Shown piece by piece: positions 1 through 64,000 of a DNA stretch of 64,000 bases; the stretch's first letter is position 1; each line of letters opens with the position of its first letter. The DNA lies in contig NZ_BSTR01000028.1 of the NCBI RefSeq assembly GCF_030269645.1, forward strand, positions 1 through 64,000, read 5' to 3'. Source of the stretch: Actinokineospora sp. NBRC 105648 (GTDB lineage Bacteria; Actinomycetota; Actinomycetes; Mycobacteriales; Pseudonocardiaceae). The notes below the pieces were generated by a model, which saw only the letters and a list, made by a program, of their open reading frames with translations, was not told the origin of the DNA and ran no database searches. The position numbers were made by a program, and so were the translations under genes.

Positions 1-110
1 TGCCGACCCAACACCTTCCCAATGAACCGAAACGACCGCCGCGCCGCCAACTCCCGCGAGATCGTCTCCCGATCCTCACAACCCAACACCACATGACCCG
101 CCACAGACAT
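1..110 (-). CDS. IS30-like transposase, N-terminal fragment (runs off the window edge)
   Basis: Reading the minus strand from an ATG at 110 gives 36 codons, open to the window edge. They contain CEDRETISRELAARRS followed by FIGKVLGR. This resembles the N-terminal helix-turn-helix of IS30-family transposases, which carry a DRE..IS.ELA..S...IA..LGR pattern. The frame lies next to a disrupted copy of the local inverted-repeat element, as expected for an insertion. Only the first few percent of the gene is visible, so the family call rests on one motif; another HTH protein cannot be excluded. Confidence 0.5.
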   Translation of the reverse strand, partial: MSVAGHVVLGCEDRETISRELAARRSFRFIGKVLGR

Positions 111-173
111 AATCTCCGATCACTCGCTCACCGAGATCATCCCACACCCGGCGCATCGACCCCTTGAGGTCAA

Positions 174-206
174 GGCCCCACACGAAGCGAGTTCACTAGA
201 TCGAGC
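174..206 (+). repeat. Half copy of the ~140-bp inverted-repeat element (right arm only)
   Basis: The sequence GGCCCC followed by ACACGAAGCGAGTTCACT and AGATCGAGC matches the right arm of the type A elements at 23483 and 39824, including the diagnostic GTTCAC that separates right arm from left. The left arm and centre are missing and are replaced by the flank of the IS30-like gene, so an insertion or deletion probably destroyed this copy. Confidence 0.8.
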
Positions 207-325
207 CCCCGCACTTACCCGGGCAACGCAGGGCAGCAAAACCCCCAGACCGACGCCCACGATCACGACCCGAGCAACGAAGACGGCAACCCCCGACGCC
301 AGTCAGAGCGACAGTGCACAACACC
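207..325. other. Spacer with element-associated short repeats
   Basis: No gene is seen. The stretch holds CCCGGGCAACG near 222 and one exact GCAACGAAGACGGCAAC at 274-290. The same 17-mer lies beside other copies of the inverted-repeat element (near 39980, 56890 and 61700). Confidence 0.6.
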
Positions 326-1216
326 TCACCCCGTATACAGAGTCAGCCCATAAGTGCTCAACGCCTCAGCGATCGGCTGGAAATAGACAATCCCGCCGGA
401 TGTGCAGTTCCCCGACCCACCCGAGGTCAACCCCTGAGCCTGCACCCGATCCCCACTCCCAGGATCGCTCACGAACGACCCACCGGAATCCCCAGGCTCC
501 GCGCAGGCATTCGTCCGGGTCAGTCCGGTCACCACGTCCCCACCCCCGTAGTTGACCGTCTGGTTCACCCCCAACACCTTCCCGCAGCGCCACCCCGTCG
601 TGGACCCGGACCGGCAGATCCGCCCGCCCACCGGCACCGGCGTCGAGCCCGCCACGGTCACGTCCGAACCACTCGAGTACCGGTCCACCAGTGGCGTGGA
701 GACCGCGGACGAGCTCACTCGGATGATCCCGAAATCGTTGCCGGGGAACGAGGAACCGGCCACCGGGCCCACTGAGCCGCCGGTACCCGACACGTTCGTG
801 ACGACCTCGGTGCAGTGCCCGGCAGTGATCAGGTAACGCGTGCCGGCGGCGTTGCGCGCGTTGAAACCGATCGAACACCGCCCTCCGCCGCTGAAGTAGA
901 TGGCTTGCCCGCCGATCACATTCCACAGTGGACGTGGTGCGGTCCGGACCCGCTCGACCCGCACGCCTCGGCCGAACGACTTCGCCCACCGGGCTCCGGT
1001 GTTGTCCAGTACCGACACCACCACTCGGTTGGTGTTTTCGTCTACGTGCCAACCGGTCACGGAGTCGGGAACGCTGCGGGCCTGATCATCCAAAGAGGAC
1101 TTTAGTTGGTCGAGCGCGGCCGTGCTGTACACCACTTGGGCCGCGGCGGGTGGTGTCAGTGCCACCGCGCAGGTGAGGGCCAACAGGACAACGGGGATTC
1201 GGTTCGGTCGAGTCAC
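326..1216 (-). CDS. Secreted S1 family serine protease, streptogrisin/alpha-lytic type
   Basis: Exported chymotrypsin-fold endopeptidase of 296 residues. A signal peptide (hydrophobic run LLALTCAVAL, then PPAAAQ) is followed by a short pro-region, then the protease domain. The triad is visible as His in TAGHC (about residue 134), Asp in NDFGIIR (about 161) and Ser in GDSGGS (about 244). Paired cysteines around CSIGF/GHC, CRSG/WRCG and ACAEP/NCTSG fit the disulfides of this family. I chose the GTG at 1216 because GGAGG sits seven bases upstream; a GTG 13 codons earlier has no such site. It is transcribed away from the DUF202 pair and stands alone. Likely a nutritional or exochelin-type extracellular protease; the substrate cannot be read from the sequence. 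Confidence 0.92.
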   Translation of the reverse strand: MTRPNRIPVVLLALTCAVALTPPAAAQVVYSTAALDQLKSSLDDQARSVPDSVTGWHVDENTNRVVVSVLDNTGARWAKSFGRGVRVERVRTAPRPLWNVIGGQAIYFSGGGRCSIGFNARNAAGTRYLITAGHCTEVVTNVSGTGGSVGPVAGSSFPGNDFGIIRVSSSAVSTPLVDRYSSGSDVTVAGSTPVPVGGRICRSGSTTGWRCGKVLGVNQTVNYGGGDVVTGLTRTNACAEPGDSGGSFVSDPGSGDRVQAQGLTSGGSGNCTSGGIVYFQPIAEALSTYGLTLYTG

Positions 1217-1400
1217 GAGCGGCCTCCAGACAGGGGAATGGGCCGAACGGTGCACACCTCGTCTGGGACGGTACGCGCGGCGGGATATTCACCGGTAGCG
1301 GCCGTTGGAGCGCAGCGGGTTACCTGGTGGGGTGATGTACGCGTCACCAGGAGTGCGAGTGGTCGGCATCCGGGTGGTGGTCGCCTACGATCCCGTAGCG

Positions 1401-1745
1401 ATGGCAGAGCAACCAGGGCGGGAGCCGGACTACCGGTTCACCCTCGCCAACGAACGGACCTTCCTCGCCTGGGTGCGCACCGCCCTGGCCCTGGTCGCGG
1501 GTGGTGTCGCCGTCTGGCAGTACCTCCCGGACCTCGGCCTGCCCGCGCTGCGCTCGGCGATCGGCATCGGCCTGGTCGCCCTGGGCACCGTGCTGGCGGC
1601 GCTGAGCCACCACCGGTGGCGCTCGACCCAGGACGCGATCCGGCACGGCCGCCCATTGCGCAGCGGGGTGCAGATCCCGCTGCTGGCCTTCGGTGTCACC
1701 GCGATCGCGGTCGGGATCCTGGTGCTGGTGCTGATCGGCCGATGA
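1401..1745 (+). CDS. DUF202 (YidH-type) small membrane protein
   Basis: A 114-residue inner-membrane protein. The N-terminus carries the family signature (FTLANERTFLAWVRTALAL) followed by three hydrophobic segments separated by a basic loop (HHRWRSTQDAIRHGR). DUF202 proteins are small multi-pass proteins of unknown function. I chose ATG 1401 because it places the signature at the usual distance from the N-terminus; a possible TACGAT -10 box at 1386-1391 lies just upstream. The stop overlaps the next DUF202 gene by four bases, so the two are translationally coupled and may form a heteromer. Confidence 0.85.
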   Translation: MAEQPGREPDYRFTLANERTFLAWVRTALALVAGGVAVWQYLPDLGLPALRSAIGIGLVALGTVLAALSHHRWRSTQDAIRHGRPLRSGVQIPLLAFGVTAIAVGILVLVLIGR

Positions 1746-2053
1746 GGCAGCTCGGCCCGCAGCTGCTCGACCCGGGGCTGCAGACCGAGCGGACCCGGCT
1801 GGCCTGGTCGCGGACCGCGCTGGCGGCCGGTGCCGTCGGCGCGCTGCTGGTGCACGGCGCGCGCGATGCCACCGGTCTGGTGTGCGGTGGCCTCGCCCTG
1901 CTGTGCGCGGTCGGCCTGGTCCTGTGTGGAACGATCCGCTACCGCCGCGCCTACGCGGGTGTGGTCCCGACGGCGATGCCCGCCTGGGCCGGCTTGCTGA
2001 CGGTGGCGCCCGCGGCGCTCGCGGTGGTGGCACTGCTCGCCCGGTCGCGGTGA
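1742..2053 (+). CDS. Second DUF202 membrane protein, coupled to the first
   Basis: A 103-residue protein with the same family hallmark as its neighbour (TERTRLAWSRTALAAGAV) and three predicted membrane segments. Its ATG overlaps the preceding stop (ATGA). Tandem, diverged DUF202 genes are common in actinobacteria. Both proteins share the ERT.LAW.RTALA helix, which probably packs within the pair. Function unknown. Confidence 0.82.
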   Translation: MRQLGPQLLDPGLQTERTRLAWSRTALAAGAVGALLVHGARDATGLVCGGLALLCAVGLVLCGTIRYRRAYAGVVPTAMPAWAGLLTVAPAALAVVALLARSR

Positions 2054-2055
2054 AA

Positions 2056-2087
2056 CCCGGGGCCGGTGCGGCACCACCGGCCCCGGG
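2056..2087 (+). terminator. GC-rich hairpin after the DUF202 pair
   Basis: CCCGGGGCCGGT at 2056-2067 pairs with ACCGGCCCCGGG at 2076-2087 around an 8-base loop, immediately after the stop codon. No T-run follows, which is usual for actinobacterial terminators. Confidence 0.6.
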
Positions 2088-2399
2088 CGCGCACTCGCTC
2101 GGCGCCCGCCCCGTCGAAGGAGGGGGCGACGGGCCTCGATGCGGGGGCCGTGAGCCTGGTGCTCAGGCAGTATCTGCTCGTACCGGGCCCCCGGTCCAGA
2201 CCTACCGGCCGGTAATCGGACGGCGCCCGGAGTTCTACGGAGCGTGTGATTCACCCACTGCGGTCTCACTCGATAGTGGCACCTTCCGCACGGGATGGGT
2301 GCGGTGAAAGCAAATGTGCGTAACGTGACAACAATCGGGGAAAGTGCTGGTCAGCGCACTGTGCGTGACAGTGCCACGGGACTCGGACGGGGGAACGGC
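2088..2399. other. Intergenic region upstream of the XRE regulator
   Basis: About 310 bases without a convincing gene. It should hold the promoter of the HTH gene. A short inverted repeat around GCGCACTGTGCG (near 2355) could be an operator, but nothing else is diagnostic. Confidence 0.35.
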
Positions 2400-2849
2400 A
2401 TGGACGGTGTGGCATACCAGCGCGCGCTGGGCCGGGAGCTGCAGCAGCTGCGGGTCCGGCGCAAATGGACGAGGGCGCAGCTCGTCCAGCGGCTCCCCAA
2501 CGAGCTGTCCGCGCAGGCGCTCGCCTCCTACGAGACCGGCACCAGGTCCTGCACCGTGGTGCGCTTCGTGCAGCTGTGCACCGCGCTCGAGGCGTCCCCG
2601 CACGATCTGCTCGAGCGCGTGCACGACCAGGTGAGCCACGAGGAGTACCCGGCCTCGCTCAAGGTCGACCTCGCCGACCTCGCCCTCGACGAGCGGCCCG
2701 AGCTCTTCCCGGCCCGCCGCTGGGCGGCCACCGAGGTGGCCCGGCACGCCGCCGCCACCCGTGACCTCGACCTGGGCGCGCTGGAGTCGCTGGCCGAGCT
2801 GTGCGGGTTGCCGACCGTCGAGTTGGTACGGATGCTCCGCTCGGACTGA
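2400..2849 (+). CDS. XRE-family helix-turn-helix regulator
   Basis: A 149-residue cytoplasmic protein with an N-terminal Cro/CI-type HTH at about residues 8-65 (LGRELQQLRVRRKWTRAQL, then ALASYETGTRS). The C-terminal half is Leu/Ala-rich and helical (DLGALESLAELCGLPTVELV), perhaps for dimerisation or small-molecule sensing. ATG 2400 was chosen because it puts the HTH at the N-terminus and follows GGGGGA; the frame is open further upstream but lacks a domain there. It is followed closely by a leaderless oxidoreductase gene. No target can be assigned. Confidence 0.8.
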   Translation: MDGVAYQRALGRELQQLRVRRKWTRAQLVQRLPNELSAQALASYETGTRSCTVVRFVQLCTALEASPHDLLERVHDQVSHEEYPASLKVDLADLALDERPELFPARRWAATEVARHAAATRDLDLGALESLAELCGLPTVELVRMLRSD

Positions 2850-2871
2850 GCGGGTTCCGGCCCGGTTCGGC

Positions 2872-2877
2872 TAGGTT
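2872..2877 (+). promoter_or_regulatory. -10 box TAGGTT, leaderless start at 2884
   Basis: The last T lies 7 bases before GTG 2884, so transcription should start at or next to the start codon. No Shine-Dalgarno sequence is present. Confidence 0.5.
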
Positions 2878-2883
2878 CGAGTG

Positions 2884-4074
2884 GTGGACCTGCGGATCGG
2901 TGTCATCGGGTTCGGACTGCGCGCGGGCCTGGTCGAGCACGCCCACCGGCCGGGCGCGGGTTCCCGGGTGGTCGCGGTGTGCGACCCGCGGCCCGAGCGG
3001 CTGGCCGTCGCCGCCGAGCGCTTCGGCCCGGGTGTCGCTCTCCACCGCGCCGCCGAGCGGCTGCTGGCCGACGACCTCGACGCGGTCTTCGTGCTCTCGC
3101 CCGACCACCTGCACGCCGAGCACGCGGTCGCGGTGCTGGAGTCCGGGCGCGCGGCCTATGTGGAGAAGCCGCTGGAGATCACCGTCGCGGGCTGCGACCG
3201 GATCCTGGCGGCCGCCGCGCGCACCGGTGGGCGGGTCTACGTCGGCCACAACATGCGGCACCTGCCGGTGGTCCTGGCCATGCGCGAGCTGATCGCCGCG
3301 GGCGCCATCGGCGAGGTGACCGCGGTGTGGTGCAGGCACTTCGTCGGCCACGGCGGCGACTACTACTTCACCGACTGGCACGCCGACCGCAGCCGCTCGA
3401 CCGGGCTGCTGTTGCAGAAGGGCGCGCACGACCTGGACGTGATCCACTGGCTCGCGGGCGGCTACGCCACCACCGTCACCGCCATGGGCGGGCTCACCGT
3501 CTACGGCCGGGTCACCGACCGCCGGGCCGAACCGGCCCCTAAGGACACCTACGACCACGGCACCTGGCCGCCGCTGGCGCAGACCGGGCTCAACCCGGTG
3601 GTCGACGTCGAGGACCTGTCCATGGTCACCATGGCGCTGGGCAACGGCACCTTCGCGACCTACCAGCAGTGCCACTACACACCGGACTACTGGCGCAACT
3701 ACACCGTCATCGGGACCGCGGGCAGGCTGGAGAACTTCGGCGACGGTCCGGGCGCGCAGGTGCGCGTCTGGGACCGCAGGCACCGCTCCTACGCGCCGGA
3801 GCCCGACCACGTCGTCCGGATCGGACCGAGTGCGGGCGGTCACGGTGGCGCGGACCCGGCGATCGTCGCCGAGTTCCTCCGGTTCGCCCGCGACGGCGGG
3901 CCGACGCTGACCTCGCCGGTGGCGGCCCGGCAGGCGGTCGCCACCGGCTGTGCAGCAACGGATTCGCTGCGTGCCGGTGGCGCGCCCCGGGTGGTCGAAC
4001 CACTCGCCGCGGAGGTGCTGGCGTACTTCTCCGGCAATGCGGACCGGGGATCCCCCGAAAAGGGCGATGATTAG
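2884..4074 (+). CDS. Gfo/Idh/MocA family NAD(P)-dependent oxidoreductase
   Basis: A cytoplasmic dehydrogenase of about 396 residues that probably oxidises or reduces a sugar, inositol or related substrate. The N-terminal Rossmann fold shows GVIGFGLRAGLV, the acidic end of beta-2 (VCDPRPERL) and the family EKP motif (YVEKPLEI), whose Lys is catalytic in relatives. The C-terminal half is the alpha/beta substrate domain with conserved GAHDLDVIHWL, where His sits in the active site. A 4-base-spaced pair of GTG codons (2881, 2884) opens the frame; the -10 box position favours 2884 as a leaderless start. It stands alone, so the substrate is unknown. Confidence 0.88.
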   Translation: MDLRIGVIGFGLRAGLVEHAHRPGAGSRVVAVCDPRPERLAVAAERFGPGVALHRAAERLLADDLDAVFVLSPDHLHAEHAVAVLESGRAAYVEKPLEITVAGCDRILAAAARTGGRVYVGHNMRHLPVVLAMRELIAAGAIGEVTAVWCRHFVGHGGDYYFTDWHADRSRSTGLLLQKGAHDLDVIHWLAGGYATTVTAMGGLTVYGRVTDRRAEPAPKDTYDHGTWPPLAQTGLNPVVDVEDLSMVTMALGNGTFATYQQCHYTPDYWRNYTVIGTAGRLENFGDGPGAQVRVWDRRHRSYAPEPDHVVRIGPSAGGHGGADPAIVAEFLRFARDGGPTLTSPVAARQAVATGCAATDSLRAGGAPRVVEPLAAEVLAYFSGNADRGSPEKGDD

Positions 4075-4336
4075 TTCGCCTGTGTGACGTGATCGGCACT
4101 CAGCGCATCGGTTTACATCTTTTACCCGACCCCCGGTGGTGATTTTCCACCGTCAATGGTCGACCTTAACCGTAAAAGCGTTACCGATGGTTTCCATACC
4201 GTGACAATAAGTCTGCCGCCGTTCGCTGTGAGCATGATCGCAACCTGTCGGCTGCCCGTCCTTTTTCTCCCGTCCACCCGCGAACCAGACGATTCGTCAA
4301 CACGTCGGGGTGTACCAGATTGATGGGAGAAACCCG
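4075..4336. promoter_or_regulatory. Intergenic region with weak PHO-box-like repeats
   Basis: Less GC-rich than its surroundings. It holds tandem decamers GTTACCGATG and GTTTCCATAC at 4180-4199, and TTTACAT/TTTACCC repeats near 4112-4127. These loosely recall the 11-bp direct repeats bound by PhoP in Streptomyces (GTTCACC core), but the match is poor. A second hint, GTTCACGACCG, lies near 4766 just upstream of pstC. Confidence 0.2.
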
Positions 4337-4690
4337 ATGGCAGTCGCCCGCTTCCAGATCTACAGATCCACCGACTCGGGTGTGACATGGCGCTTCCTCT
4401 CCGCGAACAACCGCAGCCTCGGCCAAGCCGCCTGCCTCTTCGACGACCTCGACGACTGCTCGAAGGCGCTGGTGGAGCTGCGTGCCCGGCTCACCGACAC
4501 CGCCGCGACCACCGCCAGGGAAACCCCCTCGCAGCTGTGGTCGTGGCGCGTCCGGCTGGGTTCGACCGACCTCGCGGTGTCCAGCCGCAAGTACCACCGC
4601 CGAGTCCAGGCGCAGTACGCCTGCCGCAGTTTCCTCGGGCTCGTGGCCACCGCGACGGTCGCGGACCTGCCGCGCGTGGTGCATTTCTGA
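4337..4690 (+). CDS. DUF1508-like small protein
   Basis: A 117-residue soluble protein. The start MAVARFQIYRSTDSGVTWRF followed by LSANNRSLGQA resembles DUF1508/YegP proteins, whose repeat reads F.IY......FRL.A.NG..IA.S. The middle is acidic with a conserved-looking DDCSKALVELRARL helix. ATG 4337 was chosen because it starts the domain; the frame extends nine codons upstream. It precedes the pst cluster by 157 bases in the same direction, so co-regulation is possible but unproven. Function unknown. Confidence 0.55.
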   Translation: MAVARFQIYRSTDSGVTWRFLSANNRSLGQAACLFDDLDDCSKALVELRARLTDTAATTARETPSQLWSWRVRLGSTDLAVSSRKYHRRVQAQYACRSFLGLVATATVADLPRVVHF

Positions 4691-4847
4691 TGGTCGTTTC
4701 CGCCGATTCCCGGCGCGGCCATTCGGCCCAGCAACGCCGGGTAAAGCGCTTGCGTTCGTCTGTTGTTCACGACCGCATCCAGGCCCGGACAGCTGCGCGG
4801 GTTTTGCTTGCGCGGATATCGCCCCTCCCGACTCGGAGCGCCCCCAG

Positions 4848-5873
4848 ATGACCCAGTTGACCAGCGCGCCCGAGGACGTCCGGCGCGCCGAGGTCGTCGA
4901 TCCCCCGCGCAGGCGGGTCGCCCTCTCCGGCGGCGTCGACCGGGTCTTCCGCGCCACGCTGCGCGGCGCGGGCCTGACCGTGCTGGCGCTGATGGGCACC
5001 GTCGGGCTCTTCCTGTTCGTCCGCGGCCTCGACGCGTTCTCGGTCGCGGGCCTGGACTTCTTCACCACCGAGAGCTGGGAGCCGGACTCGCACCGGTTCG
5101 GGATCGCCGCGGTGCTGGTCGGCACGCTGCTGATCGCCTCGGTGGCCCTGGTGGTCGCCTTCCCGCTGGCGCTGGGGGTGGCGCTCTACATCTCCGAGTA
5201 CGCCCCGCGCCGGGTCCGGCGGGTGCTCACCAGCATGGTCGACCTGATGGCCGCGGTGCCCAGTGTCGTGTACGGACTGTTCGGCTCGACGCTGCTGCAG
5301 TGGCAGGGCAGCGACATCCCGCGCTGGCTGTCCATCCAGTTCGGCTGGATCCCGTTCCTGGACGTGCCGCAGGCCGATCCGGACAACCCGCTCTCGCCGA
5401 CCGGGGTCTACGCCACCTCGACGTTCTGGGCGGGGCTGGTGGTCGGGTTCATGATCATGCCGTTCATCTGCTCGGTGATGCGCGAGTCGTTCACCCAGGC
5501 GCCGCAGGGCGAGCGCGAGGGCGCCTACGCGCTCGGTTCCACCCGCTGGGGGGTGATCCGCAGCGTGGTGCTGCCCTTCGGGCGCAGCGGCATGATCGGC
5601 GGCACCATGCTCGGCCTGGGCCGCGCGCTGGGCGAGACCATCGCGGTGGCGATGATCATCTCGCCGATCTTCGTGATCCAGCCGCACATCCTGGGCGCGG
5701 GCGGCAGCTCGGTCTCCGCGCTCATCGCGCAGCGCTGGGGCTCGGCCAGCCCGTTCGGCCTGGGCGCGCTGATGGCCGCGGGCCTGGCGCTGTTCCTGAT
5801 GACCCTGGTGGTCAACTTCGCCGCCTCCGCGGTGATCGCGCGCAGCCGGTCCGGCCAGGGGAGTGACGCCTGA
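4848..5873 (+). CDS. pstC: Phosphate ABC transporter permease PstC
   Basis: A 341-residue integral membrane subunit that pairs with PstA to form the phosphate channel. Six membrane segments follow a short cytoplasmic N-terminus. The permease coupling loop is visible as EREGAYALGSTRWGVIRSVVLP, and GRALGETIAVAMI is the typical segment after it. ATG 4848 was chosen because it follows CGGAG and gives the family length. It is the first gene of the transporter cluster and overlaps pstA by one base of the stop (TGATG). A PHO-like half-site (GTTCACGACCG) lies about 75 bases upstream. The transported ion is inferred from the family. Confidence 0.93.
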   Translation: MTQLTSAPEDVRRAEVVDPPRRRVALSGGVDRVFRATLRGAGLTVLALMGTVGLFLFVRGLDAFSVAGLDFFTTESWEPDSHRFGIAAVLVGTLLIASVALVVAFPLALGVALYISEYAPRRVRRVLTSMVDLMAAVPSVVYGLFGSTLLQWQGSDIPRWLSIQFGWIPFLDVPQADPDNPLSPTGVYATSTFWAGLVVGFMIMPFICSVMRESFTQAPQGEREGAYALGSTRWGVIRSVVLPFGRSGMIGGTMLGLGRALGETIAVAMIISPIFVIQPHILGAGGSSVSALIAQRWGSASPFGLGALMAAGLALFLMTLVVNFAASAVIARSRSGQGSDA

Positions 5874-7081
5874 TGTCCATTGTGGAGCAAGAGCTGGTCG
5901 GGCGGGTTCAGCCGGTCACCCCGCCGCCCGCCCCGGCCCGCCCGGCCCGCGCGGTCGAGGTGCGCCGCGACACCCGGTCGATCAAGCGGACCGACGTCGT
6001 GGCGGTGCTCGGCGCCCTGGTCGCCGCGGTCGCGCTCACCGGGGTGCTCTTCGCCCAGATCGCGCCCTTCTCCGGCGTCGTCGGCTTCATCGCGATCGCC
6101 TACCCGCTGTTCCTGGCGCTCTACGCGCTGCTGGTCTCGCTGGAGGAGAACAGCCTCACGGTCCGGGACAAGGTGGTCTCGGCCATCGTGCACAGCATCG
6201 CCGTGGTGGCGATCGGCGCCCTGGTCGTGATCGTGGTCTACCCGGTCGTCAAGGGCTGGGAGGTGCTGGGCTACGCCAACTTCTACACCGACGACATGTC
6301 CGAGGCGGGCACCCTGGACCCGCTGGAGTACGGCGGCATCCTGCACGCGATGGTCGGCACCCTGGAGCAGATCAGCATCGCGCTGGTCATCACCGTCCCG
6401 TTGGGACTGACCACCGCGGCCTTCCTCAACGAGACCAAGGGCGTGTTCACCCGGGTGGTGCGCACCGTGGTCGAGGCGATGACCGCGCTGCCCTCCATCG
6501 TGGCGGGTCTGTTCATCTACGCCTCGCTGATCCTGCTGCTCGGCGTCGAGCGCTCCGGCTTCGCCGCGGGCTGCGCGATCAGCGTGATGATGCTGCCGAT
6601 CATGATCCGGGCCGCCGACGTGGTGATCCGGCTGGTGCCCAGTTCGCTGCGCGAGGCCTCGCTGGCCCTGGGCACCGGGCAGCTGCGCACCGTGTGGCAC
6701 GTGGTGCTGCCCACCGCCCGCTCCGGGCTCACCACCAGCGTGCTGCTGGCGACCGCGCGCGGTGTCGGCGAGACCTCGCCGGTGCTGATCGCGGCGGGGT
6801 TCACCCCGTACCTCAACCTCAACCCCTTCGCCGACGCCCAGGTCTCGCTCCCGCTGGCCACCTACCAGATGGTCTCCTCCTCCGAGGAGACCATGCAGAC
6901 CCGCGCCTTCGGCGCCGCCGCGGTGCTGATGACGCTGGTGCTGGTGCTCTTCGTGCTCGCCCGGCTCCTCGGCGGCCGTGAGCCGGGCAACCTCTCCGCG
7001 GGTCAGCTGCGCCGCCGGGCCAAGGCGTCGACCCGGGACCGAGCTCGTTTCACCGCCCCAACGCAACGAGGAGAGTCATGA
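5873..7081 (+). CDS. pstA: Phosphate ABC transporter permease PstA
   Basis: A 402-residue membrane subunit, longer than the usual ~300 because of a Pro/Ala-rich cytoplasmic N-terminus and extra early membrane segments before the permease core. The coupling loop reads SSLREASLALGTGQLRTV, followed by GVGETSPVLIAAG, as in PstA proteins. The core starts near the segment GTLEQISIALVITVPLGL. The start overlaps the pstC stop, and the end overlaps the pstS start (ATGA), so pstC-pstA-pstS are translationally coupled. The C-terminal basic tail (RRRAKASTRDRARF) is cytoplasmic. Confidence 0.92.
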   Translation: MSIVEQELVGRVQPVTPPPAPARPARAVEVRRDTRSIKRTDVVAVLGALVAAVALTGVLFAQIAPFSGVVGFIAIAYPLFLALYALLVSLEENSLTVRDKVVSAIVHSIAVVAIGALVVIVVYPVVKGWEVLGYANFYTDDMSEAGTLDPLEYGGILHAMVGTLEQISIALVITVPLGLTTAAFLNETKGVFTRVVRTVVEAMTALPSIVAGLFIYASLILLLGVERSGFAAGCAISVMMLPIMIRAADVVIRLVPSSLREASLALGTGQLRTVWHVVLPTARSGLTTSVLLATARGVGETSPVLIAAGFTPYLNLNPFADAQVSLPLATYQMVSSSEETMQTRAFGAAAVLMTLVLVLFVLARLLGGREPGNLSAGQLRRRAKASTRDRARFTAPTQRGES

Positions 7082-8679
7082 CCCCGCAGGTACGCGCGCG
7101 CGGCCGGATGGTGGGCCTGCTCGCGGTGCTCACCGTGCTGACCGCGGTGGTGACCGGGTTCGCGCCCGCGGCGTCGGCGCAGAGCTACGTGCCGATCAGC
7201 GGCTCCGGGTCGACCTGGAGCTACAACGCGATCGACCAGTGGCGCAAGAACGTGCAGCAGTTCGGCATCCGGATCTCGTTCGCGGGCACCGGTTCCACCG
7301 ACGGCCGCAACCAGTTCAAGTCCGGCCAGGTCGACTTCGCGGTCTCGGAGATCCCGTACAACCTGGTCGACGGCGGCGTGCGGGACCTGCCGCCGGAGAA
7401 CGGCAACTTCGCCTACATGCCGATCGTCGCGGGCGGCACGTCGCTGATGTACAACCTGAACATCGGCGGCAAGCGGGTGACCACGCTGCGGCTCTCCGGC
7501 GACGTGGTGACCAAGATCTTCACCCGGGTCATCACCATGTGGAACGACCCGGCCATCGCCGCGGACAACCCCTCGCTCAAGCTGCCCGCCCGCCAGATCA
7601 TCCCGGTGGTGCGCGGTGACGGCTCGGGCAGCACCGCGCAGTTCACCGCCTGGATGGCCGCCCAGCACGGCGGGATCTGGGACGACTTCTGCCGCAAGGT
7701 CAACCGCGCGACGCCGTGCGGGTTCACCTCCAGCTACCCGTCGATGCAGGGCATCATCGCCCAGGAGAAGTCGATCGGCGTGGCCAACTACGTGCGGCAG
7801 GGCCAGAGCGACGGCGCGATCACCTACGTCGAGTACTCCTACGCCAAGAACGCGGGCTTCCCGGTCGCCAAGCTGCTCAACGCCAAGGGGTACTACGTCT
7901 CCCCGACCGCCCAGGCGGTCGCCGTGGCGCTGCTCAAGGCGAAGATCAACCCGGACCTGACCCAGGACCTCAACCAGGTCTACACCGACGCCGACCCGCG
8001 CACCTACCCGATGTCGAGCTACAGCTACATGATCCTGCCGACCGCGCCGACGGCGAAGTTCAACGAGCAGAAGGGCCGCACGCTCTCCGACTTCGCCTAC
8101 TACTTCCTGTGCGAGGGCCAGCAGCAGGCCGACCGGCTCGGGTTCTCGCCGCTGCCGATCAACCTGGTGCAGGCGGGTCTGCAGCAGGTCGCGCGGATCC
8201 CCGGTTCGACCAAGAAGTCCACCGACATCGCCAAGTGCAACAACCCCACCTTCTCCACCGACGGCACCAACACGCTGGCCAAGACCGCGCCGCAGCCACC
8301 GGACTGCGACCGCAAGGGCGGCCCGGTCGTCTGCGCGGGTCCCGGGGGCACCTCCGGCACCGGCTCCACCGCGGGGACCAACGGCGCGGCCAAGCCGGGT
8401 GCGGCGACTCCGGGCGCCGCGGGCCCCGCCGCGGCTGGTGATCCCGCGGCCGCGGGCCCGGCCGCGGCCGGTGAGACCGCGGAGGGCGGTGAGGGGACCA
8501 CTGCGGAGGGAAGCACCGACGGCGTGGTCAATTCCGCCTCCGCGGTACCGGTGTCGGTGGACCTGCCCGCCAACGACGGCACGTTGCTGATCGTCGTCGC
8601 CTCCGTGCTGCTGCTGGCCCTGGTGGTCGGACCGCCGCTGGTAGCCAAGATCATCCGAGCGAAGGGGAGCCAGGCATGA
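7078..8679 (+). CDS. pstS: PstS-like phosphate-binding protein with a C-terminal membrane anchor
   Basis: A 533-residue secreted substrate-binding protein. A signal peptide (LLAVLTVLTAVVTGF, APAASAQ) is followed by the PstS fold: SGSGSTW near the start and RGDGSGSTAQFTAW are the two phosphate-contact loops of the family. After about residue 400 comes a Gly/Ala/Pro-rich linker (repeated PAAAG), then a membrane helix (LLIVVASVLLLALVVGPPLV) and a short basic tail. PstS proteins are normally lipoproteins; here no lipobox is present and the anchor is at the C-terminus instead. It is coupled to pstA upstream and to the next gene downstream by ATGA overlaps. Confidence 0.85.
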   Translation: MTPQVRARGRMVGLLAVLTVLTAVVTGFAPAASAQSYVPISGSGSTWSYNAIDQWRKNVQQFGIRISFAGTGSTDGRNQFKSGQVDFAVSEIPYNLVDGGVRDLPPENGNFAYMPIVAGGTSLMYNLNIGGKRVTTLRLSGDVVTKIFTRVITMWNDPAIAADNPSLKLPARQIIPVVRGDGSGSTAQFTAWMAAQHGGIWDDFCRKVNRATPCGFTSSYPSMQGIIAQEKSIGVANYVRQGQSDGAITYVEYSYAKNAGFPVAKLLNAKGYYVSPTAQAVAVALLKAKINPDLTQDLNQVYTDADPRTYPMSSYSYMILPTAPTAKFNEQKGRTLSDFAYYFLCEGQQQADRLGFSPLPINLVQAGLQQVARIPGSTKKSTDIAKCNNPTFSTDGTNTLAKTAPQPPDCDRKGGPVVCAGPGGTSGTGSTAGTNGAAKPGAATPGAAGPAAAGDPAAAGPAAAGETAEGGEGTTAEGSTDGVVNSASAVPVSVDLPANDGTLLIVVASVLLLALVVGPPLVAKIIRAKGSQA

Positions 8680-11153
8680 GCGGCCGGACCGCGGTACCCG
8701 CCCGGCTCCTCCGGCTGGTCCTGGCCGCGGCGCTGATCGTCGCCGGGGTGGCCCTGGTGCCCGAGCCGTCGCGCGCCGTCGCGGTGCCGCCCACGGCGTC
8801 CGCGACGACGGTCAAGGGCAAGGGGGACTTCGCCGCGCTGGAGGTCACCGTGTCCCAGACCCGGGACCTGATCAACCAGACGATCCACCTGTCCTGGAAG
8901 GGCGCCACCCCGACCGACTCCACCCGCAGCCGCAACTTCCTGCAGGTCATGCAGTGCTGGGGCGACGACCCGACCGGTCCGCGCAAGGACCAGTGCGTGT
9001 ACGGCTCGCCGCTGGCCAACTACGACTCGCTGGCCCTGTGGTCGCGCCAGCTGCTCTACCAGGACTACATCCAGGACAAGGCCGAGACCCAGCCGGAGGA
9101 ACAGGTCGACAGCGCGGGCGGCGGCAAGCGCAAGGTGCCGACCTACGTGCCGTTCACCCCGGTCAGCGGCCCGGCGACGAAGGCGACCGAACCCGGCTAC
9201 GGGCTCTACTACGACGCCAGCCTGACCAACGAGGTGCAGGTCGCCGCGACCCAGCAGAACGGCACCGGCGACATCGACTTCGAGGTGCAGACGCTGGCCG
9301 AGTCGCCCGCGCTCGAGTGCGGGAAGGTGCGCACCAGCGGACCGGACACCGGCAAGCCGCGGCACTGCTGGCTGGTGGTCGTGCCGCGGGGTGACCGGGA
9401 GACCAACGGCAAGGTGGTCAGCCCGGGTCTGCCGGACAGCTACCTGCACAACTACCTCGACTCCTCGCCGCTGAGCGAGTCCAACTGGCGCAACCACATC
9501 TCGGTGCGGCTGGACTTCCAGCCGGTGGGCGAGCCGTGCAGGCTCGGCGTGGCCGAGCGGGCGCTCTCCGGCCACGAGTTCGTCTCCGACGCCGTGCTGC
9601 GCTGGCAGCCCACGCTGTGCGCGGGCACCGGTCCGGTGTTCGGCTTCGTCCAGGTGCCCGACCGGCAGGCCCGCGAGCTGCTGGGGGCCGAGGACCCGGG
9701 CATGGTGTTCCTGAACAACCCGGCGGACGCCACGACGCTGCCCGCGGACCGCAAGGTCGTCTACGCCCCGGTGGCCGTCTCGGCGTACACGGTCGCGTTC
9801 ATCATGGAGCGCCAACCCGCGACCGACGCCCCAGCCGACGTGCTCGCCCTCAACGGCCAGCCGATGACCGAGCTCAAGCTGACCCCGCGGCTGGTGGCCA
9901 AGCTGCTCACCCAGTCCTATTCGGACGCCGTGCCCGGTGCGCAGGACTACCTCAAGGGCAACCCGACGCGGCTGAGCCAGGACGAGGACTTCCTCGACCT
10001 GAACCCGGACTTCCGCACGCACGGCAGGCTGATGCAGACCGTCGACGCCCTGGCGTCCTCAGTGGACTCCGACGCCACCGGCGCGCTCTGGTCCTGGGTG
10101 CTGGCCGACCAGGAGGCCAAGCAGTGGCTCACCGGCACGCCGGACGGCCACGGCATGAAGGTCAACAAGAAGTTCCTCGAGCTGAGCCTGCAGGTCGACA
10201 ACTTCCCCAAGGCCGACCTGTCCTGCGTCGACGTCAAGTACCCCAAGATCATCGCCCAGCTGTGCTCGCAGACCCGGCGCCCGCTGGCCGCGGACATGCA
10301 CGAGGCGGGCCGGGCGGTCAACCGCGGCGACAGCCTGGGCCGCGAGCCCAACGGCCTGCGCGACCCGAACGACCTGACCAGGCCCGGCACCCAGAAGGTC
10401 GGCCGCTCGGTGATCGGGCGGCGGGCCCAGTTGGCCATCGTGGACACCGCGACCGCGGCCCGCTACGGCCTGCAGGTGGCCAAGCTGCGCAACGCCGCGG
10501 GCAACTTCGTCGCCCCCACCGACGACAACGTGCGCGCGGGCCTGGCGGAGATGACCGACACCGGCGTCCCCGGGGTGAAGCGGACCAACCCGGCGGCCAA
10601 GGGGGCCAACGCCTACCCGCTGGCCAGCGTGACCTACGCCGCGACGGTGCCGTCGATGCTGACCAAGGACGCGGGCAAGGACTACGGCACCTTCCTGCGC
10701 TACGCCGTCGGCCCCGGCCAGGACACCGGTGAGGGCGTCGGCAAGCTGCCCGTCGGCTACGTCCCGCTGTCCCAGCAGATGCGGGAGCAGACCACCGCCG
10801 CGGCCACCGCGATCGAGCGCGACTCGGGCATCAAGCCGCCGGTAGAGCCCGCGCCCGTCGAGGGCACCTCGGGCCCGGCGGCGGAACCCCCGGCCGCGCC
10901 CGCCGACGCCGCGGTGAACACCGGCGACACGGCACCGGCGGCGGGTCCCGCGCCGCAGCCCGCGCCCGCCGCGCCGGAGAGCTCGGCGGCGAGCAGCCCG
11001 GCGCAGAACGTCGCGCAGGCGCGCACCACGCCGTCGACCCCGGTCGGCTGGCTGCTGCGCTACCTGCTGGCCGCGCTGCTGGTCGTCGGTGGTCTGGCCA
11101 CCGCGGGCGGGCCGCTGCTGACCCAGCTCGGACGGCGGGTGAGCGGTCGATGA
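8676..11153 (+). CDS. Large secreted binding-protein-like protein, C-terminally anchored
   Basis: An 825-residue exported protein coupled to pstS by an ATGA overlap. It has a signal peptide (LLRLVLAAALIVAGVAL), a long extracellular region with several Cys, an Ala/Pro-rich linker at about residues 715-785, and a C-terminal helix (LLRYLLAALLVVGGLATAGG) ending in basic residues. Segments such as LTPRLVAKLLTQSY and the late ANAYPLASVTY resemble parts of PstS-type binding proteins, so an enlarged or duplicated binding fold is my best guess. I do not recognise the family with certainty. Membership in the pst cluster implies a partner of the transporter, perhaps a capture or scaffold subunit. Confidence 0.7.
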   Translation: MSGRTAVPARLLRLVLAAALIVAGVALVPEPSRAVAVPPTASATTVKGKGDFAALEVTVSQTRDLINQTIHLSWKGATPTDSTRSRNFLQVMQCWGDDPTGPRKDQCVYGSPLANYDSLALWSRQLLYQDYIQDKAETQPEEQVDSAGGGKRKVPTYVPFTPVSGPATKATEPGYGLYYDASLTNEVQVAATQQNGTGDIDFEVQTLAESPALECGKVRTSGPDTGKPRHCWLVVVPRGDRETNGKVVSPGLPDSYLHNYLDSSPLSESNWRNHISVRLDFQPVGEPCRLGVAERALSGHEFVSDAVLRWQPTLCAGTGPVFGFVQVPDRQARELLGAEDPGMVFLNNPADATTLPADRKVVYAPVAVSAYTVAFIMERQPATDAPADVLALNGQPMTELKLTPRLVAKLLTQSYSDAVPGAQDYLKGNPTRLSQDEDFLDLNPDFRTHGRLMQTVDALASSVDSDATGALWSWVLADQEAKQWLTGTPDGHGMKVNKKFLELSLQVDNFPKADLSCVDVKYPKIIAQLCSQTRRPLAADMHEAGRAVNRGDSLGREPNGLRDPNDLTRPGTQKVGRSVIGRRAQLAIVDTATAARYGLQVAKLRNAAGNFVAPTDDNVRAGLAEMTDTGVPGVKRTNPAAKGANAYPLASVTYAATVPSMLTKDAGKDYGTFLRYAVGPGQDTGEGVGKLPVGYVPLSQQMREQTTAAATAIERDSGIKPPVEPAPVEGTSGPAAEPPAAPADAAVNTGDTAPAAGPAPQPAPAAPESSAASSPAQNVAQARTTPSTPVGWLLRYLLAALLVVGGLATAGGPLLTQLGRRVSGR

Positions 11154-11481
11154 CCGTACGCATTGGACTGTCCACTGCGGACAGTCTGTTGCCAACGACC
11201 TGTTCGCCGACCGGCCACCCGCCGGTGTCGGGGAAGCAAACTTCGCCGCGATACACCAAGGTGTACGGCCACTGCGACGCCGCGTCGGCGCGCGGGGGCC
11301 GACCACGGCGGAGGAAGGGGTGATGCAGCCGACCGGCCTGTGACGAGAGTTGCAGCTCCCGCCACAGACCAGGCGAACCACTCGCGTGGTAGTGCACCCG
11401 GCCAGGCGCCAGTCCACCGGCCAGACCGGGACGTGCTCGGACACCAGTCCGCGCACCACTGCGTAGAAAAGGATACAGGTA
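11154..11481. other. Intergenic region inside the pst/surface cluster
   Basis: 328 bases without a gene. A hairpin GACTGTCC/GGACAGTC lies at 11166-11186 just past the upstream stop, so transcription may end or be attenuated here and a second promoter may serve the downstream surface genes. AAAAGGA near 11467 is the ribosome binding site of the next gene. Confidence 0.4.
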
Positions 11482-12456
11482 GTGAGCAAGAAGCAGCGTA
11501 TGATCCTCGTGGCCACCGCCGCGCTGGCCGCCGTGGGCCTGTCCACCGGCTCCGCCCAGGCGGACCCGACCGGCGCCCCCACCTACCGGGAGATCGTCGG
11601 CACCGGCTCGGACACCACCCAGACCGTGGTCAACGGCCTCTCCGACGCCATCACCATCAACGGCGTGAAGGTCCTGGGCTCCTACGACGCCCGCGGCAGC
11701 GCGCAGATCACCACCAAGGACCCGGTGGCCAACCCGGCCTGCACGTTCAACCGCCCCGAGGGCTCGACCCCCGGCATCACGACGCTGAAGAACGACATCA
11801 CCGCGGGCACCAACTGCGTGCAGTTCGCCCGGTCGTCCTCGAACGCCTCGGCGACGTACCCGGACCTGAAGTTCATCCCGTTCGCCGTCGACGCGCTCAC
11901 CTACGCGGTGCGCAGCGACAGCTCGGTGCCCAAGAAGCTCACCAAGGCCCAGCTGACCGCGATCTACACCTGCACCAACACCGCGTTCAAGCCGCTGGCG
12001 CCGCAGTTCGGCTCCGGCACCCGCACCTTCTTCATCCGCAACATCCTCCCGGCGGGCACCACCGACTCGACCGGCCTGTTCGGTCCCGGCGGCACCTACC
12101 CGTGCGTCAACGACAAGGACGCCGCGGGCGAGGGCATCCAGGAGCACGTCGGCACCTACCTGACCGACACCAAGAACCTGCTGCCCTACTCGATCGCGGT
12201 CTACAACTCGCAGGTCTACGGCAACGCGCCCGCCGCTCAGGGCAAGGCCGTGCTGGGCACGATCGACAACGTCCAGCCGACCAACCTGAACATCTCCTCG
12301 GTGCTCAAGCGCGACGTCTACAACGTCATCCCGGCCGACAAGGTGGACGTCGAGCCGTACAAGAGCCTCTTCGTCGGCCAGAACTCCCTGGTCTGCCAGC
12401 AGGGCTCGGTCATCACCCGCTACGGCTTCGGCATCGCCGCCAACTGCGGTCAGTGA
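11482..12456 (+). CDS. Secreted PstS-like binding protein, compact form
   Basis: A 324-residue exported protein without lipobox or C-terminal anchor. After the signal peptide (ILVATAALAAVGLSTG, AQA) comes REIVGTGSDTTQTVVNGL, which corresponds to the N-terminal ligand loop of PstS-type proteins, and later SGTRTFFIRNIL at the position of the second ligand loop. Six Cys are spread over the mature chain, suggesting disulfides. GTG 11482 follows AAAAGGA. It is the third binding-protein-like gene of the cluster, and may be a soluble or surface-bound scavenger handing ligand to the anchored PstS. The ligand is inferred from context only. Confidence 0.72.
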   Translation: MSKKQRMILVATAALAAVGLSTGSAQADPTGAPTYREIVGTGSDTTQTVVNGLSDAITINGVKVLGSYDARGSAQITTKDPVANPACTFNRPEGSTPGITTLKNDITAGTNCVQFARSSSNASATYPDLKFIPFAVDALTYAVRSDSSVPKKLTKAQLTAIYTCTNTAFKPLAPQFGSGTRTFFIRNILPAGTTDSTGLFGPGGTYPCVNDKDAAGEGIQEHVGTYLTDTKNLLPYSIAVYNSQVYGNAPAAQGKAVLGTIDNVQPTNLNISSVLKRDVYNVIPADKVDVEPYKSLFVGQNSLVCQQGSVITRYGFGIAANCGQ

Positions 12457-12521
12457 CCTCTCGCACTAGCTCCACCCCCGCTAGTCCACACGTGACCACT
12501 TCACGAAAGGTTTGCACAACA

Positions 12522-14102
12522 GTGCGAGGAAACAACTTCACCCGCAGGCTCGTCGGCGGGGCCATCGTGCTCGCCGCCGCCACCGCGGCGACCATCGGCG
12601 CCGCGGGCCTCGCGGCCGCCGCCCCGCCCGTGGGCAACCTGGGCACCCTGAGCTCCAACAAGCAGGTCGGCCTCGACACCGACGCCCCCACCTTCACCAC
12701 CTCGGCGGGCTGCTCGGCCGACTCCGACGGCTACAGCCTGTTCGTCTACGGCCCGGGCGCCTTCACCAACGGCCTGGTGGGTACCCCCGTCACCGACGTG
12801 AACTTCTCCACCAGCGGCGGCTTCCCGGTCGTGCAGGGTCTGTCCTTCAAGGACATCGCGGTCGACAACTCGACCACGATCGTCCCGGGCACCTACACCA
12901 TCGCGGTCAACTGCGTCGACCAGTTCGCCGCGGAGACCAAGGGCACCTTCACCCGCAACGTCTACTTCACCACCGCCACCGCGTGGCAGCTCAACGACCC
13001 GAACCAGCCGGTCAACACCACGACCGCGCTCGCCGTGTCGCCCAACGCCCCCGTCCTGGTGGGCGCGAACGTCACCCTGACCGCCACCGTGACCCCGGCG
13101 ACCGCCACGGGCACCGTGCAGTTCAAGGACGGCGCGAACAACGTGGGTTCCCCCGTCACCGTGGTCAACGGTGTCGCGACCCTGAGCACCACCGCCCTGC
13201 AGGCGGGCAACCGCTCGCTGTCCGCGGCCTTCACCGGCGCGACGGCCCTGATCGGCAACTCGGCCTCCCCGGCCGTGGCCTACCAGGTCAACGCCCCGGT
13301 CGCGACCCCGACCACGACCGCCCTCGCGGTCACCCCGAGCGGCACGGCGGCGCAGTACAGCACCGTCACCCTGAGCGCGACGGTCAACCCGGCCGCCGCC
13401 GCGGGCACCGTGCAGTTCCTCGACGGCGCGAACAACCTGGGCAGCCCGGTTGCCGTGACCGCCGGTTCGGCGACGCTGAGCACGACCACCCTCGCGGTGG
13501 GCGCGCACAACTTCACCGCTCGCTTCATCCCGGCCAACGCCGCCGCGTACGTGACCTCCACCTCGGCCGCGGTCGCGCTGGACGTCACCGCGTTCGCGGG
13601 CGTCACCGCGGGCGAGAACATCACCACCACCGTGCTCGCCGGTGAGCTCCTGATCAGCGTCGCGAACGAGAACGTGGTCCTGCCCTCCCCGGTCATGGCC
13701 GCCGACGGTTCGCTGCTGACCACCTCGGGCTCGCTCAACACCATCAAGGTCACCGACACCCGCGCGGGCAACCCGGGCTGGAACGTCTCCGGCCAGGTGA
13801 CCGACTTCGTCAACGGCGCCAACTCGATCAACGGCGCGAACCTGGGCTGGACCCCCAAGCTGGTCGACAAGGCCGCGGTCCAGAACATCACCGTCGGTGC
13901 CGCGGTCAACCCGGCCAACGCCATCGCCCCGGGTGCCACCGCGCCCAACGGGCTCGGCCTGGCCGCCGCCCGCGTCCTGGCCACCGCCGCCTCGCTGGGC
14001 GGCAACGGTACCGAGAACCTCTCCGCGGACCTGGCCCTGAACGTGCCCACCTCCACCGTGGCGGGCACCTACACGGCGCGCCTGACCCTCACCGCCATCT
14101 GA
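12522..14102 (+). CDS. Secreted WxL-like protein with two Ig-like repeats
   Basis: A 526-residue exported protein. Order: signal peptide (1-33); a ~120-residue module starting LGTLSSNKQVGLDTDAP with two Cys (about 35-155); two bacterial Ig-like repeats (each with TTALAV and GTVQF..GANN.GSPV, about 165-345); and a C-terminal region with GWNVSGQVTDF and a final YTARLTLTAI. That end matches the layout of WxL domains, where a first WxL-type motif and a terminal Y.A.LT.TL strand bind peptidoglycan or a DUF916 partner. The next gene is a DUF916 protein, which supports the call. GTG 12522 has GAAAGG upstream. The first module recurs in two other genes of the cluster. Confidence 0.75.
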   Translation: MRGNNFTRRLVGGAIVLAAATAATIGAAGLAAAAPPVGNLGTLSSNKQVGLDTDAPTFTTSAGCSADSDGYSLFVYGPGAFTNGLVGTPVTDVNFSTSGGFPVVQGLSFKDIAVDNSTTIVPGTYTIAVNCVDQFAAETKGTFTRNVYFTTATAWQLNDPNQPVNTTTALAVSPNAPVLVGANVTLTATVTPATATGTVQFKDGANNVGSPVTVVNGVATLSTTALQAGNRSLSAAFTGATALIGNSASPAVAYQVNAPVATPTTTALAVTPSGTAAQYSTVTLSATVNPAAAAGTVQFLDGANNLGSPVAVTAGSATLSTTTLAVGAHNFTARFIPANAAAYVTSTSAAVALDVTAFAGVTAGENITTTVLAGELLISVANENVVLPSPVMAADGSLLTTSGSLNTIKVTDTRAGNPGWNVSGQVTDFVNGANSINGANLGWTPKLVDKAAVQNITVGAAVNPANAIAPGATAPNGLGLAAARVLATAASLGGNGTENLSADLALNVPTSTVAGTYTARLTLTAI

Positions 14103-14133
14103 TCCTCGGCGACTGAGTCAGTCGGATAAGCCA

Positions 14134-14173
14134 GTGGGGGCGGGTCGGGCCAGGTACCCCGGCCCGCCCCCAC
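14134..14173 (+). terminator. Strong hairpin between the WxL-like and DUF916 genes
   Basis: GTGGGGGCGGG at 14134 pairs with CCCGCCCCCAC ending at 14173, extended by CGG/CCG inside. It may terminate or partially attenuate, since the downstream gene starts 30 bases later in the same direction. Confidence 0.6.
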
Positions 14174-14202
14174 GCCCGTGACCCTCTACTAAGGACATCC
14201 CG

Positions 14203-15225
14203 ATGAAGCGGATCTGGCGCCGTTCGGTGCTCTCCGGCCTGCTGGCCGCGCTCGCCCTGGGGCTGGCCCCGGTGCCCGCGCACGCCGCCGTCCCCAGCGG
14301 GCCCGCCACCTTCGGTGTGCGGCCCGCCACCGCGCAGGCGCCGGACAACCGCCCGAACTTCAGCTACAGCGCGACCCCCGGCGCGGTGGTCAAGGACTAC
14401 GTCGCGGTCTCCAACGTGTCCAACGACCCGCTGGGCCTCAAGCTCTACGCCAACGACGCGTTCAACACCCCCGAGGGCGGGTTCGACCTGCTCGCCCAGG
14501 GCAAGGCCTCGGTCGACGTGGGCACCTGGGCCAAGCTGGACCTGGCCGAGGTGCGGATCCCGGGGCGCACCACCACGATCGTGCCGTTCACGGTGACCAT
14601 CCCGGCGAACGCCACCCCCGGTGACCACGTCGGCGGCATCGTCGCGGCGCTGGTCACCGAGGCCACCAACGCGGATGGCCAGCGCGTCGCGGTGGAGCAG
14701 CGGGTGGGTGCCCGGATCTACCTGCGGGTGTCCGGTGACCTGGTCCCGAAGCTGTCGATCGACGAGCTGACCGCGGACTACGACGGCACGTTCTTCGGCA
14801 CCGGGGACACCACGGTGTCCTACACCGTGCGCAACGTCGGCAACGTCCGGTTGGGTGGCAAGCAGAAGGTGACCGTCGAGACCCCCTGGGGCTCCGGCAC
14901 CGACGCGCCCAACCTGCCCGACCTGCCGGAGTTGCTGCCCGGCAACAGCTTCCGGGTGACCACCGTGGTCCCGGGGGTGCTGCCCGCGGGCTGGCTGGAC
15001 GGCCTGGTGCGCATCGACCCGGTGCCCGCGCCCGGTCCGCAGCCGCAGGCCGAGGTGGCCGAGGCGAGCGTCACGATCGTCGCGGTGCCCTGGCTGGTGC
15101 TGCTCATCCTGCTCCTCGTGGTCGCCCTGGTGCTCTTCCTGCTCTGGCGCAGGCGCCGCCGACGGCGCGCCGCCACGACCACCGAGCCCGACCCGCTCCC
15201 GGAGGTGGAACATGCGACGGTATGA
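14203..15225 (+). CDS. DUF916 (WxL-interacting) surface protein
   Basis: A 340-residue exported membrane-anchored protein. A signal peptide ends near AHA. The mature N-terminus FGVRPATAQAPDNRPNFSY and the following beta-rich stretch match the DUF916 peptidoglycan-binding domain of WxL-interacting proteins (WxLIPs). A second beta domain follows, with VPFTVTIPANATPGDH and VSYTVRNVGNVRLGG. The chain ends in one membrane helix (LVLLILLLVVALVLFLLW) and a strongly basic tail (RRRRRRR). In Firmicutes, WxLIPs hold WxL proteins at the wall; the adjacent WxL-like gene suggests the same pairing here. It overlaps the next gene by 14 bases. Confidence 0.82.
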   Translation: MKRIWRRSVLSGLLAALALGLAPVPAHAAVPSGPATFGVRPATAQAPDNRPNFSYSATPGAVVKDYVAVSNVSNDPLGLKLYANDAFNTPEGGFDLLAQGKASVDVGTWAKLDLAEVRIPGRTTTIVPFTVTIPANATPGDHVGGIVAALVTEATNADGQRVAVEQRVGARIYLRVSGDLVPKLSIDELTADYDGTFFGTGDTTVSYTVRNVGNVRLGGKQKVTVETPWGSGTDAPNLPDLPELLPGNSFRVTTVVPGVLPAGWLDGLVRIDPVPAPGPQPQAEVAEASVTIVAVPWLVLLILLLVVALVLFLLWRRRRRRRAATTTEPDPLPEVEHATV

Positions 15226-15961
15226 ACGAGTTGGCCTGATCCTCGCCGCTTTCCTCGCGCTGGCAGGCACTCTGGTGCTGCCCGGCACGGCGTCGGCCGA
15301 CCGCCTCGGCGGTCTGCTGGTGACCCCGGGTGAGAGTGTCGACCAGGTGCCGGTGCGGCTGACCACCGAGAAGGGCTGTCCACAAGGGACAACGGGGTAC
15401 CTGGCCACGATGCGCGGGCACGGGCTCGAGGACGTCGTGATCGTGCCGACCTCCGACGTGCTCCTCTCGCACAACAAGGGTTTCGTCGTCCCGGTCGCCA
15501 ACACCTTCCGCGACTACGCCGACGAGAACAAGACCACCCTGCAGGGCCGCTACGACATCACGCTGCGGTGCATCGACTCGTTCTCCCAGCAGGTGTTCGG
15601 CGAGTTCACCGCGTCGGTCGAGTTCACCGGCCCGGCCCGCTACGCCGCCGTCGGCGCGGCCAAGGGCCCGCCGCGCAACACCGACCCGATCATCCCGCCG
15701 GACCTGGGCAAGAGCACCGAGCCCGGTGCGCCGCCGGTCCAGCAGCCGCCGGCCGAGTCCGGCGCGCCGCTGCCCGAAGGGCAGGTCGCCCCGCAGCCCG
15801 CGACCGACATGGCGGCCCCCGCGGCCGCCGAGCCCGGTGGCGGCAGCAACGGCCCCTTCCTTTACGTGGCAGGCGGTGTGGCCGCCGTCGTGCTGCTCAC
15901 CGGTGCCGCCGTCGCGTTGCGCAGGCGCGGCAAAGCCACCCCCGAGACCGAGACCGAGTGA
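15212..15961 (+). CDS. Membrane-anchored surface protein with the cluster's shared module
   Basis: A 249-residue exported protein. Signal peptide (LILAAFLALAGTLVL), then a ~120-residue beta-rich module beginning RLGGLLVTPG, with two Cys (EKGCPQG and LRCIDSF) spaced as in the modules of the genes at 12522 and 16019. A Pro-rich linker and a C-terminal helix (LYVAGGVAAVVLLTGAAVAL) with RRRGK follow. The module here is the most diverged of the four copies in the cluster. It starts inside the DUF916 gene (14-base overlap), so the two are translationally coupled. No known domain recognised. Confidence 0.7.
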   Translation: MRRYERVGLILAAFLALAGTLVLPGTASADRLGGLLVTPGESVDQVPVRLTTEKGCPQGTTGYLATMRGHGLEDVVIVPTSDVLLSHNKGFVVPVANTFRDYADENKTTLQGRYDITLRCIDSFSQQVFGEFTASVEFTGPARYAAVGAAKGPPRNTDPIIPPDLGKSTEPGAPPVQQPPAESGAPLPEGQVAPQPATDMAAPAAAEPGGGSNGPFLYVAGGVAAVVLLTGAAVALRRRGKATPETETE

Positions 15962-16018
15962 CGCCGAACCCCGGCCGCTGCTCTGCACGTCTGCTGTCGA
16001 CAATGGAGGAAATGTTTC

Positions 16019-17629
16019 ATGCGTAAGCGCCAACTGATCGCGGCAGGCGCGGCGGTCCTCACCACGGCGACCGCGGCGGTGATCGTCGTCGCGGGCAGCA
16101 GCTCCGCCGAGCCGCCGGTCGCCACGCTCGGGTCGCTCTCGGTCAGCAAGCAGTCCGGCCTGGACACCGACGCCCCGAGCTACACGACCACCGCCGGGTG
16201 CGCGGAGGGCTCCGACGCCTACAAGCTCGACGTCTACGGGCCGGGCGGGTTCGCCAACGGCCTGGTCGGCGCGACCCCGTCGGAGGTCGGCTTCTCGCTG
16301 ACCTCGCCGATCGTGGTGACCCAGGGCCTGACCTTCAAGGACATCGCGGTCGACAACAACACCACCATCCAGCCGGGCAAGTTCACCCTGGTGGTCACCT
16401 GCGTCGACCAGTTCGCCGGTGAGGTGCGCGGCACCTTCACCAAGGCCATCTACTTCACCACCGCCAAGGACTGGCAGGTCAAGGACCCGGCCGAGCCGAC
16501 CACGACCACCACCACGTCGACCACCACGACGACGACCACCACCACGAAGCCGACGACCACCACGACCACGGTGGAGCCGACGACCACGACCACCACGCCG
16601 ACCACGACCACCACCACGGTCGAGCCCACCACCACGACCACCACGGCGGAACCGACCACGACGACCACCACGGTCGAGCCGACGACCACCACGACCACGG
16701 TGGAGCCGACCTCGACGACCACGACCGCCGAGCCGACGTCGACGACGTCGTCCACGACGACCGCGGTGCCGACCAGCTCGACCACCACGGTCGTGCCCAC
16801 CAGCTCATCGACCACGACCAAGCCCACCAGTTCGTCGACGCCCCCGTCGTCGAGCTCGTCGCCCACGTCGTCGACCACGGTCGCGCCCACCTCGTCGAGC
16901 ACCTCGGTCCAGCCGACCAGCACCACCACGACCACGCCCAGTGGCCCGCAGCGGCTCGGCAAGCTGATCCTGGTCAAGGACGAGCAGAAGGGCCTCGCCG
17001 TCGACGCCCCCACCTGGAAGACCCCGAGCGGCTGCCCGACCGGCTCCGACGGCTACGAGCTGGTGATCAAGGGCCCGGGCAACTGGGCGGGCGGCTACGT
17101 GGCCACCGCGGTCGGTGAGTTCGGCTTCTCGACCACCGACCCGTTCTCGGTGTCGCAGACCTTCACCTTCCAGGACATCGCCGACGACCACGACGAGTCC
17201 GCCATCGTCCCGGGCGGCACCTACACCGTCATCCTGAACTGCGTGGTCCAGTTCGACTCGGTCAGCGTCGGCTACTTCGCCCTCGACCTGCAGTTCACCA
17301 CCGCCTCGGCGTGGATCGTCAAGCAGGACCAGTCGACCACCACGCCGACCACGTCCACGACGTCCACCACCTCGACCACCGGTGGCGCCAGCACGACCAC
17401 CTCGGGCACCGGCACCACGGACCCGGGCACTGGCACCGACACCACCGACCCGGCCCCGCAGGGCAGCTCGGGCACCAGCGGCTCGAGCGGCACCGGTGGC
17501 GGCCTGGCCAGCACCGGCGCCTCGATCGGGCTGGCACTGCTGGTGGGTACCGCGCTGGTCGGCTTCGGCGCCATCGCCCTGATCGCCGCCCGTCGCCGTC
17601 GCGCGGGCGCGACCCCGACCGAGAGCTGA
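16019..17629 (+). CDS. Thr-rich stalk surface protein with LASTG sorting signal
   Basis: A 536-residue wall protein. Order: signal peptide; shared module copy 1 (LGSLSVSKQSGLDTDAP start, about 33-155); a Thr/Pro/Ser stalk built of TTTTTTVEP-like repeats (about 160-310); shared module copy 2 (RLGKLILVKDEQKG start, about 311-430); a second Thr-rich stretch; then LASTG near residue 497, a membrane helix and an RRRR tail. LAxTG is the signal known for class E sortases of high-GC actinobacteria, so covalent wall attachment is expected. The stalk would be heavily O-glycosylated. ATG 16019 has GGAGGA eight bases upstream. The only sortase-like gene nearby (17697) is catalytically dead, so anchoring needs an enzyme encoded elsewhere. 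Confidence 0.82.
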   Translation: MRKRQLIAAGAAVLTTATAAVIVVAGSSSAEPPVATLGSLSVSKQSGLDTDAPSYTTTAGCAEGSDAYKLDVYGPGGFANGLVGATPSEVGFSLTSPIVVTQGLTFKDIAVDNNTTIQPGKFTLVVTCVDQFAGEVRGTFTKAIYFTTAKDWQVKDPAEPTTTTTTSTTTTTTTTTKPTTTTTTVEPTTTTTTPTTTTTTVEPTTTTTTAEPTTTTTTVEPTTTTTTVEPTSTTTTAEPTSTTSSTTTAVPTSSTTTVVPTSSSTTTKPTSSSTPPSSSSSPTSSTTVAPTSSSTSVQPTSTTTTTPSGPQRLGKLILVKDEQKGLAVDAPTWKTPSGCPTGSDGYELVIKGPGNWAGGYVATAVGEFGFSTTDPFSVSQTFTFQDIADDHDESAIVPGGTYTVILNCVVQFDSVSVGYFALDLQFTTASAWIVKQDQSTTTPTTSTTSTTSTTGGASTTTSGTGTTDPGTGTDTTDPAPQGSSGTSGSSGTGGGLASTGASIGLALLVGTALVGFGAIALIAARRRRAGATPTES

Positions 17630-17639
17630 TCGCGACCGC

Positions 17640-17669
17640 GTGCGCCGGGGCGGCACCGCCCCGGCGCAC
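17640..17669 (+). terminator. Hairpin between the stalk protein and the sortase-like gene
   Basis: GTGCGCCGGGGCG at 17640-17652 pairs with CGCCCCGGCGCAC at 17657-17669 around GCAC. It begins 10 bases after the stop codon. The next gene starts 28 bases later, so this may attenuate rather than end transcription. Confidence 0.6.
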
Positions 17670-17696
17670 GCGGCGTCCGAGGGAAAGGACACCCGG

Positions 17697-18608
17697 GTGA
17701 CCGTGCTCGACCAGCCAGCCCCGCCGCTCGCGCCGGACCCGCTGCCGCCGCCCGCCGCCCCGCCGGAGCGCTCGGGTCTGGTGCTGGCGGGCCAGATGCT
17801 CGGGATCCTGGGCGCGGTCCTGCTGTGCTTCGTCGCGCAGCTGGTCCTGTTCGGCGCGCTCAAGCACGAGCGCGACCAGAACACCGCCTACACCGACTTC
17901 CGCGCGCGGCTGGCCAACGCGGTCGCGCCGGTCGGCGGTCTCGCCGACGGCAGGCTGCTGGCGAGCGGCACCCCGGTGGCCATCCTGGAGATCCCGCGGT
18001 TCGGGATCCAGGAGGTCGTGAGCGAGGGGACCTCCGCGCGCACGCTCAAGTCCGGTCCCGGCCACGTGCGCAACACCCCGCTGCCCGGGCAGCCGGGTAC
18101 CAGCGTGATCTACGGCCGCAAGGCGGCCTACGGCGGACCGTTCGCCATGATCGACATGCTGCGCTCCGGCGACCTGATCATCGTCACCACCGGCCAGGGC
18201 GAGAGCCGGTACTCGGTGCAGGGGGTGCGCCGGGCCAACGACAAGGAGCGGCCCGCCCCCGGCGCCGGGAAGGGCAGGCTCACCCTGGCCACCGCCGACG
18301 GCTCGTTCTTCCTGCCCACCGACGTGCTCCGGGTCGACGCGACGCTGACCACCGAGGTGCGCGAGCGCCCGGGCTCGGTGCCCGCGTTCGCGGTGCCCGA
18401 CGACGAGCGGGCGATGGCGGGCGATGAGTCCGCGCTGGTGCCGATCGCGTTGTGGACGCTGATCCTGGCCGCGGCCGCGGTGGCCGTGGTCTACGTGCGG
18501 CAGCGGGTCGGCCGCTGGCACGCCTGGGTGATCGGGATCCCGGTCCTCGGCGTGCTCGGTGTGACCCTGGCCGACCAGGCCGCCGCCCTGCTGCCCAACC
18601 TGATGTGA
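17697..18608 (+). CDS. Catalytically dead sortase-fold membrane protein
   Basis: A 303-residue protein with an N-terminal membrane helix ([20 protein letters not shown]), a sortase fold at about residues 90-220 and two further helices at the C-terminus. The fold follows class E sortases: [27 protein letters not shown], then [14 protein letters not shown]. The catalytic His of the family's AGHR is replaced (YGRK, Arg141), and the Cys of the TLTTC strand is replaced (TLATA, Ala200). The only Cys lies in the first membrane helix. Arg212 may be the remaining active-site Arg. Transpeptidation is therefore not expected; a binding or scaffolding role for sorting-signal or pst proteins is inferred. 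GTG 17697 follows AAAGGA; pstB starts 15 bases after its stop. Confidence 0.82.
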
Positions 18609-18622
18609 GCCCGGAGGCCGCG

Positions 18623-19453
18623 ATGACCACCCAGATCACCCAGCCCGGCGACACCGTCGCGCTGCCGGTGCCCACCGACCTCGCGCAGCTGGACGCGCGG
18701 TCGATCTCGGCCTGGTTCGGCGACCGCAAGGTGCTCGACCGGGTCTCCCTGCTGATGCCCGGCGGCTCGGTCACCGCGCTGATCGGCCCGTCCGGCTGCG
18801 GCAAGTCGACCTTCCTGCGCACCCTCAACCGGATGCACGAGCTGATCCCCGGCGCGAGCCTGGCCGGTGAGGTCCTGCTGTCCGGCCAGGACATCTACGA
18901 CCCCGCGCGCAAGCTGACCGACGCGCGCAAGCAGATCGGCATGGTCTTCCAGAAGCCGAACCCGTTCCCGGCCATGTCCATCTACGACAACGTGGTCGCG
19001 GGCCTGAAGCTGACCGGCACCAAGGCGAGCCGCGCGGAGAAGGACAGCCTGGTCGAGCAGTGCCTGGCCAAGGCGGGGCTGTGGAACGAGGTCCGCGACC
19101 GGCTGCGCCAGCCCGGCGGCGCGCTCTCCGGTGGGCAGCAGCAGCGGCTGTGCATCGCCCGCTCGCTGGCGGTGCGGCCCAAGGTGCTGCTGATGGACGA
19201 GCCGTGCTCGGCGCTGGACCCGACCTCCACCCGGCGCATCGAGCAGACCATCGCCGAGCTCGCGCACGAGGTGACGATCATCATCGTCACGCACAACATG
19301 CAGCAGGCGGCCCGGGTCTCCCAGCAGTGCGCGTTCTTCCTGGCCGAGCAGGGCATACCGGGGGTGATCGTGGAGTCCGGGCTGACCCAGCAGATCTTCG
19401 AGGCGCCGGTCGACCCGCGCACCGCCGACTACGTGCACGGCCGCTTCGGCTGA
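18623..19453 (+). CDS. pstB: Phosphate ABC transporter ATPase PstB
   Basis: A 276-residue cytoplasmic ATPase that drives PstCA. Walker A is GPSGCGKST, the Q-loop segment FQKPNPFP is typical of PstB, the signature is LSGGQQQR, Walker B is [12 protein letters not shown], and the switch His is in [12 protein letters not shown] 18623 has GGAGG eight bases upstream. Its position is unusual: it ends the cluster, separated from pstA by 11.5 kb of surface genes, instead of following pstA directly. This suggests the whole block is one functional unit. Confidence 0.93.
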
Positions 19454-19528
19454 GTAACCCGTTCGTGGGTCGTCACGGACCGGCCACCGCGGGTAGCGTG
19501 CGGTGGTCGGTTCCGTGCGGGTGGGGGT

Positions 19529-19861
19529 GTGGTGGATCTTCGGTTGGACGCCCCGCCCGCGCCCGGGGTGGTGCTGGTGGCCATCGGCGGTGAGGTCGAC
19601 CTGGTCGCCGCGGGCATCCTGGAGCGCTTCCTGCTCGGCGCGGTCGCCGAGCAGCGCACCCCGCGACCCGGGCTGATCGTCGACCTGTCGGACGCGGAGT
19701 TCTTCGGCTGCGCCGGGCTCAACGCGCTGCTCGCCGCCCAGCGCAGGCTCGAGCGCACCGGCGGCTGGCTGCGGCTGGTCGACGTGTCCGAGGCGGTGTC
19801 GCGGGTGATCGACGCCAACGGCATGAACACCCGGCTGCGGGTCACCTCCTCCGGCGACTGA
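19529..19861 (+). CDS. STAS-domain anti-sigma-factor-antagonist-like protein
   Basis: A 110-residue single STAS domain. It reads VVLVAIGGEVDLVAAGIL at the N-terminus and LIVDLSDAEFFGCAGLNALL in the middle. In phosphorylatable antagonists such as SpoIIAA the loop is D-S-S-G-L; here it is G-C-A-G-L, so the target Ser is absent and regulation by a serine kinase seems unlikely. The start is GTG 19529 or the adjacent GTG 19532. A TAGCGT -10-like box lies at 19494. No sigma factor or anti-sigma gene is adjacent. Confidence 0.82.
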   Translation: MVDLRLDAPPAPGVVLVAIGGEVDLVAAGILERFLLGAVAEQRTPRPGLIVDLSDAEFFGCAGLNALLAAQRRLERTGGWLRLVDVSEAVSRVIDANGMNTRLRVTSSGD

Positions 19862-19868
19862 GCGCGGG

Positions 19869-19874
19869 TAGCTT
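19869..19874 (+). promoter_or_regulatory. -10 box TAGCTT, leaderless start at 19881
   Basis: The box ends 7 bases before ATG 19881, with no Shine-Dalgarno sequence between. Confidence 0.5.
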
Positions 19875-19880
19875 GGCGGC

Positions 19881-21071
19881 ATGCCCACGCCGCGCGCCGC
19901 CGACCGCGCCCGTTCGCCGCACCTGGTCACCGAGTTCGCCGACCGGGAGGCCGAGTTCCTCGCGCACGCCTGCCTGACCTACGGCGCCGACAGCCCCGAA
20001 CGGCGCGCCCGCGCCGCCGACCTGGTGCCCGCCGAACCCCCTTCGCTGCTCACCGCGGTCGTGCTCGGCGACGTCGAGGCGACGCGCGCCTGGCTCGACC
20101 GCGACCCGGGTGCCGCGGTGCGCCCTGGTGGGCCGTTCGACTGGGAACCGTTGCTGTACCTGGCTTACGCGCGCCTCGACCGCGGCAACCCGGTCGTGGT
20201 CGCCGGGCTGCTGCTCGACGCGGGCGCCGACCCGGACTCCGGCTTCCTCTGGCAGGGCCTGACCCCGGCGTTCACCGCGCTGACCGGCGCGTTCGGCGGG
20301 GGAGAGGGCGACCAGCCGCGCCACCCGCACGAGCAGCCGCTGGCCCGGTTGCTGCTGCGCGCGGGCGCCGACCCCAACGACGGCCAAGCGCTGTACAACC
20401 GGATGTTCACCGACGACGACAGCCACCTGCGGCTGCTCTTCGAGTTCGGCCTCGGCACCGGCGACGGCGGGCCGTGGGGCGGCTCGCCCGCGCGGATGCT
20501 GCACGACGTCCTGCTGTGGGCCGCCGCCCACGACCAGCGCGCGCGGGTCGAGCTCCTGCTCGACCACGGTGTCGACCCGGACGCGGACTTCCCCGGCCAC
20601 CCGGCGCACGCGGGACGCGGTGCGCTGGAACTGGCCATCCGATCGGGGAACACCGAGATCGCGGACCGCCTGCGCGGCGCAGGTGCGCGGGCGGTCGAGC
20701 TCGACGACGAGGTGCTGGTCGTGGCGGCGGCCCTGCGCGGTGACGCCGACGCCCTGGCGGCCGCGGCTCCCGGTCTCCTGCAGCGGGCACGGGACCGGGA
20801 GCCACTGGCCGTCCTGCACGCGGCCGGGCGGGGCCGCGTGCGGGCGGTGCGGCTGCTGGTCGAGGCGGGTTGGGATGTCAACGCCTCGGCCAGGCACACC
20901 GCGCTGCACCAGGCGGCGGTACGGGGGGACCTACCGCTGGTGCAGGCCTTGCTCGACCTCGGCGCCGATCCGTCCTCAGTGGACGGGGAGTACGGCGCCA
21001 CCCCGCTCGGCTGGGCCGAGCACGGAGGGCACCCGGAGGTCGTCGAGCTGTTGCGCGGGTCTCAGGCGTAG
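19881..21071 (+). CDS. Ankyrin-repeat protein
   Basis: A 396-residue soluble protein made mostly of ankyrin repeats. Recognisable units include VVAGLLLDAGADPDSG, LARLLLRAGADPNDG, VELLLDHGVDPDADF, LVEAGWDVNASARHTALHQAA and LVQALLDLGADPSSVDGEYGATPLGWAEHGGHPEVVELL. The N-terminal ~60 residues (EFADREAEFLAHACLTYG) are a helical cap. Such proteins act as protein-binding scaffolds; no partner is evident. Its last 10 bases overlap the 3' end of the convergent CAP gene. Confidence 0.88.
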   Translation: MPTPRAADRARSPHLVTEFADREAEFLAHACLTYGADSPERRARAADLVPAEPPSLLTAVVLGDVEATRAWLDRDPGAAVRPGGPFDWEPLLYLAYARLDRGNPVVVAGLLLDAGADPDSGFLWQGLTPAFTALTGAFGGGEGDQPRHPHEQPLARLLLRAGADPNDGQALYNRMFTDDDSHLRLLFEFGLGTGDGGPWGGSPARMLHDVLLWAAAHDQRARVELLLDHGVDPDADFPGHPAHAGRGALELAIRSGNTEIADRLRGAGARAVELDDEVLVVAAALRGDADALAAAAPGLLQRARDREPLAVLHAAGRGRVRAVRLLVEAGWDVNASARHTALHQAAVRGDLPLVQALLDLGADPSSVDGEYGATPLGWAEHGGHPEVVELLRGSQA

Positions 21072-21796
21072 CCGAAGGTCTGCGTCCAGTAGATCCGGTA
21101 GCTGCCGCCCTTGGCCACGCCGACGCCGAGCTCGCCGAACTTGCAGTTGAGGATGTTCGCCTTGTGCCCCGCGCTGTTCATCCACGAGGTCATCACGGCC
21201 TCCGGGGTGCCCTGACCGGCGGCGATGTTCTCGCCGCCGCCCTTGGTGTACCCCTCGGCGCGGATCCGGTCGAACGGCGAGCGCCCGTCCTGCGAGGTGT
21301 GGCTGAAGTAGTTGTTGGCGGCCATGTCGGCGCTGTGCTTGCGCGCCGCGGTGCCGAGCTTGTCGTTCCACCGCAACGGCTTGCACCCAGCCTCGGCCCG
21401 CCGGGCGTTGACCAGCTCCAGGACCTTCTGCTCCTCGGCGGAGGCACCCGGGACCTTCGTCGTGGTGGTCGTCGTCGGCTTGGGCTTGGTCGTCGTGGTG
21501 GTGGGCTTCGGTTTGGTAGAGGTGGCCGCCACCTCCGCCGCCACGGGTATGGGCTCGGCCGGAGTCGACTCGGCGGGTATGGAGTCCGCCGTGGTGGTCG
21601 TCGCCGTGGCACTCGCCGGGTCCAACGACGCGGTCGCGGACCTGGTCCCCGGCGCGGCGAGGTCACGCAGGGCGAGCGCCGCCGCCGCGGGGGACGGGTC
21701 CGCCGGACCGGGCGAGCCCAGCGTCAACGCCCCGGCGGTGAGCGCGGAACCGATGGCGGCGGCGGCCAGCACGGCCAGACGGCGTCGAGCTTTCAC
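21062..21796 (-). CDS. Secreted CAP-domain (SCP/PR1-like) protein
   Basis: A 244-residue exported protein. A signal peptide (LAVLAAAAIGSALTAGALTL) and a Thr/Pro/Lys-rich linker (TKPKPTTTTT repeats) precede a C-terminal CAP domain of about 120 residues. The domain has the conserved HSADMAANNYFSH, GENIA and GHKANILN segments, so the His-Glu-His tetrad is intact, plus a final YWTQTFG. Bacterial CAP proteins bind wall or lipid ligands or act on them; the exact role is unknown. It is divergent from the sigma-CAP fusion gene across a 112-base shared promoter region, which strongly suggests it belongs to that sigma factor's regulon. Confidence 0.9.
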   Translation of the reverse strand: MKARRRLAVLAAAAIGSALTAGALTLGSPGPADPSPAAAALALRDLAAPGTRSATASLDPASATATTTTADSIPAESTPAEPIPVAAEVAATSTKPKPTTTTTKPKPTTTTTTKVPGASAEEQKVLELVNARRAEAGCKPLRWNDKLGTAARKHSADMAANNYFSHTSQDGRSPFDRIRAEGYTKGGGENIAAGQGTPEAVMTSWMNSAGHKANILNCKFGELGVGVAKGGSYRIYWTQTFGYA

Positions 21797-21908
21797 GATC
21801 AGGAATCCCTTCGGCCGGTTGTTGCCTACGCCAGTTGGACGGAGGGGTTGCGCGGGGGATTACGGTCTGAGGCCGAACCAGACGCGAAAAATCTCCGCGG
21901 AGGCGGCT
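21797..21908. promoter_or_regulatory. Shared divergent promoter region of the CAP gene and the sigma-CAP fusion
   Basis: 112 bases between two divergently transcribed genes that share a CAP domain. GGAGG at 21902 serves the sigma gene. I cannot assign -35/-10 elements with confidence. Confidence 0.45.
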
Positions 21909-23291
21909 GTGCAGCCCAGCGATCCCCCCGACGCCGACCTCGTCAAGCGCACCCGCGCCGGCGAGGACGAGGCGTTCTCGCAGCTCTACGACCGCTACCG
22001 CGACCCGATCACCAGCTTCCTGACCAGGCTCGTCGGTGACGGACACCTGGCCGAGGACTTGGCGCAAGAGGCTTTCGTCAGTGCTTTGCGAAACCTGTCG
22101 TCACTGCGCGAGGCAGACCGCTTCCGCCCGTGGCTGTTCACCATCGCCCACCGTGGTGCCCTGGATCACATCCGCCGCGGTGGCCCAGTCCTGCTGGCGG
22201 AGATGCCGGAGGTAGTGGCATCGGGAGAGTCCCCACAGGACGCCGCCGACGCCCACGAGGCGGCCAAACTGGTCTGGGACGCAGCGGCGTCGTTGGAGCC
22301 GAGGCAACTGGCGATCCTCGAACTCACCGTCCGCGACGAAGTGAGCACAGCGGAGCTCGCCCACGCCCTCGACGTCCAGACCTCACACGCCGCCGTCCTG
22401 GCCCACCGCGCCCGATCCGCCCTGGGCCACGCGGTCCGGATGTTGCTGCTGGCCCGCAACCCACGCCGCTGCAAGCGCTTGGCGGGCTTGGTCCCCGACC
22501 GACCGAAGACGCTGTCCAGGGCCCAACGCGCCAGTGTGGACCGCCACCTGCGCCGCTGCCCGGACTGCCGCGACCTGGCGGGCAGGCTCACCGCACCGCT
22601 GGGCGTGCTGGCCGTGCTGCTGACGGCGGCCACCCGAGCGACAACGCCACGCGCGGACAACGCGGCCTGGGCCTTGGTGGACCCGAGCAGGCACCTGGTG
22701 CGCAAGACCGCGGTGACCCTCGGACTCACTCTCGCCCTCACGGTGCTCTGGTCGCTGATCCCGCACAACAGCATCCCCCCGGAAACCGCCCGCCCGACCC
22801 CGACCGTGTCCACCACGACCGAGATCCCGGCCGTCACCACCACTGCGGCGACACCGTCCACAGTGGCCCCGACCTCGGTCTCCCTCCAACCGCGCCCGGC
22901 CGCGCCTCCGGTGGCCAAACCCCCGGTCACCGAGCCGGCCAGACTGATCGCCAAGATCAACGACCGCCGAGCCGCCCAGGGCTGCACCCCACTCCGCGTC
23001 GACCCCAAGCTGACCAGCGCCGCCCAAACCCACAGCACGGACATGATGCGCTCCGACTACACCAGCCTCACCGCCCCCAGCGGCACGACCCTGGGAGACC
23101 GGGTGGACGCGGCAGGCTACAAGCAGATGATCGGCGCGATGGTGGCGGCCAACCGGAAGACAGCGGAGGAAATGGCGGCACTGCTCAACGACTCCCCGGC
23201 CTACACCTGCGCCACCAAGTCCATCGGCACCTCCCGCGCGGACGGCGGACCATGCGACTACTACTGGACAGTGATCTACGGCAGGTCCTAA
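21909..23291 (+). CDS. ECF sigma factor fused to zinc finger, membrane helix and CAP-like domain
   Basis: A 460-residue fusion. Residues 10-90 form sigma region 2 (DEAFSQLYDRYRDPIT, LAQEAFVSAL, RPWLFTIAHR); 120-182 form region 4 (LEPRQLAILELTV, TAELAHALDVQTSH). Residues 205-228 carry an anti-sigma-type zinc finger (H213, C217, C220 in HLRRCPDC). A membrane helix follows at about 266-286 (KTAVTLGLTLALTVLWSL), then a Thr/Pro linker and a C-terminal CAP-like domain (about 350-460). That CAP domain has lost the second His, GENIA and GHK motifs, so it is probably a sensor rather than an enzyme. GTG 21909 has GGAGG at the right distance. Membrane-tethered ECF fusions are known in actinobacteria; a CAP sensor is unusual. 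Confidence 0.87.
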   Translation: MQPSDPPDADLVKRTRAGEDEAFSQLYDRYRDPITSFLTRLVGDGHLAEDLAQEAFVSALRNLSSLREADRFRPWLFTIAHRGALDHIRRGGPVLLAEMPEVVASGESPQDAADAHEAAKLVWDAAASLEPRQLAILELTVRDEVSTAELAHALDVQTSHAAVLAHRARSALGHAVRMLLLARNPRRCKRLAGLVPDRPKTLSRAQRASVDRHLRRCPDCRDLAGRLTAPLGVLAVLLTAATRATTPRADNAAWALVDPSRHLVRKTAVTLGLTLALTVLWSLIPHNSIPPETARPTPTVSTTTEIPAVTTTAATPSTVAPTSVSLQPRPAAPPVAKPPVTEPARLIAKINDRRAAQGCTPLRVDPKLTSAAQTHSTDMMRSDYTSLTAPSGTTLGDRVDAAGYKQMIGAMVAANRKTAEEMAALLNDSPAYTCATKSIGTSRADGGPCDYYWTVIYGRS

Positions 23292-23482
23292 GTAGACGCA
23301 CCAGACTCCCGACCCCGCTGGAACGGTGACAGAACCCCAGCCCCGCTGGCACCCAAGTGAATCCCGACCCTGCTGGTACCGCAGCAGATAGGCCAACCCT
23401 GCTGTCACCCAAGCGAGTTCCGTCCCCCAGCAAACCGCAGCGGTGAGGCCGACCCGGCTGGAACGCAAGTCCCGTTACGGTT
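23292..23482. repeat. Degenerate CCCGCTGG-type short repeats leading into the element
   Basis: About 190 bases with recurring GACCCCGCTGGNAC and ACCGCAGC/ATAGGCC words (near 23318, 23342, 23371, 23455). The last stretch (CTGGAACGCAAGTCCC, then GTTACGG) is shared with the left flank of the elements at 61487 and 57062, so the conserved unit extends ~45 bases beyond the palindrome. Confidence 0.6.
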
Positions 23483-23621
23483 GCTCGATCTAGTGGACTC
23501 GCTTCGTGTGGGGGGAGAGTGCCGCTAAACTTGCCGTGGGTGGGGATGCCCTTACCCTGCCCTTTTCTCTCCACCGCGGTGCTCTAGGGGCCCCGCACGA
23601 AGCGAGTTCACTAGATCGAGC
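23483..23621 (+). repeat. Inverted-repeat element, type A, copy 1
   Basis: Outer arms of about 31 bases start GCTCGATCTAGTGG and end CACTAGATCGAGC. Inner arms are AGAGTGCCGC and GCGGTGCTCT, the centre holds TAAACTTGCC and GGATGCCCTT, and AGGGGCCCC joins inner to outer right arm. All four imperfect pairs (two outer, two inner) are G opposite T as read on this strand. It lies 191 bases past the sigma-CAP stop, on the same strand. Confidence 0.9.
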
Positions 23622-23634
23622 CCCATATCTTTTC

Positions 23635-23712
23635 CTCGGGCAGCCCATGCGATGGGTCGCCGCCGAGGTCGACCGTAGGTCGGTGTGCGGCACACCCCAC
23701 GAGCTGCCCGAG
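23635..23712. other. Nested palindromes between two inverted elements
   Basis: CTCGGGCAGC at 23635 pairs with GCTGCCCGAG ending at 23712. Inside are three small hairpins: CCCAT-GCG-ATGGG (23644), GACC-GTA-GGTC and GGTGTG-CGG-CACACC. The 78 bases can therefore fold as a four-way junction. It is not a tRNA (no T-loop, wrong stem length). It occupies the whole space between the element copies at 23483 and 23723. Confidence 0.5.
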
Positions 23713-23722
23713 TAAGAGCGGG

Positions 23723-23861
23723 GCTCGATTGGCTGGACTGCCTTCGCGTGGGGCCCCTAGGCGACCGCGTGGGGACAAAGCGTGGGGAGAAGGGCATCCC
23801 CACCACAGGTCAAGTTTAGCGGTCGCCTCCCCCCACACGAAGGCAGTCCACCCAATCGAGC
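23723..23861 (-). repeat. Inverted-repeat element, variant copy, reverse orientation
   Basis: Same layout as copy 1, read on the minus strand: arms GCTCGATTGGGTGGAC / GTCCAGCCAATCGAGC, inner arms AGGCGACCGC / GCGGTCGCCT, conserved CGCTAAACTTG and AGGGGCCCC. Inner-stem bases differ from copy 1 on both sides together. One outer pair is G opposite G, the only non-wobble mismatch I found in the family. It lies past the 3' end of tex, on the strand of tex. Confidence 0.85.
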
Positions 23862-24218
23862 ACAAACGTAACGGGTGTTGCGTACCAGCGGGGCCGGGAT
23901 CCTGTCGCCTTCCAGCGGGCGCGGAATTCGTTAGGTGTCAACGAGAGTGAGATTGCATTGCGCTGCAACAGAGGCAGAGTTGATCACGCTCGCTCTACCA
24001 CCAGCCAGCCGATCAGCCTGCCGTCCCCAAGCCGACATTCAGTTCGCCAGGCCACCGACTCCCCAGCCCGCGCCGGTCAGTCCCTCAGCGCGGTCTGTCG
24101 GGCTGCTCGGCTGAGCAGCCAGGTTAGCCACTCTCGCCCAGCCCAGCCCAGCCCAGCCCAGCCCAGCCCAGCCCGCGTTCAGTCACCCGCTCTTCCCGCA
24201 GTCTCCGCGCATTCGTTG
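23862..24218. other. Intergenic region downstream of tex with a pentanucleotide tandem repeat
   Basis: No gene is seen. A perfect 8-bp-arm hairpin (GGCTGCTC/GAGCAGCC) lies at 24101-24120 and could act at the end of tex transcription. A GCCCA tandem array (about 7.5 units) occupies 24136-24174. The first 40 bases resemble the left flank of other element copies. Confidence 0.5.
24136..24174. repeat. GCCCA pentanucleotide tandem repeat
   Basis: Seven to eight perfect direct copies of GCCCA in a row, between tex and the element pair. Such a tract is prone to slippage and could vary in length between strains. Confidence 0.85.
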
Positions 24219-26585
24219 CTATTCCTTGTATCCAGCCTTTCGCAAGGCATCTGCCAGTGAACCGCTAGCGGGTGCCTCCTTGCGGCCGCGCCCCTGTTGT
24301 CCGCCTCGCTGCTGTCCACCACCACCACCACCGCGCTGCTGCGAGGAACCACCCCTGCCACCCCGCTGCGGTTGCCCGCCTTCGCCCGGGGTCCCTGTGG
24401 GGATCTCGTCGTCCAAGCGCAGGGTCAGCGAGATGCGCTTGCGGGGGATGTCGATTTCCAGGACCTTCACCTTGACCACGTCGCCCGACTTCACGACGTC
24501 GCGGGGGTCCTTGACGAATGTGCGGGACAGCGCTGAGACGTGCACGAGGCCGTCCTGGTGGACGCCGATGTCCACGAAGGCCCCGAAGGCGGCGACGTTG
24601 GTGACGACGCCCTCCAGTGTCATGCCGGGGCGCAGGTCTGCCAGCTTCTCGACGCCGTCGGCGAAGGTGGCGGTCTTGAACGCTGGGCGGGGGTCGCGGC
24701 CGGGCTTTTCCAGCTCCGTCAGGATATCCGTGACCGTGGGGAGGCCGAAGGTCTCGTCGACGAAGTCCTGGGCTTGCAGGGTGCGCAGTTTGCCGGAGTT
24801 GCCGATCAGCGCGGGGAGTTCGCCGCCGGTGCGGGCGAGGATTCGGCGGACCACCGGGTAGGCCTCGGGGTGCACGCTGGAGGCGTCGAGCGGGTCGTCG
24901 CCCGCCGGGATGCGGAGGAATCCCGCGCACTGTTCGAAGGCCTTGGCGCCGAGTCGGGCGACGTCCTTGAGGCCCTTGCGCGTGCGGAAGGGGCCGTGTG
25001 CGTCGCGGTGGGCGACGATGTTCTCCGCCAGGCCCGCGCCGATGCCGGACACCCTGGTCAGCAGGGGTGCCGATGCCGTGTTCACGTCCACGCCGACGCC
25101 GTTCACGCAGTCCTCGACGACCGCGTCCAGGGAGCGCGAGAGCTTCACCTCGGACAGGTCGTGCTGGTACTGGCCGACGCCGATGGACTTCGGGTCGATC
25201 TTCACCAGTTCGGCCAGCGGGTCCTGCAGGCGCCTGGCGATCGACACTGCGCCGCGCAGGGAGACGTCCAGGCCGGGGAGTTCCTGGGTCGCGTAGGCCG
25301 ATGCCGAGTACACCGACGCGCCCGCCTCGGAGACCACGATCTTGGTGAGCTTGAGGTCGGCGCACTTCTTGATCAGCTCGATGGCGAGCTTGTCGGTCTC
25401 CCGGGACGCCGTGCCGTTGCCGATCGCGATCAGCTCGACCTTGTGCGCCGCCGCCAGCCTGGCCAGGGACACCAGGGCGTCGTCCCAGCGCTGCTGGGGC
25501 ACGTGCGGGTAGATCGTGTCGGTGGCGACCACCTTGCCGGTGGCGTCCACGACCGCCACCTTCACCCCGGTGCGGAAGCCCGGGTCCAGGCCCATGGTCG
25601 CGCGTGAGCCCGCGGGCGCCGCGAGGAGCAGGTCGCGCAGGTTCATCGCGAAGACCCGTACCGCCTCGTCCTCGGCCTCCTGGCGCAGCCGGGAGCGCAG
25701 GTCGATGCCGAGCCGGACCACGATGCGGGTGCGCCAGGCCCAGCGGACCACGTCGGAGAGCCAGCGGTCGGCGGGCCTGCCCTGGTCGTCGACGCCGAAC
25801 CGGTAGGCGATCCGCGCCTCGTACTCGCCGCGGGTGGTCGGGTCGGCCTCCGGGTCGGGGTCCAGGGTGAGGTCGAGGACCTCCTCCTTCTCGCCGCGGA
25901 ACATCGCCAGGATCCGGTGCGAGGGCAGCTTGCCGAACGGCTCGGAGAAGTCGAAGTAGTCGGCGAACTTCGCGCCGTCGGTCTCCTTGCCCTCGCGGAC
26001 CTTCGCGGCCAGCACGCCCTTGGTCCACATCCGCTCGCGCAGCTCGCCGATCAGGTCGGCGTCCTCGGCGAACCGCTCGACCAGGATCGACCGGGCGCCG
26101 TCGAGGGCCTCGGTGGCGTCGTTGACGCCCTTCTCGGCGTCGACGAACCCGGCCGCGACCGCGCGCGGGTCCAGCGTCGGGTCGCCGATCAGCCGGTCGG
26201 CGAGCGGCTCCAGGCCCGCCTCGCGGGCGATCTGCGCCTTGGTCCGCCGCTTGGGCTTGTACGGCAGGTAGATGTCCTCCAGCCGCGCCTTGGAGTCGGC
26301 GGCCATGATCTGCGCGGCGAGCGCGTCGTCGAGCTTGCCCTGCTCGCGGATCGAGTCGAGGACCGCGGCCCGGCGCTCCTCCAGCTCGCGCAGGTAGCGC
26401 AACCGCTCCTCGAGGATGCGCAGCTGCTCGTCGTCGAGCGTGCCGGTGGCCTCCTTGCGGTAGCGCGCGATGAACGGCACCGTCGCGCCGCCGTCGAGCA
26501 GGTCGACGGCCGCGGTCACCTGCCGCTCGCGCACCCCGAGCTCCTCGGCGATGCGCTGGTGGATCCCCTGTGCTGGCGCAGTCAT
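24219..26585 (-). CDS. tex: Tex-type S1 RNA-binding transcription accessory protein
   Basis: A 788-residue cytoplasmic nucleic-acid-binding protein. The N-terminal Tex helical region ([20 protein letters not shown]) is followed by the YqgF/RuvX-like nuclease fold ([17 protein letters not shown]), the HhH region ([21 protein letters not shown]) and a C-terminal S1 domain ([27 protein letters not shown] split over about 655-730). The tail is Gly/Gln/Arg-rich, an RGG-like extension beyond the S1 domain that may add RNA affinity. ATG 26585 has GGAAG upstream; a longer open frame upstream lacks homology. It stands alone on the minus strand. Confidence 0.95.
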
Positions 26586-26754
26586 CGGTCCCGCTTCCAC
26601 TTCTCGGTCACTTTCCGTTCCATTCTGGCGGAACCGGCGAGCACGTGGGCGCCCGACCCGCGACCCTGTGGACAACTCGCCCTGTGGACAACTCCCGGCA
26701 CGCGTCCGCCGGACGTGCGATAAAGGTCCCCACCCGAGCGGAACGGAGGAACCG

Positions 26755-27489
26755 ATGCGGATCGGCCTGTTCGTCACCTGCTTCAACGACACGCTGTTCC
26801 CCGCGTCGGCGCGCGCCGTGGTGCGGGTGCTGGAGCGGTTGGGCCACGAGGTGGTCTTCCCCCGGTCGCAGACCTGCTGCGGCCAGCTGCACTTCAACAC
26901 CGGCTACCAGCGCGAGTGCGTCCCGCTGGTGGCCAAGTTCGCCGCCGACTTCGCCGACCTCGACCACGTGGTGTCACCATCGGCGTCCTGCGTGGCCATG
27001 GTCCGCGAGCACCACCCCCGGGTCGCCGAGGTCGCCCGCGACCCGGGCCTGGCCAGGGCCGTCGCCGAGACCGCGCCCCGGGTCCGCGAGTTCACCGAGT
27101 TCCTGGTCGACGTCCTGGGCGTCACCGACGTGGGCGCAACCTTCGCGCACCGGGTCACCTACCACCCGACCTGCCACGGCCTGCGTGTCCTCGGCTTGGC
27201 CGACCGCCCCACCGCGCTGCTGCGCGCCGTCCGCGGCCTGCGCCTGCTGGACTTACCGGAGGCGACGCAGTGCTGCGGCTTCGGCGGCACCTTCGCCCTC
27301 AAGAACGCCGACACCTCGGTCGCCATGGGCGCGGACAAGGCCCGGCACGTGGTCGACACCGGCGCCGAGGTGCTGGCCGCGGTGGACAACTCCTGCCTGA
27401 TGCACGTCGGCGGCCTCCTCTCCCGCAACCGCTCGGCGGTGCGGGTCATGCACGTGGCCGAGATCCTGGCGAACGGAGCGGACGCGTGA
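26755..27489 (+). CDS. lutA: Lactate utilisation protein A (CCG-domain Fe-S oxidoreductase subunit)
   Basis: A 244-residue cytoplasmic subunit of the LutABC L-lactate oxidation complex. It contains two Cys-rich CCG domains: [11 protein letters not shown] with SPSASC in the first half, and YHPTCHGLR with [11 protein letters not shown] in the second. These ligate Fe-S clusters. ATG 26755 has a strong GGAGG five bases upstream. The end overlaps lutB by four bases (GTGA). The first gene of the operon, divergent from tex, with the promoter within 26586-26754. Confidence 0.92.
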
Positions 27490-28919
27490 GTGGAGTGTGG
27501 ATGGGCATGCCCGCCTTCCCCGAGGCCGCGCGCACCGCGCTGGCCGACGGGCAGCTGCGCGCCAACCTGCGCACGGCGACGGGCACGATCCGGGCGAAAC
27601 GCGCCGCCGTCGTCGCCGAGCGCGCTGACTGGGAGCAGCTGCGCGAGGCGGGCCGCGCCATCAAGGACCAGGCACTGCACGACCTCGACACCCACCTGCT
27701 CAGGCTGGAGGAGCAGGTCACCGCGGCCGGGGGAGTCGTGCACTGGGCCCGCGACGCCGCCGAGGCCAACCGGATCGTGGTCGGGCTCGTGCGCGCCGCG
27801 GCCGCCGACGAGGTGGTCAAGGTCAAGTCCATGGCCACCCAGGAGATCGAGCTCAACGAGGCACTGGCCGCCGCCGGGATCACCGCGCACGAGACCGACC
27901 TGGCCGAGCTGATCGTCCAACTGGGACACGACCGGCCGTCGCACATCCTGGTCCCGGCCATCCACCGCAACCGGTCCCAGATCCGCGACCTGTTCCAGCG
28001 CGAGATGCCCGACGCCCCACCGGGCCTCACCGACGACCCGGTCGCCCTCGCCGGCGCCGCCCGCGAGCACCTGCGCCGCAAGTTCCTCGCCGCCCGCGTC
28101 GCGATCTCCGGCGCGAACTTCGCGGTGGCCGAGACGGGCTCGCTCGTGGTGGTGGAGTCCGAGGGCAACGGCCGCATGTGCCTCACCCTGCCGGAGGTGC
28201 TGATCAGCGTCGTCGGCATCGAGAAGGTCATCCCCACCTGGCAAGACCTGGAGGTGATGCTCCAACTCCTCCCGCGCTCGGCCACCGGCGAGCGCATGAA
28301 CCCCTACACCACGATCTGGCGGGGCACCACCCCCGGCGACGGCCCCCGCGAGTTCCACCTGGTGCTGCTGGACAACGGCCGCACAGCCGCCCTGGCCGAC
28401 GAGATCGGCCGCGACGCCCTGCGCTGCATCCGCTGCTCGGCCTGCCTGAACGTCTGCCCCGTCTACGAACGCACCGGCGGCCACGCCTACGGCTCGGTCT
28501 ACCCCGGCCCCATCGGCGCCATCCTCACCCCCCAACTGAGGGGAGTGGACGCCGACCCGGTGGCCAAGAGCCTCCCCTACGCCTCCACCCTCTGCGGCGC
28601 CTGCTACGAGGTCTGCCCGGTCATGATCGACATACCGAAGGCCCTCGTCCACCTCCGCGCCAAGGTCGTGGACGCCAACCGCGCCAACCCATCCCCAGAA
28701 CGCACCGCCATGAAGGTGGCCGCCTGGATCTTCGCTCGCACCCGAAGGCTCGAACTGCTGCAGCGACTCACCGCCCGCGTCGCAAGCCTCCTGTTCCGCA
28801 AACCAACCATCACCCGCCTCCCACCCCCACTGTCCCGCTGGACCGAAACCCGCGACGCCCCCACCCCACCCCCAGAACCCTTCCGCGACTGGTGGTCCCG
28901 CACCCGAGAGGAGCCCTGA
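27486..28919 (+). CDS. lutB: Lactate utilisation iron-sulfur protein B
   Basis: A 477-residue electron-transfer subunit of LutABC. The N-terminal LUD domain (about 60-290, with ANFAVAETGSLVVVESEGN) is followed by two 4Fe-4S motifs, CIRCSACLNVCPVY and CGACYEVCPVMID, then a basic C-terminus. The GTG start overlaps the lutA stop. lutC begins three bases after the stop, so the three genes form a tight operon for oxidising L-lactate to pyruvate with electrons going to the respiratory chain. Confidence 0.94.
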   Translation: MSGVWMGMPAFPEAARTALADGQLRANLRTATGTIRAKRAAVVAERADWEQLREAGRAIKDQALHDLDTHLLRLEEQVTAAGGVVHWARDAAEANRIVVGLVRAAAADEVVKVKSMATQEIELNEALAAAGITAHETDLAELIVQLGHDRPSHILVPAIHRNRSQIRDLFQREMPDAPPGLTDDPVALAGAAREHLRRKFLAARVAISGANFAVAETGSLVVVESEGNGRMCLTLPEVLISVVGIEKVIPTWQDLEVMLQLLPRSATGERMNPYTTIWRGTTPGDGPREFHLVLLDNGRTAALADEIGRDALRCIRCSACLNVCPVYERTGGHAYGSVYPGPIGAILTPQLRGVDADPVAKSLPYASTLCGACYEVCPVMIDIPKALVHLRAKVVDANRANPSPERTAMKVAAWIFARTRRLELLQRLTARVASLLFRKPTITRLPPPLSRWTETRDAPTPPPEPFRDWWSRTREEP

Positions 28920-28922
28920 CCC

Positions 28923-29594
28923 GTGGACGCCAAGTCGGAAATACTCTCCCGCATCCGCACGGCCCTAGGCCCGGACCGCACCCCCGTCGACGTCCCCCGC
29001 ACCTACACCCGAACAACCCCCGAAACCGACGACATCCCAACCCTCTTCGCCACCCGCGCCGCCGACTACCAAGCCCGAGTCCGCCGAGTCACGGCCCAAC
29101 CCACCCTGGCCGGTCCGGGCGGGCCGACCGCGCTCATCCCCTTCGACCCGGTCCCGGTAGCAGCAGCCATCACCGACCTGCTCAAGACAACCCACGTCCG
29201 ATCGCTGGTCGTTCCCGCGGACTTCCCCGAAGCCTTGCTGCCCCAAGACAACTACGTCATCCGGCGAGACGACCCACCGCTCCCAGTAGCCGACCTCGAC
29301 ACCACCGACGCGGTCCTCACCGGCTGCGCCGCCGCCATAGCCGAAACCGGCACCATCATCCTCAACGCCGGTCCACTACAGGGCCGCCGAGCCCTGACCC
29401 TCATCCCAGACACCCACCTCTGCCTGGTGCGAGCGGACCAGATAGTCGGCACCGTCCCAGAAGCATTGTCCACTGTGGATGCAACCGCTCCGCTGACCTG
29501 GATCAGCGGCCCCTCGGCAACCAGCGACATAGAACTGCACCGAGTAGAAGGAGTCCACGGCCCAAGAACCCTCCTAATCCTGATCATCGACTAG
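28923..29594 (+). CDS. lutC: Lactate utilisation protein C (LUD domain)
   Basis: A 223-residue single LUD-domain protein. Late conserved segments CAAAIAETGTIILNAGP and LCLVRADQIVGTVPEAL match LutC/YkgG. It follows lutB by three bases with GAGG before the GTG start. Third subunit of the lactate oxidation complex. Confidence 0.93.
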   Translation: MDAKSEILSRIRTALGPDRTPVDVPRTYTRTTPETDDIPTLFATRAADYQARVRRVTAQPTLAGPGGPTALIPFDPVPVAAAITDLLKTTHVRSLVVPADFPEALLPQDNYVIRRDDPPLPVADLDTTDAVLTGCAAAIAETGTIILNAGPLQGRRALTLIPDTHLCLVRADQIVGTVPEALSTVDATAPLTWISGPSATSDIELHRVEGVHGPRTLLILIID

Positions 29595-29745
29595 CCGCCC
29601 GCACCGAGCCGCCCACGCTGAGCTGCCCGAACCGGGCCGCCCGAACCGAGCCGGCCACACTGAACCGCCCGAACTGAGCCGTCGCACCGAGCCGCCCGAA
29701 GTGGGTCGCCCGAACTGAGCCGCCACCACCAAACCACCAAAGGTT
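29595..29745. repeat. Degenerate ~17-bp tandem repeats after lutC
   Basis: Repeated GAGCCGCCCGAAC/CTGA-like words (about eight imperfect copies) follow the lutC stop directly. No gene is seen. The tract ends about 40 bases before the type B element. Confidence 0.6.
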
Positions 29746-29786
29746 CGAAGCCTCGGTCCCACCAACCGAACTCGCGCAACAAACCT

Positions 29787-29928
29787 GCTGGATTGGGTGG
29801 ACCTGCTTTGTTCGGGGAGAAAAGAGGCGCTAGCCTGGCCCAGGCGTGGGTGATCCCTTCCCCACCCGCTTCACCCCGGCGCCTCTTTTCTTAGGGGCCC
29901 CGAACAAAGCAGGTCCACCCAATCCAGC
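29787..29928 (+). repeat. Inverted-repeat element, type B, copy 1
   Basis: Outer arms start GCTGGATTGGGTGGACCTGC and end CCACCCAATCCAGC and pair perfectly over about 31 bases. Inner arms are GAAAAGAGGCGC and GCGCCTCTTTTC. CGCTA on the left and TAGGGGCCCCG on the right are kept from type A while the stems differ on both sides. It lies 193 bases past lutC on the same strand. Confidence 0.9.
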
Positions 29929-30221
29929 ACCCCCACCCACCCGCGCCCCCCACCAGGGCAGGCCGCCAGCCGAAGACGACCCAAGCCCAGCGGGACCCAG
30001 CCCAGCAACACGGAAGCCCAGCAACACGAAACACGCAAGCCCAACAGGCTGCCCCAACAGGCACCCCACTCAGCCCAATCCGCTCCACCCACAGTGGACA
30101 CCACTAGACCAACCGGATCGCACCCACCACCCTCTCCGGTGGTCCCGCCCCGCACCCATTGTCCCGCCGCCCGTCCACGGCGAACCATTCCGCCCGACAT
30201 CCCAGCCCGATCGGAGTGCCC
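29929..30221. other. Low-complexity Pro-coding-like spacer before the VWA gene
   Basis: C-rich spacer with CCCAGCAACAC repeats (30001-30030) and CCCAACAGGC repeats (30040-30062). The frames through it look like background. GGAG at 30213 is the ribosome binding site of the next gene. Confidence 0.45.
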
Positions 30222-32084
30222 GTGCGGAAAACCCGAAGAACACCCCTGATCCTCACCGCCGCCATCCTCAGCTCCCTCGCCCTGACCACCCCCGCGACCG
30301 CCGACCCGGGCGTCACACCGTCCACTGTGGACCTCACGCTCGCGCCGGGGGCCACCGCCTCGGTGGGCAAGACCGTGCGCACGTCCGAGGTCCCGCAGAA
30401 CCCCGACCTCGTCCTGCTCGCCGACACCACCGGCAGCATGGGCGGCGCCATCGGCAACGTGCGGGCCAACGCGGGTGCCATCACCGCCGACGTGCTGGCC
30501 GCCCAGCCCACCGCCCGGTTCGGGGTCGCCGAGTTCAAGGACATCGCCGACGCCATCCCGTTCCGGGTCAACCAGCAGCTCACCGGCGACCCCGGCGCGG
30601 TCCAGGCGGGCATCAACCAGTGGGCGGCGGGCGGTGGCGGCGACTTCCCCGAGGACCAGATCAACGCCCTCTACCGGATCGCCACCGGCGACATCGCGTT
30701 CCGGCCGGGCAGCACCCGGATCGTCGCCATCTTCGGTGACGCGCCGTCGCACGACCCCAGTGGTGGGCACACCCTCGCCGCCGCCATCGCCGCCCTCAAC
30801 GCCGCGAGCGTGCGCGTGATCGCGGTCAACGTCGGCAACCTCGACTCCGCCGGTCAGGCCACCGCGCTGGTCAACGCCACCGGCGGCGTCCTGCTCAACA
30901 ACGTCCCGTCGAACCAGGTCTCCCAGGCCATCCTCGACGGCATCCGCGCCATCCAGGTCACGGTCGAGCCGGTCGTCACCACCTGCGCCCCGCAACTGAC
31001 CCTCACCAACAGCCCGACGTCGGTCACGGTCACCAGTGGTGACGCCGCCACCTTCGCCGAGACCGTCGCGGTCAGCCCCTCCGCCGCCCCCGGCGACTAC
31101 ACCTGCCAGGTCGACTACCTCGTCGGCGGCGTGTCCCAGGGCTTCGTCGAGACCACCACCGTCCGGGTGCTGGGCCTCTCCGTCAACGACGTCACCCTGG
31201 TCGAGCCCGACTCCGGCCCGGCCACCGCGACCTTCACCGTCTCGCTCACCGGCCCCTCGCCGAGCCCGGTCACCGTCGACTTCGTCACGGCCAACGCCTC
31301 CGCGACCGCCCCCGCCGACTACACCGCCGCCACCGGCAGCCTCACCTTCGCCCCCGGCGAGCTGAGCAGGCCCGTGGCCGTCACCGTCCTCGGCGACACC
31401 CTCGACGAGCTCACCGAGAACTTCCGCGTCACCCTCGCCAACGCGACCGGCGCGGGAATCCTGCGCGCCACCGGCACGGGCACGATCACCGACGGGGACC
31501 GCGACGGCGGCTTCACCTGCGCGGCCACGGCCGCGGCGGTCCTGGGCAGCACGGCCGCCGCCGCCAACCCGCCCAACAACCCGTGCGCCACCGACAGCAA
31601 GCTCGTCCCGACGGTCAGCCTGCTCGGCGTCCGGGTCGACGGTCTCTCCGGCAGCACCGACCTGTTCCCGGCCAACCAGGAGACCGCGCCCGGCCCGGGC
31701 GACGGCGCGCAGTCCGAGGCGTCGGTGAACGCGGCGACGGTCAGCCTGCTCGGCCTGGCGAACATCCAGCTCGGCGACATCCACGCCGAGGCCGGGCTCA
31801 CCTGCGTGGCAGGACCGGGCGGCCTGACCCCGGTGTCGCACAGCAGTTCCAGCGTCGCCACGCTGCGGATCAACGGCGCCCCGATCACCGTCGGCACCCG
31901 GCCGCTGACCATCCCGCTGGTGGTCGGCTCGCTGCGGCTCAACAGCAGCACCGAGGTCAACGGCCAGCTCGTCCGCCAGGCCGTGGTCCTGGACACCCCG
32001 CTGACCCGGGTGGTGCTCGCCGAGGTCAAGGTCGGCCTGCACGGCACCGCGACCCACCCGGCGGGCAATCCCTGCCGCCGCTGA
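30222..32084 (+). CDS. Secreted VWA / Calx-beta / choice-of-anchor-P-like protein
   Basis: A 620-residue exported protein. Signal peptide (LILTAAILSSLALTTPATA), then a von Willebrand A domain whose metal site begins DTTGSMG (Asp68) at about 60-260. A Cys-containing Ig-like segment follows, then a Calx-beta repeat (about 325-425, with DYTAATGSLTFAPGE and ELTENFRVTL). The C-terminal part (about 430-620) resembles choice-of-anchor-P proteins: NGAPITVGTRPLTIPL and LRLNSSTEVNGQL. No membrane anchor or sorting motif is seen at the C-terminus. GTG 30222 has CGGAG six bases upstream. Two shorter choice-of-anchor-P-like genes lie at 45723 and 48589. Confidence 0.8.
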   Translation: MRKTRRTPLILTAAILSSLALTTPATADPGVTPSTVDLTLAPGATASVGKTVRTSEVPQNPDLVLLADTTGSMGGAIGNVRANAGAITADVLAAQPTARFGVAEFKDIADAIPFRVNQQLTGDPGAVQAGINQWAAGGGGDFPEDQINALYRIATGDIAFRPGSTRIVAIFGDAPSHDPSGGHTLAAAIAALNAASVRVIAVNVGNLDSAGQATALVNATGGVLLNNVPSNQVSQAILDGIRAIQVTVEPVVTTCAPQLTLTNSPTSVTVTSGDAATFAETVAVSPSAAPGDYTCQVDYLVGGVSQGFVETTTVRVLGLSVNDVTLVEPDSGPATATFTVSLTGPSPSPVTVDFVTANASATAPADYTAATGSLTFAPGELSRPVAVTVLGDTLDELTENFRVTLANATGAGILRATGTGTITDGDRDGGFTCAATAAAVLGSTAAAANPPNNPCATDSKLVPTVSLLGVRVDGLSGSTDLFPANQETAPGPGDGAQSEASVNAATVSLLGLANIQLGDIHAEAGLTCVAGPGGLTPVSHSSSSVATLRINGAPITVGTRPLTIPLVVGSLRLNSSTEVNGQLVRQAVVLDTPLTRVVLAEVKVGLHGTATHPAGNPCRR

Positions 32085-32113
32085 TCAGCGGGAAAGCAGT
32101 ACAGCCGGAAAGA

Positions 32114-32153
32114 AGAAGGGCCCCGCGCAGGCGAACCGGCGCGGGGCCCTTCT
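32114..32153. terminator. Bidirectional terminator between the VWA and cold-shock genes
   Basis: GAAGGGCCCCGCGC at 32115-32128 pairs with GCGCGGGGCCCTTC at 32139-32152, flanked by A and T runs on both sides. It separates convergent genes and can serve both. Confidence 0.88.
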
Positions 32154-32163
32154 CAGGTCATGC

Positions 32164-32367
32164 TCAGACGATGGTCACGCCAGTCGCCTGCGGGCCCTTC
32201 GCGCCCTGGCCGACCTCGTAGCGCACCTTCTGGTTCTCCTCCAGCGTGCGGAAGCCGTTCGACTGAATCTCCGAGTAGTGCACGAACACGTCGGAGCCGC
32301 CGTCATCGGGAGCGATGAACCCGAAGCCCTTCTCCGAGTTGAACCACTTGACGGTGCCCTGGGCCAT
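32164..32367 (-). CDS. cspA: Cold-shock domain protein
   Basis: A 67-residue single cold-shock domain, an RNA chaperone. It starts [20 protein letters not shown] and contains the RNP2 motif (VFVHYSEI) with the usual Phe/His residues. AGGAGA lies nine bases upstream. Length and sequence are typical of actinobacterial CspA-type proteins. It stands alone after a shared terminator. Confidence 0.96.
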
Positions 32368-32547
32368 GCTTATCTCCTAGCCATGCTGCTGGAGGCGACC
32401 GCTGGTGCGGACACCCCGGCCACGCGAACCACCGTGCTCAGTGGTGACTCGTGGTGACTCACCAAGGCGATCCGGGCGACCACAGCCAGTCAACCACAAG
32501 GAGCCGACACTGGGCGAGATCCCAAAGCGTGCTTCACGCGGAGGGGT

Positions 32548-32922
32548 TCACCGCCGGGAAGCCAACGCGGACAACGCGCACAGCCCGCCCCACACCCCGG
32601 CGACCAACGCCGCCTTGCGCCGGGTGTCGGCGTCGGGCAGGCCGACACCGAACCCGATGGCGTCCCCCACGTCGGAGGCCACCCGCACCGCGATGGCCGC
32701 GCGCAGCGGCGTGCCCGCGGGCGCGAACGCCATCGCCAGCCCGCTCGCGATGTCCCGGATCCCGATGCTCCTGGTCAGCAGCGCCACACCGGTCGAGGGC
32801 TCGCCCTTCGCGTCGGTCAGGCCGGTGGGTCCGGCCATCAGGGCCGGTCGCACGGTCACGGCCACCCCGTAGGCCGCGGTGGCGAGCCCGAGGGCTCGCG
32901 GGAACCAGGTCAGCTTCGCCAT
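32548..32922 (-). CDS. Small membrane protein, DUF4267-like
   Basis: A 124-residue protein with three to four hydrophobic segments. TRSIGIRDIASGLAM and RVASDVGDAIGFG follow the pattern of DUF4267 proteins (G-R-E/D..SG, then R..D..D). It starts 10 bases after the stop of the TetR gene and reads in the same direction, so the two form an operon likely controlled by the operators at 33508-33542. Function unknown. Confidence 0.6.
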   Translation of the reverse strand: MAKLTWFPRALGLATAAYGVAVTVRPALMAGPTGLTDAKGEPSTGVALLTRSIGIRDIASGLAMAFAPAGTPLRAAIAVRVASDVGDAIGFGVGLPDADTRRKAALVAGVWGGLCALSALASRR

Positions 32923-32931
32923 GCCCGGAGG

Positions 32932-33507
32932 CTACCCAGCGGGCGCGTCGAGCACCCCTCGAAGCGCCTCGGCGAACGAGCGGCGGAAATCCGCGCCTGC
33001 CAGCGGCACCCGCCCGGCGCCCGCCAGCCGGTCGAAGATCATCCCGTCGAGGAAGGCCACCAGCGCCCGACCCTGCCGCTCGGGGTCGGTCGCGCCCGCG
33101 GCGGCCAGCAGCGCGGCGGCCAGCTCCCGGTAGCGCTCGCCGACGGCGACCAGCGCGGCCCGCAGCTCCGGGCGCCGAGTCGCTTCCAGGGAGAGCTCGT
33201 AGCGGGCCAGCATCCGGTCCCGGTTGACCGTCACCGCGCGCTCGGCCATGCCCGCCATCAACGCCGCCAGCCGCTCGGCGTCGATCCGCGCGGGCACCGG
33301 GGTGACCGGAGCCAGCTCGTCGGTGTCCAGTGCCGCCAACCGCTCCACCGTCGCGGCCAAGAGCGCCTGCCTGGTGCGGAAGTAGTAGGAGCACGACCCC
33401 TCCGGCAGGCCCGCCGCGCGATCCACCGCCCGGTGCGTCAGCCCGCGCATGCCCTCGCGGGCGAGCGTGGCGATCGCCACGTCGGTGATCTGGTCTCGTC
33501 GGTCCAC
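32932..33507 (-). CDS. TetR-family repressor
   Basis: A 191-residue regulator. The N-terminal HTH reads ITDVAIATLAREGMRGLTHRAV, continuing DRAAGLPEGSCSYYFRTRQAL. The C-terminal domain has the TetR_C layout, with AALVAFLDGMIFDRLAG. The frame is open far upstream, but GTG 33507 starts just before the HTH, which is normal for the family. It is divergent from an FAD monooxygenase, with two palindromic operators between them, so it very likely represses both itself and the monooxygenase and responds to an aromatic or hydrophobic ligand. Confidence 0.9.
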   Translation of the reverse strand: MDRRDQITDVAIATLAREGMRGLTHRAVDRAAGLPEGSCSYYFRTRQALLAATVERLAALDTDELAPVTPVPARIDAERLAALMAGMAERAVTVNRDRMLARYELSLEATRRPELRAALVAVGERYRELAAALLAAAGATDPERQGRALVAFLDGMIFDRLAGAGRVPLAGADFRRSFAEALRGVLDAPAG

Positions 33508-33542
33508 CTCTACAAGGGTAGAGTCCTCTACAGATGTAGAGG
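33508..33542. promoter_or_regulatory. Two palindromic operators between TetR and the monooxygenase
   Basis: CTCTAC-AAGG-GTAGAG at 33508-33523 and CCTCTACA-GA-TGTAGAGG at 33525-33542, one base apart. Both share the CTCTAC half-site. The first abuts the TetR start codon and the second overlaps the monooxygenase ribosome binding site (GGAGG at 33541), so binding would block both genes. Confidence 0.75.
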
Positions 33543-33550
33543 AGGCGGAC

Positions 33551-34627
33551 ATGCGGACAGCGGCAGTGGTCGGCGGCGGGATCGCCGGTCTCGCGGTGGC
33601 CACCGGGCTCACCGCGCGGGGGTGGCGGGTGCGGGTCTTCGAACAGGCGGCCACGTTCGACGAGGTCGGGGCCGGGATCTCGATCTGGGGCAACGCATTG
33701 CACGCGCTCGACGCACTCGACCTTGGGGAACAGGTGCGCGCGGCCGGTGCGCACCCGGGGCGCGGCGGGTTCCGGGACCGCCGCGGCCGGTGGATCGCGC
33801 GCGGAGTCGGGTCGGCGGACGAACTGGTCATACTGCACCGGGCAGACCTGCTGAAGATCCTCCTCGACGCCGTTCCGGCCGACGCCCTCCAGCCGGGAAC
33901 CCAGGTTGGCGACATCGAGCTGCGCGGTGGGAAGGCGGTCGTCGCGGGCGAGGAGTTTGACTTGCTGGTCGGCGCTGACGGCCTGCGCAGCACCGTCCGC
34001 GCCGCCTTCTGGCCAGACGCGCAGGCGCCCCGCTATACCGGCCACACCGCGTGGCGCACGGTCTTACCCGCGGCCGGGATCCCGGCGTTCGACGGCAGCG
34101 AGACCTGGGGCGACCGGCAGGTGGTCGGCGTCTTCCCGATGGGCGACGACCGGATCTACTGCTACGCCGCCGCGGTCCTTCCGCCCAACACCGTCTACGC
34201 CCACGGTGACCTGGAGGAGCTCCGCCGCCGCTTCGCCGACTGGCCGGATCCGATCCCGGCGATCCTGGCCGCCACGCAAGAGGTGCTCAGGCACGACCTG
34301 TACTACCTGCCACCCCTGCGCTCTTTCGTCCACGGCCCAGTAGCGCTAATCGGCGACGCCGCGCACGCCATGCCGCCCAACCTGGGACAGGGCGCCTGCC
34401 AAGCGCTGGAGGACGCGATCACGCTCGCCCGCACCGCCGACGACCTCGCCCGGTACGACGCCCTCCGCAGGCCCCGGTCGCAATCCATCGCCCGGCAGTC
34501 CAGGACCGCTGGCGTGCTCGCCCATTCCGCCGCCGCCCCGCTGCGCAACACCATCCTGCGACTGCTTCCCGACGCCGTCTTCCAGCGCTCACTCGCGCCA
34601 CTGCTGAACTGGCACCCACCCGCCTAG
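33551..34627 (+). CDS. FAD-dependent aromatic-type monooxygenase
   Basis: A 358-residue flavoprotein of the PHBH/salicylate hydroxylase-like family. The FAD-binding GxGxxG is AVVGGGIAGLAVATGL, the DG motif is LLVGADGLRSTVR and the GD motif is VALIGDAAHAMPPNLGQGA. The chain is short and lacks a long C-terminal domain. ATG 33551 follows AGAGGAGG. It is divergent from a TetR gene with shared operators, so it is probably induced by its substrate. The stop codon lies inside the left end of a MITE. Confidence 0.9.
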   Translation: MRTAAVVGGGIAGLAVATGLTARGWRVRVFEQAATFDEVGAGISIWGNALHALDALDLGEQVRAAGAHPGRGGFRDRRGRWIARGVGSADELVILHRADLLKILLDAVPADALQPGTQVGDIELRGGKAVVAGEEFDLLVGADGLRSTVRAAFWPDAQAPRYTGHTAWRTVLPAAGIPAFDGSETWGDRQVVGVFPMGDDRIYCYAAAVLPPNTVYAHGDLEELRRRFADWPDPIPAILAATQEVLRHDLYYLPPLRSFVHGPVALIGDAAHAMPPNLGQGACQALEDAITLARTADDLARYDALRRPRSQSIARQSRTAGVLAHSAAAPLRNTILRLLPDAVFQRSLAPLLNWHPPA

Positions 34628-34790
34628 GCGCTGTCCGGTGAGTCCGGCACGCGCTATCCGCGCCCGCGCGGCCCCTGGCCGCACGGACGGAAATCCCAAG
34701 TACGACCAGGTACGAGCGGCTTCCCGTCCGCGCGGCAGGAACCACGCGGATCATGAATCCCACGCACCAGATTCACCGGACAGCGCCTAG
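34624..34790. mobile_element. 167-bp MITE with 18-bp perfect terminal inverted repeats
   Basis: CTAGGCGCTGTCCGGTGA at 34624-34641 is exactly inverted at 34773-34790. Removing the flanking TA gives ends of GGCGCTGTCCGGTGA, similar to ends of actinobacterial IS5-type elements, which duplicate TA or CTAG-like targets. The interior holds further partial inverted repeats (GACGGGAA, CGCGCGG) but no open frame for a transposase. It supplies the stop codon of the upstream monooxygenase. Confidence 0.78.
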
Positions 34791-34805
34791 GGGAAGATCG
34801 GTGCT

Positions 34806-35513
34806 GTGCAGGCAGCCCAATCAGACCTCTGGCAGCAGATCTTCGGCGACCAGTGGGAACCGCCCGCGACCATGGTGCTGGTCACCGCCGCGATCGCGAT
34901 CGTCCTGGTCAGTGTCAACGTGCTCTGGCGGCCCGCCCGCAATGTGATCACCATCGTGCACGAGGCGGGCCACGCCCTGATCGCGGTGCTGGCGGGCAGG
35001 CGGCTCGCGGGCATCCGCCTGCACTCCGACACCTCCGGGGTCACCGTCTCGCGCGGCAAGCCGGAGGGGCCGGGGATGGTGTGCACCGCGCTCGCTGGCT
35101 ACGTCGCGCCGTCGCTGCTCGGCCTCGGGTTCGCCGCCCTGCTGGGCACCGACCGGGTCACCGCGGTGCTTGTCGTCTGCGCGGTCCTGCTCTTCGGTGT
35201 GCTGATCATGATCCGGAACGTCTACGGCGTGTTCTCCATCGTGGCCACCGGCGCGGTGCTCTTCGGCGTCTCTTGGCTGGCCTCCGAGGAGATCCAGGCC
35301 GCGTTCGCCTACCTGATCGCCTGGTTCCTGCTGCTCGGCGGCCTCCGCCCGGTGGCCGAGCTGCAGGCCAAGCGCCGGCGCGGGCACGCCCGCGACTCCG
35401 ACGCCGACCAGCTCGCCCGGCTCACCGGCGCCCCCGGGTTCTTCTGGGTCGGCACCTTCGCCCTGGTCAACCTGGGCGCGGTGCTGCTAGCGGCGGGCTG
35501 GCTGCTGCTCTAG
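34806..35513 (+). CDS. M50B-like membrane metalloprotease
   Basis: A 235-residue multi-pass membrane protein. The zinc motif is HEAGH in NVITIVHEAGHALIAVLAG, followed by SDTSGVTVSRG, as in the M50B-like family. Further helices include LVVCAVLLFGVLIMI and a late FALVNLGAVLLAAGWLLL. The late LRPVAELQ segment may stand in for the third metal ligand region. GTG 34806 begins 16 bases after the MITE, so the MITE end may contribute to its promoter. Function unknown; relatives may act in intramembrane proteolysis. Confidence 0.8.
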   Translation: MQAAQSDLWQQIFGDQWEPPATMVLVTAAIAIVLVSVNVLWRPARNVITIVHEAGHALIAVLAGRRLAGIRLHSDTSGVTVSRGKPEGPGMVCTALAGYVAPSLLGLGFAALLGTDRVTAVLVVCAVLLFGVLIMIRNVYGVFSIVATGAVLFGVSWLASEEIQAAFAYLIAWFLLLGGLRPVAELQAKRRRGHARDSDADQLARLTGAPGFFWVGTFALVNLGAVLLAAGWLLL

Positions 35514-35683
35514 CCCGGCCACCGGCCCGTGATCCACCCAACGGTCCCGGCGCGCGTCCTCCCGGCACCTCGCGCGTTGTGCTCCGCACAGGCCCGCAGC
35601 GGACACCGGCACAGCGCGAACACCGGCACAGCGGTCTGACACGGCGGTCACCACCGAGCGGTCCCCACCGAAAGGTCGACCCG

Positions 35684-36415
35684 ATGAGCGAACCCGCGGC
35701 GCCCACCCCGTCCCCGCAACCCTCGGGACCGCAGCCTCAAGCACCTCATCCAGCAGCCCAGCTACCAGCAGCCCAGCTACCAGCAGCAACGCAGCCTGCG
35801 GCACCGCGGCGGCGCACCCAGCGCGAGCGCCGGGAGGCGACCGTCGGCAAGCTGGTCGAGGCCACCATCGAGGCGATCTCCGAGGTCGGCTACGCCCGCG
35901 CCTCGGTGCAGGAGATCTGCCGCCGGGCCGGGGTCTCGCACGGCGGGCTCTTCCGGCACTTCGAGACCCGGCTGGACCTGGTCGTCCGGGTGTCCGCCGA
36001 GGTCGGCCGCCGCCAGCTCGCCGACTTCCTGGCGCGCACCGCCCCGTTCTTCGCGGGTGGTGACGACTTCCTCGACGTGCTGCGGGCCATCCGCGAGGCG
36101 TCCCGTTCGCCGTTGAACATCGTCTGGTTCGAGCTGCTGCTCGCCGCCCGCACCGACGCCGAGCTGCGTGCCCGCTTGGCTCCGACGATCGAGTCCTACT
36201 CCAAGGACATCTACCTCACCGCGCTCCGCATACCGGCCATCGCGGCCCAACCGGACGAGACGCGCCAAGCGGCCGTCTTCGCCGGACTGCACATGTTCGA
36301 CGTTGAGACCCTCGTCAACGCCGTCTACCCGCGACCGGACCTCGACGAGGGGCGGTTGCGGCTCGTCGCGCACTTCTACGAGACATCGGTGCAGGTCGAG
36401 GGCCTGGAGGGCTAG
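35684..36415 (+). CDS. TetR-family regulator with Pro/Gln-rich N-terminus
   Basis: A 243-residue regulator. The first ~45 residues are Pro, Gln and Ala (PQPSGPQPQAPHPAAQLPAA), followed by a basic stretch RRRTQRERREATV and the HTH (ASVQEICRRAGVSHGGLFRHF). The C-terminal domain (HMFDVETLVNAVYPRPDLDE) is of TetR type. ATG 35684 follows AAAGG; the long frame upstream has no homology. It stands between an M50B-like gene and proA; the regulated genes are unknown. Confidence 0.85.
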   Translation: MSEPAAPTPSPQPSGPQPQAPHPAAQLPAAQLPAATQPAAPRRRTQRERREATVGKLVEATIEAISEVGYARASVQEICRRAGVSHGGLFRHFETRLDLVVRVSAEVGRRQLADFLARTAPFFAGGDDFLDVLRAIREASRSPLNIVWFELLLAARTDAELRARLAPTIESYSKDIYLTALRIPAIAAQPDETRQAAVFAGLHMFDVETLVNAVYPRPDLDEGRLRLVAHFYETSVQVEGLEG

Positions 36416-36481
36416 CGCGGGTCCCGCGCGCGCGTGCGGCAGACTCGTGGGCGCAACCGGCAGCCTCTGGAAGGACCCACC

Positions 36482-37723
36482 GTGACCGACGAGCAGACCA
36501 TCGGCGACCTCGTGTCCGCGTGCGCGGCCAAGGCGTTCGCGGCCGCCCCGTCGCTCGCGGCGGCCTCGGACGAGACGATCGACAACGCCATCGCCGAGAT
36601 GGCCGCCCGGCTGTCCTCGTCCCGCGCGAAGATCTTGGCCGCGAACGCCGAGGACGTGGCCGCGGCCGAGGCGAGCGGCATGAGCGGCGGACTGCTCGAC
36701 CGGCTGCGGATCACCGGGGAGCGCCTGGAGGGCATGGCCGAGCAGCTGCGCCTGCTCGCGAGCGTCGCCCACCCGCAGCGGTCCCGGCAGGTCGGCACGC
36801 TGGAGGGCGGCCTGCGCCTGGTCGAGCTGAGCCGCCCGGTCGGGGTGATCGGCGCCAACTACGAGGCCCGCCCCAACGTGACCGTCGACGTCGCCTCCCA
36901 GCTGGTCAAGTCGCGCAACGCGGGCGTGCTGCGCACCGGCGCGGCGGCCCTGCGCTCGGCGACCGCGCTGGTCAAGCACGTGATCGCGCCCGCGCTCTCG
37001 GACGCCGACCTCGACCCCGACGCCGTCCAGCTCGTCCCCAGCCCCGACCGCGAGGCCGCGGGCGCCCTGGTCGACCTGCCCGCGCTGATCCCGCTGGTCA
37101 TCCTGCGCGGCAGCGGCGAGAGCACCCGGGAGCTCGGCCGCCGGGCGGCGGTGTCCGGTGTGCGCACACTCGCGCACGCCGACGGCGGCGGGGTCCTCTA
37201 CTACGACGCCAAGGCCGACCCGGCGCTCGCCGTCGACCTGATCACCCGCAGCCTCGACCGGCTCGGCGTGTGCAACCGGCTCAACCTGCTCCTCGTCCAC
37301 CGCGACGTCTACGACACCGCGCTGCCCGGCATCCAGACCGCCCTGGCGGCGGCGGGTGTCAGCGCCGCGTTGCCCCCGCACGAGCACGCCATCGGCTACG
37401 AGTGGGCGCTCGACGGCGACCGCGAGGCCACCGTCACCGTCGCCCCGGTCGACGACCTGCGGCACGCCGCCCGGATCGCCAACACCGAGACCTCCGGGCT
37501 GGCCGCGGGCATCGTCACCGAGGACAAGGCCACCGCCGAGGAGTTCATCGCCGCCTACACCGGCACCGGCGTGTTCTGGAACGCGCCGACCCGCCTGCTC
37601 GACGGTTTCCGCCTGCTCGGCGTGCCCGAGACCGGCATCAACATCGACCGCGTCCCCGGCCCGCGCGGCCCGGTGACCTTCACCGACCTGGTGCTGCGCC
37701 AGTACGCCGTCCTGCCGGTGTGA
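36482..37723 (+). CDS. proA: Gamma-glutamyl phosphate reductase
   Basis: A 413-residue cytoplasmic enzyme that makes glutamate-5-semialdehyde for proline synthesis. It has the aldehyde-dehydrogenase-like fold with [19 protein letters not shown] near residue 120, [10 protein letters not shown] in the NADP region, and the catalytic Cys in [16 protein letters not shown] 36482 has GGAAGGA upstream. Its usual partner proB is not adjacent here. Confidence 0.92.
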
Positions 37724-37793
37724 CCTGGGCAACTGCGCCCGGAGTCGGCCAGAGCACACCCGGCCCACGCGCGCCCGGGTGGTCGCGCCGGGC

Positions 37794-37799
37794 TACGAT
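37794..37799 (+). promoter_or_regulatory. -10 box TACGAT upstream of ctaD
   Basis: TACGAT lies 67 bases before the ctaD start. The transcript would have a ~60-base leader carrying GGAGG at 37855. Confidence 0.4.
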
Positions 37800-37865
37800 C
37801 CCTTCCGAGCCAGCAGCAACGGCTCACGATGGACGTCCACCACCCATCAGTTGCAGGAGGCAGGA

Positions 37866-39641
37866 GTGACGGCAGTAGCCCCGCAGCCGATCGCCACGCG
37901 GCCGTATCCGGCTCGCGAGACGGCCAAGGGTTCGTACCTGCTGCGGCTGTTCCGCACGACGGACCACAAGCAAATCGGCATCATGTACCTGGTCACGTCG
38001 TTCGCCTTCTTCATGGTGGGCGGCGCGATGGCCATGCTGATCCGCAGCGAGCTGGCCGTGCCGGGACAGCAGTTCCTGTCCCAGGAGCAGTACAACCAGC
38101 TGTTCACCATGCACGGCACGATCATGCTGCTGCTGTACGCGACCCCGATCCTGTTCGGCTTCGCGAACTTCGTGCTGCCGCTGCAGATCGGCTCGCCGGA
38201 CGTCGCCTTCCCGCGGCTGAACGCGTTCTCGTACTGGCTCTACCTCTTCGGCGGCATCATCGTGATGACCGGCTTCCTCACCCCCGGCGGCGCCGCCGAC
38301 TTCGGCTGGTTCGCCTACACGCCGCTCTCGGACAAGATCCACTCGCCCGGCGTCGGCGCCGACCTGTGGATCACCGGCCTGGTCGTCGGTGGTCTCGGCA
38401 CCATCCTCGGCGCGGTCAACATGCTGACCACGATCGTCTGCCTGCGCGCGCCCGGCATGACCATGTTCCGGATGCCGATCTTCACCTGGAACATCCTGAT
38501 CACCAGCGTGCTGGTGCTGCTGGCGTTCCCGATCCTCACCGCCGCGCTGCTCGGCCTGCTCGCGGATCGACAACTCGGGGCGCACGTGTTCGACCCCGCC
38601 AACGGCGGCGTGATCCTCTGGCAGCACCTGTTCTGGTTCTTCGGCCACCCAGAGGTCTACATCGTCGCCCTGCCGTTCTTCGGCATCGTGTCCGAGATCT
38701 TCCCGGTCTTCAGCCGCAAACCGCTCTTCGGCTACCGGGGCCTGATCTACGCGACCCTGGGCATCGCCGCCCTGTCGGTCACCGTGTGGGCCCACCACAT
38801 GTACGCCACCGGCGCCGTCCTGCTGCCGTTCTTCTCCTTCATGACGTTCCTCATCGCCATCCCGACGGGCGTGAAGTTCTTCAACTGGATCGGCACCATG
38901 TGGAAGGGCCAACTGACCTTCGAGACCCCGATGCTCTTCAGCGTCGGCTTCCTGGTCACCTTCCTCTTCGGCGGCCTCACCGGCGTGCTGCTCGCCGCCC
39001 CGGCGATCGACTTCCACGTGTCCGACACGTACTTCGTGGTGGCGCACTTCCACTACGTGCTCTACGGCACGATCGTCTTCGCGACCTTCGCGGGCATCTA
39101 CTTCTGGTTCCCGAAGATCACCGGCCGCTTCCTCGACGAGCCACTGGGCAAGCTGCACTTCTGGACCACGTTCATCGGCTTCCACGGCACCTTCCTGGTC
39201 CAGCACTGGCTGGGCAACGAGGGCATGCCCCGCCGCTACGCCGACTACCTGGCCAGCGACGGCTTCACCACGCTGAACACGATCTCCACGATCGGCGCCT
39301 ACATCCTCGGCGCGTCCACGCTGCCCTTCATCTACAACGTCTTCAAGAGCTACCGCTACGGCGAGATCGTCACCGCCGACGACCCGTGGGGCTACGGCAA
39401 CTCCCTGGAGTGGGCCACCAGCTCCCCACCGCCACGGCACAACTTCACCGAGCTGCCCCGGATCCGCTCCGAGCGCCCGGCCTTCGACCTGCACTACCCG
39501 CACATGCGGGAGGTCACCGAGGCGGACAAGTACGTCGGCCTCACCGCACGCGGCCACGGCAAGGCAGCCCCCTCGGAACTCCTCGCCGAGAAGATGAACC
39601 CCGACGAGATCTCCAAGGGCGACCCAACACTGCCCAATTGA
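37866..39641 (+). CDS. ctaD: Cytochrome c oxidase subunit I (aa3 type)
   Basis: A 591-residue integral membrane subunit of the terminal oxidase, reducing O2 with proton pumping. Twelve membrane segments carry the heme and copper ligands: MHGTIM (heme a His), [15 protein letters not shown] (CuB His and the cross-linked Tyr), HHMYATG (CuB His pair) and [10 protein letters not shown] (heme a3/a His). LNAFSYWL and the DTYFVV segment are also typical. GTG 37866 has GGAGG ten bases upstream. A T-tailed terminator follows. In M. tuberculosis ctaD is also next to serB. Confidence 0.97.
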
Positions 39642-39663
39642 TCTGATAAGTCAGATACCATCG

Positions 39664-39707
39664 AGACACCGCGAGCGGACTTGTTCCGCTCGCGGTGTCT
39701 TTTCTAT
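39664..39707 (+). terminator. Intrinsic terminator after ctaD
   Basis: AGACACCGCGAGCGGA at 39664-39679 pairs perfectly with TCCGCTCGCGGTGTCT at 39685-39700, followed by TTTCTAT. A 16-bp stem with a 5-base loop. Confidence 0.93.
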
Positions 39708-39823
39708 AGCTGTCCTTCAGGGACAATCGGTCCAAGGCGAAGACCTCACCCACCACCCACCCACCTACCTACCAGACGCAACAAATTTCCAAGCCCGCTG
39801 GTACCGGCGGCCCCGCTACGGAT

Positions 39824-42212
<2,389 letters not shown>

Positions 42213-42261
42213 GCCCGGTCGTTCCGACCGCGCTCGTCGGGAAAGTGTCGGTCGACCTGGC

Positions 42262-42267
42262 TACCGT
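42262..42267 (+). promoter_or_regulatory. -10 box TACCGT, leaderless start at 42274
   Basis: The box ends 7 bases before ATG 42274; no Shine-Dalgarno sequence is present. Confidence 0.5.
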
Positions 42268-42273
42268 GCGGGC

Positions 42274-42777
42274 ATGGGAAATCGAGGGACGGTCATCGGC
42301 GACGAGAAGGTGATCCTGCTGGAGAGCCTGGAGCGGCACCGCGACGTGGTGCTGTGGAAGCTCCAGGGGCTCGACGAGCAGCAGGCGCGCAGGCCGATGA
42401 CGCCGACCAACACCAACCTGCTCGGGCTGGTCAAGCACCTGGCCACGGTGGAGTACGGCTGGTTCTGCGAGACCTTCGGCCGCCCGTCCGGCGCCCCGGC
42501 GCACGACCCGGCCGACCCGGAGGCCGACATCCGGCCCGAGCCGCACGAGAGCACCGCCGACATCGTCGCCTTCCACCACCGGGCCCGGGCCGCCGCCAAC
42601 GCGGTGATCGCCGAGCTCGACCTGGACGCCACCGGCACCGTCCCGTGGACCGGGGAGACGGTGTCGCTGCGCTGGGTGCTGGTGCACATGGTCGAGGAGA
42701 ACGCCCGGCACGCCGGGCACATGGACATCGTCCGCGAGCTCATCGACGGTGCCACCGGCTTCCTGCCGACCGGCTGA
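42274..42777 (+). CDS. DinB-family (DUF664-like) protein
   Basis: A 167-residue four-helix-bundle protein. Motifs LGLVKHLATVEYGWFCETF and the late LVHMVEENARHAGHMDIVREL supply the conserved His residues that bind a metal in DinB/YfiT proteins. Members include mycothiol-dependent transferases, so a thiol-transfer or detoxification role is plausible in an actinomycete. It appears to be leaderless. No functional partner is adjacent. Confidence 0.88.
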   Translation: MGNRGTVIGDEKVILLESLERHRDVVLWKLQGLDEQQARRPMTPTNTNLLGLVKHLATVEYGWFCETFGRPSGAPAHDPADPEADIRPEPHESTADIVAFHHRARAAANAVIAELDLDATGTVPWTGETVSLRWVLVHMVEENARHAGHMDIVRELIDGATGFLPTG

Positions 42778-43177
42778 CCAGGCCGGTGTGGTCTGACCGC
42801 GGCTGGCGCCTGTGCCGAAATCGGTCAGGGCCATTCGTTGATCGCGGCGATCGGCCAGGGCCGGCACCCCACCGGCATGTCCCGCCACGGGGCACTGGTG
42901 CGCACCGCCACCGGATCCCGTCGATCAGCTGCCGGTCACTCCACAACGACGGCCGACCCGGCCGCGACGGTCCAGGCAGCGACGGCCCCCAGCGCCGCCC
43001 ACTGCCCGCGTCAGGTCGACCGCGCCGTCACCGCCAGGGTGTCCACGAGCTCTCCGGTGCCCAGGTTCCTTCTCGGTCCATGAACCGACTACCGGAGATC
43101 TCACCCCGCTCAGCCGCCGACACGCCCCACACCGCCAACTCCCAGCCCGACCTGCGGACCCGACCTCGATACAGGCC
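42778..43177. other. 400-base gap without a supported gene
   Basis: Short frames cross it but none has a ribosome binding site or a recognisable domain. Base composition is somewhat less biased than in coding regions. I see no RNA gene. Confidence 0.5.
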
Positions 43178-43492
43178 CTAGCGCTGCCAGACCACGAACA
43201 GGCCGTCCTCGGTGGTGGTCATGGCCTCGATGAACGCGTCGTTGTCGAAGTTCGGCATCGACTGCAGCCTGCTCATCAGGTCGTCGGCCGACGGGTGCCC
43301 GGCGGGCACCGCGCAGCCGCCGCCGCCCGAGCTCATGAGCAGGAAGAACACGTCTTCCTTCCACGGGCCCTCCGGGGTGGTCCGGATCGCGACCTCGGCG
43401 AGGTCCGACCACGACACCGACTCCTCGGAGCCGTCGGCCAGCAGTCTGCGCACGCCGTCGTCGTCGACCGTGATGCCACCTTCGCCTGACAC
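43178..43492 (-). CDS. Small protein of unknown function next to dinG
   Basis: A 104-residue soluble, acidic protein. It starts VSGEGGITVDDDGVRRLL and contains WSDLAEVAIRTTPEGPW and EDVFFLLMSSGGG, a pattern like a small PH-type beta domain. The GTG at 43492 has GGAGG five bases upstream, which decides the start over the longer open frame. It follows dinG by 37 bases on the same strand and is probably co-transcribed with it. Confidence 0.72.
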   Translation of the reverse strand: MSGEGGITVDDDGVRRLLADGSEESVSWSDLAEVAIRTTPEGPWKEDVFFLLMSSGGGGCAVPAGHPSADDLMSRLQSMPNFDNDAFIEAMTTTEDGLFVVWQR

Positions 43493-43529
43493 GCGACCTC
43501 CGCTGATCCGTGACTGCACAACAGGACTT

Positions 43530-45551
43530 TCAGTTCGCCGCGGCCAGGCGGCGCAGAGCGGCGCGGACGACCTCGGGGTCGGTCGTCGGCCAGAACGGCG
43601 GCAGTGAGGCACGCAGGAAGCCGCCGTAGCGGGCGGTGGCCAGCCTCGGGTCGAGGACGGCGACCACGCCGCGGTCGTCCATCGAGCGCAGCAGCCTGCC
43701 CGCGCCCTGGGCCAGCAGCAGGGCCGCGTGGGTGGCGGCCACCGACAGGAAACCGTTGCCGCCGCGGGCTTCCACCGCGCGCTGGCGGGCCGAGGCGAGC
43801 GGGTCGTCCGGGCGCGGGAACGGGATCCGGTCCATCACTACCAGGGAGAGCGACGGTCCGGGCACGTCCACCCCCTGCCACAGCGACAGGGTGCCGAACA
43901 GGCAGGTCGCCGGGTCCTCGGCGAACTTCTTCACCAGCAGCGCGGTCGAGTCGTCGCCCTGGCAGAGGATGTTGACCGCGACCTTGTCGCGCAGCTCGGC
44001 GGCGGCCTGCTTGGCCGCGCGCATCGAGGAGAACAGGCCGAGCGTGCGCCCGCCCGCGGCCTCGACCAGCTCGCGCAGCTCGTCGAGGTAGGCGGGCGGC
44101 AGGCCGCTCTTGCCCGGCGGCGGCAGGTGGCGGGCGGTGTAGAGGATGCCCGAGCGCGGGTGGTCGAACGGGGAGCCGACGTCGATCCCGGTCCAGCGGA
44201 TCTCGTCGCCGGGCTCCTTATCGGTGGCCGTCCCGGCCGCCTTGACCCCGGCGCGCTGCTCACTGGGCAGCCCCCACTGCCGGGCGAGGGTGTCGAAGGT
44301 GCCGCCCAGGGTCAGCGTGGCCGAGGTGAGCACCGTGGTGTTCTCGCCGAAGAGCTTCTCGCGCAGCAGCCCGGCCACGCCCAGCGGCGCGACCCGCAGC
44401 GTCGGCGGGCGCGGGGTTGTGGCGCCGAAGTCGCCGGTCACCCACACCACGTCGCGGCGGTGCGCGTCGTCCTGGCCGAAGGCCTCCAGCACCCGCACGG
44501 CGGTGTCGTGCACCTCTTCGAGCACCGAGAGCGCGAGCTTGCGCGCGGTGGCCGCCTCGACGTCGTCCTTGCGCTCCGGGCCGATCGCGGTGACGCAGGC
44601 GTGCGCGCCGTCGCGGATCGCGGCCAGGGTGGCCACCAGCGGCTCCGGCAGCGTGTCCAACCGACCGGTGGGCACGTCCTCGAGCAGCATCCCCAGGCCC
44701 TCGCCCGCCTCGACCAGCCGGTCGGCGACGTCGTCCTCGACCAGCCTGCCCGCGCGGCGGGCGGCGATCGAGGTGGCAGCGGCGGAGAGCTCGCCGGTGG
44801 CCGCCGAGGTGACCCGGTCGACCAGGTCGTGCGCCTCGTCGATGATCACCACGTCGTGCTCGGGCAGCACCTGGGCGGTGCCCAGCGCGTCGATGGCCAG
44901 CAGCGCGTGGTTGGTGACCACCACGTCCGCGCGGCCCGCCTCGGCCCGGGCCTTCTCGGCGAAGCAGTCGGTGCCGATCGGGCAGCGGGACGCGCCCAGG
45001 CACTCGCGGGCCGAGACCGACACCTGCCGCCACGCCTGGTCGGACACGCCGGGGACCAACTCGTCCCGGTCGCCGACCTCGGTGTCACTGGCCCACTCCC
45101 GCAGCCGGGTGATCTCCCGGCCCATCCGCGAGACCGCGAACGGGTCGAAGAGCGCCTGCTCGTCGGGCTCCTCGGGGCCGTCGAGGCGGTGCAGGCACAG
45201 GTAGTTGCGCCTGCCCTTGAGGATGGCGAAGGTCGGCGTCCGCTTGAGCGACTTCGCCAGCGCCTTGGCCAGCCGGGGCAGGTCCCGGTCGACCAGCTGG
45301 CGCTGCAGCGCGATGGTGGCGGTGGACACCACGACCGACTTGCCCTTGGCCACCGCGTGCCGGACCGCGGGCACCAGGTAGGCCAGCGACTTGCCGGTGC
45401 CGGTGCCCGCCTGCACGGCCAGGTGGTCGCCGGAGCCGAAGGACCGGTGCACCGCCTCGGCCATCTCGACCTGGCCCGGGCGCTCCGCCCCGCCCACCGC
45501 GGTCACCGCGGTCGCGAGCAGCTCGCGCAGCGAGGGCAGGGAGTCGGGCAT
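43530..45551 (-). CDS. dinG: DinG-type ATP-dependent DNA helicase
   Basis: A 673-residue XPD-like superfamily 2 helicase. Walker A is QAGTGTGKSLAYL (about 47-59). An Fe-S cluster region follows with Cys in NYLCLHR and in ARECLGASRCPIGTDCF. The Walker B box is IDEAHDLVDR. Later motifs include VLTSATL, LFGTLSLWQGVDVPG and a final QGAGRLLRS. ATG 45551 gives the usual length. In M. tuberculosis the homologous gene (Rv1329c) sits directly beside pncB; here 5.7 kb of other genes intervene. Confidence 0.94.
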   Translation of the reverse strand: MPDSLPSLRELLATAVTAVGGAERPGQVEMAEAVHRSFGSGDHLAVQAGTGTGKSLAYLVPAVRHAVAKGKSVVVSTATIALQRQLVDRDLPRLAKALAKSLKRTPTFAILKGRRNYLCLHRLDGPEEPDEQALFDPFAVSRMGREITRLREWASDTEVGDRDELVPGVSDQAWRQVSVSARECLGASRCPIGTDCFAEKARAEAGRADVVVTNHALLAIDALGTAQVLPEHDVVIIDEAHDLVDRVTSAATGELSAAATSIAARRAGRLVEDDVADRLVEAGEGLGMLLEDVPTGRLDTLPEPLVATLAAIRDGAHACVTAIGPERKDDVEAATARKLALSVLEEVHDTAVRVLEAFGQDDAHRRDVVWVTGDFGATTPRPPTLRVAPLGVAGLLREKLFGENTTVLTSATLTLGGTFDTLARQWGLPSEQRAGVKAAGTATDKEPGDEIRWTGIDVGSPFDHPRSGILYTARHLPPPGKSGLPPAYLDELRELVEAAGGRTLGLFSSMRAAKQAAAELRDKVAVNILCQGDDSTALLVKKFAEDPATCLFGTLSLWQGVDVPGPSLSLVVMDRIPFPRPDDPLASARQRAVEARGGNGFLSVAATHAALLLAQGAGRLLRSMDDRGVVAVLDPRLATARYGGFLRASLPPFWPTTDPEVVRAALRRLAAAN

Positions 45552-45722
45552 GGCGGAGACGGTACCGGTGGGGTCTGTCAGTCCCGTCTCGCGGTCAGGC
45601 GTGTCGTCGCTCGACCGGGTGAGCGTCGGGGTTCTCGCGGGTGGAACTCGCGTCCTGCCTGGCACCGCTGGTCGTGGTCGGCTCCACTCGAAGTTCAGGA
45701 CGACACGAGGAGGGATTCGACG

Positions 45723-46382
45723 ATGGCTCAACGACGAGCTCGACGAGTGGCCGCTCTCGCGGCGGTGGGGGTGTTCGCGTTCGCGGTACCCGCCCACGCC
45801 CAGGTCCGAGCGGACAGCAGCGGGGCGGTCGGCGGCGGCATGGCGTTGTTCGGCACCGAGGCCGTCGACATCGGGCCACTGGCGCCGTGCGCCGCCGGTG
45901 GCCCGGGCAACGGCACCACCACCGGGGCGGAGTCCGACTTCGGGTTGGTCAAGTACGGCCGCGGCAGCGGGACCTGCGCGTTCGACCCGGAAAGCGGGGT
46001 CGCCTCGGCGAACGTCACCGGCCAGGACTTCGAGGTCAACGGCCTGACGCTCTACGGCGGTCCGTCCATCGGGATCAGCTCGTTCTCCGCGAGCTGCACC
46101 ACCACCGAGACCGGGATCAAGCGGTCGGTGGCGCTCAGCGGCGTCACCGGGGTGGCGCTGCCCGATGAGGTGCCGGAGGACTACACGGTGATCATCCCGG
46201 GCCCGAACCCGAACCAGCCGATGGCCCGGCTGGTGTTCAACGACACCGCCCCGGCCGACCCGACCGACCTCCGGTCGGAGAGCGTGCACGTGCTCAAGGT
46301 GCATCTCTACCCGCGCGGCGGCGGGGCCGCCAGCGGCACGCTGACCGTCGGGTCGGTGTCCTGCAACCCGCCGGGCCGCTAG
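45723..46382 (+). CDS. Secreted choice-of-anchor-P-like protein, no anchor
   Basis: A 219-residue exported protein. Signal peptide (VAALAAVGVFAFAVPAHA) then a beta-rich domain with LFGTEAVDIGPLAPCAAGG, which is closely paralogous to LLGNPAVDVGPLAPS in the gene at 48589. Conserved features include a late LVFNDTAPADP and VHVLKVHLYPRGG. Four Cys likely form disulfides. It has no C-terminal membrane segment or sorting motif. ATG 45723 follows a strong AGGAGG. It is convergent with the GT2 gene and the two stop codons interlock on one CTAG. Confidence 0.78.
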   Translation: MAQRRARRVAALAAVGVFAFAVPAHAQVRADSSGAVGGGMALFGTEAVDIGPLAPCAAGGPGNGTTTGAESDFGLVKYGRGSGTCAFDPESGVASANVTGQDFEVNGLTLYGGPSIGISSFSASCTTTETGIKRSVALSGVTGVALPDEVPEDYTVIIPGPNPNQPMARLVFNDTAPADPTDLRSESVHVLKVHLYPRGGGAASGTLTVGSVSCNPPGR

Positions 46383-47749
46383 TGGTCCAGCGCCACCACG
46401 CCGGTGCGGCGCTCGGTGTTCCGCTTGGTCTTGGTCCAGCCGTTGCGGCCGCGGGCCAGGCGGAACACCGCTCGCCATGAGGTGATGTAGAAGGTGTAGA
46501 TGTAGAGCGCGTAGGCCAACCCGTAGCCGACGCTGCGCAGGAAGCCCTTCTCCGGCTCGCACCGCCTGCGGTAGATCGGGCCCCAGATGACGAACGGCAG
46601 CAGCCCGAACGAGCCGTAGGTGGCGAACAGGATCCAGGCGCCGCCGGTGAACCAGTCCCAGACCTCGCCGGGGTCGGTGGCGGCGCGGGTGAACAGCAGG
46701 ATGAACGGGATCGGGTAGATCAGCGTGCCGAGCAGCTGCATCCACGGCTGCGCCAGGTAGTAGAGCATCTCCGCGGCACCCAGGGTGGACAGGTGCGTGG
46801 AGTCCCAGATCCGGCGCACGTACCGGCCGCACTGCATGGTGCCCTGGCCCCACCTGGTGCGCTGGGCCAGGAACCGGCGCAGGCTGTAGAGCGCCTCCTG
46901 GTCGACGTGGGTGTCCACGGTGAACCCGGTCTTCCAGCCCGCGGTGAGCAGGTGCACGCCGAGCTCGAAGTCCTCCAGCAGCGCGCCCCGCCACGGCCCG
47001 TGGCCGGTGCTGATGGTGTCCAGTGCGGACAGCCGGGTGAACTGGCCGTTGCCGCCCATGGAGATCGTGCCGGTGCGCCCGCGCGACATCTGGATCGCCG
47101 CGATGGCGCTGCGGAACTCCAGGTCCTGCATGCGCACCAGCGCGCTGCCGAACTTCCGCTTCCACAGACCGGTTTCCGGCGGGGGAGTGCCGCGGTTGCT
47201 CATCCGCACGTCGACCTGCACCGCGCCGACCCGGGCGTCGCCGAAGAGGTGGTCCGCGGCGCAGACGGCCAGGCAGTCCGGCGCGGGCCTGCCGTCGGCG
47301 TCGACCACGACGATGATCGCGCGGTCGGTGTCGGCGTGCCTGCCCATCCAGTCCTTGAGCGCGCGGTAGGCCGAGTTGAGCGCGTCGCCCTTGCCGGTGC
47401 GGGCGTGCGGTCGGTGTCGGCGCACCAGGTGCAGGTTGCGGTCGCCGCCGTGCCGGGGGCCCTGCAGCCTGCTGACGACCGCGACCGTGCCGTCGTCGGA
47501 GTCGTCGTCGATGACCCAGACGTGCGCGTGCGGGAAGTTCCCGCGCAGGTAGCGCACGGTGTCGCCGACCACCGCGTCCTCGTCGCGGCAGGGCACGAAG
47601 AAGTGCCACTCCAGTTGGTACGGATCGCCTGGCACCGCGCGCTTGTGGCGCAGGTAGGGCACCACGATCAAGCAGACGTAGGTCATGAACGCCACGCTCA
47701 TGGTGAGCGCCAGCGCCTGGGTGAAGCCCAGCAGCAGACCCAGGTTCAC
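46379..47749 (-). CDS. Processive-type GT2 membrane glycosyltransferase
   Basis: A 456-residue membrane enzyme. An N-terminal helix precedes the GT2 domain: DDDSDDGT and VVDADGRPAPD (nucleotide-sugar and metal binding), LLEDFELGVHL (ED catalytic base region) and QRTRWGQGT, the Q/RxxRW motif of processive synthases. Three to four C-terminal helices follow. The GTG start overlaps the exosortase-family stop by four bases, so the two proteins are made together. It may build the polysaccharide or glycolipid to which the exosortase attaches its target, or glycosylate the flanking surface proteins; this is inference. Confidence 0.88.
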   Translation of the reverse strand: MNLGLLLGFTQALALTMSVAFMTYVCLIVVPYLRHKRAVPGDPYQLEWHFFVPCRDEDAVVGDTVRYLRGNFPHAHVWVIDDDSDDGTVAVVSRLQGPRHGGDRNLHLVRRHRPHARTGKGDALNSAYRALKDWMGRHADTDRAIIVVVDADGRPAPDCLAVCAADHLFGDARVGAVQVDVRMSNRGTPPPETGLWKRKFGSALVRMQDLEFRSAIAAIQMSRGRTGTISMGGNGQFTRLSALDTISTGHGPWRGALLEDFELGVHLLTAGWKTGFTVDTHVDQEALYSLRRFLAQRTRWGQGTMQCGRYVRRIWDSTHLSTLGAAEMLYYLAQPWMQLLGTLIYPIPFILLFTRAATDPGEVWDWFTGGAWILFATYGSFGLLPFVIWGPIYRRRCEPEKGFLRSVGYGLAYALYIYTFYITSWRAVFRLARGRNGWTKTKRNTERRTGVVALDH

Positions 47750-48294
47750 CGCTGGTCCCTGGGTTTGCGCGTGGACAGCCACGCGAACAGCACGAGCGCC
47801 GCGGCGCCGCCGAGCACGCTGACCATCGAGCCGAGCAGCGTGTGGCCCCAGTAGTAGCCGCGCTCGGTGCCCAGCCAGTCGATCAGGCCGACCAGCGTCA
47901 GCACCCGCAGCTGGTTCACCAGGACCACCGCCAGCGCGGCGATCCCGAGCGCGACCAGCACCCGCCCGGTGATGGCGGGCCGCAGCGCGATCATCACCGC
48001 GCCGATCACCAGCAGTGGCAGCACGAGGAACGCCGAGGTGCACTCCGGGCTCATCCGCAGCCCGAACGCGTGGTCCGTGCCGAGTCCGAAGTAGACGGAT
48101 TGGCGCTGCGGCGCGAGGTAGACCCCGCCGGCGGTCGTCAGCCGCAGGATCCCGCTCGCCAGGGTCATCTCCGCGGTCCGGTAGACCCGGTTCCCGATCA
48201 CCAGCGCGGCCGCCAGCGCGACCAGCACCACCACCGCGAGCCGGGCGGTGGGCGTGCTCCGGCGTGGTACCGGCAGTGATCCGGCGAGGGCCAC
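47746..48294 (-). CDS. Exosortase/archaeosortase-family transpeptidase
   Basis: A 182-residue multi-pass membrane protein. The family triad is visible: Cys85 in MSPECTSAFLVLP, Arg130 in VLVNQLRVLTL and His151 in YYWGHTLLGS. These replace the C-terminal helix of target proteins by an anchor in known members. GTG 48294 has GGAG seven bases upstream. It is coupled to a GT2 gene. The best candidate target is the divergent protein at 48589, which ends in a PMPLASG motif, a helix and RRR. Confidence 0.83.
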   Translation of the reverse strand: MALAGSLPVPRRSTPTARLAVVVLVALAAALVIGNRVYRTAEMTLASGILRLTTAGGVYLAPQRQSVYFGLGTDHAFGLRMSPECTSAFLVLPLLVIGAVMIALRPAITGRVLVALGIAALAVVLVNQLRVLTLVGLIDWLGTERGYYWGHTLLGSMVSVLGGAAALVLFAWLSTRKPRDQR

Positions 48295-48588
48295 CGTTGC
48301 TCCGTCCGTTCCGCGCGCCGTTCACTCGACGCGTCGGACTCATCATCGGCTCCCCTACGGCCGAGTCTGCATCGCTGAAAAGGGTGATGTCGAAAGTGGA
48401 TAACTCCACACTCCGTTAGCGGATACCTACTTTGGGTCGGTACCGATGGCATGAGCCACACGATCGGGTTGGAGCTCGTTTCATGTGTCGATTCAGGCTC
48501 GTTGGAGGCGATACGCAAACGCAAGCCCCGGTCCGGCTCCCGCCTTGGCGGAATCGATGAGCCGGTGCCAAAACCCCATGGAGGATTG
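48295..48588. promoter_or_regulatory. Divergent promoter region of the exosortase pair and the choice-of-anchor-P gene
   Basis: About 290 bases between divergent genes. GGAGG at 48580 serves the plus-strand gene. AT-richer stretches lie near 48400-48430. No specific element can be assigned. Confidence 0.4.
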
Positions 48589-49341
48589 ATGCACAAGCCA
48601 ATGGTGCGTCGCGGCGGGCTGGTCGGCGTCATCGCCGCCGCCGCGTTGCTCGCGGGCGCGCTGCCCGCGTCGGCAGCTCCGGGTGACGGGTCGGCGTTCG
48701 TCGCCGACGCGAGCCTGACGCTGCTCGGGAACCCGGCTGTCGACGTGGGGCCACTGGCCCCGAGCAACACCAGCGGGCCGACCAGTGCGCAACTGGCCTC
48801 GCTCAACATCCCCGGCGTCGTGACGGCGGGCATCGTGAACAGCAGTGCCACCCTGGACGAGGACACCGGTGTGGTGAGCTCGCACGCCGACCTCACCAAC
48901 GTCGGCCTCACCCTCGCGGCGCTGGGCAGCATCGGCGCCATCAACGTCGACTGCACCGGGGCCACCGATGGCAACACCGGGTCCACCTCGCTGGCCAACG
49001 TCGCGCTGGCGGGTGTCACGGTGCCGGTGAACCCGGCCCCCAACACGGTGATCGCCGTGCCGCCGGGCCCGATCCCGCCGCCGCTGCTCTCGATCACGTT
49101 CAACGAGCAGATCACCAACCCCGACGGCAGCCTGACCGTCAACGGTGTGCACGTGCGGCTCAACGCGCTGCTCGGCACCGGTGACCTGGTCCTGGCCAGT
49201 GCCACCTGCGGTCCGGCCGCCGCGCCGATGCCGCTGGCCTCGGGCGCGGGACTGTGGCTCGGCGTGGGGCTGCTCGGCCTGATCGCCGTACCCGCCGGGA
49301 TCAGCGTGGTCCGCAGGCGCTCGGCCCAGGCGACCGGCTGA
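48589..49341 (+). CDS. Choice-of-anchor-P-like surface protein with a C-terminal sorting signal
   Basis: A 250-residue exported protein. Signal peptide (LVGVIAAAALLAGALPASA), then a beta-rich domain paralogous to that of the gene at 45723 (LLGNPAVDVGPLAPS, then NLTV-like strands and LLSITFNEQITNPDG). The C-terminus has PMPLASG, a membrane helix (GLWLGVGLLGLIAVPAGI) and VVRRR, the tripartite layout of an exosortase substrate. It is divergent from the exosortase gene, which makes the two a likely enzyme-substrate pair. ATG 48589 follows GGAGG. It is followed by a 52-residue gene 18 bases later. Confidence 0.83.
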   Translation: MHKPMVRRGGLVGVIAAAALLAGALPASAAPGDGSAFVADASLTLLGNPAVDVGPLAPSNTSGPTSAQLASLNIPGVVTAGIVNSSATLDEDTGVVSSHADLTNVGLTLAALGSIGAINVDCTGATDGNTGSTSLANVALAGVTVPVNPAPNTVIAVPPGPIPPPLLSITFNEQITNPDGSLTVNGVHVRLNALLGTGDLVLASATCGPAAAPMPLASGAGLWLGVGLLGLIAVPAGISVVRRRSAQATG

Positions 49342-49359
49342 GGTAGAGGAGGTCAGCGC

Positions 49360-49518
49360 GTGTACCGAGCTCCTACCGGAGGCGCCGTCGGCGGCAGCGC
49401 CGGTCTGGCCATGACCGGTGCCGACGTCGGCTGGTGGATCGCCCTCGGGATCGCCCTGCTCGTCACCGGGGTACTCCTGCTGCACGCGAACCGTCGCAGG
49501 CAGCGGTCGACGCACTAG
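49360..49518 (+). CDS. 52-residue LAMTG membrane miniprotein
   Basis: GTG 49360 has AGAGGAGG eight bases upstream, an excellent ribosome binding site. The 52 residues read: a short Gly/Ala-rich N-terminus, LAMTG at about residues 16-20, a membrane helix (WWIALGIALLVTGVLLL) and HANRRRQRSTH. This is almost nothing but a sorting signal of the LAxTG type. There is no classical signal peptide. It may be a remnant of a larger wall protein, a sortase decoy or regulator, or a small membrane protein in its own right. It follows the choice-of-anchor-P gene in the same operon. Confidence 0.72.
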   Translation: MYRAPTGGAVGGSAGLAMTGADVGWWIALGIALLVTGVLLLHANRRRQRSTH

Positions 49519-49531
49519 GTCGACCAGTCCG

Positions 49532-49577
49532 AAGTGGACCCCCGGGCGCCGTCCCGCGGCGCCCGGGGGGTCCACTT
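49532..49577 (+). terminator. Very strong hairpin between the miniprotein gene and wecB
   Basis: AAGTGGACCCCCGGGCGCC at 49532-49550 pairs with GGCGCCCGGGGGGTCCACTT at 49558-49577. It starts 13 bases after the miniprotein stop and ends 25 bases before wecB, so it probably ends the surface operon. Confidence 0.8.
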
Positions 49578-49602
49578 CCCCACCGCGACCTGGAAGGCCG
49601 CA

Positions 49603-50883
49603 ATGCACAACGAGATCCTGTTGCTGGTCGGGACCCGGCCGGAGGCGGTCAAGGCCGCCCCGGTGGCGCTGGCGCTGGGCAGGCACCGGCGGCTGCGCCC
49701 CGCCATCATCCACAGTGGACAGCACCGGGGCATGGTCGAGCAGGCGCTCGCGCCGTTCGGCCTGACCCCGGCCGAGGTGCTCACCGTCGAGCGCCGCGCG
49801 GGCGAGCAGGCCGAGCTGGTCGCCGCGCTGCTACCCGCCCTCGACGGCGTGCTCGCCCGCCGCGCGCCCGCGGCGCTGGTGGTGCAGGGCGACACCACGA
49901 CCACCCTCACCGGTGCGCTGGCCGCGTTCTGGCGCGGCATCCCGGTGGTGCACCTGGAGGCGGGGCTGCGCACCGGCGACCTCGCCGCCCCCTTCCCCGA
50001 GGAGGGCAACCGGCAGATGGTCGCCCGGATCGCGTCCCTGCACCTGGCACCCACGGCCGACGCCGCCGAGGCGCTGCGGGCCGAGGCGATCCCGGCCGCG
50101 TCGGTCGTGGTCACCGGCAACACCGTGGTCGACGCGGTGCGCCACATCGCCGCCGCCGACCGGCCCGCCGTCAACCCCGCGCTGGCGTGCCTTGAGGCCG
50201 ACCTGGACGCGGGCGGCGGGCGGCTCGTGCTGGTCACGGTGCACCGCCGCGAGTCCTGGGGCGCCCCGCTGACCGAGGTCCTCGGCGCCGTGCGCACCCT
50301 GGCCGACCGCTACCCGGAAGTGCGCGTCGTGCTGCCCGCGCACCCGAACCCCGCGGTGCGCAGGCAGGTCGGCGACGTGCTCGGCGGCCACCCGCGGATC
50401 ACCGTCACCGGTCCGCTGGCCTACCCCGACCTCGTCCGGGTGCTGCGCCGCGCCGAGCTGGTGATCACCGACTCGGGCGGGATCCAGGAGGAGGCGCCCA
50501 GCTTCGGCGTGCCGGTCCTGGTGGCCCGCGCGGTGACCGAGCGGATGGAGGCCGTCCGGGCGGGCTGCGCCTGGCTGGTGGGCACCGACCGGGCGCGCGT
50601 CCTCGACGCGGCCGAGCGCGTGCTGGCCACCGGGATCCGCGTGCCCGCCGACCAGAACCCGTTCGGCGACGGCCACGCCGCCCGCCGCGCGTGCGCGGCG
50701 ATCGACCAGCTGCTCGCCACTCAGCCCACGTTCGGCGTCCCCACGAGCCGCACACCCGCGACGCCGAGGACGCCCAGCGCCGACTCGACGGTGGTCGGTG
50801 ACACGCCCGCGGTCAGGTCGAGCAGCACGGTCGCGGTGAACCCGGCCCGCGTGGCGTCCACCGCGGTGGCCCGCACGCAGTGA
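49603..50883 (+). CDS. wecB: UDP-N-acetylglucosamine 2-epimerase with a C-terminal overrun
   Basis: A 426-residue cytoplasmic enzyme that makes UDP-ManNAc from UDP-GlcNAc for wall or capsular polymers. Motifs: GTRPEAVKAAP, QGDTTTTL, HLEAGLRTGD, FPEEGNRQM, TGNTVVDA, HRRESWG and ITDSGGIQEEAPSFG. Family homology ends near residue 372 (ACAAIDQLLATQP). No stop codon occurs there; the frame runs 54 codons into the antisense of pncA with a Ser/Thr/Pro/Val-rich tail. ATG 49603 follows GGAAGG. It lies beside the GT2/exosortase group, suggesting a role in the same surface glycan. Confidence 0.9.
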   Translation: MHNEILLLVGTRPEAVKAAPVALALGRHRRLRPAIIHSGQHRGMVEQALAPFGLTPAEVLTVERRAGEQAELVAALLPALDGVLARRAPAALVVQGDTTTTLTGALAAFWRGIPVVHLEAGLRTGDLAAPFPEEGNRQMVARIASLHLAPTADAAEALRAEAIPAASVVVTGNTVVDAVRHIAAADRPAVNPALACLEADLDAGGGRLVLVTVHRRESWGAPLTEVLGAVRTLADRYPEVRVVLPAHPNPAVRRQVGDVLGGHPRITVTGPLAYPDLVRVLRRAELVITDSGGIQEEAPSFGVPVLVARAVTERMEAVRAGCAWLVGTDRARVLDAAERVLATGIRVPADQNPFGDGHAARRACAAIDQLLATQPTFGVPTSRTPATPRTPSADSTVVGDTPAVRSSSTVAVNPARVASTAVARTQ

Positions 50884-51293
50884 TCGGTGGCGATGCCCAC
50901 GACGTCCACCGCGTCCACGCCGTGCGCGCGCAGCCAGTCGGTCAGCGAGACCTCGGCCGGGCCGACACCCTCGAACCCGGAGTACGCGGCGGCGTAGGCG
51001 CCCTTGGAGAACACCGCCTCGATCGGCGCCACGTCCAGCGACGGGTGGAACGACGCGCCCGCGGTGCCGACCACGCAGTGCACCGGCCAGCTGTCGACGT
51101 AGTCCGGGGTGTCGCTGAAGTGCGGGCCGGGGTCGATGTGGAAGTCCCGGGTGGCCACCACGTGGTCGTACCCGGTGGCGGTCATGTGCGCGCTGACGGC
51201 CTCGGCCACCGCGGCGCCGCCCGCGACCGCCAGCGAGCCGCCCTCGCAGAAGTCGTTCTGCACGTCGACGACGATCAGTGCCTTCTTGGTCAT
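50721..51293 (-). CDS. pncA: Nicotinamidase
   Basis: A 190-residue cysteine hydrolase that deamidates nicotinamide to nicotinate. The catalytic triad is Asp in IVVDVQNDFCEGG, Lys in AVFSKGAYA and Cys in GIATDHCVRATA. ATG 51293 overlaps the pncB stop by four bases, so it is made together with the next enzyme of NAD salvage. Its last 163 bases are overlapped, antisense, by the wecB frame. Confidence 0.94.
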   Translation of the reverse strand: MTKKALIVVDVQNDFCEGGSLAVAGGAAVAEAVSAHMTATGYDHVVATRDFHIDPGPHFSDTPDYVDSWPVHCVVGTAGASFHPSLDVAPIEAVFSKGAYAAAYSGFEGVGPAEVSLTDWLRAHGVDAVDVVGIATDHCVRATAVDATRAGFTATVLLDLTAGVSPTTVESALGVLGVAGVRLVGTPNVG

Positions 51294-52588
51294 GCCTGCT
51301 CCTGGACCGGGTACACGGTGGGGATGGCCGGCTCGCCCGCGGAGAGCTTGAGGCCCTCCCACGGCAGGCTGACCAGGCCCTGGCGGACCCGGTTCCTACT
51401 GTCCTCCAGGGTGGGCAGTCCGGCCACCGGCCTGCCACCGCGCAGGAGGGGGATCTGCAGCAGCCGGTCGTGCTCGCCGAGCTCGGGGGCGACCCCGCGC
51501 TCGAGGTAGACGACCTCCTCCAGCGCCGTGCCGGTCGGCTTGTGCGTGCGCAGCGCCAGCTTGCGGCCGCCCCGCGACTCCTTGTGCGAGCTGCGCTTCT
51601 CCACCGGCCGCCCGTCCACCTCGACCAGCTTGTAGACCATGCCCGCGGTCGGCGCGCCGGACCCGGTGACCACCGAGGTGCCCACCCCGTAGGCGTCCAC
51701 CGGCTCGGCCCGCAGCGCGGCGATGGCGTACTCGTCCAGGTCGCCGGACACCACGATCCGGGTGTCCCGGGCGCCGAGGCCGTCGAGCTGCTCGCGGGCC
51801 TGGCGGGCCAGCACGCCCACGTCGCCGGAGTCGATCCGGATCGCGCCCAGCCCGGTGCCCGCCACCTCGACGGCGGTCGCGATGCCCCGGGTGATGTCGT
51901 AGGTGTCCACCAGCAGGGTGGTCCCGGTGCCCAGCGCGGCGACCTGCGCCTCGAACGCGGCCCGCTCGCTGTCGTGCAGCAGCGTGAACGCGTGCGCGCA
52001 GGTCCCGGCGGTGGGGATGCCGAAGGTGCGCCCGGACTCCAGGTTGGACGTGGTGGCGAAGCCCGCCAGGTACGCCGCCCGAGCCGAGGCCACCGCCGCG
52101 TGCTCGTGGGTGCGCCGGGAGCCCATCTCGATGATCGGCCTGCCGTTGGCCGCGCCCGCCATCCGCGCCGCCGCCGAGACGATCGCGCTGTCGTGGTTGA
52201 GGATCGACAGGACCAGCGTCTCGAGCACCACCGCGTCGGCGAAGGTGCCGGTGACGGTCAGGATCGGGGAGCCGGGGAAGTACAGCTCGCCCTCGGCGTA
52301 GCCGTCGACGTCACCGGCGAAGCGGTAGTCGGCCAGCCAGGCGATCGTGTCCTCGTCGACCACCCGGTGCTCGCGCAGGTGGCGCAGCTCGTCGTCGCCG
52401 AAGCGGAACTCGCTGATCGCCTCGACCACCCGGGCGGTCCCACCGACCACGCCGTAGCGGCGGCCGGTGGGCAGCCGCCGGGCGAACGCCTCGAAGACGC
52501 AGCGGCGCTCGCCGGTGCCGCTGCCCAGCGCGGCGGCCAGCATCGTCAGCTCGTAGTGGTCGGTCAGCAACGCGGTACTCACACCCAT
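51290..52588 (-). CDS. pncB: Nicotinate phosphoribosyltransferase
   Basis: A 432-residue enzyme that makes nicotinate mononucleotide from nicotinate and PRPP. It starts MGVSTALLTDHYELTML, and has MGSRRTHEHAAVAS and LVDTYDITRG in the core, with VSGDLDEYAI near the phosphoribosyl site. With pncA directly downstream it forms a two-step salvage operon. ATG 52588 follows a TAGGCT box by 8 bases with no Shine-Dalgarno sequence, so it is likely leaderless. The M. tuberculosis counterpart in this gene order is pncB1 (Rv1330c). Confidence 0.95.
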   Translation of the reverse strand: MGVSTALLTDHYELTMLAAALGSGTGERRCVFEAFARRLPTGRRYGVVGGTARVVEAISEFRFGDDELRHLREHRVVDEDTIAWLADYRFAGDVDGYAEGELYFPGSPILTVTGTFADAVVLETLVLSILNHDSAIVSAAARMAGAANGRPIIEMGSRRTHEHAAVASARAAYLAGFATTSNLESGRTFGIPTAGTCAHAFTLLHDSERAAFEAQVAALGTGTTLLVDTYDITRGIATAVEVAGTGLGAIRIDSGDVGVLARQAREQLDGLGARDTRIVVSGDLDEYAIAALRAEPVDAYGVGTSVVTGSGAPTAGMVYKLVEVDGRPVEKRSSHKESRGGRKLALRTHKPTGTALEEVVYLERGVAPELGEHDRLLQIPLLRGGRPVAGLPTLEDSRNRVRQGLVSLPWEGLKLSAGEPAIPTVYPVQEQA

Positions 52589-52595
52589 GCCACGA

Positions 52596-52601
52596 AGCCT
52601 A
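52596..52601 (-). promoter_or_regulatory. -10 box TAGGCT, leaderless start of pncB
   Basis: Read on the minus strand, the box ends 8 bases before ATG 52588. Confidence 0.5.
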
Positions 52602-52704
52602 GGCGGCCATCGATTGGCCCGGTCGGGCACGATCGGTGATCGGGTACTCCGAACGAATGAAGATCCGCCGGTCCGGACGAAACCGGCCATGCCACCATTG
52701 ACCC

Positions 52705-53004
52705 ATGACCGCAGCCGTCGACATGGAGCAGACGCAGGCATCGCCCGCCGGTGCGGAGGTCGTGTCCGAGGACCGGCCCTGGCAGACCGTCGTCTGGAAC
52801 GACCCGGTCAACCTGATGTCCTATGTGACCTACGTCTTCCAGAAGCTGTTCGGCTACAGCCGGGACCAGGCGACCAAGCTGATGCTGGACGTGCACCACG
52901 AGGGCAAGGCGATCGTGTCCTCGGGCAGCAAGGACAAGGTCGAGGCCGATGTCGCGCGACTGCACGCGGCGGGCCTCTGGGCGACGATGGAACACACCTC
53001 GTGA
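52705..53004 (+). CDS. clpS: ATP-dependent Clp protease adaptor ClpS
   Basis: A 99-residue adaptor that delivers N-degron substrates to ClpC/ClpA. It has [20 protein letters not shown], with the NDPVN loop, and [12 protein letters not shown], which contain the ligand-binding residues. The extended acidic N-terminus is usual. Divergent from pncB; the stop overlaps the DUF2017 gene by four bases (GTGA). Confidence 0.96.
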
Positions 53005-53561
53005 AACCGTGGAAGCGCAAGGGCGAGAAGGTGCTGGCCGACATCGACCAGCAGGAGGCGGCCGTCCTGCGCGGCCTGGTCTCCCAGATCGACGACATGC
53101 TGCGGGCCCGGGTCGAGGACGCGCCGCAGGACGAGCTGGCCGAGCTGACCGGGATCCGCACCGGTCCCTCCACCTCGCCCGACGACCCGATCCTGTCCCG
53201 GCTGCTGCCGGACTTCCACCGCCTCGACGACGACAACCCGAGCAAGGCCGACCTCGACTCGGCCGCCATGCTGCGCTCGCTGCACGAGCCGACGCTGCTC
53301 GACCTCAAGACCGGCGTCGCGGGCGTGGTGCTCGACACCTGCCCGATGTACGGCGGCGGCATCCGGCTCACCCTGGAGCAGGCCGACGCGTGGCTCTCCG
53401 CGCTCAACGACGTGCGGCTGGCGCTCGGCACCGCGATCGAGGTCACCGAGGACATGCCCGACGAGCTGCCCGAGGACGACCCGCGCAGCCCGCACCTGGC
53501 CGTCTACCACTGGCTCACCTGGGTGCAGGAGTCGCTGGTCCAGGCGCTGTCCGCGCCGTGA
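53001..53561 (+). CDS. DUF2017 family protein
   Basis: A 186-residue protein always found beside clpS in actinobacteria. It reads [21 protein letters not shown] near the start, [17 protein letters not shown] in the middle and [25 protein letters not shown] near the end. It is the counterpart of Rv1332. Coupled by GTGA overlaps to clpS upstream and to the P1 peptidase gene downstream. Function unknown. Confidence 0.87.
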
Positions 53562-54505
53562 ACGCGATCACCGACGTCGGCGGGGTGCTCGTCGGGCACC
53601 ACCACCGGGTCGGTGACGGCTGGGCGACCGGCACCACGGTCGTCCTGCTGCCGGAAGGCACGGTCGGCGGGGTCGACGCCCGCGGCGGCGCGCCGGGTAC
53701 CCGGGAGACCGATCTCTTGGCGCCGGAGAACCTCGTCGACCGCGTGGATGCTGTTTGCCTGTCCGGCGGCAGCGCGTACGGGTTGGCTGCCGCAGACGGG
53801 GTGATGCGGTGGCTCGGTGAGCACAACCGCGGCTACCGCGTCGGTCCGGAGCCGCACGAGGTGGTGCCGATCGTGCCCGCCGCCGTCCTGTTCGACCTGC
53901 CGCGCGGCGCCTGGGGCAACCGCCCGGACGCCGAGTTCGGCTATGCCGCGTGCGCCGCCGCCACCGGGGGTCCGGTCGCCGAGGGCAGCGTCGGCGCGGG
54001 TACAGGCGCCCGGACGGGTTCACTCAAAGGGGGGATCGGCACGGCGAGTGCCCGGGTGGGTGACGTCACGATCGGGGTGATCGCCGCAGTCAACGCCCGT
54101 GGTGAGGCCGTCGACCTGGGTACCGGCGCCTTCTGGGCCACCGGCACGCCAGGGGAGCTGCCACCGCCACCAGGGTGGGCGGTAGAGCTGGGCGAGCGGT
54201 CGAGCGACCTCAACACCACCATCGGCGTTGTCGCTACCGACGCCCTCTTGACCAAGTCCCAGTGCAAGCGGTTGGCCATGTCCGCCCAAGATGGACTGGC
54301 ACGCGCTATCCGCCCCGCACACTCCCTCTTCGACGGTGACACCGTCTTCGCCGCCGCGACCGGTGCGCGTCCGGTGAACGGTTTGGGCGAGCTGGACACC
54401 CTCTACATGACCGCCGCGGACGTGTTCTCCCGCGCCGTCGCGCGCGGTGTCCTGGCCGCCACCACCGTGGGTGACCTGCGCTCATACCGCGACGCGTGGT
54501 CCTGA
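53558..54505 (+). CDS. P1 (DmpA/NylC-type) family autoprocessed peptidase
   Basis: A 315-residue N-terminal-nucleophile hydrolase. GSLKGGIGTASARVG and the later DLNTTIGVVATDALLTKSQC match this family; the Asn-Thr bond in DLNTTIG is the expected self-cleavage site with Thr as nucleophile, as in NylC. The early DVGGVLVGHHHR and CLSGGSAYGLAAADGVM are also conserved. It corresponds to Rv1333, which precedes mec in mycobacteria. GTG 53558 overlaps the DUF2017 stop. Natural substrate unknown; aminopeptidase or amide hydrolase. Confidence 0.9.
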   Translation: MNAITDVGGVLVGHHHRVGDGWATGTTVVLLPEGTVGGVDARGGAPGTRETDLLAPENLVDRVDAVCLSGGSAYGLAAADGVMRWLGEHNRGYRVGPEPHEVVPIVPAAVLFDLPRGAWGNRPDAEFGYAACAAATGGPVAEGSVGAGTGARTGSLKGGIGTASARVGDVTIGVIAAVNARGEAVDLGTGAFWATGTPGELPPPPGWAVELGERSSDLNTTIGVVATDALLTKSQCKRLAMSAQDGLARAIRPAHSLFDGDTVFAAATGARPVNGLGELDTLYMTAADVFSRAVARGVLAATTVGDLRSYRDAWS

Positions 54506-54546
54506 CGTGCGACCTCTCACAGACTGGGAGGGGCGCACTCACCCAG

Positions 54547-54552
54547 TAGGAT
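54547..54552 (+). promoter_or_regulatory. -10 box TAGGAT, leaderless start of mec at 54560
   Basis: The box ends 8 bases before GTG 54560 and overlaps an upstream ATG (54551) that is therefore unlikely to be used. Confidence 0.5.
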
Positions 54553-54559
54553 GGGTTCC

Positions 54560-55012
54560 GTGCTGACGATCCGCCGGGACCTCGTGGAAGCGATGGTGGC
54601 CCACGCCCGCCGCGACCACCCCGACGAGGCGTGCGGCGTGCTCGCGGGCCCCGAGGGGTCCGACCGCCCCGAGCGCTTCATCCCGATGCTCAACGCCGCG
54701 CGGTCGCCCACGTTCTACGAGTTCGACTCCGCGGACCTGTTGAAGTTGTACCGCGAGATGGCCGCGAACGACGAGGTGCCGGTGGTCATCTACCACTCGC
54801 ACACGGCCACCGAGGCCTACCCGTCGCGCACCGACGCGAAGATCGCGCAGGAGCCGTACGCGCACTACGTGCTGATCTCCACCCGCGAGCCGGACAGCCA
54901 CGAGCTGCGCTCGTTCCGGATCGTCGAGGGCGTCATCACCGAGGAGCCGGTCGAGGTCGTCGAGTCCTACCGGTTCGCCCACACGGGTCCGGACGACGTC
55001 CCCGAGCAGTGA
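54560..55012 (+). CDS. mec: Mec-type JAMM metalloprotease of the CysO cysteine pathway
   Basis: A 150-residue zinc hydrolase. The JAMM residues are Glu in DEACGVLAGP and His-X-His-(10)-Asp in YHSHTATEAYPSRTDAK. In M. tuberculosis Mec (Rv1334) cleaves cysteine off the CysO C-terminus. The CysO encoded here ends GGAR, so Mec may also trim the final two residues before thiocarboxylation. GTG 54560 is chosen from the -10 box. cysO follows by 79 bases. Confidence 0.93.
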   Translation: MLTIRRDLVEAMVAHARRDHPDEACGVLAGPEGSDRPERFIPMLNAARSPTFYEFDSADLLKLYREMAANDEVPVVIYHSHTATEAYPSRTDAKIAQEPYAHYVLISTREPDSHELRSFRIVEGVITEEPVEVVESYRFAHTGPDDVPEQ

Positions 55013-56359
<1,347 letters not shown>

Positions 56360-56377
56360 CCACCGGACTGGTGCGGC

Positions 56378-56383
56378 TAAGTT
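56378..56383 (+). promoter_or_regulatory. -10 box TAAGTT, leaderless start at 56390
   Basis: The box ends 7 bases before GTG 56390. Confidence 0.5.
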
Positions 56384-56389
56384 GTGCCC

Positions 56390-56851
56390 GTGATCGAGGT
56401 ACACCGGACCGGGCGCATCCCGGCACCTGTCGAACAGGTGTGGTCGGTGGTGTCGGACGCCCGACGCGCATCGGACTGGTTCAGCTTCGCCGAGCGCACG
56501 GACGTGCTCTCCGGCGCGGGCAAGGGCGAGAAGCGCCGCCAGTACGGGCGTTGGGGGCGACGGACCTCGGAGATCGACCAAGAGGTCATCGAGTTCGCGC
56601 CCCCGCTCTCGATCGCCTGGAAGCACACGGCTGAGCGGATGGACGGGAAACCCGCGCCGGTCTTCGCCTCGGCATCGGTGTTCCGGATCGACCTGGAGGC
56701 CGATGGTGAGGAGACGGTGGTGCACTTGCGGACTCAGCAGTTGCCCGCTGATGGGTTGAAGCGGATCGCCATGCGGGTGTTCGGGAACTCGGATATCTCG
56801 CGGCGGATGGAGGAGTCGCTGATCCGGCTCGTTCGCGCTGTCTCTTCTTGA
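56390..56851 (+). CDS. SRPBCC-family (START-like) protein
   Basis: A 153-residue helix-grip protein. It opens VIEVHRTGRIPAPVEQVWSV and has DWFSFAERTDVLSG and WKHTAERMDG, as in polyketide cyclase/START-like SRPBCC domains that bind hydrophobic ligands. It has its own leaderless promoter and is inserted between cysM and the rhomboid gene, which are adjacent in M. tuberculosis. Function unknown. Confidence 0.83.
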   Translation: MIEVHRTGRIPAPVEQVWSVVSDARRASDWFSFAERTDVLSGAGKGEKRRQYGRWGRRTSEIDQEVIEFAPPLSIAWKHTAERMDGKPAPVFASASVFRIDLEADGEETVVHLRTQQLPADGLKRIAMRVFGNSDISRRMEESLIRLVRAVSS

Positions 56852-56922
56852 TGCTGCTGCTGTGGTTGGCGTCTTGTTGTCGTCTTTTGGTTGCCGTCTT
56901 CGTTGCCCGAGTTACAAGCGGG

Positions 56923-57062
56923 GCTCGATCTAGTGAACTCACTTCGCGCGGGGCCCCTAGAGCACCGCGGTGGCGAAAAAAGGGCGGGTGAAGGGCATCC
57001 CCACCACACGGCAAGTTTAGCGGTACTCCTCCCCCACACGAAGCGAGTCCACTAGATCGAGC
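56923..57062 (-). repeat. Inverted-repeat element, type A, reverse orientation
   Basis: Read on the minus strand: arms GCTCGATCTAGTGG / CACTAGATCGAGC, inner arms GGAGTACCGC / GCGGTGCTCT, centre TAAACTTGCC and a T6 run. Four outer and two inner positions are imperfect, and all six are G opposite T on this strand. A flank repeat (GTTGCCGTCTTCGTTGCCC as written on the plus strand) lies at its plus-strand left side. Confidence 0.92.
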
Positions 57063-57175
57063 ATCCGTAGCGGGTGTTGCGTTCCAGCGTGGTCGGCCTC
57101 ACCGCTGCGGTTTGGTGGGCGCTAGGCAGGTGGGTTGAAGTTCTCGAATCGCTTTTTCTCGGCCCCCACTGACGT

Positions 57176-57317
57176 GCTGGATTGGGTGGAGTGGCTTTGT
57201 TTGGGGAGAAAAGAGGCGCTAGCCTGGCTCCGGCGTGGGTGATCCCTTTCCCACCCGCTTCACCCCGGCGCCTCTTTTCTTAGGGGCCCCGAACAAAGCC
57301 ACTCCACCCAATCCAGC
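57176..57317 (+). repeat. Inverted-repeat element, type B, copy 2
   Basis: Same layout as 29787, but the middle of the outer stem is GGAGTGGC / GCCACTCC instead of GGACCTGC / GCAGGTCC: four bases changed, each with a compensating change on the other arm. One imperfect outer pair is T opposite G. Confidence 0.92.
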
Positions 57318-57329
57318 CCTGCGCCGGAA

Positions 57330-57670
57330 CCCGCCCACCCCACCGGGCACCCAGTCCCTGCCCCCGCCAGAACCCAACCGCGCCACCAGCGCAAGTCCGC
57401 TTCCGTCGCAACCCAGCCACCCCACCGGGCACCCAGACCCCCATCCCCGCCAAAACCCAACCACTCCACCAGCGCCAAGTCCGCTTCCGCCGGAACCAGG
57501 ACCACCCACTGGGCACCCAGACCCCGCCCCAGGGAGAACCCAACCCCGCCACCGGGACCAAGTCCGCTTCCGCCGGAACCCAGCCAGCCCACCAAGCACC
57601 CAGGCCCCGACCCAACCACCCCACCGGCACCAAGTCCGGCTCCACCGCACCCCAGCCACCCCGAGGCCAC
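57330..57670. repeat. Four degenerate ~83-bp tandem units
   Basis: GGGCACCCAG recurs at 57345, 57427, 57511 and (as AAGCACCCAG) 57594, and AAGTCCGCTTCCG recurs between. The spacing is about 83 bases. The tract follows the type B element directly. The plus-strand frame through it is Pro-rich and has no ribosome binding site, so I do not call it a gene. Confidence 0.75.
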
Positions 57671-57739
57671 CCCCGCCCGCAAGCCCCAGACCAGGGCCGA
57701 ATCAGGGTCAACCCCGATCCACCCCACCCCCCAACCACG

Positions 57740-57745
57740 TACGCT
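57740..57745 (+). promoter_or_regulatory. -10 box TACGCT, leaderless start at 57752
   Basis: The box ends 7 bases before GTG 57752. Confidence 0.5.
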
Positions 57746-57751
57746 CGACCC

Positions 57752-58393
57752 GTGAGCACCCAACCCGTCAAGCGTGACGCGGCCAGGATCCTGCCGCCCA
57801 GGCCCGCGCAGGCGGCCATCGTGGTGGCCGCGTTCACCGGTCTGCTCTACCTGGTCGAGATCATCGACGCGATCCTGCCCGCCAACCTGGAGCAGAACGG
57901 CATCGTGCCGCGCAGCCTGGGTGGGCTCGACGGGATCCTCTGGGCCCCGCTGCTGCACGGCGGCTGGGACCACCTCATCGGCAACACGGTGCCGCTGCTG
58001 GTGTTCGCGTTCCTCGCGATGGCCAACGGGCTGTCCCAGTGGGTCGCGGTGACCGCGACCATCTGGCTGGTCAGCGGGATCGGTGTCTGGCTCACCGGGG
58101 ACGGCGGCTCGGTCACCATCGGTGCCTCCGGGCTGTGCTTCGGCTGGTTGCTGTTCCTGCTGGTGCGCGGCCTGTTCAACCGCAGCCTCCTGCAGCTCGG
58201 GCTCGCCGTCGTCCTGCTCCTGTACTGGGGCACCATGCTCTTCGGGGTGCTCCCCGGCGACCCGCGCATCTCCTGGCAGGGCCACCTGTTCGGCGCGCTC
58301 GGTGGTGTTCTCGCCGCCTGGCTGGTCTCGCTCGGCAACCGCGCCACCGCGCCCGGGCCGAGTCCGAGTCCGGGTGCCGGTCCCATCCTGTGA
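57752..58393 (+). CDS. Rhomboid-family intramembrane serine protease
   Basis: A 213-residue six-helix protein. The catalytic Ser lies in [12 protein letters not shown] (GxSG) and the His in [15 protein letters not shown]. The early [10 protein letters not shown] holds the conserved His-Asn region. It corresponds to Rv1337. The stop overlaps murI by four bases. Substrate unknown. Confidence 0.93.
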
Positions 58394-59190
58394 GTCCGGA
58401 CGCGCCGATCGGGATCTTCGACTCGGGAGTCGGGGGGTTGACCGTCGCCCGGTCCATCCTCGACCAGCTCCCGCACGAGCGGCTGCGCTACGTGGGCGAC
58501 ACCGCCAACAACCCTTACGGACCAAGGCCGATCGCGCAGGTCCGTGAGCTCACCCTGGCCATCACCGACGAGCTGGTCGGCAGCGGCGTCAAGATGCTGG
58601 TGCTGGCCTGCAACACCGCGTCGGCCGCGTGCCTGCGGGACGCGCGTGAGCGCTACGACATCCCGGTGGTCGAGGTCGTGGTGCCCGCCGCCCGCCGGGC
58701 CGCGTCGGCCACCCGGTCCGGGCGGGTTGGGGTGATCGGCACCGCGGGCACCATCCGCTCGCGCGCCTACGACGACGCCCTGGCGGCGGCGCCCGGGGTG
58801 ACGCTCACCGGTTCGGCGTGCCCGAGGTTCGTCGACTTCGTGGAGCGCGGGATCACCTCGGGCCGCCAGATCCTCGGCCTGGCCCAGACCTACCTCGAAC
58901 CGCTGCAACAGGCCGCTGTGGACACGGTTGTGCTCGGCTGCACGCACTACCCGCTGCTGACCGGTGTCATCCAGGTCGTGCTGGGGCCGGATGTCACGCT
59001 GGTGTCCAGTGCGGAGGAGTGCGCCAAGGACGTCTACCGGGTGCTCACCGAGACCGGTCTGCTCGCCGAGGACGAGGGCGAGCCGCGGCACGAGTTCGGC
59101 GCCACCGGGCCCGCGGAACCGTTCCACCGGCTGGCGCACCGCTTCCTCGGCCTCAACCCGTCGAGTTTCGCCTCACCCGCCCTAGGGTGA
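58390..59190 (+). CDS. murI: Glutamate racemase
   Basis: A 266-residue enzyme that supplies D-glutamate for peptidoglycan. It starts with [13 protein letters not shown], and the two catalytic Cys lie in [11 protein letters not shown] and [14 protein letters not shown] 58390 is coupled to the rhomboid stop. An essential gene in most bacteria. Confidence 0.96.
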
Positions 59191-59227
59191 TCGTCTTCTC
59201 GATACCCGCTGTGACAGGCTGTCCGGT

Positions 59228-59998
59228 GTGCTGTTGACCGTTCTCGGCTGTTCCGGAAGCGTTCCCGGACCCAACGCCCCGTCATCCGGTTACCTGCTCG
59301 AGGCGGACGGCTTCCTGCTCGGTGTCGAGCTCGGCAGCGGCACCTTCGCGGCGCTGCAGGCGGTCCGCGACCCGTTCGCGCTGGACGCGGTGCTGTTCTC
59401 GCACCTGCACGCCGACCACTGCGCGGATTTCGCCTCCCTGACGGTGTGGCGCCGCTACCACCCGGCCCCGTCCCGCGACCCGCGGCTGCACCGCCTGCCG
59501 GTGTACGCGCCGCGGGAGGCCCCCACCCGGTTCGCGGGCGCATACGCGACCAGCGATGCCGAGCGCGCTGTCACGGATCTGTCCGATGTGTTCGACTTCC
59601 GTCCACTGGCACCCGGGCCATTCCACATCGGACCGTTCGAGGTGGTGGCGACGACCGCCGCGCACCCGTGCGAGTCCTACAGCTTCCGGATCACCCACGG
59701 CGGCAGCACTTTCCTCTACACCGGCGACACCGGCGCGTGCGCCCCGGTGACCGAACTGGCGAAGGGCGCGCGGACCATCCTCGCCGAGGCGTCCTGGACC
59801 CACGACGCCGCGGTCGTCCCCGACCTGCACCTGTCCGGCCGCGAGGCGGGCGAGCTCGCCGCGGCCGCGGCCGCCGCCCGGCTGCTGCTCACCCACGTTC
59901 CGCCGTGGACCGACCCGGCCGAGGTCCTCGCCGAGGCCCGCGCGGTCTTCGACGGCGAGGTCGTGCTGGTCGAGCAGGGCGCGGTCTACGAGGTCTAG
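59228..59998 (+). CDS. MBL-fold phosphodiesterase-like hydrolase (Rv1339 type)
   Basis: A 256-residue metallo-beta-lactamase-fold protein. The zinc motif is [11 protein letters not shown], with [10 protein letters not shown] and a late LLLTHVPPW providing further ligands. It is the counterpart by position and sequence of M. tuberculosis Rv1339, reported as an atypical class II cyclic-AMP phosphodiesterase. GTG 59228 follows murI by 37 bases. Function in this organism is inferred from that homologue. Confidence 0.88.
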
Positions 59999-60008
59999 CG
60001 GCGGGCTC

Positions 60009-60014
60009 TAGGCT
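60009..60014 (+). promoter_or_regulatory. -10 box TAGGCT, leaderless start of rph at 60022
   Basis: The box ends 8 bases before GTG 60022. Confidence 0.5.
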
Positions 60015-60021
60015 GGCCGTC

Positions 60022-60783
60022 GTGGCGAGAAGCGACGGCAGGACAGACGGCCAGCTCAGGGACATCAAGCTCACCCGCGGCTACCAGGACTGGCCAGCGG
60101 GCTCGGTGCTGGTGGAGTTCGGCCGCACCAGGGTGCTCTGCGCGGCCAGCGTCACCGAGGGCGTGCCCCGGTGGCGCAAGGGTTCGGGCCTCGGCTGGGT
60201 GACCGCCGAGTACGCGATGCTGCCCTCGGCGACCAACACCCGCGGCGAGCGCGAGTCCATCAAGGGCCGCGTCGGCGGCCGCACGCACGAGATCAGCAGG
60301 CTGATCGGCCGGTCGCTGCGCGCCTGCATCGACCTGGCCGCCCTGGGCGAGAACACCATCCACCTCGACTGCGACGTCATCCAGGCCGACGGCGGCACCC
60401 GCACCGCGGCCATCACCGGCGCCTACGTGGCCCTGGCCGACGCGGTGACCTACCTGGCCGCGGCGGGCAAGCTGGCCGACCCCCAGCCGCTGTCCTGCGC
60501 GGTCTCCGCGGTCAGCGTCGGCGTGGTCGGCGGCCGGGTCCGCCTGGACCTGCCGTACGAGGAGGACGCCCGCGCCGAGGTCGACATGAACGTCGTGGCG
60601 ACCGACGCGGGCACCCTGATCGAGGTCCAGGGCACCGGCGAGGGCGCCACCTTCGCCCGATCCACCCTCGACGCCATGCTCGACCTGGCCATGGCGGGCT
60701 GCGCCGAGCTGAACCGGATCCAGGCCGCCGCCCTGGCCCTGCCCTACCCCGGCACCCTGCCCGAACCCAAGGCGGGCAAGTGA
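60022..60783 (+). CDS. rph: Ribonuclease PH
   Basis: A 253-residue phosphorolytic 3' exonuclease that trims tRNA ends. Motifs: [19 protein letters not shown], the basic loop [20 protein letters not shown], and [20 protein letters not shown]. Length and sequence are typical. The stop overlaps rdgB by one base. Confidence 0.96.
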
Positions 60784-61382
60784 TGACCCGGGTCCTGCTG
60801 GCGAGCCGCAACGCCAAGAAGCTGGCCGAGCTCCGCCGCATCCTGGCCGCGGCGGCGGTGTCGAACGTCGAGATCGTCGGCCTGGACGACGTCCCGGCCT
60901 TCCCGGACGCCCCGGAGACCGGCGCCACGTTCGAGGAGAACGCCCTCGCCAAGGCCCGCGACGGCGCCCGGGAGACCGGCTTGCCCACGATCGCCGACGA
61001 CTCGGGCATCGCGATCGACGCCCTCAACGGGATGCCCGGCGTGCTCTCGGCCCGCTGGTCCGGCAGGCACGGCGACGACCAGGCGAACCTGGACCTGGTC
61101 CTGGCCCAGCTGAACGACGTCCCGGATGAGCGCCGGGGCGGCGGGTTCGTCTGCGCGATCGCACTCGTGCAGCCGGACGGCGCGGAGATCACCCTTCGTG
61201 CCGACTGGCGTGGGACTGTTGTCCGGGAACCCAGCGGCACCAATGGGTTCGGCTACGACCCGATCTTCGTGCCGGAGGGGTATTCGGTGACTTCGGCTGA
61301 GCTGAGCCCGGGCGAGAAGGATGCGGTCTCACATCGGGGCCAGGCGTTGGCGTTGCTCCTGCCGCACTTGAAGGCTCTGTAG
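60783..61382 (+). CDS. rdgB: Non-canonical purine NTP pyrophosphatase (dITP/XTP)
   Basis: A 199-residue Ham1/RdgB enzyme that removes dITP and XTP from the nucleotide pool. It has VLLASRNAKKLAELRRIL, ATFEENALAKARDGA, IADDSGIAIDALNGMPGVLSARW and GTNGFGYDPIFVPEG. It closes the conserved block that starts at clpS. Confidence 0.96.
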   Translation: MTRVLLASRNAKKLAELRRILAAAAVSNVEIVGLDDVPAFPDAPETGATFEENALAKARDGARETGLPTIADDSGIAIDALNGMPGVLSARWSGRHGDDQANLDLVLAQLNDVPDERRGGGFVCAIALVQPDGAEITLRADWRGTVVREPSGTNGFGYDPIFVPEGYSVTSAELSPGEKDAVSHRGQALALLLPHLKAL

Positions 61383-61486
61383 CCCTACCCCGCTGGTACC
61401 CCCACCACCAGACCGCAGCCGACGGCCGCCCCACCAGACCGCAGCGGATAGGCCGACCCCGCTGGAACGCAAGTCCCGCTACGGAT
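61383..61486. repeat. Left-flank repeats of the element at 61487
   Basis: CCCGCTGGTACC, two AGACCGCAGC words and GACCCCGCTGGAACGCAAG precede the element, as they do before 23483. The region also forms the 3' flank of rdgB. Confidence 0.6.
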
Positions 61487-61626
61487 GCTCGATCTGGTGG
61501 ACTCGCTTCGTGTGGGGGGAGAGCACCGCTAAACTTGCCGGTGGTGGGGAATGCCCTTCACCCGCCCTTTTTTCACCACCGCGGTGCTCTAGGGGCCCCG
61601 CGCGAAGTGAGTTCACTAGATCGAGC
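61487..61626 (+). repeat. Inverted-repeat element, type A, copy 3
   Basis: Arms GCTCGATCTGGTGG / CACTAGATCGAGC; inner arms AGAGCACCGC / GCGGTGCTCT are perfect. Five outer positions are imperfect and all five are G opposite T on the plus strand, the highest number in the family. The centre is identical to the copy at 39824. It lies 104 bases past rdgB on the same strand. Confidence 0.92.
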
Positions 61627-61635
61627 CCACGCTCT

Positions 61636-61773
61636 TACCCGGGCAACCGAGGCGGCTACTCGGGCAACCGAGGCGGCGCCCCCGAGCCCCGCTTCTAACC
61701 CGGGCAACGAAGACGGCAACCCCCGCACAAGCAACGAAGACGGCAACCCCCGCACGAGCAACGAAGACGGGTC
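61636..61773 (+). repeat. Right-flank short repeat array
   Basis: Five imperfect direct copies of a ~21-29-base unit: two with GGGCAACCGAGGCGGC and three with GCAACGAAGACGG, followed mostly by CAACCCCCGCAC. Copies are unevenly spaced and there are no unique spacers, so this is not a CRISPR array. Confidence 0.75.
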
Positions 61774-61788
61774 CCCAGCGGCGAGAGT

Positions 61789-62685
61789 TCAAGGTGCGAG
61801 TAAAGGGCTCAAGACCCGCGCCCCCGCGGTCACGGCTCGCGTCGCTACTGCGAAGCGTGTCGATAGCGGGTGTTCTGTCAGCAATACCACTACGTACCGC
61901 CATCCCGGTCCCACCAGCCCGGTGCTGTGCACGACGATGTCCCTCGCGCTGTTCGACCATCCCTGTTTGATGGCCCATTCGACAGAAATCCCGTCTGGGA
62001 TGCCGAAGTGCTGGTCGAATCCGTCTGCGGCTTGCCGTGGCGCCGATGCGAGTGCGTCCACCACCAGTTCTCGGTCGGCCGTGGGCAATCGCAGCACGTA
62101 CTCGTAGATCCGCAGGACATCCCGTGCGGTCAGCAGGACATCCCCCCACTGCCTGGGGTTCGTCGGTGGCCGGGTGCCTCGGAGTCCAATTACCCGGGCA
62201 GTCCGTGTGACCAAAGCCGATCCGCCCTGCGTCATCCAGAACGCGCTGGCTGTGCCGTCGTCGGATAGGCGCAGCATCATTGCTACTCGTTTGCGGGTGG
62301 CTGCGTCGGCTCCGTCGGCGAGTACGTCGATCGCGATCAGCAGTTTCACCAGTGAAGCGGATCTGAACTGCCGGTCGGCCAACACCGACAGCAGTTCGGT
62401 CCCGGTTGTGCGGTCGAAGACCACGATGCCGACCGTGGCCTGCTTTGCCACCCCGCGCACCGCCACTGTGACGGCCTTCGGGTCGAAGGCCGCAGGCGGG
62501 GCAGGTGTGGGCACCTTCACCACCGCAGGCGGCGCCACTGATGCCACCGATGTCACCACGACAGTCTGTGGGGCGATCGCGAGAACCGCTTTCCCCGCCG
62601 CAGGCGCGCGCTCGGCGCACCCGGACAGTGCCGTTGAGGACAGCACCAACAAGCTCGACAGAGCCAAGACCCGTGTTCGACGCAC
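61789..62685 (-). CDS. Lipoprotein with class A beta-lactamase-like fold
   Basis: A 298-residue secreted lipoprotein. The N-terminus has ALSSLLVLSSTALSGC, a clear lipobox. The C-terminal domain has SASLVKLLIAIDVL (SxxK), RLSDDGTASAFW (in place of SDN) and AIKQGWSNSA (in place of KTG), the three motifs of class A beta-lactamase-like serine hydrolases. Most such actinobacterial lipoproteins are not proven resistance enzymes. GTG 62685 is chosen because it precedes the signal peptide; a palindrome covers it. Confidence 0.85.
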   Translation of the reverse strand: MRRTRVLALSSLLVLSSTALSGCAERAPAAGKAVLAIAPQTVVVTSVASVAPPAVVKVPTPAPPAAFDPKAVTVAVRGVAKQATVGIVVFDRTTGTELLSVLADRQFRSASLVKLLIAIDVLADGADAATRKRVAMMLRLSDDGTASAFWMTQGGSALVTRTARVIGLRGTRPPTNPRQWGDVLLTARDVLRIYEYVLRLPTADRELVVDALASAPRQAADGFDQHFGIPDGISVEWAIKQGWSNSARDIVVHSTGLVGPGWRYVVVLLTEHPLSTRFAVATRAVTAGARVLSPLLAP

Positions 62686-62702
62686 GGCGTGAATACGCCG
62701 TG
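62683..62702. promoter_or_regulatory. Palindrome across the start codon of the lipoprotein gene
   Basis: CACGGCGT-GAAT-ACGCCGTG, with perfect 8-bp arms. It includes the start codon and the space where a Shine-Dalgarno sequence would lie, so it may be an operator or a translation-blocking hairpin. Confidence 0.45.
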
Positions 62703-62785
62703 CCCGAACCGGAAAGTTGACCCGTTAGTGGGACAACTTCCCAGCTCAGCGGCCCCCTACGGCGCACTGCCGCGCTGGGTTGTCC

Positions 62786-63259
62786 TCAGATCTTGAGGTC
62801 CTTGCGCAGCTTCGCCACGTGTCCGGTCGCGCGCACGTTGTACAGCGCGTGGGCGATCTTGCCCTCCGGGTCGACCACGAACGTCGAGCGGATCACGCCG
62901 GTCACCGTCTTGCCGTAGAGCTGCTTCTCGCCGTACGCGCCATAGGCCGTGAGCACCGCGCGGTCGACGTCGGAGAGCAGTGGGAAGGTCAGGCCCTCGT
63001 CGGCGACGAACTTGGCCAGTTTGGCGGGCTTGTCCGGCGAGACACCCAGCACCGCGAAGCCCGCGTCGTTCAGCTCGGTGAGGTTGTCCCGGAAGTCGCA
63101 CGCCTGCTTGGTGCAGCCCGGTGTCGCGGCGGCCGGGTAGAAGTACAGGACGACCGACTGGCCGCGGAAGTCGGAGAGCGACACCTCGGTGCCCGTGCTG
63201 TCGGGCAGGGTGAACTCGGGGGCCTGATCGCCGGTGGCGAGCCGGTTCTGCTCAGTCAT
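62786..63259 (-). CDS. bcp: Bcp-type peroxiredoxin (thioredoxin-dependent thiol peroxidase)
   Basis: A 157-residue cytoplasmic peroxidase. The peroxidatic Cys lies in AATPGCTKQACDFRD, with a resolving-type Cys five residues later. DQAPEFTLPDSTG and VLYFYPAAATPGC are conserved. It reduces peroxides using thioredoxin. It is followed on the other side by a lipoprotein gene in the same direction. Confidence 0.95.
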   Translation of the reverse strand: MTEQNRLATGDQAPEFTLPDSTGTEVSLSDFRGQSVVLYFYPAAATPGCTKQACDFRDNLTELNDAGFAVLGVSPDKPAKLAKFVADEGLTFPLLSDVDRAVLTAYGAYGEKQLYGKTVTGVIRSTFVVDPEGKIAHALYNVRATGHVAKLRKDLKI

Positions 63260-63279
63260 GCCGTGACGCTAGCGCGCCG

Positions 63280-63810
63280 CTAGGCCAGCCCGTCGAACAC
63301 GGTCACCATCGTCGCGCCCGCCGGGTCCGGCTGGGCGCTGACCTGCACCTCGGCCTTCTCCTCGGGCACCGCGAAGGCGACCGAGAACCGGGTGCTGCGC
63401 CCCGGCGGCACGTCGGCGGCGCCGACCACCCCGGAGTAGCCCTGGGTGGAGTCGATCACCTGCTGGGTCTTGGCGCCGTTGGCCATCGCCGAGAGCGAGA
63501 GCAGGGTCGGTCGGTAGGCGCTGGTGCCGTTGTTGACCACGGTCATCTCGAAGCCGATCGCGCGGACCGCCTCGGGGTAGGCCGAGTCGGCCGGGACGAA
63601 CGACTTGGGCGCGGACAGCGTGATGGTCAGCCCGTTGCCCAGCGGCCTGCGTTCCCCGCTGCGCGGCGGCACACCGGACTGCGCCAGCTCCTCGCTCGCG
63701 GTGCTCGGTGCGGGCTGGTCGGCCGACGCCGTGTACGCGGGGCCCCCGCCGCACCCGGTGAGGACCACCAGGAGGGCGCAGAGGGCGCCCGCCAGTCCGA
63801 CGGTCTTCAC
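63280..63810 (-). CDS. Secreted lipoprotein with a DUF4352-like beta domain
   Basis: A 176-residue lipoprotein. The start VKTVGLAGALCALLVVLTGC gives a clear lipobox. The mature part is a beta-rich domain with FEMTVVNNGTSAYRP and STRFSVAFAVPEEK, resembling the immunoglobulin-like DUF4352 domains of actinobacterial lipoproteins. GTG 63810 has AGGAAGAGG upstream; a longer open frame exists but would hide the lipobox. Function unknown. Confidence 0.75.
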   Translation of the reverse strand: MKTVGLAGALCALLVVLTGCGGGPAYTASADQPAPSTASEELAQSGVPPRSGERRPLGNGLTITLSAPKSFVPADSAYPEAVRAIGFEMTVVNNGTSAYRPTLLSLSAMANGAKTQQVIDSTQGYSGVVGAADVPPGRSTRFSVAFAVPEEKAEVQVSAQPDPAGATMVTVFDGLA

Positions 63811-64000
63811 GGTCGTGTGCCTCTTCCTGACTGGGGACTCGGAGTGGTACTGGTCCACCATGACGGGCGATCGGGGCCCGCCGCGAACCGAACGGGCCGT
63901 CGAGTCGCACCTGGTGTCGCACTGTGGCCGAGCTGTGATCACCGGTACACCCGCGGTGATCGCCGCCACTGCGCTCGGTGCGGGTCGGGGGTGCTCAGGC
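63811..64000. other. Upstream region of the lipoprotein gene, to the window edge
   Basis: No gene supported. It contains CGGTGATC and GTGATCACCGG words that form a loose inverted repeat near 63935-63960. Confidence 0.3.

Follow-up and report, generated by a model that had tools for sequence, protein, structure and literature searches.

The window analysed here, a stretch of 64,000 nucleotides of Actinokineospora sp. NBRC 105648, carries several copies of a palindromic repeat about 140–150 nt long and without a protein, which belongs to a family, apparently undescribed, that is present in Actinokineospora and in further Pseudonocardiaceae. Its two stems covary, and the mismatches that copies have in common are biased towards pairing on one strand. 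The repeat is very probably self-spreading. Our best explanation, held with rather more confidence than doubt, is that these are non-autonomous miniature mobile repeats that spread in the genome through a single-stranded form of the plus strand. Such a form would be DNA somewhat sooner than RNA, because reverse transcriptase was not seen in 13 of 16 Actinokineospora genomes. The plus strand would fold into a long outer stem (P1) closing in GGGG/CCCC, an inner stem (P2) of unconstrained sequence and a small third hairpin (P3) carrying a T-run, with TAGGGG bulging out on the 3' side; an enzyme supplied in trans would most likely recognise this fold and a few fixed letters. Copies unable to fold would not spread, and would remain as intergenic debris that decays or is deleted.

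Copies and architecture

Seven full copies were located where the first-pass annotation had placed them. Type A copies lie on the plus strand at 23483..23621, 39824..39962 and 61487..61626 and, inverted, on the minus strand at 56923..57062. The type B copies at 29787..29928, whose outer arms are perfectly complementary, and at 57176..57317 are both on the plus strand, and an inverted variant of type A occupies 23723..23861 on the minus strand. This variant and the copy at 23483 are the right and left members of a composite inverted pair, an arrangement found, with a spacer of 101–102 bp, three more times in the stretches retrieved. The outer arms of the seven full copies are 31–32 nt long and 84–100% complementary. 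A half copy had been announced near position 174; it exists, with an exact extent of 176..206 (plus strand), and consists of a lone 3' arm, one mismatch away from the 3' arm used for comparison, followed by a type A right flank. All eight are intergenic and, as had been claimed, no copy encodes a protein. Types A and B with their further variants bear out the proposed minimum of three stem versions. The TAGGGG-CCCC junction, described as fixed on the right side, is found there in five copies, whereas in those at 23723 and 56923 it reads GGGGCCCCTA and lies on the left, because both copies are inverted.

The copy at 29787 illustrates the architecture on the plus strand. The 5' arm of P1 (29787..29817, 31 nt) contains a conserved TTTG and ends in GGGG, and is followed by the 14-nt 5' strand of P2 (29818..29831), at whose end stands TAGCCT (29831..29836), a –10-like TAnnnT motif. 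Between the 3' strand of P2 (29878..29891) and the 3' arm of P1 (29898..29928), which begins with CCCC, TAGGGG (29892..29897) bulges out unpaired. Across the Pseudonocardiaceae genomes compared, this architecture is identical between genera while the stems differ, in line with the earlier observation that one architecture is kept as stem sequences change. Flanks are conserved on both sides of type A copies and a leader is conserved in the copies of genome G014, and what moves may thus extend beyond the hairpin itself.

The absence of a named family had also been suspected, and the window gave no Rfam match at gathering score; searching 12 loci at E≤1 returned only three matches, to two miRNA hairpin models and with scores well under gathering, and one such sub-gathering match, MIR1858, falls on the repeat itself. 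In keeping with the claim that the family is apparently undescribed, no description was found in the accessible text of the open-licence PMC literature.

Scanning 464,000 bases (the window, C1 1–340000 and C2 1–60000) de novo for palindromes produced 23 hits, 20 of which are this family, two a second repeat family and one an inexact intragenic inverted repeat. The 3' junction pattern occurs at 270 sites in the source genome, against 0 for a reversed-pattern control, and is present in 11 of the 16 Actinokineospora genomes; in the closed genome G005 it reads forward at 98 sites and reverse at 99. The covariance model R1, which describes P1 only (P2 was not placed by RNAalifold), matched 15 of the 16 genomes with 13 to at least 150 matches each. 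Copy number is thus high, and the versions of the repeat are genome-specific. Outside the genus, the model matched 20 other Pseudonocardiaceae genomes at E≤0.001, ten of which were inspected with the arm-pairing threshold relaxed to 18 of 24. A class-level search, scoring eight candidates per genome, matched 2 of 394 genomes, both Actinokineospora. For the analyses below we collected only copies with a recognisable AGGGGCC-like junction and counted identical copies once; 245 of the 252 distinct copies could be parsed.

Covariation and strand-biased mismatches

In an alignment of 60 diverse sequences from 22 genomes, chosen from the collected copies, significant covariation is seen for 25 of 2,775 column pairs, all of them inside P1 or P2 and none outside. 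When testing was restricted to the 39 proposed pairs, 30 were significant; four of the nine pairs without covariation support are nearly invariant. The structure proposed in the first-pass annotation is thus statistically supported on a wider alignment, and P2 in particular leaves its letters free while requiring that they pair. Setting the P1 and P2 registers by complementarity and gathering copies by palindromy tilts the result towards covariation. Of 72 matches to a palindrome-blind pattern, however, 69 also sit in a palindrome, taken as 20 or more paired positions of 28 in the arms, and only three do not.

Mismatches within P1 tell the two strands apart. Read on the plus strand, the 245 copies contain 360 G-T or T-G mismatches vs. 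17 A-C or C-A. Counting each class once per genome, position and type, mismatches common to at least two sampled copies comprise 36 G-T wobbles, no A-C and seven others, whereas those seen in one copy, within the sample rather than whole genomes, comprise 20 wobbles, 17 A-C and 34 others (wobble vs. A-C, shared vs. single, Fisher p=1.4e-6). Restricting the comparison to the nine genomes with at least five copies gave 33, 0 and 7 shared vs. 15, 13 and 20 single mismatches (wobble, A-C and other; p=5.7e-6). Mismatches in P2 (shared: 27 wobble, 0 A-C, 4 other; single: 33, 5 and 3) are biased counts, because the parser ranked wobble above A-C, and the strand test therefore uses P1 only. We also noted an A-C excess among single changes in antisense copies (eight A-C, one wobble), and discarded it because six of the eight came from two decayed copies in G005. 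Shared mismatches rich in wobbles and free of A-C, beside unbiased single ones, suggest that single copies decay freely and that only copies whose plus strand folds go on to spread. Judged from these sequence patterns, folding of the plus strand is probably under selection at the spreading step, so that spread would be limited to copies with a foldable plus strand.

One-strand folding, as suggested by the covariation and the plus-strand wobble bias, would also fit a single-strand origin, and it is possible, if on the improbable side, that the repeat is a folded single-strand promoter or priming site like sso or Frpo. The single plus strand would form a P1 and P2 duplex presenting two promoter-like boxes, TTTG (–35-like) in P1 and TAnnnT (–10-like) where P2 meets the loop; RNA polymerase would make a short RNA, stopping at the P3 hairpin and T-run, that primes second-strand synthesis. 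Of 50 representatives, 40 have TAnnnT within a 15-nt window at the border of P2, compared with a mean of 2.7 (maximum 8) after shuffling and 2 of 50 in the mirror window, although its perfect form is missing in eight representatives (from G009, G008, G003 and G007). In 44 of 50 the 3' half of the loop has a run of at least three T, against a mean of 14.3 and a maximum of 22 after shuffling and 6 of 50 for the 5' half, and the TTT of the 5' arm is kept in 48–52 of the 60 sequences despite variable neighbouring pairs. P2, with its free letters and obligatory pairing, would serve as the spacer. In the accessible text of the respective papers, known single-strand origins are folded, promoter-recognised and orientation-specific (PMC4595007, PMC5703833), and the stem-loop of Frpo recreates both promoter boxes, –35 and –10 (PMC9849209).

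The –35-like match is weak, however, and the –35/–10 spacing is no evidence, because only spacers of 15–20 were allowed and 17 was preferred. The invariant GGGG and TAGGGG are left unexplained by a promoter. Many contigs carry copies, yet no rolling-circle replicon was seen with the repeat: there were no matches in plasmids (type B query), phages (type A query) or viral contigs (junction pattern), each searched with one query or pattern although the stems are species-specific. A promoter or priming function may be the working part of a mobile repeat and need not compete with that explanation. The fuller proposal, that the copies are dispersed, portable, self-spreading sso-like hairpins acting as single-strand promoters with the covarying inner stem as spacer, is doubtful; if it holds, activation of a copy would require its strand to be single, and a single bacterial genus would have hundreds of single-strand promoter sites on its chromosomes.

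Gene context, turnover and ends

According to our own codon-usage gene caller, none of the 245 distinct copies lies inside a gene; 125 are between convergent genes and only 10 between divergent ones. This context, together with a fold that tolerates G-U, would suit a structured RNA at the 3' ends of mRNAs (a terminator, an RNase III site or a 3' shield) maintained by host selection, and Bacillus cereus repeats are transcribed within mRNAs in 84 of 165 and 62 of 155 cases in the accessible text of PMC3446304. The first-pass annotation had offered 3'-end processing or termination among its readings, but as the main role this is unsupported, because both orientations occur beside co-directional genes (52 sense and 34 antisense of 245) and single-copy changes lack strand bias. 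Downstream of tex, copies were found in 5 of 16 genomes and differ in number and orientation (in G003, 164 bp downstream were covered).

Turnover between two species bears on the same question. The covariance model matched G014 111 times and G010 13 times. From 14 regions with the best-scoring G014 matches we dropped one without the element (L288), and two of the 13 remaining anchors had no ortholog, leaving 11 orthologous intergenic regions with a G014 copy. The G010 counterpart is intact in one, point-mutated in two, affected by an internal deletion at or near the place in one, reduced to its first 45 nt in one and to a possible 23-nt 3' remnant in one, with no trace found in five. Most orthologous copies are thus damaged or absent in one partner, and at several sites it is G010 that lost the copy rather than G014 that gained one; the comparison showed no clean empty site and caught no insertion event. 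Together with the strand bias, such damage and loss fit a miniature mobile element with a single-stranded form and not a conserved 3'-end signal, and we regard selection for a role at mRNA 3' ends as unlikely. Among the earlier readings, the single-stranded mobile element is the one favoured by the strand bias and the species-pair turnover; the repeat might also be a free-standing structured RNA.

The 31–32-nt arms constitute terminal inverted repeats, but none of 240 copies has an exact direct repeat of at least 4 nt right at both ends; shorter ones are 2 nt long in 13 copies and 3 nt in 5. In an offset scan, among the best six offsets per group, the strongest was a 3-nt repeat at offsets 11 and 4 (18 vs. 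6.7 expected); near the ends, offsets 2 and 2 gave eight 3-nt repeats (1.6 expected), mostly shared flanks or misplaced ends. Both signals come from the group of 66 named-species copies. No larger element bounded by the arms, at up to eight mismatches, was found in 1.26 Mb (the window, 800 kb of G000 and 400 kb of G005), and of the 11 solo arms listed in this search, four of the five in G005 belong to two further full copies, both also located by the junction pattern. An ordinary MITE, cut and pasted in double-stranded form by a DDE transposase with the palindrome as its inverted ends only, would share the inverted ends, the intergenic location and the many near-identical copies, but is quite improbable given the lack of target-site duplication, the conservation of P2 and of asymmetric motifs between genera, and a strand-specific G-T tolerance that has no place in a double-stranded mechanism.

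For the favoured single-stranded mobile repeat, no mobilising enzyme was found among the three gene families searched. Y1 transposase (PF01797) is present in 2 of the 16 genus genomes, the source genome not among them, and in 5 of 14 control genomes. Reverse transcriptase (PF00078) is present in three, including the source genome (three matches, E 1.4e-15 to 2.6e-8), which leaves an RNA route open there; 12 of the 13 genomes in which it was not found carry the repeat. The search for Y2 transposase (PF04986) was uninformative, with 0 of 16 genus and also 0 of 14 control genomes matched.

Comparison with known repeats

To our knowledge, the well-studied bacterial palindromic repeats are linked either to tyrosine transposases or to the ends of mRNAs. 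In the present family, mutations separate the retention of a copy, which requires nothing visible, from its spread, which would require a foldable plus strand, and comparing shared with single mismatches offers a general, cheap, sequence-only test for single-stranded propagation. As most carriers show neither Y1 transposase nor reverse transcriptase, the family also poses the question of which enzyme moves or copies it. ERIC, NEMIS and BOX are palindromic or stem-loop intergenic repeats of about 100–170 bp without proteins; our repeat is like them in kind, by description only, and a strand-specific, cross-genus fold with free stems is, as far as the accessible text shows, its own feature.

REPINs, or REP doublets, with RAYT are likewise miniature, non-autonomous, palindromic and intergenic (PMC3116915, PMC3733652) and, as far as the accessible text describes them, are also frequent between convergent genes, often oppositely paired, with compensatory hairpin changes and genome-specific versions. 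Unlike them, the present repeat carries the GTAG tag in 0 and CGTC in 5 of 243 copies with flanks (–8 to +4, either foot), lacks a Y1 transposase in 14 of 16 genomes, and forms one hairpin of ~140 nt rather than two short REPs. In the accessible part of PMC3446304, Bacillus cereus bcr1–bcr3 are described as MITE-like, and bcr10 and bcr18 as predicted functional RNAs with conserved secondary structure; these repeats too are intergenic but belong to a different bacterial group, and the likeness to bcr1 is by description only. The enterobacterial RU-1 repeat is given as 127 bp in the accessible text of PMC2759123, and the 92 bacterial stem-loop sequence families reported from 40 genomes are, in the part of PMC2267715 available, similarly repeated, mostly intergenic and of common fold. 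Like ssoA (about 160 nt and orientation-specific; PMC4595007, PMC5703833) and Frpo, our repeat would fold on one strand, with candidate promoter boxes, here only –35/–10-like, in that fold; in the accessible descriptions, however, ssoA and Frpo are carried by plasmids or by a conjugative element, F having two Frpo, whereas this repeat is present as hundreds of chromosomal copies.

Copies in the window and anatomy of the fold

The window sequence contains every repeat listed in the first-pass annotation, seven in full and one in half. The full ones are imperfect palindromes, 139–142 nt long. The listed positions hold; orientation was absent from that list, and two of the seven, at 23723 and 56923, are inverted. 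The first two copies (23483 and 23723) lie between a plus-strand gene ending at 23291 and the minus-strand gene tex (24219), which was assigned with Pfam. According to gene calls, the remaining copies are intergenic, downstream of 29594, 39641, 56851 and 61382. Rfam searches with the window and with individual loci returned no match to the repeat at gathering score. Window 34623–34791 contains a different palindromic repeat, ~168 bp long with CTAG at its ends (CCTAGGCGCTGTCC...) and unrelated to this family; a shared motif places it at three sites in 864 kb of the same genome, the others being at ~269904–270071 on contig C1 and ~222587 on contig C2.

Of the 245 copies that could be parsed, 189 have an outer stem, P1, of 31–32 bp (range over all copies 17–37); at the inner end of P1, the left arm mostly closes with GGGG and the right arm opens with CCCC. 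From 5' to 3', the left arm of P1 is followed by 0–3 nt, the first strand of the inner stem P2, TAnnnT, and a loop that includes a T-run and a small hairpin; the 3' half then contains the second P2 strand and, after an unpaired TAGGGG, the P1 right arm. P2 is 9–15 bp long in 242 of the 245 copies. Its letters vary by species (AGAAAAGAGGCGC in the own genome, ACGGCACCCG in A. diospyrosa (G015), AGGCCATCCC in the genome G144), and a complementary partner strand is present for each version.

The first-pass annotation had proposed a covariation test of this structure. Using 60 diverse sequences from 22 genomes, we scored column pairs by G-test (average-product correction) and compared them with 60 null alignments evolved on the tree. 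Covariation was significant at E ≤ 0.05 for 25 of 2,775 column pairs, all of them P1 or P2 pairs, with the caveat that the P2 register and the copy collection both relied on complementarity. When the 39 proposed pairs were tested alone, 30 were significant and nine had no support.

Distribution and turnover between genomes

We searched 16 Actinokineospora genomes for the junction pattern AGGGGCCCC-n11-15-TYCRCYNNATC. The own genome (8.4 Mb, 149 contigs) had 270 matches, followed by G005 (197), G015 (180), G013 (63), G011 (54), G009 (37), G004 (31), G001 (23), G002 (17), and G003 and G007 (one each); five of the 16 had none, and the reversed pattern, used as a control, had none in any of the 16. 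A longer pattern retrieved at least 69 stretches from at least six named species in the public genome collection, all 69 from Actinokineospora among the matches listed. This pattern is palindrome-blind, and 69 of its 72 matches in those stretches lie inside a palindrome (at least 20 of 28 arm pairs).

The covariance model R1, built on P1 only, found copies in 15 of the 16 genus genomes, the exception being G012. Across 200 family genomes, matches at E ≤ 0.001 came from 30, of which 20 belong to genera other than Actinokineospora; in all, 10 of 46 genera are represented. Ten of those 20 were inspected as loci, and with the threshold relaxed to 18 of 24 arm pairs each of the ten contains a long palindrome. 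A class-level search of 394 genomes, with few candidates scored per genome, matched two Actinokineospora only, suggesting a low false-positive rate. The copy in G214, from another genus (locus L267), is decayed and has a stem similar to the A. iranica (G013) type; transfer between genera is possible.

G014 and G010, the two most closely related genomes of the genus sample (94% in tex), have 111 and 13 R1 matches, respectively. At 11 orthologous intergenic regions with a G014 copy, G010 has one intact copy, two that are point-mutated, one with an internal deletion at this site or close to it, one of which the first 45 nt are left and one possible 23-nt 3' remnant; no trace of the repeat was found in the other five regions. 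Copies 3' of tex occur in five of the 16 genomes (two in the own genome; one each in G015, G007, G011 and G004) and point both ways; the G004 copy was missed by the finder and found by eye, and G003 was covered by 164 bp downstream only. Given this damage and absence in G010 and the patchy tex copies, the host does not appear to keep single copies.

Strand bias and promoter-like parts

Read on the plus strand, P1 mismatches in the 245 copies comprise 360 G-T/T-G and 17 A-C/C-A. A double-stranded process would be expected to yield the two classes equally. With mismatches tallied once for each genome, position and type, those common to at least two sampled copies are 36 wobble, 0 A-C and 7 other, versus 20 wobble, 17 A-C and 34 other for those in one sampled copy only, and the contrast persists with only the nine genomes that contributed at least five copies each. 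We read this pattern as single copies decaying neutrally while the spreading step would filter for a foldable plus strand; the form that must fold at that step would be RNA or DNA. Five copies from two genera other than Actinokineospora (L265, L266, L270, L271 and L273) have in common a T-C mismatch at one P1 position, beside TTTTG.

A promoter inside the fold is a possible use of the structure. Among 50 representatives, 40 have TAnnnT at the P2 border (shuffled mean 2.7) and only two have it at the mirror place; 44 carry a T-run of at least 3 in the loop's 3' half, where 14.3 would be expected. TTTG lies upstream of TAnnnT on the 5' arm; since the script restricted spacers to 15–20, the distance between them adds no independent evidence. 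The folded strand of rolling-circle plasmid single-strand origins and of Frpo of F is a promoter for a short RNA, and their promoter-like parts come in the same order as in the repeat. By this analogy the parts are suggestive of a promoter but not proof of one; four genomes have no perfect TAnnnT, and a promoter does not explain the invariant GGGG and TAGGGG.

Placement and likeness to mobile repeats

Convergent genes flank 125 of the 245 distinct copies and divergent genes flank 10; beside co-directional genes, 52 copies are in sense and 34 in antisense orientation, 24 lie at contig or locus edges and none inside genes, against a background of 14 divergent, 12 convergent and 7 co-directional C1 gaps >250 bp. 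Promoter avoidance at insertion, or loss near promoters, explains this placement. A sense-only 3' function does not account for it.

Four places carry composites, in which a 101–102 bp spacer separates a plus copy from the inverted one that follows. G005 arrays at 3.10, 3.22 and 3.39 Mb are intergenic, with three same-way copies at ~240–270 bp spacing; each array ends in one or two copies of a different type in inverted orientation. Tandem units of ~26 bp (CCCGCTGGAACGCAAC...) are stacked alongside composites and in the left flanks of type A copies (one stem version), for example at window 23180–23480, and right-flank pieces of type A recur near many copies. Solo or truncated outer arms are found on C1 of the own genome at 82356, 261319, 424, 257044 and 257108, two of them in tandem directly upstream of a full copy; we read them as copy debris or abortive events.

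As to a mobiliser, a Y1 transposase is encoded in two of the 16 genus genomes and is absent from the own genome, and a reverse transcriptase is present in three, the own genome included. A search for a Y2 transposase had no match in the 16 genomes and none in the 14 control genomes either. Direct repeats of at least 4 nt right at both ends, as in a target-site duplication, were found in 0 of 240 copies. Open-licence full texts on the genus or family, or on MITE/ERIC-like repeats, mostly judged from listings, yielded no description of the repeat; in the Actinokineospora genome paper PMC6273641, 'palindromic' refers to CRISPR. Although the REP tag test and the RAYT test were both negative, the repeat behaves like a REPIN or other MITE-like repeat.
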